Shown here: positions 1-64,000 of the stretch, in pieces | Position numbering within the stretch: the stretch's first letter is position 1 | Layout of the letters: every line of letters begins with the position of its first letter | Assembly: GCA_015178975.1 (NCBI GenBank) | Contig: WHVD01000181.1 | Location: 62,001 to 126,000, forward strand | Direction: 5' to 3' | DNA: 64,000 nucleotides | Origin: Hysterangium stoloniferum | Taxonomy: Eukaryota; Basidiomycota; Agaricomycetes; Hysterangiales; Hysterangiaceae | Notes under the pieces: model-generated | Told to the model about the DNA's origin: nothing | Database searches by the model: none | Seen by the model: only the letters and a program-made list of their open reading frames with translations | Position numbers and translations under genes: made by a program

Positions 1-1941
1 GACCACTGCTACAGTGCTGAAGAGATGTACAGCAACTGAACGTTAACTGGCAAAAGCGATCCTCGACGACGCGTTGTTATCTATGTTTGAACGGTACGCG
101 GATTGGCTGCCGAAGAACATGATGCCGCACCAGCTTTACCATCTACCATCCAAACTCATGTCGTATCGGTATGCCCATTCGTACGATCACCCGTAATGAT
201 GATCAATTGCACCCTTGTAAGTATGCCTGCCTGTAACTATTAATAATACGGTTCCGTTGGAAAGGTTATCCTACTCCGCGATCGCTTCCCCTTCATTACC
301 AATCAAGCGCCTTCGTTTCCTGAAACCAAGGCCGTTATCAACGATTTATCCCACTTTCTTCATGGATGCTAACATGGAATGGAACAAGAGGATGGATGAC
401 ACGGTTATTCGAGGTCAAGGAGAGCGTCGCTGCTTAGGAGACAGGTAAGCTTTTTCCGCGAGCATGCGATTGGGCGATACTAATACAGTTCTCCAGCCTA
501 CCACTTTGGATATCTGATCCAATATCGACCCGATCATTCAGGTGTCCTTGTTTACCACGGTGACTGTAATCCTGGTGCCCCCAGTCTTACGCACGGACCC
601 TTCAGTTTACATTCTCGTTTCAATCAACACGTGATTACGTAATCATGTGTTGCACTGTATAAGTAGCCGGGAAGTTTTCAGGACCTTAGATCTTACTGTA
701 CACTGCACTTGTTCGAAGACAGCATAAGGAAAACGGACAAGGTTTTATTTATGATGACTAAGCTACTGTAAAGTATGAAATAGCCGAGCGTAAAACACAT
801 CAATGGCTTGCAATACAACGTATTCTAACAGCACTTGCCTGTATCTTGTTCTGCTCTGGACAATACACCATGGTCCTGTCAACTTGTGTGACTGCCAGTG
901 ATCCCAATTGACGATGGGATTACAGTGACCCTCCAAGTAGTCCTCCATTTCAGTCAGCACAGTTGGCGTTTTTTTCTCTCGATGATTCAGTACATTGTTA
1001 AACTCTCCACAACATAACAAACGTACTATTTCCTCGCACAACGATGGATGTGTTGGCCGCTTCCCAGCTGATCCAGACTCTCCTTCGCACAGTTTGGATC
1101 TAGATGGAAAGGAAACAATATATACCGTCTTCCTGACAGCTAAATGTCACAAAACATGTTTACCGATGTAAGTTCGTTACTAGGAAAAGACCTAATAACC
1201 TGCGCGCAATGGTCAAGTCTTTATGACGGTTACTAACACAGTCGTTCTTGAAACCAGTCTATAACCAAACACACTCGGAGCGAGAGGCTAGAGATCGGAC
1301 CTTGGATGACATAAGCGAAGATGAATACAAAAGGCTGACGTAAGCCCAATGTCGAGGAGTGTAGAACTTCAACAATAAGAGACACCACAGTATCCCTTAC
1401 TGGCCGTAGGAGTGAGACTGAGAGTAAGACTTAAGAGATTGTCCTTAAGAATGAGCTTCGATACAACGAAATTGCTTGTTCAATAGTGGGCAAAAGAGAG
1501 GCCCTTATATACATGAGAGAGCACAGGTCAAATCAAACATCTACAAACAACGACACAATAACGATGTGATATGGTGTGAGTCATCTCTGAGTCATCACAA
1601 TAGGAGTGTTAGTAAAGCTGTGAACAATAATAGGGGGAGGCTGCACTGAACAATAAGAGAATGACAAACAAAAGATGAGATCAGACATGTGATACGGATA
1701 AACGGGGAAACACAATAGAACAATAGGGGAAGTGAGTCAGACAATAGGGATGATGGAGTAATAGACGTGATGGCTGATGAAACATCGATGATAGGAGTCA
1801 GAAACACAAGAATCCCACGATAGTGCGTCACCCTCAAATGCTATGCTTGATTTCGAAATCTTGACAATATTACCAATCGATGAACTGAGATTGGACGTAT
1901 TGTGTTCCTAGTTTTGCAGTATAAGGAGGGGACACAATCAA
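1..1941. other. No supported gene
   Basis: The stretch keeps ordinary CpG content and holds only short open frames (at most about 90 codons) on both strands. I recognise no domain, RNA gene or repeat. It may include non-coding flank or badly interrupted exons of an unknown gene. Confidence 0.4.
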
Positions 1942-2487
1942 TCACCATTTAGAACCAGGTGGTGAGTAGGCTCCACAACCACGCAAGGAACACAAATCGA
2001 TGACGACCTGACGAGGCTCTACTTGACTTCCCTCTGGAACTGGGGTCCTAAATAACTTGGGTCCTCTGTGATCTCCTACTGGAGTGAACGTTGCCATGTA
2101 ATAGATTCCCGATGACGGTGGGGAACAGTCCTGCTGGAACACTCGATCGAATCAATAGTGGAGGATTTCGGAGGAGCCATCATAGTGCTCTATACGAATG
2201 AAGACAGGATCATCTGGAGCATATGGGAGTCGAATACCTTGTCGACGGAGGAAACGATGGTATTTCTTGGAGGAGCATGAGTGGGCTGGTAAGGGCTTGG
2301 AAATGATGTCTGAGGATGAGGAGAAGCGAGACGTTATTGGCTGGAGTTCTATTTGGGAGTGAAGAGTCGGTTTTGAGTAGGAACTGAGGGTTACTTTGGA
2401 GGACGATGCAGTGTTGAACATGATGGAGTTTTGGTCGTCTGTTTGATGAAACTGATTTGGCTGTGTAGAAGTCGTCTTGAGTGCCAA
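1942..2487 (-). CDS. Hypothetical protein, weakly supported
   Basis: Two adjoining minus-strand open frames (2487-2152, 111 codons from a Met; 2142-1942, 66 codons) lie almost end to end and could be one gene with a frameshift or a missed intron. The first half is rich in Ser and Thr. The join region contains RLPYAPDDPVFIRIEHYDGS, which looks like folded protein rather than noise. An overlapping frame at 2584-2210 is probably a shadow. I recognise no family, signal peptide or membrane segment. The surrounding DNA keeps CpG, as the host blocks of this window do, which mildly favours a host gene over transposon debris. Confidence 0.25.
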
Positions 2488-2887
2488 AGTATATATAAGA
2501 ATTTGTGCTTGTGACGTGACTTGAAACTATTGCCATATTAGTCTCTTTCCGATTGAACTCTCTACACCAACTGGCCACAAGCATCCATATTCCAATTTAC
2601 ACACCGTACTGTGCTCATACGAGTTTTAAGGAAGTCCACACTGGAGTCCAAACTGAGTGTGTATGGCGCTTCATAAGTTTCGGTTATTAAGTAGAAACAT
2701 GACGCTTTCTATTATTGATTGAAAATATACCCCGTGACAATTCAGAATTCGTTTGGAGAACTTTATTCTGAATGGAAACCCTAGGGGCTACTCATCTAGT
2801 CTGGACTTGTAACACAGGTCATTGTATGCAGAACATGTCTGACTTGCCTTCATCATATTTTCCCCCATCCTCACACTTACAATCAGT

Positions 2888-3391
2888 ATGCTTAAAGTCA
2901 CCTGTCTGAGATCCTGTCATCGATATATTGGGACTCATCGACATGAACACCATGGTTGTGGCTGCGAGATCTCATTTCAACCATCACCACCGCGTATGCT
3001 TGAAGTCAAGGTCCACACCTACAGCTCAATAGTTGTAAATACGACTTTATTTGTTACTTCAGATACTTACTCGATGTCGCGTCTATTCGACCGAAGTTCT
3101 CACACATCGATAGTTAAATGTGGAAACCCCACTGTCACATGGTGGCAACATCAATTGGAAGGAGCAGCAGGTGCCCTGTTGGAAATGATGATGAAACACC
3201 CTTCTCCTAGCGGTGGTTCACCTATTCCTCAACTTTTATATGAAAATGTAATTTGTGGACCATGCTTTGGAGGTGAACACATGATTTTACCCATGTACCC
3301 TAAACTAGCTAGCACCAAACAGATCATGTCAGAAGGTGATTCACTAACTAACACATTGATTGACACACAAGTACTATTACAAGTCTATTAA
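2888..3391 (+). CDS. Hypothetical protein of 167 residues
   Basis: This single open frame runs from a Met to a stop and is long for this part of the window. The composition is mixed, with His and Cys near the start (HRHEHHGCGCE) and a more protein-like second half. I see no zinc-finger spacing, signal peptide or membrane helix that I could defend. It lies between CpG-bearing DNA on the left and the CpG-poor LINE relic on the right, so it could be a host gene, an exon, or a remnant of something else. No function is proposed. Confidence 0.25.
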   Translation: MLKVTCLRSCHRYIGTHRHEHHGCGCEISFQPSPPRMLEVKVHTYSSIVVNTTLFVTSDTYSMSRLFDRSSHTSIVKCGNPTVTWWQHQLEGAAGALLEMMMKHPSPSGGSPIPQLLYENVICGPCFGGEHMILPMYPKLASTKQIMSEGDSLTNTLIDTQVLLQVY

Positions 3392-4184
3392 ATCCCTTGT
3401 AGATTGTACATTACAATACATCAACTCATACTATTTTTAATATTCCTCAAAAGAGCTGCATCTTTGACATGTTTGTCAAAAGGAGACCTCAATTTCTGCC
3501 CTCAGGATATCCTCACTTTCAAACTGACATCCACACTAAGATCTGGTATGGTAAAGACAATGTGAGGACTATTCCTCTGGAAGAGCATGCCCACCTCTGG
3601 TGATTGTTCATATTAATATGGCATGGAGATGGTGTACTTACCTGAACTGAGAATGTCAATTCCCAATCCACTGTAAGGGAGTAAGACTTTTTATGACAGG
3701 TGCTTCTTAACTTGGAACCATCCTCTTCTCCTTTTTTCCCATGCTCTAAGGTTTTTTCAACATTTTGAGAGCTCAAATTCATGAAAGACAAATTCTCATT
3801 GAATCCAACCCTAAAGCCGAATACAACCAACTCTCCAGCCTCTCAGACCACACCCTTATTGCAAAAGTAAACAAAGTCTTACAATCCTCCCAAATCTCTG
3901 AATCCAAAATCCTTGCTTGCTTTATCAGTGCAAAAAAAAACTGAATAATGGTGGTATCATCCTTGACTTGATTAAATCAGCTAACACTATCAGAGACCAA
4001 AGAAGTTAATCCAGGCAACTCTCTCTACATCAAAGACCTCTCCAAATTCCCAAAGGTTCAAAAACCTCTAGTAGATGGATCAAACCTGAGCACAGATGAA
4101 GAACCAATCCAAACTCAGCCCATCTAATTGTAAGATTCAACTCCATCTCCAGTGCTAACACTACTCTGAGGGACAGCCTGATTA

Positions 4185-4682
4185 TTGCCAACAAGAGAGT
4201 CTCAGTCTGAAAACTCCCCAAGGAACCCAAGGATTGCCTTAAATGAGAAACTCAAAGCCAACCATTTTGCCAAAGACTGTCCAGTAGATGATATATGTGG
4301 CAACTGCAGTGGCAAACACAGAATGGTTGACTGCCCCATCACTGACCTTGATAGGTATAAATGCACCAACTGCAACTCTTCAGGCCACACCTCATGGGAC
4401 AGAATGTGCCCAAGTGCCTTGAAGCTGTCCACAGGATCTCCACCTATGACCAAGAAAGCTCATACAAATTCTTCCCAACAAATGAACCTTGGACCTGGGA
4501 ACAAAAACACCACAATACTCACCAAGCCATGCCCACCCTCCCAGACAATCCAAACTCCCTCCCTGGTGACAGAGACAACAGTTGGGAATGCAGATGCATC
4601 CCACCTTCCCTTCCCATTCAAAGCATGTGAATGGACTTTTACCACAGAACTACCCTCCCTTGGAGCACAACAAACACATTAG
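4185..4682 (+). pseudogene. LINE ORF1 C-terminal zinc-knuckle fragment
   Basis: The 165-codon frame carries two or three CCHC knuckles typical of nucleic-acid-binding ORF1 proteins of LINEs: a Cys after HFAKD, then CGNCSGKHRMVDC and CTNCNSSGHTSWDRMC. In intact elements this protein coats the LINE RNA and accompanies it to the target. After the knuckles the sequence becomes Pro/Ser/Thr-rich without a fold. The upstream part of ORF1 lies in other frames from about 3,780 and holds several stops and shifts, so this is a remnant. The endonuclease frame begins ten bases after its stop, which is normal spacing for LINE ORF1 and ORF2. Confidence 0.55.
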
Positions 4683-4691
4683 AAAACACAA

Positions 4692-5215
4692 ATGCTACAA
4701 TCACACATGAATAACAACAATACTCCCTCAACTAAAGAGCTGTGCATTGTGCAGCAAAACCTCAACAAATCCAATACAGCAACCCAATATCTAATCAACA
4801 ACATCTCCAACAATGTATATCACCTAATTCTAATCCAAGAACCTTACATTGACTTCCAAAAACTTTATAGGGTTACCCAACAATGGCACAACATCTATCC
4901 TATAGATCACTTCAAGTAAGGGCTAAACCAACCCACTCACTCATGCTAGTCAGCAACAAAATTGACACTTTGCTATGGGACCTTGAAATAGGATCACCTG
5001 ACATCACCAGCATCCATATATGTAAAAATTGACAAAGAGATCATACTCATTATAAAATTATACAATGATGGATAACAACTTTAATGCACATTTCCAGATC
5101 AAGGACTTCATCAACAAATGCCAACACTCCCCCATCGGAAAGCAACCCAACCACATCATCTGGCTGGGATATTTCAACCACCACCACCCTTCCTGCATGT
5201 ACACTTTCCCACTGG
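4692..5215 (+). pseudogene. LINE ORF2 endonuclease fragment
   Basis: The first 75 codons match the opening of the AP-endonuclease domain of fungal LINEs: QQNLNKS, then a run ending in LILIQEPYID, where the Glu of QEP is the metal-binding residue. About 80 codons later another frame gives IIWLGYFNHHHP, equal to the conserved GDFN-HHP motif with the catalytic Asp replaced by Tyr. At least two frame changes and stops separate the pieces. In a live element this enzyme nicks the target to prime reverse transcription; here it is dead. The domain breaks off near 5,215 and resumes, if at all, near 5,820. Confidence 0.5.
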
Positions 5216-6021
5216 GGCAACCCAGTTTCTTGCTTTTATGTCTCAACCTTGATACATTTGTAGCAGCAGGTATTTTGCTTCACAGTTGTTGTGCTGCTTC
5301 ACTGTCTAATCACTTGTAGGTCACAACACCAGTTTGATTCTGTTAAAGCCCAAGCACCAGCACCTTCCCTTTGTTCTACTGAGACCATATCTCCTATCTT
5401 AGAGATAAACATGTCCAACACTATGCTCTCAATTTTTGGGAAGATGCTGGCACCTCCCCACATTTGCATGCTGTGCAGCCAGGATTCTCAGCTGAGTACA
5501 CTCAGCTTCAACCCTGTTTGAAATTCAGATGTATGAGCTAGTTGTACATCCAATGGATTTTGGAAAGCTTAGTGACTTGACCCATGATGGGAGGCCAGAA
5601 TGTCAAGGGCGACTGTTGTTGCTTGCAATATGTTTGCTTTCTCAATAAAATCACTATGTATGTGGTGGCTAGTGTCCCTGCAAGTCCCTTCTTACCCACA
5701 ATGAATACACAATTGAAATCTGCAACCTTGTCCTTGAACAGACTTACCAACAGCATCAAACCACTCTTATTCAATAGTATAGTTGTACTCAATGTCTTCT
5801 ATGCATCACAAATGTGAACAAAACTCTCAGAGTGAGTAGCCTCATCCACCAGCCAATCCTAGTCAACTCTGGCACTTGGGATGACAGTGGTGTATCACAC
5901 CTGATGACACTTCTGGATTGTTCTTACCTGAACAACATACTCTATTTCTTTGACCATCATCATGCCCATCTTACCAAGGAAATAATTATGAATCATTGTA
6001 CAGCTGATCATATACTCATCC

Positions 6022-6849
6022 TGTTATGACCAGAAAACCAGCTGGACTCCAGGCACTACCCTATATGCACCCGCACCCTACATGTACCAGTTATTGGTTT
6101 ACCAGAATACCCATCAGAACCCAGATGTCAGACCTGTCCTTGCCCAACCTTTGTTATCTCATGTACCAGTCACCAGAATACCTGCCTGGACCCCGTGCAT
6201 GTCATCCCTGTCTATCTCTGACCCTGTCCCACACATCAGTCACTGGACCCTGCTTGGAAAACCTGACAGCTCTCTAACTGAGCCCCATTCCCATTATGGT
6301 CAAATGGCCTGTCATATTTTGGACTCCGCTCCTGCCCCATTCCCATTATGGTCTAATGACCTGTCATATTTTGGACTCCACTCCATTCCATTCCTAACAC
6401 CAAATTTGGTGTTTACTTATATCATGAAACTGGATTTGGTATGAATACATTCCACAGTCTATATATTCTGGCAGATGTTGTACATACAATCCAGTCAGAA
6501 AATCAGCTTAGATTCCCCCCAGTAATCTCAGTACATTTTCTGCTCTATTCCTCTTTGAAAAACACTGCTAAATATCTCATTAGAGCCCATGGGCTCCAAC
6601 CTATCTATTACTCGACCTCTGACTCATCACTGCCTGACCCCTTGACCTCTGCGGGATTCCTGTAGTCAACTCTCCAACCCCTCAACCCACTAACTACTCC
6701 CAGACTCCCCAGGATTCCCATCCACCCATCTGAAATTGTATGACACGATCTCACAAGGGTGCAGCCTATAAGCTGAAGCCAAGTCTTACTGGCCTTCTTG
6801 CGGGTTTCTCTGGAAATCCTCCGATAAGCTCCATGCCCACTCCTTAACA
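6022..6849 (+). mobile_element. Solo LTR, A family, diverged copy
   Basis: The element begins TGTTATGACC and ends CCTTAACA. It is flanked by a perfect 5-base target duplication, CATCC (6017-6021 and 6850-6854). Along its length it matches the LTR that starts at 10,388, including the block read as GTGTTTACTTATATC, the CAGATGTTGTACATACAATCC segment and the hairpin block near its right end (GCAGCCTATAAGCTGAAGCC at about 6,765). It sits inside the LINE relic. It is the most diverged member of the family here and has lost most CpG, so it is probably the oldest. Confidence 0.85.
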
Positions 6850-9800
6850 CATCCCCCAATTATAGTTATCATGGAGTTGTTTTTTTTTAAGTGTTGACTG
6901 ATGGGATGAAAAGTGGTGGTATGGACCATCATTGCCTTCAACATGACTGATCAATGATGCTGATCATAGTTCAGTAGGCCAAATTAATATGTGGAGATGA
7001 TTATGAATGTGTGTGTCTTGTCAGATCTACTGTGTTCAATATATGATATACTCAGACATTCAGTATTGAGCCTTGGCCATGATGGGCTGATTATCTACTC
7101 CTGGTGTTTTTAACATCAATGATGATTCTATCTACCACATAATAGGGAACATTAAACATCACCTTATTGTTTTGATAATATGAGGCAGCCACTGGGATAA
7201 TGAACATCATACTGCTGCACTGCATAGCCTGAGTTATCTCTAGTCTGAATGAGGATTCATGATATTGACCTCACATGTTATGGCTGGCCATAGGCCTTAT
7301 ATAATCAATATATATGCAATGGGATCATGAAGAAACAAAATTATTTGAAGTGACTCTGGAGGCTGTAGCTCAACAAGGATAGGTTGGGGGTGTGATGTGT
7401 CAAGCATTCTTCTCAATGGAGATCTCATATGCTGTTTATTGGCTTCAATTCCATTTCTTCACACACAAGTGATGGCTTGATCAGTCACATTTATCATTTC
7501 CTTTCTGCCCATATGGCAATTGACAGCCCCATTCAATATGTTTTGTTGCCTTCTGTCTGATGCAGGTGACTAGAGCCAGAAAGAGACAGAGAAGATCCAT
7601 TATAATACTGGAAACTCTGAGATACTCATGGTTCACAACATAACATTATATACAGCTATATGTAAACTACATATAAAAAAGGCCTGTGATACTCCATCAG
7701 GGAGAAAGTGAATATTCTGGCCTGGTTCTGCAGAATATGAGTAAATGCAAGAGTAATTCATGCCATTTCAATATACAAGCTTGTCTAAAACAAAAAATCC
7801 AAAGCCCAGTGTGCTCCTGTATGGTGGTGCAAAGATCTGCAGTCATGTGGTGACTATCCCCCAATAGATTCCACTGACCAACTGATCAGCCTTTGGTCTC
7901 TTTAATTGGCTTATATGCCTAACAGCTTCATTGTGTGACTGTTTTGGCTTGCCCTTAATAATCTCCAAAACAAAGTTTTACACTTTTCCACTCCAACAGC
8001 ATTGTGCCACTCTGTCTTTCAGTCCACCCCCCTCCTCTTCTACTGATAGTCCTCAGGCTTGTTTGTTGTCTCACTCTTTATGTGACTTTGCCCAGACATG
8101 GGACAATCCTAGACAAAGCCAGAGTGACTTGCTCACATTTGACTGTTTCATGCTAGGTCACAGGCATATCATGTATACATATAGCTTATCAATGTCAGTG
8201 CAATATTTGAAGGTAGCAATAGTAAATGAGGTAGTGTGAGGTTCTTGCTTTCTCTAATGTGCAAGGGTAAATTGACGACCATAGCAGACCTTGACTATAC
8301 AATGTGAAATACACTGTGTGGTCTACCAATTCCAGTATTTCTTAACAAACAATTACAGCCATGGAATAAACTGGTGTGTTCACACATATGCTGTCATATG
8401 GCAACTATGGTTTGCATCTAAAGCCACCACAATACTCACATCCTTCCATATTTCAACATGAAGACCCATCTTATTTGAGGTCTTGGTGGAGGTGCTACAA
8501 TACTCCTCACCATACAGTACATCTTAGTTGTGGAAACCCTCAGTCCTTTTGTAGAAGCATGGGAAGATCAGAAGGCTCTTCTTCGAGATATAATGAGCTT
8601 CAAAATCATGTGCATCATCATTCCATACAGCCTGAGAACAATTCTTACCTCATTTAAAGGTCATTTCCATCACACAGAAGTTGGGAATGGTCTTGATGCT
8701 CTTAATCTGGAGATGATAATGACAATTCTTGAAGTGATCAGTTTGACCTCCATCCTCTTAGTCCAAATGCAGGAAGGTGGTTTTCCTTACACTTTCAATG
8801 ATCACTTAAAATTGGCTGATTTCTATACCTTAGATATGTATATTTCATCTACAATCCCAGTTCTCAGCCATCCTTGTGGTCCTATTGTTTTCACAGCTCA
8901 TTGGTAAGGGTGCACAGTGTGGGAGGAAGCGATTTATTGCACCACTTCCTCAAGGATATGTATAATATATGCCATGGTGTATAAGCAAAGTGAGTTTGGC
9001 TGGTTTATAATCAAATCAAGTGATAAATCCCCAATAGGTTTCTTCCATCTCGAGGTGGAAGTCATGAATTGAACCATGCAGATGTGGAAGATGCCACTGG
9101 ATGGGATCTAAACATGAAAGAAGATCTAGGCTCCTGCTAATATTGAAGAGGAATTGGTAGAAGGCAGTTGGTGGAGGGGTACACCTCCTGGCATCCATGG
9201 GTGGGAGTTGTAGGTGTGGAATTTACTGTTTGTTGAGAACCACTAGGTCCTCTGAGATTACTATCCAGGCCTGTGCTCTCTATGTCCAATATATTATAAT
9301 TGCATTTTTGTACAATCACTTCATTGTCATCAACATGGTAGTGTTGCCTTTGAGTCTTAAAGCCTCCCTCACATGCATACTGACTACCCAATCCTCACTT
9401 CCAGAAGGTTTACTGCACTAATTTATGAACTAATGTCACAGCATAAAAATAAAAATTTTGTATCATTCATTAACCAATTTGAATGGCTAAATTCTAAAAT
9501 TCATTTTCTTTGGTGTTGCACTTTAGGTTAGTATATCATTGTCCTTTCTGGGCTTTGATGGAGGAAAGGGTGGTGTAGTGGTGCTGGTTATAGAAAGGAA
9601 TATCTTATGGAACAGTATCCTGACAGTCTGAGTGAGTGCTGTTAGAACCAATTGCTTAGAATATATGCATGAAAAGAGTCAGATGACATTGATTCCTTGA
9701 AATGATAAAACTGTGAATTGATGATTGTTAATTATCACTGGTACCCACTCTTCCTTTCACTCACAGTTAGCCATTGCATCTAACCAAATTGTTTGCCATC

Positions 9801-10387
9801 CAGTCTTGATTCCTCTATGGGTTTCCCAATGTTGTGATTTGGAACCTTCTTGTCAGAAGCCGTTTTTTACTTTATCTAGCCACTGAATTCAGTCTAGATT
9901 ATCATGACACAATTACTGATTTCATTACCCTTGCAGTGTATACCTCAAAGTACTGCTCACAGAGTGCAAGGAGTCCCTCATATATCTTTTGTTTGTGTGT
10001 CATTTTATATAAATATGTTCTTTTTCATCTCTACATTATACCCTCTGCTTAACGCTCCAGGCTCGACCTATCTCACTTACAGTATATTCAGCATACTAAG
10101 ATATTTGGTGTTTAGCAGTTGCAAACCATTACTTCACTCATTTGGTATTGAAATACCTCAGGTAAACACCATCAGTAAATGGACACTTCGCTACAAAAGC
10201 ACAATATCCTGTGGTCCTCTGCAGCAGAAAATATATTCATTGCCACTTTAGTGTGCATTACAAAATTCATGGTACAACCAAACAATTAAACCTCTCCTCA
10301 ATAAGGGCCACTAGCTATAGTTGTTTGGGTTTGATTATAGTTTATTTAAGGAACATGTAAATATAGGTCTCTCACATGATGGCATGG
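6850..10387. other. CpG-poor decayed DNA, unclassified
   Basis: About 3.5 kb with almost no CpG, many stops in all frames and a sequence texture like the neighbouring LINE relic. The longest frame is 8530-8907 (125 codons, plus strand). It overlaps 8376-8657 in another frame, and neither resembles a family I know. I see no terminal repeats or target duplications. The most likely reading is an old, heavily mutated transposon or several of them. Confidence 0.4.
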
Positions 10388-11201
10388 TGTTACAACCGGA
10401 AATCCCGCCAGACTCTGGGCACTAACTTATATGCACCTGCACCCTATACGCACCCATTATCAGTTCACCAGAATTCCCTGGACTCCATATGTCAGACCCG
10501 TCTACGTTCAACTTCGTTATGTTGTGTTTCAGTCACCGGAAAACCCACCAGACTCCGTCTCTGTCTATATCCAACCTCGTCCCATGCGTCAGTCACTGGA
10601 CCCTGCTCAGTAAAACCCATCACCTCCCTAACAGAGCCCCATTCCCATTTTAGTCAAATGACCTGTCACAATTCGGACTCCGCTCCTGCTCCGTTTCCCA
10701 TTATGGGTATGATTTGTCACTATTCAGACTCTGCTCCATTCCACCCCATTCCTAACACCAATTTGGTGTTTACTATTCCCATTTTATGTTTTGCTCATTT
10801 CATTTCATCATTACTGGATTCAGTATGACATTCACTCCACAGTCTATTTAAACTGGCAGATGTTGTACATACAATCCAGTCAGAAAATCAGCTTAGATTC
10901 CCCCCAGTAATCTAATACATTTTCCGCTCTAAACTTCTACTTGAATTACACCGCTCACACTAGTCGGAGCCCACAGGCTCCGGTGCATCTATCTCTCTCA
11001 CCAAATCTCGACTCACAACCCACAACCTCCAACCTCTGACCCCTTGACCCATGACCTCCGCCTGGACTCCCTGGGATTCCCGTCTACCCATCTGAAATTG
11101 GACAACATGATCTAGTGAGGGCACAGCCTATATGCTGAAGCCAAGTCCTACCAGATATCCCACGGGTTTCTCCGGAAACCCACCCTGTATGTATCCTAAC
11201 A
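10388..11201 (+). mobile_element. LTR of the A family, likely 5' LTR of the gypsy relic
   Basis: It starts TGTTACAACC and ends ATCCTAACA, and matches four other copies in this window (6,022; 12,035; 53,414; 54,731) plus the split copy at 59,635. The bases on each side (CATGG and GTATT) do not form a target duplication, unlike the solo copies, as expected if it is the left LTR of a longer element. Its middle holds a TATTTAAA TATA-like stretch near 10,846, and the shared hairpin block lies at about 11,127, some 60 bases before its end. Confidence 0.75.
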
Positions 11202-12034
11202 GTATTTTCTGACTGAGACTCGCAGATTGTTTTCAATATGCCACTAAGAAAGAAAGTGAATGCACAGGCATCATTACCTGGACCGTCAACTCTTCATTCC
11301 CCATTAACTCTGTATACAGCCAGATGCTTGCGAACCAGTTGGAACCCATGGAAGAAGCCTGTATTGAAGAAGTCCCAGAAAACCAGGACGAATCCCAGCA
11401 TGAGGACAAATCCATGGCCCCCGACAAAGGCAAAGGTGTCGAAATTCTTCCACCTATTGAACGACTGCACTTTGGGGATCCTACTTCTGAATTTTTAGCA
11501 GGTACTATAGATAAATTTATGACGCACCTGCTCGAAGAACGAAAGAAAAAGGAACAAGAACCTCCATGGTCAAAAGTCAATGTTCCGGAACCCTTCACAG
11601 GGTTCTACTTTCCTCATGCAATGTCGCTTCAATTTCCGCGATCGATCTGCTGCATTCTCCACGGACTCCCGAAAAGTCAACTATGCACTTTTATACTTGC
11701 CGGGATCCATGTTGAAATGGTTCAAACCAGCATTTAGTGGAATTTCCGAGGAAGAGCCGCTTTGGCTCGAAAATTGGGATGCTTTTGTTGAGGAGCTTGA
11801 AACCAACTTTGGCCCATATGACCCGACAGGAGAAGCCAAGAACAGCCTCACAAATCTTTGTATGAAGGACACGCAGCGCATCACAGACTATATCATCCAA
11901 TTCAATAATCTTGCAGCTCATTGTCAGTGGGGCGATCCCACTCTCCACCACCAATTCTACACCGGTCTGCCATCCCACCTTAAAGACAAAGTCTCGAAAG
12001 GAGAAGATGGCAAGCCAAAAACCCTGTCCCGTAT

Positions 12035-12853
12035 TGTTAGGATACACACACAGGGTGGGTTTCTGGAGAAACCCGCGGAATATCCGGTAGGACTTGGCTT
12101 CAGCTTATAGGCTGCGCCCTCGCTAGATCGTGTTGTCCAATTTCAGACAGGCGGACGGGAATCCCGGGGAGTCCGGGCGGGGGTTCGTGGGTCGTGAGTC
12201 GTAGGTCGTGAGTCGAGAGTCGTGAATCGAGATAGTCGAGAGAGATAGATGCGCCGGAGCCCGTGGGCTCCGACTAGTGCGAGCGGTCTGATAAGAGTGG
12301 GGTTTTAGAGAGGAAAATGTATTAGATTACTGGGGGGAATCTAAGCTAATTTTCTGACTGGATTGTATGTACAACATCTGCCAGTTTATATAGACTGTGG
12401 AATGCATGACATACCGAATCCAGTAATAATGAGACGAAACGAGCAAAACATAAAACGGGAATAGGAAACACCAAATTGGTGTTAGGAACGGGACAGAACG
12501 GAGCGGAGTCCGAATCATGACAAAGCATAACCCATAACGGGAAATGGAGCGGGAGCGGAGTCCTAAATCGTGACAGGTCATTTGACTAAAACGGGAACGG
12601 GGCTCGATTAGAGCGGTGACGGGATTCTAAGCGGGTCCGGTGACTGATGCATGGGACGAAGACGGACATAGACAAAGACGGGGTCCGGGGGAAGTCTGGT
12701 GACTGATATGTGTCTTAATGAGGTCGAACGTAACGAGTCTTGACGTAACGGAGTCCGGGCGGGAAATCCTATAAACAGACGATTGGTGCTTGTAGCGCGT
12801 GGGGGCGTACAAGTTAGTGCCTGGAATCCGGTGGGATTTGTCCGGTTGTAACA
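12035..12853 (-). mobile_element. Solo LTR, A family, inserted in gag
   Basis: On the plus strand it begins TGTTAGGATA and ends GGTTGTAACA, so it is the reverse complement of the LTR at 10,388. A perfect 5-base target duplication, CGTAT, flanks it (12,030-12,034 and 12,854-12,858). It keeps many CpG sites and is probably one of the younger copies. Because it has its own duplication and lies in the opposite direction, it is not the second LTR of the surrounding element. Confidence 0.9.
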
Positions 12854-12957
12854 CGTATGCACCTCAAAGCTCAAAACGTGGATGCACATTATTGGGAATG
12901 TCACATGGAAGTTGCCCGTGAGACCTCCACGGACAAAGTGAACAAGTCCACGGTCAG

Positions 12958-13077
12958 TAAAAACAACAACAACAATTCGTCAACCAGCAACCAAAAATCC
13001 ATGCAATCCAACAAGAAGAACGATAAAAAGTCTTCTAACAACAACAACAACAACAACAACAGCAAGGACAATAACAA
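12958..13077 (+). repeat. AAC-rich microsatellite coding Asn runs
   Basis: Two clusters of AAC triplets (about 12,962-12,976 and 13,037-13,062) encode poly-Asn in the linker before the zinc knuckle of the gag remnant. Low-complexity Asn/Lys/Ser linkers at this place are common in fungal gag proteins. Confidence 0.7.
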
Positions 13078-14520
13078 GGGTCAACAGTCTGGCAAGCAAG
13101 CCGGAAAACCCGACCTCTCAGGCAAACTCGGACCTGATGGCAAACTGCCCCCACAGGAAAGACAATGGTGTATGGACAGTAACATCTGTCTCTTGTGCAG
13201 AAAACCCCGTCATCGAGTCCCAGAATGTCTGCTGGCAAAAGCAAACTCTGCAAAGGGTCAAACAGCCAAGACCTCCATGGAAACCCTGTTGAAGGACAAA
13301 CTGGCTTCCGACTCAAAAAAAGAGTAAGCAATCCTGCAGACTCCGCATGCGTTGGGGGTTGCATTGCCTCTCCGCACATTCAAGAGTTTACCCATCTCAA
13401 TGCATCCGCTCTCTCACATTCCGATTCATTTTTTGTTAAACTTATGTCTAATATGATTCCAAAATTCGTTTTTTCAGCTCTGATAAATTCCAGCTCGACT
13501 CATTTTTTTTTAGATACAAAATTCATGCAAAAAGATTCTTTGTCAACTTACCTGATAAATCTCATCAGTCTCCACCTCTTCGATGGCACAAGTAATTCGG
13601 TTGTTACCCAAGCTTGTGATTTATCCATCTGTTTCCCGTGTGGAACATCTCAATTGTCACTTTCTATGTGACCCAGTTAGACTCAAGTTGCTCAGTGGTC
13701 CTAGGACACAACTGGCTTACCCACTACAATCCGTTGATTGACTGGATATCTAACAGTATAACATTCTGGACCCCCGTGGCAGCTGAGGAAACTGCACCTG
13801 ACCCGGCCTCCACGGCACCCTTGGCCTTCCCGGCACCTGCAGTCTCGAGGACTCCTGTGATCCCTACGGCACCTATGGCTTCCCCAGAACCCATGGCACC
13901 TCGGTCTATTTCTCTGATTAATGCTGCAGCTTTTATTAGGGCTTTAAAAATGGATGGGTCCCAGGTGTTCACTATCAACTTAAAAATTGATGAAGCAACT
14001 GGACGTTTTGCAACCCCGGTATGTATCTCTCCCACCTGAGCAAATAGATATTCCAGTTGATGATGCTATACCACCTCCTGAGCCAGCTATGGAGCAGGAT
14101 GAGGTGCAAGGAATTACTGAAGAACTTGAACCTGAACAAGTGACAGAGAATAGGCAGAAGAAAAAGCAGACAAAAGTCTCCCAGATAAAGTATTATGCTT
14201 ATCGACTCTTTCAAAGAATTGGTGAAGCAACTACAATTCTGAGGGGTGGAAAACTGCTTCAGCAATACATTGTAGATGCATGGGCAGCAGCAGAGCAAAG
14301 CAGGCTATCATGGATAAGACACAATCAAGGCACTTTACAAGCTGAAATGTACCATCAGGTGGTTGATGCCTTCACAGTACAGGATAATAACCAGCAACCT
14401 GAGCCAAATGAAATTGGAAGTAGATTTATACTGCCAGCAACCTTCCAAGGTAGCAGTCGGGATATGATGGAAAATTTGCAAAATTCACTGGCTATATGAC
14501 GCAAATATGGCAATTCAAGC

Positions 14521-15030
14521 ATGTTTATTACTATGACAGCCAACCCCAAATGGAGGGAAATAACTGAAGCACTTCTTCCAGGGCAAACTGCTGCTGATCA
14601 CCCAGATATAGTGTCACATGTTTTTGCATTGAAAAAGGCACACTTGCTTCAGCTCATTATGAAGAAAAATTACCTTGGCAAAACAGTTGCCCGTGTCCAT
14701 ACCATTGAATTTCAGAAGCCTGGTCTCCCTCATATGCATTTGCTCATATGGTTTGAAGAGGGGGCAAAGCTTCGGACTCCTGCCGAAGTTGATTCTATGA
14801 TATCTGCAAAGTTTTCAGATCAAGAGGAGCAACCAAAGCTTTACAAGTTGGTATCTGAGCTCATGACTCATGTATGTGGTGAAAAATGTATCAAAGATAA
14901 CAAATGTACAAAGCATTTTCCCAAGCCCTTTCATGAATCTACAAGTATAAATGAAGATGGCTATTCAAAGTACCGCCGTAGAAATGATGGCAGAAAACAT
15001 AAAGTTAGAGGTCATGAGTTAGACAATTGA
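14521..15030 (+). pseudogene. Helitron Rep (HUH endonuclease) domain fragment
   Basis: The frame opens with FITMTANPKWREI, a conserved Helitron motif. It contains GLPHMHLLIWF, in which the two His flanking a hydrophobic residue form the metal-binding HUH site. It continues into a Cys-rich segment (HVCGEKCIKDNKC) that is also family-typical. In live Helitrons this domain nicks and joins DNA during rolling-circle transposition. The preceding 14,050-14,500 frame holds the upstream domain and ends in a stop 20 bases before this one. A stop at 15,028 is followed by a frame carrying KYIHKYIYKGHD, the next Helitron motif. The two catalytic Tyr downstream were not identified with confidence. Confidence 0.7.
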
Positions 15031-16059
15031 CATGTTGTCCCTTACTGTGCTGTCCTTCTTCTCATTCTGGAATGTCACATCAATGTTGATATGACTTTTA
15101 ATGTTCGCTCCATTAAATATATTCACAAGTATATATACAAAGGACATGATCGTACAACAATGGAGTTTGGAAAGAACAAGGATGAAATTCAACAATATAT
15201 TGATGCCCACTATGTCAGTGCACATGAAGCATTTTGGAGACTTTTGGAAAATGAGATACATACTCAAATTCCTGCTGTCATAGCCCTCCTTGTGTATTAA
15301 GAGAATCACCAGTCAGTTATCTTTGATGGCATGGAGGGTCCAGAAGAAGCTTTGGATGCTGCCCATTGTTCCAAGACTAGGTTGATGGCATACTTTGAGG
15401 CCAATTCTAACAATACAATAGGCCTTAATGGTAGAGCAGCCAATTCACTTCACTATGTTGATTTTCCAGAATTTTTCACATGGAATTCAAAAAAAAAACA
15501 AAAAATGGAATACAAGGAAAAGGGGATTTGCCATTGGACATATTCATTTTGCAAGACCCTCAAGTGGCCCAAGGTTCTTCCTATGTACTTTACTCACAGT
15601 TGTCAAGGGGGCAACTTCTTTTGAAGATCTCAAAACCTATGAAGGGCAGGTCTATCCTTCTTTCCAAGCAGCCTGCATGCCACATGGTCTACTTGAAGAT
15701 GATAAAGAATGGAAGTTGTGTCTTTGAGAGGCAAATGGTATGCAGACTGGATCTCAATGGAGGAGACTGTTTGCTACTATTCTCAGCCAATGTTTTCCTT
15801 CTGATCCAGCTGCACTCTGGCATGAATTCAAAGCAGACATTTGTGATGACTTGAAACACTTTCTTCAGACACATCTTAATGAGCCAAACCCATCTCCTGA
15901 GACAGTCCATGACTTTGGCCTCTTTAAGCTTGATTAAATTCTTCATACAAGTGGGAAACCACTCTCAGAGTACCCTCATATGCCTCAATATACACAACCA
16001 TGGGAAAACAGAGTAGGAAATCGATTCATCAATGAACAGAGAGCTTATGACAAGGAGTA

Positions 16060-16995
16060 GATGGAAAGCTTTTCTTTTTAAATGGACCTGGGGGTACTGG
16101 AAAATCATTTGTTTGGAAATCTTTGGCACATGCCTGCAGAGGAAAAGGACTCATTGTACTCTGTGTTGCCTCCTCTGGCATCGCTTCACTCATTCTGAGT
16201 GGTGGGTGGACATCTCACAGTATGTTTCAAATTCATTTTGAGGTTGATGAGAAATCCATCTGTACAATGAAGAAAGGCTCAGATAAGGCCAATCTAATGA
16301 AAAAGGTCAGCCTTATTATTTGGGATGAGGTTCCAATGCATAATCACTTTGCCTGTGAAGCAGTAGATCAGAGCCTTAGAGATATCCTTAATAAGGATGT
16401 TCCTTTTGGAGGCATTACAGTAGCATGGGGTGGTGACTTTCAACAGACATTGCCTGTCATTCCTAAAGGTTCAAAAGAAGATATTATTGGTGCATGTATT
16501 TCATGGTCTCACCTTTGGCACAATGTGAAGATTCTGTTTTTGACTGAGAATATGCATGTAGATCCTACTGATCAAGAGAGTGCTGTTTTTGCTCAGTGGC
16601 TTTTGGATATTGGACATGGAAAGGACATGCCTCTTTATCATATGTTTAAAGTCCCTGAACACATGCTATGTAGACCAACAGTGGATAATTTAGTCTCAAC
16701 TATTTATCCAAATATACATGATCCTGAGGTTCTTACTGATGAGTTTTTCTTGGAGCAGGCCATTTGTCCTCAAAATACAGATGTAGATCAAATCAATGAC
16801 ATGCTCTTTGAAAAATTTCCAGGGATTGGGCAGACCTACAAAGATGGAGCCAATGAGACATTATATCCTCCTGAGTACTTAAACTCAATCAACTTTGCAG
16901 GATTGTCACCAAGTAAATTGCATTTGAAACCTGGAGTGCCATTGATGCTTCTCTGAAACTTGGATCCAGGACAAGGACTCTGTAATGGAACAAGC
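16060..16995 (+). pseudogene. Helitron Pif1-type helicase fragment
   Basis: Just before the 277-codon frame that starts at 16,123, another frame reads NGPGGTGKS, the Walker A loop, so a one-base shift separates it from the rest. The main frame then shows VASSGIASL, SLIIWDEVPM (Walker B with Asp-Glu), GGDFQQTLPVIP (motif III with the Gln of Pif1 helicases) and FLTENMHVD. These are superfamily 1B helicase motifs and would unwind donor DNA during Helitron transfer. The C-terminal motifs V and VI are missing because the sequence stops being helicase-like at about 16,995. The stop at 16,954 is also premature. Confidence 0.7.
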
Positions 16996-17005
16996 AAATA
17001 TGGCA

Positions 17006-19315
17006 GGAATGCATATTAGGAAACAAAATAGGTACATGAACAAGGATGAGGGCATGGTTCGCGTCATGTTTATTGTGAACAAGACGTGAAGTGAAGGGGA
17101 GGTACCAAGCCAAAGGTGACCTAGAGCTGCTACACATATTCAGTACTGCTCTTATACTTACGAGGATGGGTTAGTAATGAACACGGGAACGTCCAGCGTC
17201 AGGATAAAGTCGATTCCAGGCTTGCAAGTGACAGAAAAGCACCCATGCGGGGACAGTATGGGAGATTGTGACAACCAATGGTATGGCCCCAATCACCCGA
17301 CAACCGAATAAAAGGTTCCTTAACCGGAAGTAGCTGAATACCCCAAACTAAGCGAGACATCTTGTGTGAAAGAGGTGACAAGTTCATTGGTTGGGACCTA
17401 CATGACAATCTACGTGGTTCACTGCTAGTACACTCCATCGACGTCTTCAAGTATAAGTACGTGTAACCGGCATGCCCGCACGGGTGCCGGGGCGCAATTA
17501 ACGTGCCTCGCCGGAGTTCGTGACTACAATTTGAATCTAGACATATGGGGCGAAATTAACGAAAGCATGACTCTCTTCGACTGTTTGACACACGCTCCCT
17601 GATTACATTGGAAACTGCGCAATTTAGCAAGGCCATCCAGACGTCGGCGGGCACAAGAAAAGGGAGGCCATCGAAATCCGCTAGGTAAAGCTTGTGCTCG
17701 AGAATAGACCTCTAGGTGTATCATCGACTATTCTTTTGAGGTCATAGGGGATGTTCTATGCTCTATGAATACTCCGAGCTTCGGCGGGAATACTCTCAGT
17801 CCTATCAATCTTTAGGATATGGGGCTGAGGGCGATGAGAAGGCACAGGGCTACTTAATCATGTCTAAGAAAGCGGGATATACATGTCTGTGCAGGAGATT
17901 TTTGTTATTGCAAGATGTAGGCACACATTGTTCAACCATAAGCAGAACCAGACATCAAAATACTTGTCAGATCACAAGTGTACACCATATCAGTAGAAAA
18001 GCTTTTATTTCAAGTCGTATGACACAGGTTTCTTGGGGTTCATCCAAAAGCGGTTCAAGTTAACTTACAAACACCACTCAGGGGCGTGGCCCAGATTTGA
18101 TTCTACAGGGACTTTCAATGTGTTCAGTCATGTTGAATTGAAAGGCTGATGTAAATTCATGTGGCTGTATGATCAATGCCCTCTGTTTCTCCATGAAATG
18201 GCACGAGGTGTGGAGCTCCTTTGTCTGTCCGAACACTATCCGCACCATAAGTAGCAACCCGGAACAGGCATTCTACACAGCGACTACTGACGTGGCCAGT
18301 ATTCTATTTGAAAATGAATTACTCTATTAAATTACTCTTGAGCTTGCTTAAATATACATTTGTACTAAGGCGCAGGCTGTTGTATTATAAAGATTAAATG
18401 GTCCATAACCTACCATTGTAAGGGAGTGTAACTCCCTACACCGTGATTGGGTAATAGTTGGTCCCATTGTTTCCCTCTTGTATATATTATCTACATGTGG
18501 ATTTCGAATACAGTAGTGGTTTTATTCCCTATCACTCATTCTAGTGTCTGTCTGTGCCTGCAGCAGATACTAGTCTTGCAACCGATTGGCCATTCATGCA
18601 CTGGACAGCCAACCACACTGGCAGCTTGAGATCAGTGATCATGATTATATTGCAGGAATGGAAGGTTCAAATTCATATATTATTAAATAGTAGGCCGGAG
18701 GGTTCCGATTCCAGATGTTACAGTAAGGTGGCGTACCTAGTATGGTGCAGGCTCGTCGAGGAGTTGTCGACAGCCTGTAAAAATGATATCGAACCCGATA
18801 GTTTAAATGAACATAGCGGACAGTAATTCCATTGTCTCCCTGCCCAGTTACAATATCTGATCGGTCACCAATCAATAACTATATGAAGCTTCAGACTGGC
18901 AGTTGCCCAGAATTCGTACCTTTAAAGAATTCAAGCGTTTTACAAATAGGCTTACTCCACTTACATCCTGAGTGTCAAACTTACCAGAATCACTATGTAC
19001 TACTGTTAGGCGAAGTCAAAGAAAAATTGATATAGCCTGAACACTCATTTCTGGTTGCGTGTGATGCAATCAGACATATTTATGACACAAGCTGATGTAT
19101 TCTATGGAATTTCCCGGGATCCCGGAACGTTGTACTTTGAAAGGTATATTCTCTGCTTTTAATTTTCAAGTACGCATGATACAACAGTCAACAAGTGTGA
19201 CTATGTATGTACCTACCGAATGGCGTTTACTGTCATACAATCAAAATATCGCTACTCCCGCACTAAGGCCATAAAATTAAGACTGCCACATTGTTATGAA
19301 TCTCCTTCCCTCCCA
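17006..19315. other. No supported gene
   Basis: CpG returns to host-like levels here. Open frames are short on both strands; the longest is about 100 codons at 17,758-18,063. No domain, tRNA or terminal repeat is evident. The next real gene on the right ends at 19,316 on the minus strand, so part of this stretch is its downstream flank. Confidence 0.4.
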
Positions 19316-20475
19316 TCATATTTCACCAGCACCGATGGGAGACGGATAACCTAGGGGAACCCTTTTGGTTTTCTTACGCTTTCGTCCTGCATTTATCTCT
19401 ACAATCGAACGGCGGGGGCGTGTTTGAAGGGGGCGAGAGGTCATATGTGTAGATTCATAAATACCACACTTGTTGCATAACTAGCGAGATACGAGGATGA
19501 ATAAATTAATGCGGTGTCCTTTTAAAAGAAAAGACAAAATAACTAAGAGACTCACAATCTTACCAACGTTAAGTTTTGACTTTCGCCAGCCGGGAGTTTC
19601 CGAGGATTGACAATTGAAACAACGTCTCTTCACCACCGGCGATTCCTTAACACCTACATCGTCCGTGTACTGTACATTAGGATCATCTTCCTCTACTATT
19701 GAGGGGCTAGCCACTTCATCCACCTCCTCTTCAATCGGTTTTTTTGAAAATATCCGGACCTTCAGGGGGTTTTACAATGGGTGATTGGGCGCAACGATTA
19801 GCCTCAGGGTGGACAGGAGGACCGATGGATGGCATATGCAGAACTGGATGAAGGAGAGGTGCACTATTGGTGTAGTGGGGATGAGGGTGGTGATGAGGGT
19901 GATGTGGCAGATTCTGCTGTGGTTGTGCGTTAGCAGGTGGTCCTGGTGGTCCCACACACTGTGGATGACCAAATGGGCCCGGAGGGGGAGGGGGGCCAGG
20001 ACGGTGCACAGGTGGAGGAACATGCGGATGATGTTGTGTGTGATGAGAGGGGGGGCCCATGGGGAGATGTTCTGAACTGATGGGGGCTGCTCACTGGAAC
20101 ATAAAACATAGCACCAAACCAAGGTCCGTGGTGATAAGGAGGATACGGGTTAGGAGGTGGATAGTGGGCTTGTCCATGTTGTTCTGGCAGACCGGGTGGC
20201 CCAAGAGATCTAGAGGGATGCTGGCTGAGGGGGCCCTGTGGAGGCTGCCCTAGACGAAGGGATTGGTATCCATGCAGAGGAGCCACAGGAGGAGGAATAT
20301 TGGTAGGTAGCTGCAATGTATTAGTTGAGATGGGTGCTGATATAGTCTTCGTGCTTCCAACTATTTGTGCACCACCTCGGTGGCTGAGTTCTTTCTGGCC
20401 CAGATCATGATGAAAATCGGCAAAGATGTCTGTATGAGGAGGACTATCTAGTGTAGCCTCAGGGGGTATAGCCAA
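19316..20475 (-). CDS. GATA-type zinc-finger transcription factor, C-terminal part
   Basis: The finger is split by an intron. The exon above 19,564 ends CFNCQSSETPGWRKSKLNVG. After an intron at about 19,481-19,563 (GTAAGA..TAG) the next exon gives LCNKCGIYESTHMTSRP, then a basic tail (RKRKKTKR) and a stop at 19,316. This gives the C-X2-C-X17/18-C-X2-C order of fungal GATA factors, which bind GATA motifs in nuclear DNA. Upstream, up to 20,475, lies a His/Pro/Gly-rich region and then an acidic segment before the finger. Two one-base shifts interrupt it: one near 20,050-20,085 in a C-rich run and one in the A7 run at 19,741 (six A would keep frame). The 5' exons are not identified; a splice acceptor TTTCAG precedes the first codon at 20,475. 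Confidence 0.7.
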
Positions 20476-22200
20476 CTGAAAGTAGTATTAGCACTTATTA
20501 TAATTAAATATATGTTGCTTACTATGGCACTAGTCCAAGCTCGGAAATGAGGTAGGGTAATTTTAGCACATTTCCCATACTTATTGGTCATGCATAGTTT
20601 ATTGTGGCCACAAATTTGACATTTTTTCAATTTTTCCAGTAGCTGCTTCTCCATGACTTTGTAAGGTGCATTGTATCCTGCATTTTCATCAGCAAGGTCA
20701 TCAGCACTGATTGGTTCAGTATCAGATTCTATAAAATAATTTGTGGTGGGGCTGCACTTTTTGCTCTTCGCAGCAGTCTTGATGGTACCAGTCTTATAAG
20801 GCTTCTTCTTGTCAACCCAGAGTTCTTTAGATGACTGAAAATCTGCCAAGAACTAAAAACTTGTCATCAGTTTGAATACAGCATCCAAGAGCACATGGTT
20901 ACATCATCTGGAAATTTAATTTCTACAGTGGCACTGTCACCTTTCTTCGCAACTTCTGTGGGATATAATTTAGAAACAAACTCCCAATTCGCTTGATTTT
21001 GGAAGTTGTAGACAGTTTGTTTGTCCATTGTAAACCTAACAAAAAGTACGGGCTGCTTCTTAAAATGACAGTGGATTAGCATGCCAGTTGAAAATATTGT
21101 TTTAATGACAGTGTCATATGGCTCATTAGCCTTAGCCTCAACTATCCCAATGACTTTTGTACTTCCATCCATATATGGAACACAAAACCAAACATCTATC
21201 AGAGTGTGAAATATGTTTAAAAAAATAGAATCATATGCAATGCACTCAGAACAGATAAGACAGGTGCTGCTGCCTTTTGTGCATCTTGCACCTTTTTGGC
21301 AACTTTGCGCTTGCCAGTAGTCTTTTGTTTATGAGGAACATAGTCAAATGCACCACTCAAGTCATTGCCATCTGACATATTCACAACACTGTTCACATCA
21401 TGATTGTCAGTCTTAACCTGTCCTGCATCATCCTTAGAATCACAATCAGAATTCTCATCCTGATTCTCCTGCACAGGTGACAATAGAACTATGGGAGATT
21501 TTTTTAAGTTAGTATCCACATTATGGGGCCTTTTGTTGGTATCCGTCTTGCTATCTGTTTGAGAAGCCCGAGCAGAAGGGGCATGAGACCTACAGCCCTC
21601 TATAATGTTGCTAGGATCCACACTATCACACTGCCTCTTCAGATTCAATTTCTTCACTGTAGCAGCACCAATTGAGTCAATGGGTATCTTCTTTTGACTC
21701 ATGTGAGTGTAAATGAGGAATTTTGCGGGGTGAAGACATGTCACAGTGTGACAACTGCACATGGATGGTCCACTCAGTTAGCAAGATGCATCTGTCTCAA
21801 CACATATCATTTACAACTACATACAGATCTCAATTATAGGCACAAAGCTAGCTAAATATTTACTTATAGTATCCCAATTTATCTCTGCACAAATGTGCTA
21901 AAATAAGGCAATCTAAGAAGAGTCCCACTGGCATGTAGAGAGTAACCCCCTCATTATAGAGCAAGTATTAAGCCTACATCTCCTTTAAGTAGCTATATGC
22001 AGTAAAAAATATTGTGTAGACCAATCATTGGGCTCATCCAAGCCAAAATGGAGGCAGGAGAGCCAGTGCAATGGTGTAGGAGTAAATTATAAATACCATG
22101 TAATAAGCTACATTTAAGTTATAGGCACAATGCCCCATACTACTATATATATCTCCCAAATTGTTGTGTCTTAATCACACCCTGTTCGCAAGATACAGCG
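20476..22200 (-). CDS. Multi-exon protein of a repeated Agaricomycete family, possibly transposon-borne
   Basis: Three minus-strand exons are suggested. The first (about 21,705-21,230, from MSQKKIPIDS) is Ser/Asp/Lys-rich. The second (about 21,190-20,867) has a beta-rich domain (KANEPYDTVIKTIFSTGM). The third (about 20,849-20,530) has a small Cys cluster, CQICGHNKLCMTNKYGKCAK. I recall proteins with a Cys-Gly-x-x-Lys-Leu-Cys cluster followed by a Phe-x-x-x-Arg-Ala-Trp segment, often with a His/Pro-rich tail, in many copies in Agaricomycetes; their function is unknown. The block is CpG-poor, unlike both flanks, and its last exon could splice into the His/Pro-rich region below 20,475. So it may be part of the GATA gene or an insertion in it. 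Confidence 0.4.
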
Positions 22201-24822
22201 TCATTTGTTTGACAATCTAAAACGGAATTTTATTGAAATTGGAACTCCGCCATCGGTACCCGGAACAGCTGTAACTATTGGGGAGAAATTAAAATAACCA
22301 TGAGTGTTTTTTTCGAGGAAGTCGTCTAGGACATCATCATCAACCTCAACCTCGTCAATATCTGAGCTGATGTTAACAGAACGGTCCCCGTTCGACCAGT
22401 CGACAGTACGTAAAACTGGGCCAGGCGGGGACGGCGCTCGATTCTCGAAATCATGAAGTGGCGAAGGAGGTGGAGAAAACTTCGATGATCCCGAGTGATG
22501 GCTAAGTTCTGCCTCTGGTATGTCGGGGTGAATCGACAGCGCAGGACTCGGAGGAAAATCAGGTGGGATGTCCTGCTCCTGATCTACTAAACCAGGTTCA
22601 ATCGACGTGGGCTAGCGATCGAAGGGTCAGTGTCAGCAGCAGGAGGGTCAGCGGCGGAAGGGTCAGCGGCGGGAGAGTCAGCGGCGGGAGAGTCATCGGC
22701 GGGAGAGTCATCGGCGGGAGAGTCATCGGCGGGAGAGTCATCGGCGGGAGAGTCAGCGGCGGGAGGGTCAGCAGCGGAAAGGTCAGCAGCGGAAAGGTCA
22801 GCGGCGGAAATGTCAGCGGCGGAAGGGTCAGCGGCGGAAGGGTCAGCTGTGGAAGGTTCTGCAGTTGAAAAAGGTTCTTCAATCGAAGGTTTCTCAATTG
22901 AAAGTTCCGCACTCAAAGGTTCTGCCATGGAAGGTTGGACAATGAAAGATTCCGTCATGGAAGTCACCGCAATCGAAGGTTCGGTCGTTGAAAGTTCATC
23001 TCTGGAAGGTTTACTCACGGGAGGTTCGGCCACAGAGAATTGAGGCTCAAGTTCAGGTTTAGATGATGGAGGTAATGATGGGGGTGGCGGTGAAGGCCAC
23101 GGTGGGCACGGCGTAACAATTCGCTTAGAAGACCGCGTTGCCCTTGCAATTCGTGTCGAACGCCGTTTATCACCATTACCAACAGCAGCCGGGGGCTTTA
23201 ATTTCTTGAACTTCGAATGAGCAACTCCGGCGGCTGAACGCGTAAGCCTGCGGTTGACTTCTTGTCGCGTGCCGTGGGACTCGGGTGGGGAGGATATTGA
23301 TGGTGATGGTTGAAAAGGTTTTGTGCGCGAAGGCTTTTTCTGCGCCTTTGGAGGTTTGTCGACCAAGGGTGAATTTGATGTGCTCCCAAACGCATCAGGG
23401 GGCAAATTATTGGTTGAGGGCTCACTTCCTAACGATGGGTCCGATTCCTCCCGCGGTGGGGTTGCCGGGAATCCCTTCGTCTCGGTGGAACTTGTGGTTG
23501 GCTCGACAATTAACGTCACAACCAGCCCTTCATCCTCTTCCTCACTGTCTGGTTTTTTTTGGAGCAACCTTTGAGGAAACAGGCGAGAGGATTGTACTGT
23601 CTGGTGAGAGACCCTCAGAGGCTGCTAAATTACCGTCAGGGTGGGATGCTGGTGCAGAATATGATACCGGAGGAATGATAACCTGCTTCTCTAAAAAGGT
23701 AGGAGTAGCGTTTGATTATAAATGCATTTTTTTAAGAGAAAATGAATAAAATCAGTCGACTTCGCATAGAGACAGGATTAGAAGAAAAACTAACGGTTCG
23801 AGTGCCCGGACACTTGAGAGGGGTCTTTATGAGGAGTTTCAACTGTCACTATTCCCATTGTCATGGTAGATTCAGTAGCAATGGCAGCTAAAGGAGTATC
23901 CAAATCAGTAGTTGTAACGTCAGACTTTTCCGCGTCAAGTTGGACAATCGGCTATTTTGAATTAGAAAAAAAGAGGAATATTATAAAGGTTCTTAGTAAA
24001 CACATCGATAATGCAATTAGTTAAAGGAAGTATTACCGGCGAGTCAACTTCCATCAAGTGGTATTCATTTTTCCCAAGACGTCGGCGCTTTTTCGAAAGT
24101 CCCTTTCTCGTAGATTTCGTAGGAGCCACAGAAGGGGGGCTTTCTTCATCGGGGGGGGCCTTGCGTTTCGAAGTCGAAGCCGTCAGCAGAGGAGTGCTGG
24201 GTTGTACGACTCGTTCCATAAGCTCATAAGCACCTTTCGATTGCTCCCCATCACTCGATACCTTCCTATCTTGTATTACAACATCTTCAAGACCAAAAGA
24301 CACCGTTTTTTGCCCAGATTCATCGTTTGATGTATTCCTCATGACATCCATCAGCCCCTGAATGGCAAACGGCCGTTCTTTTCCTCCCTTGTTCAGCCGA
24401 TCACGCACAAGAGCTTGCAGTTCACGTCCAGAAAGAAAATAGAAGACAGTCTGTAATCGGAGGAGATGGTCGTGTAGAACGTTGAGTGATGCAGCGTCGT
24501 TCGGAGTGTCAAATGGCGAAGGACTCGGGGAGTCTTGAGGTCGGAAAAAGTTTGCAAAGGTCCTAATGGACCCAAACGAAGGAAAATATGCATTTGAATT
24601 AGTCGGAGGAAGGGAGGGGGCCTCCTTGATAGAAGATGAGGGTTGCGGAGGCCATGCCTTTATGAGATGTCTGACCCGTGCTTGTAAAAGTTGGGCAAAT
24701 CCTGCCGGACTCATCATGTCGATAAGGAGATTGAAAGATTCATTCGCTTCTTCAGTTGGAGAATTAGATGTATCATTAGAGGACTCGGGGTCAGACGGTG
24801 CCATTGACGTGGAGAACACCAT
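22201..24822 (-). CDS. Large low-complexity protein with pentapeptide repeats, function unknown
   Basis: The start at 24,822 (MVFSTSMAPSDPES) opens a first exon down to about 24,040, with a possible folded segment (SPAGFAQLLQARVRHLIKAW) and a basic patch (KSTRKGLSKKRRR, a likely nuclear signal). A likely intron (GTAATA at about 24,039 to AAATAG) leads to a second exon from about 23,952, and another likely intron (about 23,815-23,725) to a third. The third exon carries basic Ser/Pro stretches, Ser/Glu/Pro repeats and the pentapeptide array. The tail (to 22,201) is acidic (SSDIDEVEVDDDVLDD). The A8 run at about 23,556 shifts frame by one; seven A would restore it. A second shift or intron lies near 22,610. 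No enzyme motif is seen; a nuclear, mostly disordered protein is a guess. Confidence 0.5.
22623..22850 (-). repeat. 15-bp coding minisatellite, about 16 units
   Basis: Tandem 15-base units (plus-strand form like GCGGCGGGAGAGTCA) encode pentapeptides of the SPADD, SPAAD and PSAAD type within the large minus-strand gene. Unit length is a multiple of three, so changes in copy number would keep the frame. Four neighbouring SPADD units are nearly identical, a sign of recent expansion. Open frames on the other strand here are shadows of the repeat. Confidence 0.85.
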
Positions 24823-26789
24823 CTAGTGTGCAATGGCGGAGATTCAAATACTTGCAAGTCCGGCGTCCCATCATCGTCGATAAGCCTACTCAGCAATTCG
24901 TTTTATTTTGTTTCTCCCACATTTTTCGCATGAATCCCTTTGGTTTCAGTTTAATATCAATTTTATATTAGAGTTCACGCTCTTTCGCAGTTTTTCCGAG
25001 ACAATGGGTGAGCAGAGCTTTTCTCGTTGACCCAACTCTGTTATGAGCCATACCAGCGATTGTTGCCACTATCCGCCTGCTTTCACCCAGTTTATATGAA
25101 CATTTGAGGGTGATATTCTCATACCACTGATTTAACACGAACATCACCGAGATTGTGTTCCTGTTTGACCGTGTTCTAACACGCCGAAATATTTCTCCTT
25201 TCCATCACTACAACACCCTAAATTAATGTTTCCGCCATGTGAACGTGTTTTTTGGACGTAAAATACTTTCCAATATTCCGGTAAGGTTGACCTAGGGTTG
25301 CGTACAATCGTCGTGTTGACCTGACCCGTCACACCTAACTCTGGCTCCGCTTGATGGACGCATGTAGCACCACTCCACCGCTCGAACTGCATCCAGTTCC
25401 GTTTTACCCTACCATCAAATATTAATGGTGCTTAATTCAATATCTGGCTTTCTCAGTAAGTCCTCGGAAAGAGAGTAAGATGGTGGGTGCTTGAAGATGA
25501 ACACTGGTTTTCAAAGTCTATGATTAAGCTTTCAGGACCCCTCGACATCCACGAAAGACAAGAAGACATACCCTGAACAATAAATCGTTTGGATGAGATG
25601 TGTACAACGTGAGCACTTTGTGAACAGAGGAAATGATAGCCATAACCGCTCGAACCCGATCATATCACTTGCCTCCGAAGATCGGATACGATCATCCCAT
25701 GCGTAAAGTACGGCTTGCTAAGAGTGGTCCTTGGGAACCCGCTATGATCTCACATTCATCTCAAGTGATTTCAGATATCAAATTAAGTTTATATTACATA
25801 ATTATGTTACGTAGACATCAGGTATTGGGCTAGAATCATACAATTGGACTAGAATCATACATGGTCAAGGACCCGGCAATCTGCGACACTCAGCGGAGTT
25901 GGAACTTTCAAGCAAGTTTGGGACAATATGCAGTTAGCCGGTCAAGCACTGATTTCTCACGCATTTTCATAAATGACGACCTTTCATCTCACCGTCAGAC
26001 CAGAGATCAAATACTTCTACAACATATTGATATTGTGTGAAAAACTACTATCAAGGCATACTCTTTAGAGGACCCAGGTCGGGGTCAGTTCTTAACTCAA
26101 AGCTTTCCCTGTCGCTATTGGAGTTTATTGTACGTCTTTATGACTATATTTATGATCGAATTACCAATGTGATATTTCTGTGCCCTATTCTCCAATTTAT
26201 AAGGATGATTCGATACTTGAGCAAGTCTATATAGTACCTAGGTTCGGACAGTCCTAATATTCTGGCGGATGACGGTAAAATATACTTTCATATTCAACAA
26301 ACAAAAAAGTACTCTCTTAATTTGATAATTATATGATTAATCGCGGGTACAATGTTTCGGCACACAAAGGATTCAATGAGCCCCTGAAAAGCCGTAGACC
26401 CTTCGTTTGGTCACTCATAGTCGTTATCTAAGCGCAGGATTGAGATCAGAAAGCGATATACGTCGGATTGTAAGCCTGGTGAGGCTTACCACAACGGACC
26501 TTTAATATTTAGTATCCACTCCGTTATATAAATAGGATAAACGCGCATAGTAGTTTTTTCATTATCGTTTTTAACTACCGTCACTATCGTGTACTATCGT
26601 CTCTGTTCATCGACGAATATACTCGGGTCCTATCAACGTTTGGACTGAGACTTAGCGAGGCTGCAATTGACGGCAGCCTTTCACGGATACTATCATTTAT
26701 GGATAAGTGTATTTCGTATGACGTTCTCTATGAGGGATACACTTAGTCCAGAGAAGGTCAACCAGACTTCTCCTGCCGAGCTTTACGTA
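24823..26789. other. No supported gene
   Basis: CpG-bearing DNA with short frames only. The first few hundred bases are probably the promoter region of the minus-strand gene that starts at 24,822, but I see no clear TATA box or binding-site cluster. The rest lies between that gene and the copia element. No repeats or RNA genes were recognised. Confidence 0.4.
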
Positions 26790-26794
26790 GAATA

Positions 26795-27082
26795 TATTGT
26801 AAAAGGTCGCAACTTGTAGACGCAGTGCCACTCAGGAAACTCCTGAGTGCGAGTAGAGGAGTGCGAGTAGACTGACTCTGTTGTTTTTTACTATCGTACA
26901 ATACCTATTTAATTTATACTAATCTATGTCCATTGTTCTATCTAAATGAGTATAACAATGGGTGTATATATCCACAATCATGTGCCACTTAGAATAAGGG
27001 GCATAATAGAAATCTAATAATAGATTCAAGTAGTCATTGTGCTCGGAGGTAATTCAACCGTTATTGTTCCCTTTTTACAACA
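26795..27082 (-). repeat. 3' LTR of the copia element
   Basis: 288 bases, a direct repeat of 33,184-33,458. It differs from the other LTR mostly by C/T and G/A changes and by an extra copy of a 14-base unit (GAGTAGAGGAGTGC). The adjoining internal sequence reads, on the minus strand, as a purine-rich tract before the LTR (GAGGGGGAGTGTTG), the expected priming site for plus-strand synthesis. Confidence 0.85.
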
Positions 27083-27701
27083 CTCCCCCTCGGTCGAATT
27101 ATCAACAAGTCCAAGTTGTGATATTAAAGTGTTGTGTTGATCCCGTGGTAGTGATTTCGTGAAAACATCGGCAAGATTATTCTTAGTGTTGACTTCATTT
27201 ACACTGACTGTCCCATCCATAATTTTTTCTCGGATGTAGTGGTATTTAATATTGATGTGTTTTGTCCTCTTGTGATAGACATTGTTTGAAGCAATTGAGC
27301 GGGCACCAAGTGAGTCACTAAAGATATTAATTGGGAGGTCAATGTCGAAATAGAGCTGTTGGAGAAGGGATACGATCCACTGTGCATGTTTAGAGCATTC
27401 GGTGAGGTCCATGTACTCTGCTTCGGTCGAAGAGAGTGCGACAGTGCGTTGTCTCTTAGTGGCCCAGGTTACCGCCCCTCCTGTGAGCACAAATGTGTAT
27501 CCTGTAGTTGATCGACAACTGTCTTTATCTCCTGCCCAGTCAGAGTCACTGTACCCAACCAGTTCTGTAGAGTCGTTTTTTCCATATGTAAGTTTGCGAA
27601 GTCATGTCGTGATGAGGTATCGCAGGTGTGCTGAACAGTGGCTAGTTGAGCAGATGTGGGGTTCGATCCATATTGTGATAGCTTGTTCACAGCATAGCAT
27701 A

Positions 27702-29303
27702 CAGTAGGCAACAAAACCCTTACAATGTTTTGCACTTTTTGAAAGACATGGCTATTCCTCCAGAAATAAATTCTGTAAATTGCTGAAAATATTATGTAAT
27801 ATACTTCAACATCATACCTTCCAGAAAGGCACAGCCACAAGGCACCATGTCCTTATTTGGTATGTCCACATCACACACAAACCAATAGCTCATTGTAAGG
27901 GTTTTGTTGCACACTATTTTGAGACTATTATTACAAGAAATTAGTATTTAGTATGGCCCCCCTTTGCTCTAATCACTGCTGCAAGTCTTCTAGGCATACT
28001 CTCAATAAGCTTCTGACACTCCTCCTTTGGAATCTCTTCCCACACCTTCTGCACCCTCTCCCATAGTTTATGAACACTATTTGCAGGCTGTTCATACTCC
28101 CCCAGCTTCTTTTTGACATGATTCCACAGATGTTCAATAGGATTCATGTCAGGAGATTGTGCAGGCCACTTGAGGACTGTAACATCATGGTCATTAAACT
28201 ATTTCTGGGCCTTGTTGCTGCTGTGTTTGGGGTCATTGTCTTGTTGAAACATAACATCAGCCACTGTTTTGTTGTAATATTTGAGGGTTTGCTGGAGTTC
28301 ATCATCCAGGATCTCCACATAAATCTCAGCATCCATCCTCCCATCAATTTTGGTTGCAAACCCAACCCCAGCCCAGCCTATGCATCCCCACATCATCAGG
28401 TTTTCTCCTCCAAACTTGACTGTTCCCTCTACTAACCTATCATTTAACCTCTCACCCACATTTTTCCACACATTTTTCCTTCCATCTGATCCCAGCCTAT
28501 TAATCTTAGTCTCATCAGACCATATGACCCTCTTCCAGTCCTCCAGGGTCCATTCCAAATGCCTTTCTGCAAACTCCAATTGAGATTTCCTATAATGAGA
28601 TTTGAGAAGTGGCCTTTTTCTCTTTACCACAGCCCTCATGCCTATGGTTTTGAGGTGGTGATGCACTGTTTGTGAAGTAATAGGAGTGTTGATGATGTCT
28701 ATAAGTTTCTTGGTTGCCTGTGTGGCATTATCAACCTTCCCCATGCCAATTATTCTTCTAGGATAGGCAATATTGGCTGTGGTAAGCTTTGTAGGATGGC
28801 CACCAGAGCATTTGGGGAGGTCAGGGTGATGCTCAGAGTGAATACAACTGATGGTGGCACTGCTGAGATGAGTTTGGTAACATATTTGAGCTCCAGAAAT
28901 GCCAGAGTCAAGTAGAGTAAGAACATGTTGGATTTGGCTGGAGGAGAGCTTTTTCATTGTGAGTAGGGTGATTGTGGGATTCCAACTGGTTGCTTTCATC
29001 TTATATACATTGAGGAAGAGTGGTCACATGACTTTGTTGAACTTTATAAACAAAGTCATGTGACTAGGACCCATTTTGAACTTTAAAAATGTGTGCAACA
29101 AAACCCTTACAATGAGCTATTGGTTTGTGTGTGATGTGGACTTACCAAATAAGGATGTGGTGCCTTGTGGCTGTGCATTTCTGGAAGGTATGATGTTGAA
29201 GTATATTACATAATATTTTTGGCATTTTACAGAATTTATTTCTGGAGGAATAGCCATGTCTTTCAAAAAGTGCAAAACATTGTAAGGGTTTTGTTGCCTA
29301 CTG
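27702..29303 (-). mobile_element. Tc1/mariner transposon 1, nearly whole, inside copia pol
   Basis: The ends are CAGTAGGCAACAAAACCC and its inverted copy GGGTTTTGTTGCCTACTG, flanked by TA on both sides (27,700-27,701 and 29,304-29,305), the standard Tc1/mariner duplication. The terminal inverted repeats are long, about 210 bases each (27,702-27,913 and 29,092-29,303). Within each arm the 20-mer GCAACAAAACCCTTACAATG occurs at the outer edge and again, inverted, at the inner edge. The transposase lies between the arms on the minus strand. The element is CpG-poor. Confidence 0.93.
27941..28999 (-). pseudogene. Tc1/mariner transposase 1 with a single nonsense codon
   Basis: From the Met at 28,999 the frame runs 266 codons. 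It shows an N-terminal helix-turn-helix (SSQIQHVLTLLDSGISGAQI), a PTKLT linker, the first catalytic Asp in WSDETKINRLGSDG, the second in QQDNDPKHSS and, past one TAG at about 28,198, the Glu in PIEHLWNHVKKKL, giving a DDE triad. The protein ends MPRRLAAVIRAKGGHTKY, the family terminus. The TAG follows NKAQK, where relatives have Trp, so TGG to TAG is the likely change. Apart from that codon the frame is open over about 350 residues, the normal length. It would cut and paste the element at TA sites. Confidence 0.88.
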
Positions 29304-32300
29304 TATATCTAGTTGTGTCCCTAGCATGGTATACATGAGGGACCCGACAAGTTGTTGGTAATGTGACCTCGTCGTAAGATCAAATCCTGTCTCTGTATTG
29401 GATACAAGATTGGTTCCTGTGGGAAAGGGGTGTATGCCAGCCGGCAGTTCTGCATATTGAAGTGATCAGCTATACGTTGTATGCAGTGGGTCTGGTCTAT
29501 CGTGATAGTCCTTTTCGAATGGTTGCGGGTAATGTGAAGTCCCAGGAATTGTTCTATTTCTCCTAGATCAGTATATTTATACTTGGAACCAATGAAAGCT
29601 TTCACATCTTGAATGTTTTTCAAGTTGCCAAAAATTGCCATGTCATCAACATATACTAGGATAATTGTAAACTCTCCCCCTTCGTTGTGACTCTTGAAAA
29701 AGATGGAGACATCCCCTGAAAGTAGCTTACTGTATCTGAAGCTTTCTAAAGTCCCTTGCAGGTGCTCATGCCATTGGCGCCATGCTTGCTTCAAGCCATA
29801 GATCACTTTCAGGAAACGACACACGAGTGTTTCCTTCCCAGGTACTGTGAAGCCTTCCAGTTGATCCATGTATATCTCTTCATTGAGATTCCCATTTAGA
29901 TAGGCTGACTTGATGTCAATTTGGTGGATATCCCAGTCGTAGACAGCTGCCAATGATAATAAAAGTCATAATGAGTCCAGATGAGCAACTGGAGAGAATG
30001 TTTCCTCATAGTCAATTCCTTCAGTTTGTGTGAACCCTTTCGCAACAAGCCGGGCCTTACATATATCTTGTGACTTCTCCCTGCATATTTCATTTCGTCA
30101 CATACACCCATTTGTTCTTAACGGTGGTCCGGCCTTCTGGTAGACTGACCAGCTCCCAAGTCTTATTATCTGCTAGTGATGTGATTTCTTCATTCATAGC
30201 TTGCTGCCAAAGGTATGCTTCGGGTGTCTTCATGGCATAAGTGTAGGTGCTATGATCTCCAGTTGGTGTAATACTCGCAGCAGCTATGAAGGCCTCTGGG
30301 GAATCATCCCAGACATTGGCAACCCAGGGGCGTAACCCTTGTTGTATGTGTTCCCGATCAGGGTGTGCATTCATTGGATCGTTTCGCTGTATGCCCCAGT
30401 TCGGTCTGGTGGACCTACAAAGTGGTGGAAGTGGCTCTTCAAGCAGAGGTGTTGGAGGGGGTGCATTTGAGTGTGGCGATGTAGGTGTATGCACACTTGT
30501 ATGTGGTGGTATGTGATCTTCATCGTCACTCTCAGGTAATAAGAGGTCAAGTAGTTCAGTGTTGCTGTGTGGGGTCACAGATGATGGTTCAGTTTGGACA
30601 GGTTTGATTGTGTGAGGGTGGATAGGGAAGATACCTTCTTCAAAGGTAACATCAGTTGAAGCTATGAATCTTCGTGCCATGGGGTTCCATAGTTGATATC
30701 CTTTTGTAGTTGGTTCATAGCCTGTGAATATAAGTTTTTCTGATGTAGCAGCAAGTTTGGTTCTTGCCGTTGTAATGTGCCTATATGTGAGGAAACCAAA
30801 GACTCGGAGGTAAGATAGGTCAGGCAGATGGTTAAAGAGCCGTTCATATGGGGAAATATACTCATTGACTCGTGAGGGTACATGATTTCTTATGTGGGTG
30901 GCCGTGGATACAGCACTCTCCCAAAAAGTGTTTGGCAACCTGGCAGATTGTAACATGGCCCAGGCAGCTTCCGCTATTGTCCTATTTGCTCTCTCAGCTA
31001 CATCATTTTGCTGTGGTGTGTGGGGTGTGGTGAGTTCATTTTTAATTCCCTTTTCTTCCAAGAATTTGATGAAGTCTTTTGATAAAAACTCCCCCCCTCG
31101 ATCAGAATGTACAGCCCGTATGTCTGTTTGAAATTGGGTCGATATATATGCAGTGAAAGACTTAAATGTGTTAAAGGCTTGATCTTTGGTGCGCAAGAAA
31201 AATGTCCATTTAAAGTGTGTGTAATCATCAACAAGCATGTAGTGATAAGAATTCTCTTGTATAGATCCTATGTTCATTGGTCCTGAAAGGTCCATGTGGA
31301 CTAGTTCAAAGGGGTTTGTTCTCCTTGTATGCGTAGTTTTAAAGGTCCTTATCATGGATTTTCCAAGTAAGCAGCCTTCACATGTAGAGAGCCTGTGTGC
31401 AGAAGTGGAATCTATGTGATCACTGAGCTTCTGAAGAGTTGTCCAGGAGAGGTGTCCCAACTGGGCGTGGAGAGTCTCAATCGGGATTTTCTTCTGGATC
31501 GAGTGAACTGTAGGCTGTGAGGAACGGAGTGTGATCCATTATTGTTGTCCAATTAAAATTCCTTTTGCACATGGAGCAGAATTCTTGCTGAGAGTAACAG
31601 TGTTTGTGAAAAAGGTGGTAGAGATCCCTTTTTCTCCTAGTTTCCATATTGAAATGAACCTCCCATTAATGTTGGGCGAGTGTAGGACATTTGTTAATCT
31701 AATTTGTTTTTCAATCCCTTCGATTTGTGTGGTGGCTGCAACTGTGCCAATTCCAATGTAGGATATTCGTGTGGTCCCATCTGCCAGGTGAATGTGTTCT
31801 GGTCTTGGCAGAGCTCGGTATTCTGAGAAGTCTGAGATTTTGTGAGTGATGTGATCTGAGCATCCTGAATCTAACATCCATTTTGTTTCATGCACAATGT
31901 AAAAGATAATGGCCTCATTTGAGATTGACTTAACCATTACATTGGTACTGCTAGGAGGTGGGGTATATGCTTCCTCTTGTATTGATGTGCTCACAGTTGG
32001 TGTATCTTTCTCTTTCCCATCCTTCCCCACTTTCCATTGCTTTCTCTCACTCTGTGCCTCCTCTTTTGAAAGGCCATGCTGTTTCTGTCAGCAGTCTCTC
32101 TCCCAATGCCCCAGGGCGCTGCAGAAGTTACATGTATCATTAGTCCTCCTTTTCCCTTGTTTTATTGCATTAACTGAGGTCATTCTTTGTAATAGTTCTT
32201 CAGATAGAATGTGGGCACACATATTTGCAGAAGTGAGTGTCTTGTAGTCACTCACGTTCACTAGAATAGTTTGCTGGATTATTTCGTATGTGGGGTAGGG

Positions 32301-32495
32301 CGTGAAGGATAAGGAGTGCATGGAGGCTATCTGCAATGGGCATTCCAGCTGTTTCGATATGGGAACAGTATTCAGACATCTCATCTATCTGTTGTGTAAA
32401 TGGGAGATCAGTTGTAATAGATGTATTGAAGTATTTGGTGATGTCGACCCAAAGATTGAGTCCTGTGCGAGTGCTGTAAGTTTCTTGTAGTCTTT

Positions 32496-32884
32496 TCAGA
32501 ATATTGTCTCCCTGATATGTCTTATTGTATTTCCGTTTAAAGAATACTTCCATTTCTGTCCTATTATGGTCTCAGTTTGTAGTACAATAACGAGAAGACT
32601 TATATTAGTTTCCGCGAATTTGTACTTTACCTTAGATCTGATATCGACTTAGTTTCTTATTCCCTCTTCCGTCTTTCTGTACGCTCAATATTCGGAACTC
32701 TTCGGAACTCTCAATATCCGTATCTTCCATCGTAAGTCTCACCTCTGAAATTAAGGACTTTGAGTGTTTGCGTAGAGGTGCAGCACATAAGCTGAAGCCA
32801 ATGTCCTGACCCTATCCGATAGTTCCCGACTTTCCGGTGACTTTCTGATAGTTCCAGAATAAGTTCCCGACACGGCACTTAACG
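32496..32884 (+). mobile_element. Truncated LTR of the 35.5-kb family inside copia gag
   Basis: This piece matches the solo LTR at 35,489-36,682 from its position about 155 to its end, leaving out the 645-base insertion that the other copy carries. It ends with GTTCCCGACACGGCACTTAAC and keeps the hairpin block (GCAGCACATAAGCTGAAGCC). The left end of the LTR is missing and I see no target duplication, so it is a deleted or rearranged copy. It shows what the family looks like without the nested insert. Confidence 0.7.
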
Positions 32885-33183
32885 GTCTGTCCCATTCATT
32901 AATGGCCTGTGTTTCTTCACTTGTAGGGGTCTCAGGTGTTTTTGGTGTTGGGCGAGTCTCATTTCCCTCAGCAATGCATAATACTGTGTGAGGCGAAATG
33001 CACTTCGTACTGAATATGACCAATCTTCCCAATTTGTTCCATTGAATTTTTCAATTGAAGTTAGAAGTCTGGAAGTTATTGATGACATGTTCTGATTGTT
33101 GCAAGATGGGTGTGTGTGTGCTGTAGGTATTGTCAGGTAGGAATAGTACCTTATAAGTGTGTTAGGCAGCAGGGCCTATAACC

Positions 33184-33458
33184 TATTGTAAAAGGTCACA
33201 ACTTGTAGACACAGTGCCACTCAGGAAACTCCTGAGTGTGAGTAGACTGACTCTGTTGTTTTTTTACTATTGTACAATACCTATTTACTTTATACTAATC
33301 TATGTCCATTGTTCCATCTAAATGAGTATAACAATGGGCATATATATCCACAGTCATGTGCCACTTAGAATAAGGGGCATAATAGGAATCTAATAATAGA
33401 TTCAAGTAGTCATTGTGCTCAGAGGTAATTCAACCGTTATTGTTCCCTTTTTACAGCA
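33184..33458 (-). repeat. 5' LTR of the copia element
   Basis: 275 bases, matching the LTR at 26,795. The gag start lies about 100 bases inside (at 33,088 on the minus strand), so the leader is short. The outer flank begins with the GAATA duplication. Confidence 0.85.
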
Positions 33459-33463
33459 GAATA

Positions 33464-34095
33464 TTCGTAGCACGTCATTTCAAGTCTGTGGTAATCTATA
33501 TATACATACAAACAGCTAAATGTTAATAATGCTATTGCGTGTGCCAAAGAAGGGTATAACTAAAGCACTAATTAAAGCCAAGAACCTGTTGCAAGCACAC
33601 GATGGGTTTTCATGCGGGTAAAGGTGATCCTGGACTTTCATTATAACAATATGATCTGCATTCAAACTCCCCAGTTACCTTCTTGGGCTATTGAAGGTGA
33701 TCATGAGGGATTGGCAGCCAAAGCAGGAAGGCAAACAGCACCGTGGGCATATATGTTCTGGGTCTCAGTCTGGGTCCCATATTAGATTTTTTGGGTTTGC
33801 GAACAATGTAGCATGTGATTGATGGGTAACCGGGTATAGTATTACTGGTAGTAGGTACTTAAACTAGGTACTTGTACTCTACACTTCATATGTTTGCAAC
33901 ATGTTCTTTGTACCCCAACTGAGTCAAGTGTATTACAAACCTGAAAATTCTAACATCCCAGGGTCACTCCTAATCTCAATTATCCACTCCGCCACACACC
34001 ACTTTGTATCCTGATTCCGCCACCCCCTCACTGCCTCACCTTCATCCATTCAGGGCATCCCCTCCCAGTCCACACAAGATCCTGGCAGATTACAG
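33464..34095. other. No supported gene
   Basis: CpG-bearing flank between the copia element and the long-TIR element. There are no frames of note, only weak AT-rich stretches. No repeats recognised. Confidence 0.4.
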
Positions 34096-35488
34096 CCCTT
34101 TGCATTACGTAAGGCACGCACTAGATTTGTGTGGAAATATTGTTGAAAGTTGCCAACCTCGTAGCTTGCTCAATAATTGACCAATTGTCTTGTAACTTAA
34201 TATATGTATTTTAATGCTGTATATCTAGTATATTATGATGTTATAATTCCAAAATTTGACCTACAGCATGTTTCCCAAAATTGCAGTCCATTTGAGGTTG
34301 TGAACCAATTCATGAGCCAACAGATGTGTCACTCCCAATGAGTTTGTAATATGTTGTTTTACATGTATCTTGGTAGTAAAAAATGACAGCACCTGGCTTT
34401 TGCGGTCAGAACTAATGTGAGTGAGGTTGCCGAGTAAATGCATACAACTACCCCCATACAGGTTTGCAGCTGGTAATTAGACAGCAAAAGCCAGGTGCTG
34501 TCATTTTTTACTACATACAGTGACCCAAAAAAGCATCCAGATGTTTGGTGAAATTGGAAAGATGGGTTTGCAGCTCCAGAAATAAAGTAGATAAAATTCT
34601 GAATACATTAGAGGTAAGAGGCATACATCTGACCTACATGATGACATAAGCATGACATCATAGCTTTCCTTATCAGGGAAGTAGGAAATAAACAATGGAC
34701 ATGGTGCATCCGGACATTTTTTTTGCTCTGTCAACTGATACATGAAACTCAACTAAGGTTCATATAACTGTGGGAATTTCTGGTTAGGTTCAACAATGTC
34801 ATGTGACCACATGTTTAAGTAACACATTTACATGAACCTTTGCCTCAATTCACCCCCCCACCACATGATGAAGAAGCACTCTACTGAAACAAGGCTCTCT
34901 GTCATTTCTCTTCTCCAGGAGGGTCACTCCTGCAGAACAATTGCTTCTAAAATTCATATTGGGGACTCTACAGTATCAGAAATTCGCTCCCAACTCCCTG
35001 GTCCACTTCCAACACCTTCCAGAGGTTGTCCTCCCAAACTCTCCCCCAGGGATCATCACCACGTGGCTCGTTCTATCACCTCTGGACAGGTTGATAATGC
35101 CTCCCAAGCCAAGTCCCACCTCTCCCTCAATGTCTGCACACAGACAACTAGAAATGCATTGAAGAAAGAGAATTTGAAGGCTGTGGTGAAGGCCAAAAGA
35201 CCTCTTCTTGCCTGTTGACACATCAAGGCTCGATATGAGTTTGCTATCAAATACCAGCATTGGACTGAGGAGGACTGGTTTAGGGTTTTCTTCTCAGATG
35301 AGACCAAAATCAATCGTTTTGGCTCTGATGGGAGGTTGTGGGTATGGAAAAGACCAGGTTCTGCACTCACTCAGCAGCATATCAATGGAACTATCAAATT
35401 TGGAGGGGGGAGTCTAATGATTTGGGGATGTATGACAGCACATGGTGTGGGGTACATGTGCAAGATAGATGGGAGAATGGATGGGGAG

Positions 35489-36682
35489 TGTTACGACCCG
35501 TTCCCAGATGTTTTCAATATCCGACTTCCGATCTCTGACTATGGAACATCATAGTTACCGTATCATCTGCGTTCTTCCCTTGTTCCGCATTTGGTAATTT
35601 GTCCATTGACAAGTATTCACTCGTTTGTTGTTGTATTCCCATTTCGGAATATTGTCTCCCTAATATGTCTTATTGTATTTCCGTTTTAAGAACATTTCCG
35701 TTTCCATCTTATTATGGTCTTAGTTTGTAGTACAATAACGAATAGACTTATATTAGTTTCCGCGAATTTGTACTTTACCTCAGATCTGATATCGACTTAG
35801 TTTCTTATTCCTTCTCCCGTCTTTCTGTACACTTGATATTCGGAACTCTTCAGAACTCTGAATATCTGTATCTTCCATTGTAAGTGTGAAGAGTCGATAG
35901 ATTCTGACCGTTCAATATACGAAGAATAGTGTCTATTCAACTACTATTAGCAGATATTGACCGTACAGTACAATACCGTAGATTACTAGACAAGCTGTAC
36001 TAGTAAGAAGACACGCTATGCATCACAAGAGCAACTGTACAGTTGCTCTTGACGGCTAGAATGAAAGAATGAAAGAGTTGACCTTCACGGTACAACTCGT
36101 AGCTAGATGTAAAATATATAATCAACGCGAAGCTGAATATCTAGAGTAAAGAAATAATAGCGCGAGTCAACTATAATGTCGACTAGCGCAAAGACCTTAG
36201 ATTGGAACTCAACCTTCGCGGTTCGAGTCCGAAGTACGTTAGTATGCAAGAGAATACTACCTTTAAAGGTAGTTGAAATGTTACCCTTGACACCTCTCGC
36301 TATTCGACGTCTGGGTCGTTTACGAGGTGGTGTCTTCTGGGTAAAAGTTGTCTGTCTCTTTTGGCGCCGAGAGCGCCCATACGTATACACAAAGCTTCGA
36401 ACTACAAAATCAAGGTGTGCTCGAAATATAGAAAGAATATAAAGAAAGAAAATAAAAGGTAAATAATAAAGTACTATAATCCAGCTATTATTCCTTAGTC
36501 CAGGTATGCATATATGCATACCCTTTACAGTAAGTCTCACGTCTGAAATTAAGGACTTTGAGCGTTTGCATAGAGGCGCAGCACATAAGCTGAAGCCGAT
36601 GTCCTGACCCTATCCGATAGTTCCCGACTTCCCAGTGACTTTCCGATAGTTCCCGAATAAGTTCCCGACACGGCTCTTAACA
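35489..36682 (+). mobile_element. Solo LTR inside transposase 2
   Basis: It runs from TGTTACGACCCG to GGCTCTTAACA and has a perfect 5-base target duplication, GGGAG (35,484-35,488 and 36,683-36,687), which splits the transposase codon run. Its first 390 and last 150 bases match the LTR piece at 32,496-32,884. The hairpin block GCAGCACATAAGCTGAAGCC lies at about 36,578, near the right end. About 645 bases in the middle belong to another solo LTR. Confidence 0.93.
35885..36529. mobile_element. Solo LTR nested in a solo LTR
   Basis: This 645-base segment begins TGTGAAGAGTCG and ends CCCTTTACA and is flanked by GTAAG on both sides (35,880-35,884 and 36,530-36,534). The related LTR at 32.7 kb has only one GTAAG and lacks the segment, which proves a precise insertion. 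TG..CA ends with 5-base duplication indicate a solo LTR. The family is not seen elsewhere in the window. Within it lies a perfect 24-base palindrome with 12-base arms AAGAGCAACTGT (36,027-36,050). It keeps many CpG and is the youngest layer of this nest. Confidence 0.88.
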
Positions 36683-37737
36683 GGGAGATGTACAAGGACA
36701 TATTGGAGGACTATATCTTCAAAACAGTGGAGTATTATGGGCTGGACAGGGAAAGGTTTGTCTTCCAGCAGGACAATGACCCTAAACACACTTGCAAGTT
36801 GGCCAAGGATTGGTTCAAGGACCATCAGGTGGAGGTTTTAGACTGGCCTGCACAGTCTCCAGACCTGAATCCAATAGAACACTTATGGTGGGAGTTGAAG
36901 AGAAGGCTTGGAACATACCCTGAGGCACCCAAGAGCATATTGGAGCTCTGGGAGAGAGTGGAGGTGGAATGGGAGGGTATTCCATGGGAGAAATGCCTTT
37001 AATTGATCAAGAGCATGCCTAGAAGGGTTGCTGCAGTACTAAAGGCCAAGGGGGGGTACACTAAATACTGAAACTGGTAAAAACTAGTCATTAATTACAA
37101 GAGCAAAAAAAGTGTCCAGATGCACCATGTCCATTATTAATTTCCTACTTTCCTGATAAGGAAAGCTATGATGTCATGCTTATGTCATCATGTAGGTCAG
37201 ATGTATACCTCTTACCTCTGATTTATTCAGAATTTTATCTATTTTATTTCTGGAGCTGTAAACCCATCTTTCCAATTTCACCAAACATCCAGACACTTTT
37301 TGGGTCACTGTAGATACATATAAAACAACATATTACAAGCTCATTGGGAGTGACACATTTGTTGGCACATGAATTGGTTCACAAGCTCAAATGGACTGCA
37401 ATTTTGGGAAACATGCTGTAGGTCAAATTTTGAGTTATAACATCATAATATACTAGATATATAGTAGTAAAATACATATATGAAGTTACAAGACAATTGG
37501 TCAATTATTGAGCAAGCTATGAGGTTCGCAACTTTCAGAACTTTCAGCAATATTTCCGCGCAAATCTAGCACGCGCCTTACGGAATGCAAAGCGCTCGAT
37601 TCAAGGCACAAACTGCGGTTTTCTCGTAATACTTCCATCAAATCCGAACTCTCGGGACGGATCCCATTTGTGAAACGTATAACTCCCTACTCTCTGAGTA
37701 GTTTGTCACCTGCCTGTCCATAAACCTCCCGTCCGCT

Positions 37738-38172
37738 GTGCTACAAGCGCCCACCTCACCAAGCCTGCTATCGCATGTTTTATCTCACACGTCCTCTCGC
37801 GGAATTCCAACAACAGTTATTTCCACACATGGCACCAGCAGCTCCTCCAAGATAGATGCGTATTATACGGATCCGAAAACGTACTATAGTATTTCTGACA
37901 GAGATACACTGCGTGAAGACGGGAGTGGGGATGATGACACACAGTCTGACTCGGTTCCTGTGATGAGGCAGGAAGAGTGTTCAAGGCCGCGCGTTCGGAT
38001 GAGAATTCTGAGACATGCCTGCGCGGCAGGCTGTGGGCTGTTGGGCTACCATGAGCGATTTGCAGTCTTCTGCTGGTGCTGTCGAGGGGAGCAGGCGGAA
38101 TCAGATGGGGAGGGAGATATTCAGGATGAAAGTCATGATTATCGTCCTGCCATGGGGAAAAGTGGAATGTAA
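37738..38172 (+). CDS. Hypothetical protein fragment
   Basis: The 144-codon frame begins with a Ser/Thr-rich leader (LSHTSSRGIPTTVISTHGTS) and continues into an acidic stretch (DTLREDGSGDDDTQSD) followed by a Cys-bearing segment (HACAAGCGLLGYHERFAVFC). A second frame at 38,015-38,209 overlaps the end, so a frameshift or splice is possible near 38,010. I recognise no family. The DNA keeps CpG and begins the host-like island right after the long-TIR element, so a real but damaged gene is plausible. Confidence 0.3.
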   Translation: MLQAPTSPSLLSHVLSHTSSRGIPTTVISTHGTSSSSKIDAYYTDPKTYYSISDRDTLREDGSGDDDTQSDSVPVMRQEECSRPRVRMRILRHACAAGCGLLGYHERFAVFCWCCRGEQAESDGEGDIQDESHDYRPAMGKSGM

Positions 38173-38209
38173 TTTTGGGTTGTGGTGGTCGGTGATAACC
38201 TCCAACTAG

Positions 38210-38965
38210 GAATATCCTCCGATTCAGTTATTGGTGCATGGCACTTGGTATGTGTCTTGCTCATCAGTCTCAGGTTTTTTAATCTGTTGGTCCAAGGCTG
38301 TCCACGACAGCCGTGGTTATCAGACCCCAATGTCGGTTGTGTACCAAGTTGTGATGGGGCCATCGATATGGCCCCTTTTCTTCGTTTTCTCTTCACTCTA
38401 ATCGAGCCTGCGACATTCCTCCAACATTCCTCTCACTCCCGACAAGTAACACATTCCCACCTCTAATGGACGTCAGGATTTTTGCATGTCAATTTATTCC
38501 AATTCCAATTGTATTCCTATGCTACATATATGGAAGAAAATTCATCATCTCATTCTCATATCTAGTCATTCTCCTCCCCATGATCTGTCTCGTTTAATTA
38601 TCCACCTCATTCCCAATCTCCGTCTCACCGCGATGTACAGTAACGAGAAGCGTACTGTCGCTCTCATCTCACCCCGCGCTCTCTTTCGCTTTCCCCGTTT
38701 CTCGTCATTTTTCTTCTCATTATATTTTTCCTCTTAAATTATGTACTCACATGCCTTGCTTTTGAGACCATTTCTTAGTAACTGTTTCTTCAGCGTCCAT
38801 CTCGCACTCCAGTACTTGCTTCTGTATTCTCACAACATAGGTAAGCTATAGATTTTGAAGAATAACTCATTTAATGTCTTACAATTTTTGCAAGGGATAA
38901 TCCTATTAGTCACTTGGTTGTCTCCCAGCCTACAAAGTCGGTCCTGGAGTGCTTCATCGTAGAAC
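38210..38965. other. No supported gene
   Basis: Short frames only, with pyrimidine-rich stretches near 38,400-38,740 that could be promoter or intron sequence of the neighbouring host-like frames. Nothing recognised. Confidence 0.35.
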
Positions 38966-38999
38966 GTGCTGAGCACTCAACACACATTTCCATGCTTGT

Positions 39000-40007
39000 A
39001 TGTCACGCCCTTTCCCTGCTCTTCATACATCACGGACAGCTTTCCAGACATTCTGGGTCATGAAAGCAGCCCTAAGCGATCTGGAGTCGACCAAACGCGA
39101 CACGCTCTCCTTCTTGGTCTGCCAGCGGATTCTGCACAAGTCCCATGAAAACATCTTCGGCCACCTGCCGCCCCGCACAGGTCTCTCAAGGTGCATTCAA
39201 TATCCCGCTTTCTGCGCAATAAGGTCAAGGCCCGGCTGGAGCCCATGCTGGTCGGTCAGGCTGTGTGCTGGCTGGCGTCCCCGGCGTGCCCCGTTTGGCC
39301 GAGTCCACTGGCAGGGTTGAGGTGAGCAAGGGCGATGGGAGTACGGGTCGGCGTGGCCGCAGGGTATCAATCTCACGGGAGAAGACACTGCGCCCCAACC
39401 GGCCAGTGTCGTGGATTACGTTAGCGACGATGACTGTGAAGATGGTTCTTCTCCCGACGGGTTCGCCGGTGTAGGCAGACAGCCCTCTAATAATTCTTCG
39501 AGATCACTCGTCGCGGATAAAACATGCAGACGGCGCGCTCGGCCCCGGACTGCCGCTCAGACACCGCCGGCATTCCTGATGCACGCCGGAAACATCACAC
39601 GACCGTCTGAGGACCATCTGGGTCAGCTGGACGACCCCTTTATCATATTGCAGAAGAACGCCGTGCGGATTCTGCTTCGTAGAGCATTATACACATGCCC
39701 ACTTGCACGCATGCGATATGTCAGCGGCACGAAGCTTGATGAACGTATAATAGACCTAAGCTATAAAGAGGATAGAAATTATGGCAGAGGAAAAAGAGGT
39801 GGTCAGGCCAGAGACGAGCATCAACAAGATTACGATCCCGGACGTGGTGGGGTGCGCAAGCACAAAATATTGAGATTGAGAGACGGCGAGAAGTCGAGAA
39901 GTCGAGGACCGGTATCAACCGGTATCAGGATGCTACGGATGGTCCGAATGCTGTGGCTGGTGGTGGTGGTGATTGGAAAGAACTTGATGGCACAGGTAAT
40001 CCTTTGA
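39000..40007 (+). CDS. Conserved-looking host protein, function unknown
   Basis: Several plus-strand frames seem to be exons of one gene. The first, at 39,000-39,180, contains [20 protein letters not shown] and [19 protein letters not shown] short one at about 39,190-39,320 in another frame holds [19 protein letters not shown]. After a likely intron starting GTGAGC near 39,321 comes the long frame 39,411-40,007, whose [19 protein letters not shown] is acidic and which later becomes Arg/Lys-rich ([14 protein letters not shown]). The helical, charged first part suggests a nuclear or scaffold protein, but no domain is recognised. The exon frames do not join cleanly by eye and at least one shift is likely near 39,185. 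Confidence 0.4.
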
Positions 40008-40172
40008 AGTGTGAGAGATCACCTGAAGATAAAGCTGAATCTCTGAGGCCGGTGAGTACCGCATGTTTACATAATCAAGACAACATTCTTATTCTGGCAC
40101 AATAGACCGCTTGTTCTCGTAAAGACCGAGATAAAGACACCGATAGTTAGCATGGTTCTCATTATTCTGTAT

Positions 40173-40742
40173 CTACCTATATAACCACCCGAGCGTGTAC
40201 TCTATAAGTCCTTCCTCCTCTTCGTTTGAAATCTGTGAACGAACAAGCCGATGTGCTTCCGTGGACTCCAGTCGCACGTAGTGTCTTGATGTTGAACTTT
40301 GCGTTCGGCAATCACTGAATTGTTCGTCAAGAGGTCGCTGCGAAGATAGACGAAGGCTAGATAACTCACGGTTCGACCAAGACAACATTCCCTTTCGCGG
40401 CTTCACCATTCATTAAAGAAAATCCTTTCAACAACAGTTCGTTGAGCTCATCCGCCCTCATGCTGCCCGGAAGGCCCCATAGAACAACGCCTCTGCCCCG
40501 ATCCGTAACCCTAGCGTCCAGCCCTGTTCCAGTGATGCAATCTCTTGCTGCGGCTTCCTCTCGTCCTTTAGCCCCTCGTGATCTAGTCGCGGGAACATCA
40601 GCAACAGTAAGTATGGGTTGGACCGGGGAGCCTGAAATAGTAGCGTTTCTTAGTCGCTTCGCTGTCAAGTCAGCTTGCTCAGGAGTTTCAAAGGAAACAT
40701 GTGCTTTCCATTCAGGAGGAAATCGAACATACGTTTTGTGAA
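40173..40742 (-). CDS. Hypothetical protein with a possible RNA-recognition fold
   Basis: On the minus strand the frame below 40,742 reads YVRFPPEWKAHVSFETPEQA, a pattern of two strands and a helix, then LTAKRLRNATISGSP. It continues through an Ala/Arg-rich linker to GVVLWGLPGSMRADELNELL, which resembles RNP2 of an RRM (VVLWGLP) followed by helix 1. A likely intron (GTGAGT at 40,366 to TTCGCAG at about 40,333) leads to a second exon with SSTSRHYVRLESTEAHRLVR, a plausible RNP1-like strand and helix 2. It could be a mitochondrial or mRNA-associated RNA-binding protein. The frame does not join perfectly across the intron. The upstream start is not defined. Confidence 0.45.
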
Positions 40743-41046
40743 CTTTGAATTGAACTTATCAGAACGATACCATAATATGTGGATGTGACTGTTATTTACC
40801 AGCCTTCACATTTTCTATCTTGTGTCGATCTAGCATACGTCTATGTCCGAGTTCAGGGCTGTCCGCGGGATATTACGCAAACAGCAAGACAGTTTTTGAC
40901 CCTGACTCCCGAGAAAACTTCGCTGTATACATGCGTTAATTGATTGTGAGATGAATCAGTGATAGATATTCTCTCCTTACCAGCACTTATGGCAAAATGT
41001 ATTATAAGCGTCCATCCAGCTTCACATGCGACACAACCTCCATCCG

Positions 41047-41994
41047 ATGGCTTCTCGCGACGATCGACGACGACGGGAACGTAGTTGGAAAGGGATGATG
41101 GTAGAAATAGGAATAGGGATAAGGAGAGGGATAGAGAGAGAGACCGAGATAGAGACCCAAGAACGGATGACTATCACGGTCGGCGAGACAGCAGGAGTCG
41201 TTCAAGAAGGACTAGACCGCGACAGGATGAGAGACAGGCATGGTAAGTGTTTTGTATGTCTTTTGGTCTCAGAGGACCATAGAGCCTATGTAAAGATAGA
41301 CGTTATGACAGAGGTGCCGACGATAGGAGGGCACGCGACAATACGGATGACAGAAGGTGGGACCACAGACGGCACGAGCCCCACGACAGGGATAAACGAC
41401 GCCATTCTGCCAAAAGCCACAGCGACAAAGACTCTGATCGCGTTGACGAGAGACGCCTGAAGTGTCCAGACATCGATAAATCCAGGAGTGACGAGCGCGA
41501 AGCTGCAACGAAGGCAGGGAAGGAGGACCAGATGCCATGTATATTCGCGACATCATGCATTCCTCTGTATGTTCAGTCTCTGCGTCGAGACCTCAGCTGC
41601 CAAAGCCGAATATGGATGAGGGATTCCAAAATATGGAGGCGAGGAGCCTGAATACATGGAAGCGGAGGGCGAAGAGGAGGATATGATGGCTGCCATGGGT
41701 TTCGGTGGTTTCGGTGCCACAAAGGTGAAGTTCCCGGTTTGGGGGAGTGATGTGATACCTAACTCGAATGTTCAGGGTAAGCCGGTCATAGGGAATCAGG
41801 AAGGAGGGGTAGAGATTAAGAACCAGCGGACATGGCGGCAATATAGAGTACGCATAAAGACCAGATATATCGAGATGCTGATCCCAGAACCTTTATTATT
41901 TCAGCTGTGGAGTGTTCAATCGGTGTGCCGTACCTACTAATCCACCGTCATCCATCTAACGTTTTACTACAGACCCCTGGACAAAATCAAATGA
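41047..41994 (+). CDS. SNRNP27-like U4/U6.U5 tri-snRNP protein
   Basis: The start is at 41,047 (MASRDDRRRRERS; an in-frame Met at 41,026 is possible). The N-terminal half is an Arg/Asp/Ser-rich splicing-factor tail (DKERDRERDRDRD, GRRDSRSRSRR). The C-terminal half has the SNRNP27 signature: EEEDMMAAMGFGGFGATK, then across an intron (41,727-41,777) GKPVIGNQEGGVEIKNQRTW, RQY, and in two short last exons a GxFNR and PLDKIK before the stop at 41,992. This protein joins the tri-snRNP in the nucleus and acts in spliceosome activation. Introns of 30 to 60 bases are evident. A one-base shift lies in the AAA run near 41,090, where one more A would keep the Arg/Asp frame, and the middle part also changes frame at about 41,260. 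Confidence 0.8.
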
Positions 41995-42142
41995 ACATGG
42001 AGTCTGTTGTCATTCCTTTATGTGTTTGATGTTAGATAGATGGCGCGAGAATGTATATCATTCGTCCATGAAATGTTGCAGTATAGTACGAAAATTTCGA
42101 GCGGAGTGGATTGGATAAGACATGAGCAACCGTCGATGAAAG

Positions 42143-42463
42143 ATGTTCATCTGCATACAGCAGCACCTCAACTCCTCGCCGTTCCTGAAATCAGAATCCA
42201 TGCAACTTGATCGTGCTCTTCGGGATTTCCTCCTCCGTGAGGAAAGTGGATATCTTGAGTCTCTGCTCCCCCTGAAGTTGGATGACTTGGCCGAGTTCTT
42301 CGTCGTCGACAAGAGTCCCATTGCAGGCAAATTGCTGATAGCAAAAGATGGGTCTTTTAACATGGGTGGTATAGGGTTAATTAATACCTTCTTAAATGCT
42401 CTAAGGAGCGTTTTAGGGTCTTACTCTGAGCAATTATTGTCATGTGGGTTGATGGACCGATGA
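42143..42463 (+). CDS. Hypothetical protein fragment
   Basis: The 106-codon frame has a convincing folded middle, RALRDFLLREESGYLESLLP followed by LKLDDLAEFFVVDKSP, mostly helical, and then IAGKLLIAKDGSFN. It starts at a Met at 42,143 but could be an internal exon. The tail after 42,360 looks like read-through into non-coding DNA. No family is recognised. It lies 150 bases after the SNRNP27-like gene on the same strand. The next 500 bases (42,464-42,960) hold no supported gene. Confidence 0.35.
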   Translation: MFICIQQHLNSSPFLKSESMQLDRALRDFLLREESGYLESLLPLKLDDLAEFFVVDKSPIAGKLLIAKDGSFNMGGIGLINTFLNALRSVLGSYSEQLLSCGLMDR

Positions 42464-42960
42464 GATAAAACGCCACACATCTTTGGGAAAGCCTTGCAAC
42501 GTCGTCAACGTCTTTCGGCCGTTCCTCTGTTGAATACGAATATGGGTGTAATTCTGCTTGGACCCGACGTCATTTGACTCTCCAAGGGGTCGCCTTCATG
42601 CGCGAACGGGTCTTGATTAAGGGGAGGCGACGGGTCAACATGGTTGATATATGGGAGAATTAGGCAGCTGCAACTACCCATAACAGTTGAGGTTATGCAC
42701 GCTCATGCGATGGGGTGTAGTGTAATGTGTGTGGGGGTTGGGTTTAGGGAACAAGATAGGCAAGACGAGAGTTCGAGAACAAGAAGCGGAGCTATCTTCG
42801 GCCATTGTGGGCGCCTAACCGTTCACTTTAGCTCCGCAATGACTTCGTCCACAGAAACTGGAAGAAAAACTCTCAAGGGGAAATGACCCCCTGAATTTAT
42901 ACACCTACCTATTGAAAGAGGTGAACATATATATTTTATATTTTATCATTATATTTAATC

Positions 42961-43479
42961 GTGAAGTGGGTAGCGCAGAAACTTAAACGAGATTGGGTGG
43001 AACAGAAAAATGTTAAGAGTCAGTGGAGAGCTCAAAAACGGAAGGAGAGGTGGACTGAACGGGAGACTGCAGGCGAACACGCGGCTGAAGCACACAAAAG
43101 GTAATACACGCCTTGGTCAAGGTACTGAAGTCACGCGCGTGGGCCGTGGAAATGACGCGAAGAAGGCGATATCGCCATCGCTTCTACAACGGCTGGCCAT
43201 CTGATGCTAAAAATTTACAAGCTTTGCCTTGCAAAGTAGGAACCCAGTGGCATGCAATCGTCTATGAATTCTGCACCTGATGGTCGATCCACTCGGGAGC
43301 TTAGTCGTCCAGTTCAAACGAAGAATCACACTTTGCAACCTCGACAGAACCGTGGAGGTGGAAGAAGTCGTGAGGGAGTCCATGATAGTAAGGCTGCAAG
43401 GTCGCATGGTGGGAAATATAGGCAGCCTGAGATGCGCCAGAAGATGGGAGATCTTCTGGAAAAAATACAGAAAACATAA
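42961..43479 (+). CDS. Basic, helical protein, perhaps nucleolar
   Basis: A first exon-like stretch (42,961-43,100) reads KWVAQKLKRDWVEQKNVKSQ and WRAQKRKERWTERE in one frame and ends at a GTAATA donor. A second exon-like stretch (about 43,260-43,479) reads ELSRPVQTKNHTLQPRQNRG and finishes RQPEMRQKMGDLLEKIQKT before a stop. The composition (Lys, Arg, Glu, Gln) and a short helical C-terminus resemble small ribosome-biogenesis proteins, but I cannot name one. It ends about 150 bases before the RNA polymerase III subunit on the same strand. The true start is upstream and unidentified. Confidence 0.35.
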
Positions 43480-43633
43480 AACATATTCCACCTCACTTGA
43501 TATTATATGCTTACAAGTACTTGTCGTTATTTGATACCATCCGTATACTTTTATGTTGTAATTAGAGACGTCAATTATATGTCCCATGAAGTGAGCGCTT
43601 ATGAGTCCAACCGTAATAGCTGCAGTTGCTGAG

Positions 43634-44229
43634 TGTAATTCTCTTTTGTCCAACTTGTGAAAATGTTCTCGTAATAGCCGGTTAAGTCGAATACTGTGTC
43701 GCTATAAGACTTTTAGATGACGCAATAAATGGCATCTCATAGTGAAGCGGACTATAACAAGTGGGCTTGCAATAGCTGCCCCTATGAATTCCGATCTCGA
43801 AGCAGGTCAATATTCTTTCCACATTATCCAGTCAACAGCTTTATTTCGTTTTTGGTGCAGATGACATCCCAGACACGTCTCAAAGGCAAGGATGTTGATG
43901 ATGTGCTGGCGGGGGGGAGACCCGGAAGGATGCGGATTCGACGGAGAGTAAGTGCCATTTTCCAATGTGCGCACCTTCGTGTGATGACTTTTATTCAAAT
44001 ACCAGAGCAATGCGACAAGTGTGATGCCGATCGAGCTTATTACAGACAACTTCAGATCCGTTCTGCTGACGAGCCCATGACAACCTGTAAGTTCTGAGTA
44101 AATCATCATTGCTGCCTGCTTATTTTCTCTCAGTCTATCGGTATGCAGCCATTAACGAAATATATATGAGATCATATAACCCACCTTTCCAATTGTGCTG
44201 GATGTGGACACAACACACGGGAGAATTAA
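43634..44229 (+). CDS. RPC11: RNA polymerase III subunit C11 (RPC10/RPC11)
   Basis: This small subunit gives Pol III its RNA-cleavage and termination activity. The first zinc ribbon begins with FCPTCENVL (exon to 43,670). After an intron (43,671-43,742) comes EADYNKWACNSCPYEF. The next exon (from 43,861) gives MTSQTRLKGKDVDDVLAGG. The C-terminal TFIIS-like ribbon follows: EQCDKCDADRAYYRQL, then QIRSADEPMTT with the catalytic Arg-Ser-Ala-Asp-Glu hairpin, then after an intron (44,087-44,133) FYR and CAGCGHNTREN to a stop at 44,227. Length and order fit the ~110-residue family. The G7 run at 43,904 shifts frame by one. The last intron seems to end in CAA where CAG is expected. The first codons are not clear. 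Confidence 0.85.
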
Positions 44230-44540
44230 ATTTCCTATGTCGCCACTGTCAATTTCTGGATTATAATCAATGACTTCCACGTTAGAATTCCAACTTGTCT
44301 GGTATATATACATAATTACTTAAAATCTGTGGTGCTTCAGCTCTCCAGAATATTTTCTTTGAGTTATTCCTCTGTTGATCTACACTTAATTCTTTCAACA
44401 AGGTATAATGTCTAGATACCTAGTACTCGTCTCTGGTCCGACATGGTGGCCTTCGCTTTTGTTCTGTTAAAACCGTACTGTAGGTCACATCATTTCATTG
44501 CGAAGGGGCACGACGACCCAATAGCAATACTTCTGGGTAT

Positions 44541-44576
44541 CTCTACAGTAAGCTCTACAGTAAGCTCTACAGTAAG
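44541..44576 (+). repeat. Three tandem 12-bp units
   Basis: CTCTACAGTAAG is repeated three times without spacers in the short gap between the RNA polymerase III subunit gene and the hAT element. No role is evident. Confidence 0.8.
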
Positions 44577-44614
44577 AACTCTACGTTAACTATATCATAA
44601 ATACAATGTGGGTG

Positions 44615-44763
44615 AACTGAACGTCAGCATTCAAGGTTCATGACCATACAACGTCTGAAAACACGTGGAAAAATGCTGTCAGGCTGCTTTATGAATTTGG
44701 CGCACCTGATCACACCGCACAGGTGTATGCTGGGGCATCCAACCCATTGCTTCGACCTGCAAG
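44615..44763 (+). pseudogene. Exon fragment cut by the hAT element
   Basis: Directly left of the hAT end an open frame reads SENTWKNAVRLLYEFGAPDH and continues AQVYAGASNPLLRPAS up to the insertion point. An AG acceptor precedes it near 44,620. It looks like real protein but I do not recognise the family, and it does not resemble the missing N-terminal part of the proteasome ATPase on the other side of the hAT element. It may be an exon of an unrelated gene brought next to it. Confidence 0.35.
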
Positions 44764-47700
44764 TAGTGGTTTGCAAGGCCGGGCCCAAAGCCCGAAAGCC
44801 CCGGCTGCCGAGCCCTGAAAGCCCGAGCCGAGCCGAGCCTTCACACAAGGCTCAGGCGGCCCGAGGGCTCAGCCCAGGATTTTGAGAGCCTGAGCCGAGC
44901 CCTTGGGCATGGGCTTTTAGTCATACATCATGGTGCTCCACTTGGTTCAACTGCCCTGACCAAAACGGTTCAAGAGACCCAGATTCGAGGTAGCTTCCAA
45001 TGGCAAAGGGTGCTACATCAATGCCATCAGTGCCATCAGTGTCCCGCCCCAAACAGGGTTTACATCCAGAAAGCAAAGTTGTCAACCCAGCAAACATTGC
45101 ATCTGCTGAGCTGCGCTCTCACAAAGATGCTATCAATGCAAGAAGGATGGCTGAAGCTGCTGAGGCTGCTAGTGGTCAAGATACAAGATCAACGCTAGAA
45201 ACATCTGGGTAGACATCACCAATTCTACCAACAACTGTCACTTCATCGCTGGAACTACCCACAACTGGCAAGCATTCAAACCTGACGATTGAGGGTGGTG
45301 ATGACTCTGACAATGATCAAGACCTGATTAGGCATTGTACATCATGTCTTGCTTGAGTTGTTTTTCATTACTAACTCTTGAAACCTAGGGAGCAAAAAGT
45401 CACGACACTTAATCATTATCAATGAGAGTGATGAGGAAAGGCAAGGTGTTTCAGAAAATTCACCAGAGCAAGGCAAGACATTCTCATTCAGATAATATAG
45501 TAGACTGAATTATAAACCATAATCTGCCACCAGAGTATTCAATCAGAAGCCATTGACAAAGATGGTTTTCTCATTGATGTGGACATCCAACCTATTCCCA
45601 ACGCCGCCCCAAAAATGTCATTGAAGGATCGAAGCCATGACTGAGATCATTTCTTCACACCAAGCTTGATCCAGAAAGACAAAAATTACCACAATTGTCA
45701 CATTTGCTTGTGAGTGTTTATACAACTGTGGAAACCTTTCCCTCATTGACCTCTGGTGCCTGGCTTTACAGTACAAAGTCTCCGAAACATAAGGTGTCTC
45801 TTGTCACAGATGTGACCACCTGTTGATGATACATGAATCATATCACAAAGTAAATTCATCTATTCTTATATTTCCACTTCATTGAATGCTTCATCCTATA
45901 GTAGGGAGTATACCTCAAATGGGCCACTGAAAATGAGTTCCAATCAATGTTGCCCAAGGATGCTAAATGTTGGCATCAGGAAACCATGAAGGACACACAA
46001 CAATGCCTTGATCCTCACCTGGAAGAGAAACCACATCGAGAGAGTGTCATTCCATACACAGATAACCTGTTTTGTGAGGCAACAATAGGGTGGCTTGTAT
46101 TGACTGACCAGGTAACAGAGGTTCTAATCATACAATACAGTACATGTTCAAATGATGTTTTATGATAGCCAATCCAAGCATTCCACCACCCAGCTTTCCA
46201 AAAGATGATATATATTGCAGCACGTGCAACCAATGGGGTGAAGATTCCAAATGGCCACCAAACATGCCAGGTGATCCTTGACACCTTCAAGGCACAACTG
46301 ATTGCACTATGTAGGAGGCTAACAGTGTGATCAAATCATATCACTCTTTATTTATGTTTTGCTGACAGTCATCCCATAGAGTGACATGGTAAAAGGTAAA
46401 GTTAGTTTAACTTGTGACACATGGCAGGCCTCAAATATCAATGACTTTGCTGTTACTGGGTCCTGGATTGAGGAGGTCAATGGTCAGTGGGAACTTCAGA
46501 CCATGTTGCTAGGTTTTACACAGTTGAACAATGCACACCATGGTGTGTGGCTGGGTCAAGCCTTGTTCAAGATTGTTGCACGCTTGGGGATTGCACATAA
46601 GGTATGTCACACTTAAAACTCCCAAAGCAAGTTGACTGTCATCAGTAAATATAGATTGGTCATGTAACTGGTGACAATGCATCAAACAATGGCACCATGC
46701 TCAAAGAGTTTGCAAAACATATCTGTGCAGAGATGGGACAAACATTCCACCAGAAAAAGTTCGTATTTGGTGCATATGAGACTTCTATTTTCATCTTCTC
46801 CCTTTAACATGGACAGCTCCTAGATGTCTCACTCATATTATCAACCTTGCGACACAGGCATTTATTTCGACACACAGCAAGTCAAAACACTACAATCCAG
46901 CAGAACCAGAGGCTGACCTCATGGTTGGTAATGGGCGTGATGTGGTGGGCCTTGTGTGGGCAATAAGTGTCAAGGCAACCAACATCCTATTCCCTTCACC
47001 CATAACCCACTGTTGATGACATGCATCCAGGCACATTCCTCTACAAAATGGAAGCAGCTCTTTGCAGACCTTCAGCACTGTGTCAATATGAAGCCAATTC
47101 ATCAGCTCCTTATTGACATCCCAGTTCGCTGGTCATCAACATATATCATGACTTCACAAATTGAATTAATGGGTGATATAAGTACTGTTATGATGACATG
47201 CATATCTACTGACATGAACAGATTATCAATAAATTTGTATACGAAATTGGAAGGGATGAGAAAGACCTCATTAAATGTGAAAAAATTGATAATCTACAGC
47301 TTGATGCTGGGGAATGGGATGAATTAAAGTTATTTAATGATCTTCTCACTGTAAGCCTAACTTTGTTCTCATTCCTGTTGTCATTGAATGTTCAGGGTTT
47401 CTAGCATGCCGACAATGCTCAACATGCATTCTTGTCAGACCAGGCACCCACCCTGCACCTGGCGTTACCTGCCCTTGAAGCACTACACAAGGCATGGAGT
47501 TCTCGACATGCTCGTGTGAAGTATCAGGCCTTTGTTGCTGCTCTGGATGCAGGCTTGGTTAAAATTGCAGAGTACTATGATCAAACTGCTGATTCCGATG
47601 CATACACTTTTGCTATGTGTGTGTAACAACATTTCATATTTTTTTCCTGATGCTAACACACATATTTTGCAGTTCTCGATCCCTCACACAAGACCAAATA

Positions 47701-48626
47701 CATTTGGAGATACTGGGGTGTAGATAAACTCAACAACATCCTCTTACATGCTGAAGAGATTGTATGTTTCATCATCTACAAACCAAAGAAACTCTAATTA
47801 ATTGGCTGTCAGTACAGGGAACATTACACAGAGATGTATATAGGTAACCCAGTGCCACCACCAAATCAGACAGGAAGCTTGATGACACGCAAAGTCGGGA
47901 TCTTGCTTCATGAACTATCAGACGATGAAGATGATGCAGACACACATATACAGAATGCTCACACTGACCCAAATGACCCATGGTGCGAAGACTTCAAGGG
48001 CTACTTACATTCAAGGGATGAGCTTGGGACCATGACAATTGTCGAATGGTGGGGGGTGTGGATGTGTCTTGTATACTATATGTGATATACTCATGCTGTC
48101 ATCACAGTGGAATTCAACCAGGTACCCAGTCTGGGCCTCACTAGCTCGGGACTACCTTCCTGTCATGGCATCATCTGTCTCTAGTGAACATGCATTTTCA
48201 TCAGCTGGAATAACTATCAGCAAGCGTCGTAGTCGGCTCAAACCTGACATTGTTGAGGCTTTACAGTTCTTCAAGTGCCTCCATCGCCGAGAACTGATCT
48301 ACCGAGAAGAACCAAGCACAATGTTGGAGTGTGTTGAGGGGAGTGGGGAGCCTAGGAGTTGGGATGACTTTGTTGGAGACCTTGAAGATGATGAGGGCTT
48401 TGAGCATTTAGATGATGAGGAGGTTTTTGTTCAAAGTGTTGTGTAGGTACAACATCAGAGAAATTCGACACATTTTGCCCCTGGAGCCGCGGGCTGAGCC
48501 TGAGCCGAGCCCGAGCCGAGCCTGAGCCCTCTACCTGGGCTCAGCTCGAGGTTTAGGAAAGCCCGAGCCCTACTAAGCCGAGCCCAAGCCGGGGTTTTGA
48601 GCCGAGCCGGGCCCTGCAAACCACTA
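44764..48626 (+). mobile_element. hAT transposon
   Basis: The left end TAGTGGTTTGCAAGGCCGGG and the right end CCCTGCAAACCACTA form a short inverted repeat of hAT type. Both ends carry GC-rich subterminal repeats of the unit GAGCCGAGC (44,800-44,900 and 48,485-48,610). The interior encodes a hAT transposase on the plus strand. The 8 bases outside each end (CCTGCAAG and GTTATTCT) do not match, so the expected 8-base duplication is absent. The interior is CpG-poor while the subterminal repeats keep CpG. Confidence 0.85.
45000..48446 (+). pseudogene. hAT transposase, multi-exon, degraded
   Basis: Segments in family order: a leader at 45,000-45,212; a Cys/His segment near 45,680 (NYHNCHIC) that may be the BED-type finger; ARATNGVKIPN and VILDTFKAQL near 46,210-46,300; the first catalytic region KGKVSLTCDTWQASN (Asp) near 46,400; HVTGDNASNNGTMLKEFA (second Asp) near 46,660; RCLTHIINLATQAF near 46,810; DIPVRWSSTYIM near 47,120; and the dimerisation domain at 48,040-48,330 (SSEHAFSSAGITISKRRSRL). 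Several short introns seem to interrupt it, and one or more shifts and stops (for example after 46,140 and 47,320) make activity unlikely. The enzyme would excise and reinsert the element with 8-base duplications. Confidence 0.75.
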
Positions 48627-49666
<1,040 letters not shown>

Positions 49667-49959
49667 TTCCCTCTTATTCGTTATCAAGTCCTCATATTCC
49701 CCGTAATGTTTTCTACTACTAGATCAATGAAGCGTTTCTTTTCAATCATGTATGTAATTCTTCGTCCCCGCCGTCTTGCATGCATGCTGATCTCGGGATG
49801 GATATAGATATAGATATCTAACAGCTTTATTAATTCGCTACACTATTCTCATTACGACTTGTGGCTGTCCATGCGCTACATTTCAGCTCTGTTCACTTTA
49901 GCGATTTGCTGCATTCCACAGCGAATCGCTCATTTCATGAGGAAGAGAATAATCCTATT

Positions 49960-50971
49960 ATTTCCCACCAGGAGCTAGACACGTGTAAGTATTGACAAAC
50001 CGCATATTTTAAGAGCATGCGAACTTGTGAGTGCATCTTTAATCTGTGCGGGGTGAGCTCCAGGCTGTAGGGCCATTCTTGCGGCGCCCTGTAAACCTGG
50101 ATAAAAGTACAAGTCATTCAACCATACTAAAGTTATTTTACGTAGATGATTACTCTGTGCAGCGAGCTCCAAAGCCTCTTCTCGAGGGAGACCCATCATG
50201 ACACCCATGGCCTCTAGGAAACTACAAGCGAAAGTAGGGTCAGAGCCGGAAAAGGCGGTGCAAGCGTCGAAATGTTTCTCTTCAAGAACTCTGCAGCGTC
50301 AATAGACTTAAAAATTGCCAAAATGATGGCACGGTCACAATGCGTGTCTTGAGACGCGGGAGTGGTAGATACGACGGTCATACCCTCCCGGATCTTAAAA
50401 GCCATAAACAAGAAGTTAGTAGAACAACATTAAATGCAAGGAGGGCCTGACTTTGCAAGGGCTCTTAGGCATTGCATTTGTCGGATAACATTTGTGGAAG
50501 GATTGACGAGGGTCTTCAGTTGAGAGATCGTCACTCCAGCAAGAATGCTAATGAGAAGTTTGTCTTCTAGAGTCTCTCTCATCCCATTCTCGTTGAGGAT
50601 CGAGTGAACAAGTTGAGGTTTACAGCTTATATATGCAGTATGTAATGCATCTATGTATTCAATATAGCTTGCAGTCCCGTAGAAGTATAACATCTGCTTG
50701 TTTTTCTGCCTACACATTTTGCTTTGCCGTGACTTCAACAGTCGCTCCAAGAGGCCCGAGAGACCGCAATGATGTTGGGAATGCCTTTATACTTTCTGCC
50801 CTGTTTACACAGGCACGTAATCGAGACGGTAATCAATCATCTGCTTTGTGCTGGGCCGTAGTTGTACCGGGGGTATGAGTTTCCCACTTTGGACGGTCAA
50901 AGTGTGCCCCATTTGACTCCAGGCTTGCTACACCCACAGTTCCGCAGCCCGAAAATGATCAATATTGCATA
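49960..50971 (-). pseudogene. PRO3: Pyrroline-5-carboxylate reductase, disrupted
   Basis: The enzyme makes the last step of proline synthesis, reducing pyrroline-5-carboxylate with NAD(P)H. On the minus strand one sees the Rossmann loop GCGTVGVASL, VNRAESIKAF, CKPQLVHSILNENGMRE, LLISILAGVTISQL, MPKSPCK / IREGMTVVSTTPAS (intron between), HFDACTAFSGSDPTFAC, GVMMGLPREEALELAAQ and, after an intron, LQGAARMAL and HPAQIKDALTS. The last conserved block reads SHALKICGL in place of Gly-Gly-x-Thr-Ile-Ala-Gly. Two in-frame stops (near 50,825 and 50,715), a 5-base insertion before MPKSPCK and a one-base loss before EEKHFD are present. It starts head to head with ALG13, 136 bases apart. Confidence 0.8.
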
Positions 50972-51107
50972 TGAAAAAGTGAAAAGTGATATTACCTATC
51001 ACGCACAGAGTATAACCCACTTTTGTTGGGGCGTTGGCGTTAGTAGGTCGACAAGAAGTGAATTGGCCACGATGAGCTAAGGTCTTAGTCTTGACCTCAT
51101 ACACAGT
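50972..51107. promoter_or_regulatory. Short divergent intergenic region between P5CR and ALG13
   Basis: The 136 bases between the two head-to-head starts must hold both promoters if both were expressed. I see CpG-bearing sequence and a pyrimidine-rich part, but no TATA box that I could defend. The call rests on gene arrangement only. Confidence 0.35.
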
Positions 51108-51700
51108 ATGCGTGTGTTCGTGACTGTTGGTGCTACGTCGCCTTTCGATTCACTGTAGAAACCATTCTTTCACCAAATGGTTGTCATGCGCTACTTCAGA
51201 AGAACTGTGACCATATTGTAATAGAGGTCGGGCCGAGTATGGAATATCAGGATCTACATCAGGAGTGCAATGGTTTAACGATCGAAATGTGGAGGATGAA
51301 ATCCTCTCTAGATAACGATATTATAGCTGCAGATCTGGTCATAAGCCATGCTGGTCTGACGGCCTTGAGTTGCATCCTAAAGCGTGGCATAGGCTCCGGG
51401 TTGATCCTCAAGGCGCCGAGGCCGGGAAACCCACTCATTGTAGTTCTAAACACGACCTTATTGCACAACCATCAGTTGGAACTAGCTCAAGGAGTCGAGT
51501 GAGGGGAATTTTTTGTTTCTACCACTGTTTCGTGCGTGGCCGCTACTGAAATACCAGTTTTGTTGACTCAGTGTTGTTACATCAGGGAGCTGGCTGCAAC
51601 CATCAGAAACTTCAACCCATCATCGTTATCGCCTTTCCCAGTCTTTGACCCTAACAAGTTCAAGTCTCTGTTGGATGAGGAGATGGGTTTTGAGCTGTAG
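51108..51700 (+). CDS. ALG13: ALG13, catalytic subunit of UDP-GlcNAc transferase
   Basis: With ALG14 this protein adds the second GlcNAc to dolichol-PP-GlcNAc on the cytosolic face of the ER. From Met 51,108 the sequence gives MRVFVTVGATSPFDSL, then VETILSPNG, CDHIVIEVGPSMEY, GLTIEMWRMKSSLDND, AADLVISHAG, and after an intron (about 51,350-51,390) SGLILKAPRPGNPLIVV and TTLLHNHQLELAQ. A second intron (about 51,497-51,575) leads to RELAATIRNFNPSS and FKSLLDEEMGFEL before the stop at 51,698. Family motifs are the GT28 SHAG, the PL-VV-N and the NHQ-ELA. A one-base loss at about 51,158 (CTGTAG where CTGGTAG would keep frame) creates an early stop. Length is normal, near 170 residues. Confidence 0.82.
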
Positions 51701-51811
51701 TTCATCTTCCATCCAAGATCAATTTTACGCCAGCAATTTCGCTGGGGCACGGTTTGCCTACATAGGGCTTGCTGTAGCACTAGGGGTAGGACTACTACGG
51801 CTAGGCGGTAA

Positions 51812-52390
51812 TCATTTCCATACTTTCCATGTACCGCCGTCGTCCAAGTACGGATGTCTCGTTCCAACCCGTCGTCCTTGCTCCTCTGAATGCGTTTTCC
51901 AGACCATGTCCTTAACAACAGAAGCCTCATTCTATATTAATCTAAGCAAGGACTTTTCGACGAGAGTCATGCTCTCGGCATCCAAAGCAGAGGTTGGCTC
52001 TGAAAACAATGTGACCATCCAGAACCCGAAACCACAAATAACGCAACTCACCATCCAAGAGTAACATCTCAACACCCAGAATGCCAATAGCCACGGCTAA
52101 CCCGATTCGCTGGCTTTCACCTCCACTCAAAGTAGCCCAGGGTCTATCCCAAGCATCTTCATCAATCCCCCATTTCTCAGCCAACCTTTTAGGCCCATGT
52201 ACTGCGCCAGTAGCATTTGAAAAGGAATGCAACGATGGGAGGCCTGCTTGGTGGCTCGAACCGGCCTTGGACTGGTCGTTTTGGGCAGATTTACGTCAGT
52301 CGTATGACGAGACCAAGTTAATTAATCCTCGTTGTGTCGATGGGAGTAATGATGGACGTTGAGGTACATAAAGAACGCGTGTTATGTAGG
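51812..52390 (-). CDS. ABC transporter-type ATPase, C-terminal half
   Basis: On the minus strand the sequence reads LYVPQRPSLLPST (the Q-loop region), GPKRLAEKWGIDEDAWDRPW, the ABC signature LSGGESQR, IGLAVAIGILGVEMLLLDG (Walker B, with Gly where Glu is usual) and, in a later frame, THSEEQGRRVGTRHPYL (the H-loop His) ending at 51,812. The Q-loop to signature distance fits a small single-domain ATPase like the FetA/YbbL group. Walker A is not found, so the first exon is missing or lies beyond 52,400. Frame changes lie near 52,290 and between Walker B and the H-loop; some may be introns. It lies tail to tail with ALG13, 111 bases apart. Confidence 0.65.
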
Positions 52391-52565
52391 TGTTTATTCC
52401 TTTACAGGTACTGTAAATCGAAGGATCCTGATCGAATTGCTCTTGAGTTTACCATAAGTAATGACTTTTGCAAGGTCGAGGTATGACTTCACTCAATCGA
52501 TGCAAACCCAGTTCCACTTCGGCTCAATAAAACAAGAATACGAAAGGATAGAGTCTAAATACGAA

Positions 52566-52693
52566 GCTCAGTGAGTGAGTAAATAAATTTCACTATATAT
52601 TATAAATACCTAAATACAAATGTTTTGTAAGTAATAGAATAAGAGTAGATGATTGCACATATACCTCAGTGAGTGAGTGAATAAATTTCACTG
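52566..52693. repeat. Pair of 28-bp direct repeats in AT-rich DNA
   Basis: CTCAGTGAGTGAGTAAATAA followed by ATTTCACT occurs at 52,567 and, with one change, at 52,666. The second copy is followed by TGAGGTATA, so it can also pair with the sequence before it (TATACCTCAGTGA) as an inverted repeat. This AT-rich piece could be part of the 3' LTR of the copia relic that follows. Confidence 0.5.
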
Positions 52694-53413
52694 AGGTATA
52701 TGGCAAGATATTGCGACTTTTTATTTACTTTCTAATTGTTTAGGAGAGTTGTTAGGGGAAGTAAAAAGGAGGGATTTCAATACTCAAAGTTTCTAGCTAA
52801 TTGCATTATTAGGGAGAAATTTGTGATCAAAGGAGTTAGTTCCCCTTTATGGCATTATAGTATATGCACATACACTCGTCATTGCGGATTCGATCTTGAT
52901 TTCGGTTTATGCGAAGACTTGCTATTATTAACATTTCCCCTCAAGTCGAGTGTTGATAAGACCGAGTTTTGATGTGAAATAGATACATTTCGGATGAGGT
53001 AAAGCTTTGGTGAATATATCTGCTGTCATATCTTTGGTAGGACAATATGCGAGTGTGACTGTGCCATTTTCCACAATTTCATATATGAATTTGTCCCATA
53101 TATCAATGTGTTTCGTTTGTCCTTGGAATCTATTATTCTTTGATATGATAATAGCAGCTTGATTGTCACAATGTAGTGTAATTGATTTGGTGAATGGATG
53201 AAACACTTTGTTCTGGAATTTGTGAATCCAGCATGCCTCTTTGATAGCATATGTGGCTGCAACGAATTTGGCCTCAGTGCTAGATAAAGTTATGAGCCTT
53301 TGTTTGTTTGAACTCCAAGAGAATTCTCCACCATTTAATAGAAAACAATAGCCTGACATTGAATGTCAATCTGGTTGTTGTCCCCAATGCACATCTGTAT
53401 ATCTCATTATACC

Positions 53414-54199
53414 TGTTACGACCATAAATCCCACCAGACTCTGGGTACTAACTTATACGCACCCGCACCCTATACACACCCATTATCAGTTCACCGGAAT
53501 TCCCACCAGACTCCATATGTCAGACTTGTCTACGTTCAACTTCGTTACATTGTGTTTCAGTCACCAGAAAACCCACTGGACTCCATCTCTGTCTATATCT
53601 GACCTCATCCCATGTGTCAGTCACCGGACCCCACTCAGAAAACCTGTCATCCCTCTAACAGAGCCCCGTTCCCATTTTAGTCAAATGACCTGTCACAATT
53701 CAGACTCAGCTCCCACTCCATTTCCCATTATCGTTTATGATTTGTCACTATTCGGACTCCGCTCCATTACATCCCGTTCCTAACACCAATTTGGTGTTTA
53801 CTATTCCTGTTTTATGTTTTGCTCATTTCGTTTCATCATTACTGGATTCGGTATGACATTCACTCCACAGTCTATTTAAACTGGCAGATGTTGTACATAC
53901 AATCCAGTCAAAAAATTGCCTTAGATTCCCCCCAGTAATCTAATACATTGTCCACTCTAAACTCCTGCTTGAATTACACCGCTCGCACTAGTCGGAGCCT
54001 ATGGGCTCTGGTGCATCTATCTCTCTTACCTATCTCGACTCACGACTCACAACCCCCACCCGGACTCCCTGGGATTCCCGTCCACCTGCCTGAAATTGGA
54101 CAACACGATCTAGTGAGGGCACAGCCTATAAGCTGAAGCCAAGTCCTACCGGATATCCCATGGGTTTCTCCGGAGACCCACCCTGTATGTATCCTAACA
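53414..54199 (+). mobile_element. Solo LTR, A family
   Basis: Starts TGTTACGACC, ends ATCCTAACA, and is flanked by a perfect ATACC duplication (53,409-53,413 and 54,200-54,204). It splits the RNase H and RT parts of the copia relic. The hairpin block is at about 54,122. Confidence 0.92.
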
Positions 54200-54730
54200 A
54201 TACCATTCTTGTTTCTTCCCAATGTTAATTTGAAGTTTCATGTTCCCTTCAAATATTTCAGTACTCTTTTTGTTGCCTCCCAATGTACTCGTCCCAGATT
54301 CTCCATAAATTGAGATAAAACAGATACTGAAAAAGCAATATCTGGTCTTGTACCTATTGCAGCCCACATTAGCAAACCAATGGCTTCGTGATATGGAATA
54401 TTCTTCATATTTTCGCACTCTCTTGGTGTAGTAGGGCATTGTTCTTTTGATAATAATGGTTTGGGATCCATAGGTAATGTGACTGGGGCTGCATCTTGTA
54501 AATTGAATTGTTTGATAATTAAGTCGATACAGTGGGTCAAAAAACTGCCCCAATGTTTGTGCATTTTAGAAAGATTGATATTGTGTGAAGGAATGACATC
54601 AGCAAAAACTCTGAATAATTCACATGATATACTAGAACATGTTGGCTATCTACCAACTTAAAAAATCATGTGATTCCAATCAAAACCCATTGCTCAATAA
54701 ATCAAACAAAATAATCACTCATCGGGGCAG

Positions 54731-55524
54731 TGTTAGGATACGTACAGGGTGGGTCTCTGGAGAAACCCACAGAATATCCAGTAGGACTTGGCTTCAGCTT
54801 ATAGGCTGCACCCTCGCTAGATCATGTTGTCCAATTTCAGACAGGTGGATGGGAATCCCGGGGAGTCTGGGCGGGGGTCGTGGGTTGTGAGTCGAGACTG
54901 GTGAGAGAGATAGATATGCCGGAGCCTGTGGGCTCCAACTAGTGCGAGTGGTGTGAATCAAGTAGGGTTTTTAGAGTGGAAAATGTATTAGATTACTGGG
55001 GGGAATCTAAGCTAATTTTCTGACTGGATTGTATGTACAACATCTGCCAGTTTATATAGACCGTGGAGTGAATGACATACCAAATCCAGTAAAGACGAAA
55101 CGAAACTAACAAAACATAAAACAGGAATAATAAACACCAAGTTTGGTGTTAGGAATGGGACGGAACAGAGTGGAGTCTGAATCGTGACAAGGCATAACCC
55201 ATAATGGGAAACAGAGCAGGAGCGGAGTCCAAATTGTGACAGGTCATTTGACTAAAACAGGAACGGGGCTCAATTAGAGTGGTGATGGGATTCTGAGCAG
55301 GGTCCGGTGACTGATGTGTGGGACGAAGACAGACATAGACAGAGACGGAGTCCGGGGGAAGTCTGGTGACTGATATGTGTTGTAATGAGGTTGAAACGTA
55401 ACAAGTCTTGATGTACAGAGTCTGGGCGGGAAATCCTATAAACAGACATTTGGTGCGTGTAGGGTGTGGTGTGGTGGTGTACAGGTTAGTGCCTGGAGTC
55501 CGGTGGGATTGTCTGGTTGTAACA
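54731..55524 (-). mobile_element. Solo LTR, A family, inside Tc1/mariner 3
   Basis: Begins TGTTAGGATA and ends GGTTGTAACA on the plus strand. The duplication is GGCAG on the left (54,726-54,730) and GGTAG on the right (55,525-55,529), one C/T difference. It lies in the left arm of the transposon and interrupts the inner end-motif copy. The hairpin block is at about 54,793. Confidence 0.9.
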
Positions 55525-55688
55525 GGTAGTTTTTTGACCCTCTATTATTTTCTCTGATTTTCAATGTTACACACCAGTATAAGGTAGGAGTGGGTCATGT
55601 GAATCATCAACATGTCATGTGACCTTATTTGTATCAATTTGGCATGTTGAACTTTGTTCATTCATCTGCTTGACTCCTTACCACCAAT

Positions 55689-56700
55689 ATGAAATCCATC
55701 TCTGCTGAAATGCATTCTTCTGTTGTTTCTCTCCTCAATGAGGGGTATTCCCATCATCAAATTCAAGCTAGGACTGGCCTGGGGAAGGGTACTATTGGCA
55801 GGATCAGTAGAGAGGTAGAGAGGGATAAGGAAAATCATCCTGGTGGCTGTCCTTCCAAGCTTTCCCCTTATGATAAACAGTCAATTATCTGTCAAATCAG
55901 CTCTGGGAAGCTTGACAATGTTGTCCAAGGCACCCAATTCATAAATTCCATCATATCTACCTCTGTCACTCCTCAGACTGTTAGGAATGTGTTGAAGGAA
56001 GCTGGCTTTAGGTCAGCAACAAAGAAGAAAGTCCCTATGCTCAAGGGGTCTCATCATCAGCAATGTCTAAAGTTTGCCCAATACCATGAAAATTGGACTA
56101 TGGAAGACTGGAAGAGGGTGTTGTGGACTGATGAGACAAAAATCAATAGGATTGGGTCAGATGGGAAGGTATATGTTTGGAAGCAACAAGGGGAACCAGT
56201 ATTAGACAGGACCACCACACCAACTGTCAAACATGGAGGGGGGAATAACTTGATAGTTTGGGGGTGTATGGGCTGGAATGGGATGGGGAAGCTGATAGAG
56301 GTGCAAGGGAACATGGATGCAGTGCAGTATTGTGAGATTTTGGAGGAGGGAGTGGAGGAGAGCATTGAAAGTTTGGACATGGCTGAGGATAAGTGGTACT
56401 TCCAACAGGACAATGATCCAAAACATACCTCAAAAAGGACAGACCAGTGGTTTTCTGACAATAACATCATTCCCATGAAGTGGCCTGTCCAATCCCCTGA
56501 TTTAAATCCCATTGAATATCTCTGGCAACACCTCAAGGCCAAACTCCAACAATATGACATACCACCCAAAGGTGTACATGAATTATAGGACAGAGGAGTG
56601 GACTGAAATACCACCAGAGACATGCCAAAAGCTAATAGAAAGCATGCCTAGGAGGATACAGGCAGTTTTAAAGGCAAAGGGGGGTCATACAAAGTATTAG
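55689..56700 (+). pseudogene. Tc1/mariner transposase 3, nearly whole
   Basis: The frame is open for 299 codons from Met 55,689. It has the N-terminal helix-turn-helix (VVSLLNEGYSHHQIQARTGL), a GGCPSKLS linker, the first catalytic Asp (WTDETKINRIGSDG), the second (QQDNDPKHTSKRTD) and the Glu (PIEYLWQHLKAKL). A TAG after VHEL, where relatives have Trp, and a frame change just after it separate the last 30 residues, which end MPRRIQAVLKAKGGHTKY at 56,698. So one nonsense codon and one shift are the only visible lesions. It is about as close to the transposase at 27.9 kb as to that at 34.9 kb; all three belong to one DD34E group. Confidence 0.88.
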
Positions 56701-56943
56701 ATTGTAAAATAATAAAGGGTCAAAAAACTGCCCCAATGAGTGATTATTTTGTTTGATTTATTGAGCAATGAGCTGTGATTGGAATCACATGATTTCTTAA
56801 GTTGGTAGATATCCAACATGTTATTGTATATCATGTGAATCTTTCAGAATTTTGTCTGATGTCATTCCTTCACAAAATATCAATATTTCTAAAACACACA
56901 AAAATTGGGGCAGTTTTTTGACCCACTGTGTATATGCAGTTTG

Positions 56944-57997
56944 TGTTACGTTCCCGAACAAAGCTCCATGGATAGTCCCGCAGAGGTTTCCGGTAACTAT
57001 TCCGAACAGACACTTGCTTCCGGGAATAGTCCCACGGAGTCCCCGGGTAATAGGTCCCGGAAAAGTTCCGGGGATTATTAGTACAAGGAACAGTGATATC
57101 AGAATAATTACCAGAAAGTCTGGTGAACGACTGAGATGGACTTGGCTTCAGCTTATAGGCTGCGCCCTCGTACGCTCATTTGGGTGTCCATATTTCAAGC
57201 TGATAGAATGCATACAGGAAGATATAGATTCCGGAGTTCCCGTGGGAGTTCCCGGAATCGAGCGTGCAGACAGACAAGAGGACTAGAGACTGTTCAAGGA
57301 TCAAACTTGTTCGGGGGAAAACTAGTTCGAGATTGAAACTGGATTCTAAGTACATGAATATAGCAGACTTATATAGACTGTGAAATGTAATAATACCAAA
57401 TCTGGTATTAATGAGAGGCAGAACTATTAAACATAAAACGAAACAAGTAAATACTAAACTGAGAATTAGGGACGGAATGGAACGGGAGTGGAGAACGAAT
57501 CATGACAGATCATTTAACCATAACTGGAGCGGGGCTCAGTTAGAGGGGTTCTGGAAGTCCGGTCGGAGTCCGGTGACTTGGTGCACAAGATAGTGTCGGG
57601 TATAGACAGGTTTGATGTGCAGGAGGTCTGGTGGAGTCCGGTGGGTTTTCCAATGACTGGTGTGTGAGACGCAGAGACAGATAACAGGAGCGGGGTTCTA
57701 TGCTCTGTTAGAGGGGTTCCAGGAGTCCGGTCGGAGTCCGGTGACTGGTACATAAGACACAGAGTGTCGGGTGTACATAGAGTGGAGTCCGGAGTCCGGT
57801 GGAGTCCGAGGACTGGTGTATGAGACACAGAGGGTTAGGTGCAGACAGGTGGGGTGCATACAGAGAGTCAGGCAAAAACAAGTTGACATGCGGGCTCCCG
57901 TGGGAACTCCGATTGTTACTATACAATATAGAGGGTCGGGAGCATGTAGGACGGGGTCCGGGGGCCCGGAGGCCGGCGGGTTTTCCGGTTCCTGACA
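56944..57997 (-). mobile_element. Solo LTR, H type
   Basis: On the plus strand it begins TGTTACGTTCCC and ends GGTTCCTGACA, with a perfect GTTTG duplication (56,939-56,943 and 57,998-58,002). In the minus direction its start (TGTCAGGAACCGGAAAACCC) resembles the start of the A family, and it carries the hairpin block at about 57,150, but the middle is different. It interrupts the copia relic 16 bases from the Tc1/mariner end. GC-rich with many CpG, so probably young. Confidence 0.9.
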
Positions 57998-59294
57998 GTT
58001 TGCCTGAATGAGATTGTATGCACTTTTATATTATATTTGACCTCTATGTTCAGTAGCCAATGTAATTCTCCCATATCCTTCATTTTGAAATATAATTTGA
58101 ATTACTCCTTCAATTGAATTATCCCTTTGTTCGTATTTGCAGTGAGGATGAGATCGTCCACAGCTACTGCAAGAATGACAATATTGTTCTCCACTCATTT
58201 GTATAATACAGCTGGATTGGAGAGTGAGCAAGTAAATACCATTTGATTCATCACCTTGATGAGTAGTTTTTACCATTCTCTGCCCGATTGCTTTAAATCA
58301 TATAGAGCCTTTTTCAATTTGAGTACTTTTGATGGTAGACCTTCAGGAAATCCCAGTGGTTGGTGCATATACATTGTTTCTGTAAGCTTTGCATTTAAGT
58401 ATGCATTGTTAACATCCATTTGCTCTATAGGCCAGCTGTTCTGGGCTGCTATGCCTGTTATAAGCCTCAGTGAAGCTAGAAAAACAATGGGAGAAAACAT
58501 CTCTTCATTGTCTGTCCCAAATACTTGTGTAAGGCCTTGGGCTACGAGTTGTGTCTTGTATGTGATAATGTTTCCATTCACATCATGTTTTATTCTTAGC
58601 ATCAATTTACAGCCAACTATATTGACTCCCTCGGGTTTGTCAATGAGTTCCCAGGTACCCAAATGATGTAAGGCCTTCAATTCCTTTAGAAATGCTGGTT
58701 TCCATAATGGCCAATTGTCTCATCTTATGTATAGCTTCTTCCACTGTAGCTGGTACACCTTCTTGAAGGTTTGCAACCATCCCTATTATTTCCAATCTCC
58801 CATTGTCCATCTTATCTATAAAGTCCATCCACTCCAATGGGCTATATGTGTCTGTATACGAGGTGTTTTTATCAACCGTAATTGGTGGCTCACTTGGACC
58901 ATCTTCCCATAAAATTGAATCTTCATCAAAACTGTTTTCGTCTTCTAAAATAACACATATAGCTTTTCCGAGTTCTTCTGATACTTGCAGTCCTGGAGAG
59001 AATTTGACTTGAGTAGAGCCTGCAGTTCCTTCCCCTTGACTGAGATGGCACATATAATCAGATGGAAATCTGGTTCTTGTACTTCATCTCAGTTGTTCTT
59101 GAGGCAAGGATTCTGTATGTAATCAGTGTGCACACGAAATCAGCAACTTCGCAATACGCGAGAACATTACATCAGCATATGCTACAATGGAAAGTAGTAG
59201 AAACTCCTGGAATATTCCAGCAGATTCCAGGTAAAATAGCTAAAAATAGGTTAAACAAGTAGCTAGAACATTCTCCCATGTCTCAGATTTACTG

Positions 59295-59303
59295 TATATA
59301 AGG
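59295..59303 (+). promoter_or_regulatory. TATA box in the gypsy LTR or leader
   Basis: TATATAAGG lies upstream of an unbroken leader and 90 bases before the ~45-base repeats. The context (AAGGAGCTCTGCTCCACC after it) is typical of an LTR promoter, but no transcript start is known. Confidence 0.35.
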
Positions 59304-59386
59304 AGCTCTGCTCCACCACTGAGATATAACTTATTTTAACCCATTTACTACACCACATCAGTGTGCCACTGCATCAGCAGTTATAT

Positions 59387-59590
59387 TCCACCCCTAGTTG
59401 GGCTGTTGGACAAATATATGCAAACACTTAGTCACCTCTAGTTGAGCTGCTGAGCTAAGCTAACTCAGGATCCATTGTCACCTCTAGTTGAGCTTCTGAT
59501 ATAATAATACTACCCCCTTGTCACCTCTTAGTTGAGTAGCTGACTATCCTTTATTACATACTTATCCACCTCTAGTTGAGTTGTTGGTTA
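59387..59590 (+). repeat. Five diverged ~45-bp tandem repeats
   Basis: The core TCACCTCTAGTTGAGCTGCT recurs at about 59,387, 59,432, 59,478, 59,521 and 59,565. Each core is followed by about 22 bases that vary between copies. Cores differ by one to three changes. They lie between the TATA box and the gag gene of the gypsy element. Confidence 0.8.
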
Positions 59591-59855
59591 TCAATTAAAG
59601 TAATAAATATTTTAGGTTATATTGAGATTAGGAATGTTACGACCAGAAATCCCGCTGGACTCCAGGCACTAACTTATACGCACTCGCGCCCTATACGCAT
59701 CCGTTATCAGTTCACTGGAATTCCCACCGGACTCCGTACATCAGACTCATCTACATCCGTCTTTGTTACGTTGTGTTTCAGTCACTGGAAAACCCACCAG
59801 ACTCCGTCTCTGTCTAATTCCAACCTCGTCCTGCGTGTCAGTCACTGGACCCTGC

Positions 59856-60986
59856 TGTTAAGAGCAGAAACTGACAGATGTCGGCTGGCCGACAGGGACC
59901 GAACGGAAGGACTTGGCTTCAGCTTATGTGCTGTGCCCTCACAAGTTACCGTTGGGTGTCCTTAAATTTTGGGCGGGCAAAAACTAGTCCTGTCAAGTAA
60001 ACCTCTCGGTAAACTACCGATCGGAAACCGAAGGATAAGTCGAGGGTTGGGCTGAGGGGTCGGAGACCAAGAGTTGGAGACTGAGAGAGTTGGAGACTGA
60101 GAGAGTCGGAGACTGAGAGAGTCGGAGACTGAGAGAGTCGGAGACTGAGAGAGTCGGAGACTGAGAGAGTCGGAGACTGAGAGAGTCGGAGACTGAGAGA
60201 GTCGGAGACTGAGAGAGTCGGAGACTGAGAGAGTCGGAGACTGAGAGAGTCGGAGACTGAGAGAGTCGGAGACTGAGAGAGTCGGAGACTGAGAGAGTCG
60301 GAGACTGAGAGCGTCGGAGACTGAGAGAGTTGGAGACTGAGAGAGTTGGAGACTGAGAGAGTCAGAGACTGACAGTCAGAGATTAGAGGTTGAAGTCGTA
60401 AATGTAGGTTGAATCGTAAATCGGATGGAGTCGGAATGTGGTGGTCGTGAATAGATAATGGAGTTGGAAATTAGAGGGGTATCTAAGTTGATCTAAGTTG
60501 ATATTATAAGTTGATATTCTAAGTTGATATTCTGATTGTCCAATAACTACATTACAGTGGGTCTTATATACGAGTTATCGGCGTCTAGAAACTACTAACT
60601 AAGGGAAGAGCGGAAACACTATTTGACGAATAGACTTGACTAGAAACCGGAAAGTTACGATAAGATCGGAAGCCAAGATTTAGCTGAGAGTGGGGTTACG
60701 AGAAAAGGGAATAGTCCATGGGCTACAAGTATATATGGGCATATGTGAAACATAGAGTAAAACGGATCATCATAATGAAAAGGGATGTATCAAAGCATAA
60801 CCAGATGGTACGAGTATATTTTGACAGGGGTGTAAATGGGGTTTGATTGCCGTGAAGGTATACATCAGCGTCAGTGTTCCGAACGTTGCCGAAATGATGA
60901 CTTGATCAATAACTTGGAACATCGATAGATGGTAGTATTCTCGGAGACCATCGGGTTGTGACATGGGTTACAACACGGTCGTAACA
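59856..60986 (-). mobile_element. Solo LTR, G type, with an internal minisatellite
   Basis: On the plus strand it begins TGTTAAGAGC and ends GGTCGTAACA, with a perfect CCTGC duplication (59,851-59,855 and 60,987-60,991). In the minus direction it starts TGTTACGACC like the A family. The hairpin block is present near its left side (about 59,914) with a changed loop (AGCTTATGTGCT). A 16-base minisatellite fills 60,065-60,378. It keeps CpG and is probably the youngest layer here. Confidence 0.92.
60065..60378. repeat. 16-bp minisatellite, about 19 units
   Basis: Units of GGAGACTGAGAGAGTC follow head to tail with no spacers. Most are identical; a few at both edges have T for C. The array lies within the G-type solo LTR and is non-coding. 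Confidence 0.92.
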
Positions 60987-62053
60987 CCTGCTCAGTAAAA
61001 CCTGTCACCTCTCTAACAGAGCCCCATTCCCATTTTAGTCAAATGACCTGTCACTATTCGGACTCCACTCCCGCTCTGTTTCCCATTATGGTTTATGACT
61101 TGTCACTATTCAGACTCCGCTCCATTTCGTCCCATTCCTAACACCAATTTGGTGTTTACTATTCCCGTTTTATGTTTCACTTGCTTTGTTTCATTATTAC
61201 TGGATTCGGTATGACATTTACTCCACAGTTTATTTAAACTGGCAGATATTGTACATACAATCCAGTCAGAAAATCAGCTTAGAATCCCCCAGTAATCTAA
61301 TACATTTTCCGCTCTAAAACCCTACTTGAATCACACCGCTCGCACTAGTCAGAGCCCACGGGCTCCGGCATATCTATCTCTCTCACCAGTCTCGACTCAC
61401 GACCCACAACCTCTGACTTTCGACCCCTCGACCCACGACCCCCACCTGGACTCCCCGGGATTCCCATCTGCCTGTCTGAAATTGGACTCAACGATCTAGC
61501 AAGGGCGCAGCCTATAAGCTGAAGCCAAGTCCTACCGGATATTCCACAGGTTTCTCCGGAGACCTGCCCTGTACGTATCCTAACAAGGAATACATTTCTA
61601 ATTTCTACCCGGTTTTTGGCATAAATAAATACTGAGAATATTCTTGCAAGATCCTTAAGACTACATTAAGATCCTGATAAGTTAGTATCACAGTAGACCC
61701 TGTAGGTTAGTGTAAATAAAGCATATATTAGCCAAATAGTGTTTTATTCTATATCTAATCTTCTGACCTGTTTATAAATATTTTTACTATTTGATAAATA
61801 GTATAAAATATATATAAACTAGCTAGAAATGAATTCAATTCTAGTTTCAGAATCAGTGAATTGTTATTCATATTTTAGTACTTGTTTTCACAGAAAAAGA
61901 ATAGCTTGCAAAAGCAGCTCTCAAAACCTTCTTTGCGAAGTAGGGTGCATATATTCAAGTAAACTCTTGACTTCAGGGGCTCTAAGTCTGTTCAGGCTGC
62001 CACTGATTAATATCAAATACTTAAATTATTTTACCTTGCAGTGAATTGAATAT

Positions 62054-63924
62054 TTGCACATTTTGATAGATCACTGGACTCCTTTTTCAGAAGATAGTAT
62101 TAAAATAAGGCTAATACATCACAAAGCACTTTGTACACATGATGATGTGCTGCAAATCCTCCACGTCCTACTCGGTGGGGATCATGTCATGCCCAAGGTT
62201 GACTACCAGTATATGTACATCCGAATGTTGGAGGAATCTCTTAACAGAGTCACACCAAATCTATTGTTTGCGTACTTTACTCTAAGTGGCCAGTTGAAGT
62301 GAAATCAGAGGAGGCTCAATAAAATAGTTTTGGAGGTGCTTTACCCTTATAATAATTCGATTCAAGTGCCCAATTCACCCATCTCCATGACTAATTCATT
62401 TGTTCGCAACCTAAATGGGTCTCCTGATACTCGTTTCCTCCATTCGCTCAATCATCCTGTCGTTTTGCAAGACTTCCCATTGGATACGAGGATGCAAGTT
62501 ATAGATTGCTTTCAGGAAAAGGGGATTGAAGTCTGCACTCCCTTCCATCAGCCTCAGCCACATCAGCCTTTGAATATGATCGAAATTGAGAGAGGAAGTG
62601 TGATGGAACCCAGCCCTATGCCCCACCAGGGGATTCATCGCTCTCCCATTGTGTTCAAAAGAATTTTGGATAATCCCAACTTCGGTGATGAACAACCCGC
62701 GATTAGGAATTGATCAGTCGCCAACAGGGGTTGACCGTCCTTCTCTACCACATTCACCGAGGGTATAGCTGGTCAGGTTGCTGGGTGAGGATTGCTGAAT
62801 CCAGATGATCCCCACCATTCCCTGCCGATCTCCTTGAATCCCTTTCTGCCACCAGGAGGACCCCCTCGCAGTTCATCCAGGAGTTCTAATAATTCAGACT
62901 ATGGAGGGAATTCGGGATGTGGGGGGCATCATGGTGGAGTACCTAACTCCCCCTTTCGAACTCCGATGCAGTCTCGAGCCAGCGCATTTATCGATGACTT
63001 ACCTAAGGATAAGAAGATTGCGCTTAACACCAACGATATCAAGATAAAATGGTCTGACCTTCCTGAATACAATGGAACTCAATCCAAGGCTTTGGACTAC
63101 ATCATGGATATCATGAGTCTCTTGGAGATATCAGACTCCATGAGCATGTTGTTAGGAGTCGCTCTGCCAAGATGACTCACCAGCAATGCCAAGGTCTGGT
63201 GGAGCACCCTGGACCGTGAACATCACACTGAATTCAGTTGATCTCATGGATCGTTCCTTTGGGGCATCATAGAGGGATTACTTGGAACTCGTTGGCGCGA
63301 ATCCTTAGCCTTAGAATGGGAAGCCATGAAATTTCGACAAGCCGGCCACGATCGTGAGACACCTGTTCACTACATTCAACGGAGAATTAAACTTTATCGA
63401 TTCTTGTATGGGTTCCACCAAAATTGAAAGGATGAAATGTGCAGACTCATCCTAATGCTGCTCACGGAATGGCTTTACCTTCTACAAGGACAACCCATGA
63501 CGACATCATGAGCTTGCAGACTTATGCTAACAATATACAAGAGGCTCTGATTAATGCTTGGGTCCAAACACATTGAGAGCATTATCGGTTTCAGAAGCCC
63601 AGAGCCATGATCACTGAACAGGAAGAGTCAGATCCCTGGCATGAGGAAGAACACTCTAGAGGAATTGACCCCACTAATTGTGGTCATGTCCTTCTCAGCA
63701 AAACCGAAGATAAAACTGTCCCTAGGAGATCTAATGTGAAACAGGGTAAGAAACACAGCAAATTCTTTTTCGAGCGAAGCAACAAGAAAAGTGTCGCTAA
63801 ACCCCCGAAGGGGTGCTGGATTTGCAGGAGTTTGGAGCATTTGAAGATCAACTGCCCTCATGTGGGTAGGATGTCACATTATGTCTCTATTAACAAATGC
63901 TCCACACAGAATCCAACTGAGTAG
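62054..63924 (+). pseudogene. Gag-like region of the right-edge gypsy element
   Basis: Segments include a leader domain (62,054-62,302), a second open part (62,330-62,713), a Gly/Ser/Pro-rich linker with the start of a capsid-like domain (62,792-63,175; WSDLPEYNGTQSKALDYIMD), further capsid-like sequence (LGTRWRESLALEWEAMKF near 63,280; HYIQRRIKLYRFLYGF near 63,370) and a C-terminal part with one CCHC knuckle (CWICRSLEHLKINCPH near 63,820). This order marks a Ty3/gypsy gag of Agaricomycete type, different from that at 11.2 kb. Broken in several places and treated as a fossil. Confidence 0.6.
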
Positions 63925-64000
63925 GCGGAGGATCAGAGGGCTTATGAAACAGTTTATGGATTAAGCATACAGCGACAAGTACATAGTGTTGATGAGGAAT

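What the first reader, a model, noticed from the sequence alone, without database searches (positions are those of the whole stretch)
27702..56928. Tc1/mariner family with palindromic arms: four alternating copies of one end motif per element
In all three Tc1/mariner copies (27,702-29,303; 34,518-37,310; 54,530-56,928) each terminal arm of about 205-215 bp begins with a ~20-25 nt motif and ends with the same motif in the opposite orientation. In copy 1 this is GCAACAAAACCCTTACAATG and its inverse near 27,707 and 27,891, and again near 29,095 and 29,279. Copies 2 and 3 have different motif sequences but the same plan and spacing. Known IR/DR members such as Sleeping Beauty carry two direct repeats in each arm. 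Here they are inverted, so each arm is itself a small transposon-like unit. This could set transposase dimer geometry, or let single arms move as MITEs.
Basis: partly seen in the sequence, partly recalled or inferred. Interest (0 to 1): 0.75.

Follow-up and report, generated by a model that had tools for sequence, protein, structure and literature searches.

The report
Tc1 transposons with inverted inner sites
In this genome a group of Tc1-type jumping genes carries its end-recognition sequence twice in each end, the inner copy flipped instead of repeated in the same direction as in the well-known Sleeping Beauty element, which suggests a different way of bringing the two ends together.

Summary
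Each ~215-bp arm starts with CAGT plus a ~20-22-bp motif and ends with that motif inverted. In the first 100 exact places listed for each of two motifs, neighbouring pairs are convergent in 77 of 77 cases. Of 28 further loci, 18 show both arms inverted (3 of them weak hairpin derivatives), 7 show one such arm, 2 a single motif, 1 none; none is direct. In 12 motif families the inner motif follows its own outer motif (0 of 20,000 permutations as good) at a nearly fixed position (187-193 in 36 of 37 arms). The TACAGT cleavage tip is never on both sites of a pair (0 of 77). The smallest of 74 end-to-end spans is 876 bp, so no single-arm mobile unit was found. Best reading: a DD34E Tc1 lineage (catalytic region 42-50% identical to Sleeping Beauty) with four transposase sites in an inverted (IR/IR) instead of direct (IR/DR) layout. 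Binding and function are inferred, not shown.

The parts
27702..29303 (-). Tc1 copy 1, 1602 bp, TA/TA flanks, transposase on - strand
   Evidence: ends CAGT...ACTG
27708..27727 (+). copy 1 left outer motif
27891..27910 (-). copy 1 left inner motif, inverted, without CAGT/TA tip
29095..29114 (+). copy 1 right inner motif, inverted relative to the right outer motif
29278..29297 (-). copy 1 right outer motif
28199..29023 (-). copy 1 transposase reading frame (part; it ends before the last catalytic residue)
   Evidence: PF01498 above cut-off, DDE_3 not reported
34518..37310 (+). Tc1 copy 2, 2793 bp including a ~1194-bp insertion
34518..34543 (+). copy 2 left outer end and motif
34707..34728 (-). 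copy 2 left inner motif, inverted (diverged; inverted score 20 against direct 14)
35489..36682 (.). insertion in copy 2, TG...CA, GGGAG on both sides, solo-LTR-like
   Evidence: read directly
37101..37122 (+). copy 2 right inner motif
   Evidence: (I9)
37286..37310 (-). copy 2 right outer end and motif
   Evidence: (I9)
54530..56928 (+). Tc1 copy 3, 2399 bp including a ~794-bp insertion
54530..54555 (+). copy 3 left outer end and motif
54720..55543 (-). copy 3 left inner motif, split by insertion 54731-55524
   Evidence: (I3)
55701..56588 (+). copy 3 transposase frame, DD34E, DDE_3 and HTH_Tnp_Tc3_2
56717..56738 (+). copy 3 right inner motif, inverted
   Evidence: (I2)
56904..56928 (-). copy 3 right outer end and motif

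Best explanation
These are ~1.6-kb DD34E Tc1 transposons whose transposase recognises four sites, two per arm. In each arm the two sites face each other (convergent, about 161-167 bp between their inner edges), so the layout is inverted-repeat/inverted-repeat (IR/IR) instead of the inverted-repeat/direct-repeat (IR/DR) layout of Sleeping Beauty. Shown: site layout, near-fixed spacing, co-divergence of inner with outer motif, and absence of a cleavage tip at the inner site. Inferred: the N-terminal paired-like domain binds all four sites; the two transposases on one arm form a two-fold symmetric pair across a DNA loop; the inner sites then help pair the two arms before cutting; only the tipped outer sites are cut at TA.
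For: Orientation: 77 of 77 neighbouring motif pairs convergent in the first 100 exact rows for each of two motifs. An exhaustive mismatch scan of fetched loci gives 26 of 26 convergent in 20 copy 1 regions and 34 of 34 in the 28 survey loci, with 0 sites for the reversed motifs in the survey loci. In 37 of 37 arms of 19 elements the inverted match outscores the direct one (searched at arm positions 151-235). Of the 28 survey loci, 18 have both arms inverted and 7 one inverted pair. Co-divergence: own outer/inner score 19.75 of at most 22 against 14.4 for other families, 0 of 20,000 permutations as good, own inner best in 11 of 12, ties counted; L077 and L074 differ by the same core change at both sites. 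Spacing: inner position 187-193 in 36 of 37 arms, although 43 of 66 family pairs have no detectable likeness in the middle of the arm. Tip: exactly one site tipped in 73 of 77 pairs, both in 0, none in 4. Protein: copy 3 passes PF13358 and PF01498; D-to-E spacing of 34; six N-terminal helices in two groups of three, in a low-confidence model.
Against: No binding or activity data. The families are related, so the permutation test overstates independence. 23 of 66 family pairs still share likeness in the middle of the arm, so the fixed spacing is not fully independent between families. Left and right arms are kept alike within an element, so two arms are not two independent observations. In the copy 2 family the pair is weak: inverted 20-29 against direct 12-18, and the inner sites of the three hairpin derivatives are not found at up to 3 mismatches. 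The co-divergence alone would also fit a stem-loop or a repressor site.
Confidence: 0.68

Rival explanations
1. The inner motifs are transposase operator sites that repress the transposase promoter (autoregulation); the copy in the other arm is kept only because the two arms are homogenised.
For: The inner site of the gene's 5' arm lies between the element end and the transposase gene, and arms within an element are 89-99% alike over 200+ bp.
Against: Does not by itself explain why the terminal repeat ends at or just past the inner motif (arm position 204-240) in 14 of the 15 non-hairpin two-armed survey elements; L065 is the exception at ~369 (from coordinates). Nor does it explain the near-fixed spacing to the outer site.
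Confidence: 0.15
2. Relics of a composite origin: each arm was once a short MITE with this motif at both ends, and two such copies captured a transposase gene.
For: Each arm is bounded by the motif in inverted orientation.
Against: The inner end does not carry the TACAGT tip (0 of 77 pairs with both tipped; 0 of 12 families). No free arm was found. A relic would not be expected to co-diverge with the outer site through 12 families.
Confidence: 0.04
3. Intra-arm stem: the two motifs pair as single strands (RNA or DNA hairpin), and base pairing drives the co-divergence.
For: As single-stranded DNA the copy 1 left arm folds with the two motifs paired, z -6.4 (one arm tested).
Against: Any inverted pair folds this way. 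In a transcript of the whole element the 200+ bp arm-to-arm pairing would compete with a 20-bp stem (inference). The repeated stretch is the motif next to the CAGT tip, where a transposase site is expected.
Confidence: 0.06
4. The inner sites are decoys: flipped pseudo-ends that titrate transposase and lower activity.
For: They match the outer motif but lack the tip.
Against: Selection for a self-limiting decoy with such fixed spacing in 12 families seems less likely than a role in synapsis (inference).
Confidence: 0.07

Closest known systems
Sleeping Beauty and the IR/DR group of Tc1/mariner (review PMC7827188, passages read)
   Same: DD34E transposase, catalytic region 42-50% identical; ~220-bp terminal repeats; two sites per arm; inner site shorter than the outer (by 2 bp in Sleeping Beauty).
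   Different: Sleeping Beauty's two sites per arm are direct repeats; here the inner one is inverted in every arm that could be scored.
Bari elements of Drosophila (PMC4877112, passages read)
   Same: Tc1-mariner elements with repeated 18-nt transposase sites in the terminal ~250 bp.
   Different: Three sites per end, called direct repeats; the terms 'inverted orientation' and 'opposite orientation' do not occur in the text.
Fungal Tc1 elements, such as CreTc1 of Mucoromycotina with 218-bp terminal repeats, and Tc1-MP1 / Tc1-OP1 (PMC5630946 and PMC9977792, passages read)
   Same: Fungal Tc1 elements with long terminal repeats (59-218 bp in the rows seen).
   Different: The passages read do not describe inner motifs or their orientation; whether they share this layout was not tested.
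Mcmar of Meloidogyne chitwoodi (as cited in PMC3169594, passage read)
   Same: Tc1/mariner-like element with unusually long (355 bp) terminal repeats containing direct repeats and palindromes: a precedent for palindromic arms.
   Different: Original paper not read; the arrangement of its palindromes relative to transposase sites is unknown to me.
C. elegans Tc3 (recalled, not read)
   Same: Recalled to have a second, internal transposase site in each long terminal repeat.
   Different: Orientation of its internal site was not checked.

Membership tests
Tc1 (DD34E) of Tc1/mariner | TA at both flanks and CAGT...ACTG ends | tested here: met
   TACAGT ends, 162, 233 and 52 exact sites
Tc1 (DD34E) of Tc1/mariner | DD34E transposase with paired-like HTH domain | tested here: met
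   copy 3 passes DDE_3 and HTH_Tnp_Tc3_2, copy 1 passes HTH_Tnp_Tc3_2, the copy 2 fragment scores below the cut-offs; D-to-E spacing of 34 in the 8 frames that reach the E
IR/DR group (Sleeping Beauty type) | long terminal repeats of ~200-250 bp | tested here: met
   205-243 aligned columns in 17 of the 18 non-hairpin elements with both arms (3 in the window, 15 surveyed); L065 has 371
IR/DR group (Sleeping Beauty type) | two motif copies per arm | tested here: met
IR/DR group (Sleeping Beauty type) | the two copies are direct repeats | tested here: not met
   0 direct of 77 neighbouring pairs, 0 of 26 and 0 of 34; inverted outscores direct in 37 of 37 arms
IR/DR group (Sleeping Beauty type) | transposase binds inner and outer copies and needs all four | not testable with these tools
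   needs binding and transposition assays
MITE (single arm as mobile unit) | free ~210-bp unit with TA and CAGT at both ends | tested here: not met
   0 of 74 paired spans under 876 bp among 252 listed tipped sites of 447 counted; 0 of 7 pair-only clusters, 6 of them fetched

The most novel reading that the evidence does not exclude
A whole lineage of Tc1 transposons assembles its cutting complex on an inverted four-site (IR/IR) layout: a two-fold symmetric transposase pair closes a ~160-bp loop in each arm. This would be an alternative to the IR/DR checkpoint, reached with a transposase clearly related to Sleeping Beauty's (catalytic region mean 47% identical; the two main branches here share mean 52%).
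Probability: 0.5. Interest if true: 0.72.

Novelty: new variant of a known kind. Interest (0 to 1): 0.58.

Why it matters
The need for two direct repeats per arm in Sleeping Beauty is explained by an ordered assembly model (PMC7827188, passages). A natural lineage with the inner site flipped at nearly fixed spacing gives a direct test of what that model needs from orientation and spacing, and possibly a new tool transposon. The conclusion rests on one genome; no other eukaryote genome could be searched here.

Tried and rejected
Single arms as MITEs: rejected on spans, tips and the pair-only clusters. L044 (202 bp of arm, cut inside the inner motif) and L051 (109 bp) are arm fragments with one motif, not units bounded by two ends. 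Direct-repeat layout: none found. Relatives outside this genome: viral contigs twice and genome contigs once, no relative confirmed; no eukaryote collection was available. Structure model: low confidence (mean pLDDT 59.5); its fold search ranks Sleeping Beauty and Mos1 first but with TM-scores by query length of at most 0.36. Intra-arm hairpin: the fold does not discriminate.

A flaw found on checking: the motif lists came from a best-match search that skips weaker earlier matches, so they miss sites. One search repeats the scan exhaustively; the locus classes stand (7 loci with one pair, L079 and L083 with one motif, L082 with none).

Literature: searches (open-licence PubMed Central only) and the passages seen found no Tc1 with inverted inner sites; subscription papers were not searchable, so priority is open. 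PMC2872659: outline and abstract only. PMC7913693, PMC4054914, PMC3212995, PMC3878927, PMC4188875: passages from term look-ups, nothing on inverted inner sites; PMC6362248: look-up without a hit. PMC4188875 says direct repeats were not found in the terminal repeats of the Sclerotinia elements.

Rows dropped: L062_R (not a true right arm); L073, L085, L086 were not but are. The 12-family tests use one arm per motif family, leaving out further copies (c3, L062, L064, L065, L073, L078, L081, L084-L086). Searches list only 100 places of 480, 635, 162 and 233; one search lists all 52.
Full report
WHAT WAS CHECKED. The three window elements were read and compared with themselves. Their terminal repeats are 222, 205 and 206 bp. 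Each arm begins with CAGT plus a ~20-22-bp motif and ends with the same motif in the opposite orientation. Copy 1 is exact over 20 bp in both arms; copy 3 is exact over 21 bp in the right arm; copy 2 is weaker (16-bp block, 88%), and in its arms a plain self-comparison finds other matches first. The left inner site of copy 3 is split by a solo-LTR-like insertion.

GENOME. The window is G000:C92:62001-126000 of a 111-Mb, 554-contig assembly. I take it for a fungus, perhaps an agaricomycete, from the look of its gag-like and hAT-like frames; this is recall and was not tested. The copy 1 motif occurs 240 times forward and 240 reverse with at most 2 mismatches, the copy 3 motif 315 and 320 times with at most 1, the reversed controls 0. 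Among the 100 exact places listed for each, all neighbours within 400 bp are convergent: 38 of 38 and 39 of 39. Distances range over 173-187 bp and are mostly constant: 183 bp in 31 of 38, 186 bp in 35 of 39.

COPY 1 FAMILY. Twenty regions, most of them chosen because they looked incomplete or ambiguous, were fetched. Most hold whole or truncated elements; L042 and L053 are diverged relatives (83% and 75%). An exhaustive scan at up to 4 mismatches gives 26 of 26 convergent neighbours.

OTHER FAMILIES. Transposase searches led to 28 further loci, picked mainly for divergence and including 3 hairpin derivatives. 18 have both arms, and in all of these the inverted match beats the direct one in both arms (7 of 12, 11 of 16). 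Of the other 10, 7 keep a convergent pair in one arm, 2 keep one motif (L079, L083) and 1 none (L082). An exhaustive scan of the 28 at up to 3 mismatches gives 34 of 34 convergent neighbours and 0 control sites. In 37 arms of 19 elements, searched at arm positions 151-235, the inverted match outscores the direct one every time, and the inner site falls at arm position 187-193 in 36 of 37; the exception is L069_R at 180. An alignment of 15 arms shows the outer and inner motifs as the main conserved blocks.

WHY THE INNER MOTIF LOOKS FUNCTIONAL. Across 12 motif families each inner motif resembles its own outer motif (19.75 against 14.4; 0 of 20,000 permutations; own inner best in 11 of 12 with ties counted; the exception is L080, whose outer fits the L066 inner better). 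The families are related, so this is not a clean probability. The middle of the arm is not detectably alike in 43 of 66 family pairs, but alike in 23. L077 and L074 have left arms about 75% alike and differ by the same core change at both sites.

WHY THE ARM IS NOT A TRANSPOSON OF ITS OWN. In 12 families the six bases beyond the inner motif are never TACAGT. The tip is on exactly one site in 73 of 77 pairs, on both in none, on neither in 4 (exact matches only). Spans between facing tipped ends are 34 for copy 1 (876-2150 bp), 35 for copy 3 (1430-5966) and 5 for copy 2 (1585-1603), mostly ~1.6 kb. Seven clusters showed only one pair: 4 of copy 1 and 2 of copy 3 were fetched and run beyond the inner motif into the interior, L088 by only ~30 bp before likeness ends; the last, C1:638249, abuts a transposase match and was not fetched.

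PROTEIN. Copy 3 passes Pfam DDE_3 and HTH_Tnp_Tc3_2, copy 1 (partial frame) passes HTH_Tnp_Tc3_2, the copy 2 fragment stays below the cut-offs. Closest solved structure to copy 3: Sleeping Beauty 5cr4, E 7.6e-51. D-to-E spacing is 34. Over the catalytic region the 10 frames compared are 42-50% identical to Sleeping Beauty (mean 47), while the two main branches here are 46-60% identical to each other (mean 52). The predicted N-terminus has two groups of three helices, in a model of low overall confidence.

MECHANISM. In Sleeping Beauty, inner sites are bound first and paired, outer sites join next, and cleavage is restricted to outer sites (PMC7827188, passages). Here the number of sites, the arm length and the untipped inner site are alike, but the inner site is flipped. 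The most economical reading is that the same job is done by a symmetric pair of transposases facing each other across a ~160-bp loop. This is inference.

COMPARISON AND NOVELTY. It is a Tc1 element by the tested features. It fails the defining orientation of the IR/DR group while meeting that group's other tested features. Mcmar (cited in PMC3169594) is a partial precedent for palindromic arms. A 2016 survey of 437 fungal genomes reported Tc1 elements only in Mucoromycotina (PMC5630946, passages); whether this host lies outside that group was not tested. The ten literature searches named found no description of inverted inner sites, but cover open-licence papers only. Hence 'new variant of a known kind'.

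Noticed in passing
L084 142-1722, L085 132-1712, L086 133-1713; further loci listed: A 1581-bp palindromic derivative of the copy 2 family: two left ends with the N-terminal transposase part head to head, 729-730-bp arms (98-99% alike), ~127-bp loop, TA at both ends. One search lists 9 places with this convergent pattern, one of them partial. It resembles a long-hairpin element such as C. elegans Tc6 (recalled) and could be a source of double-stranded RNA against the family.
   Followed up: partly
34094-34370 and 37312-37596: Copy 2 sits inside a foldback repeat with ~280-bp arms (257 of 286 alike). At other loci the two arms are ~146-151 bp apart, so copy 2 entered at the edge of the loop (34371-34515). 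The 40 scored arm matches in the genome, the window's own left arm included, are 92% or more identical.
   Followed up: partly
54731-55524 and 35489-36682: Two TG...CA insertions with 5-bp repeats (one imperfect), solo-LTR-like, interrupt copies 3 and 2 (read).
   Followed up: no
G000:C89:106448 and 106550: Two tipped copy 1 right ends in the same orientation only 102 bp apart, perhaps one element inserted in the arm of another.
   Followed up: no
c1, c2, L066, L069, L072, L076, L080 arms, about positions 60-95: A partly shared block (like CCAGAAATAAA..T..TAAAAT) in the middle of the arm in several families, a possible third site or bend.
   Followed up: no
22587-23624: Long open frames on both strands over a low-complexity Ala/Asp/Ser/Pro-rich repeat.
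   Followed up: no
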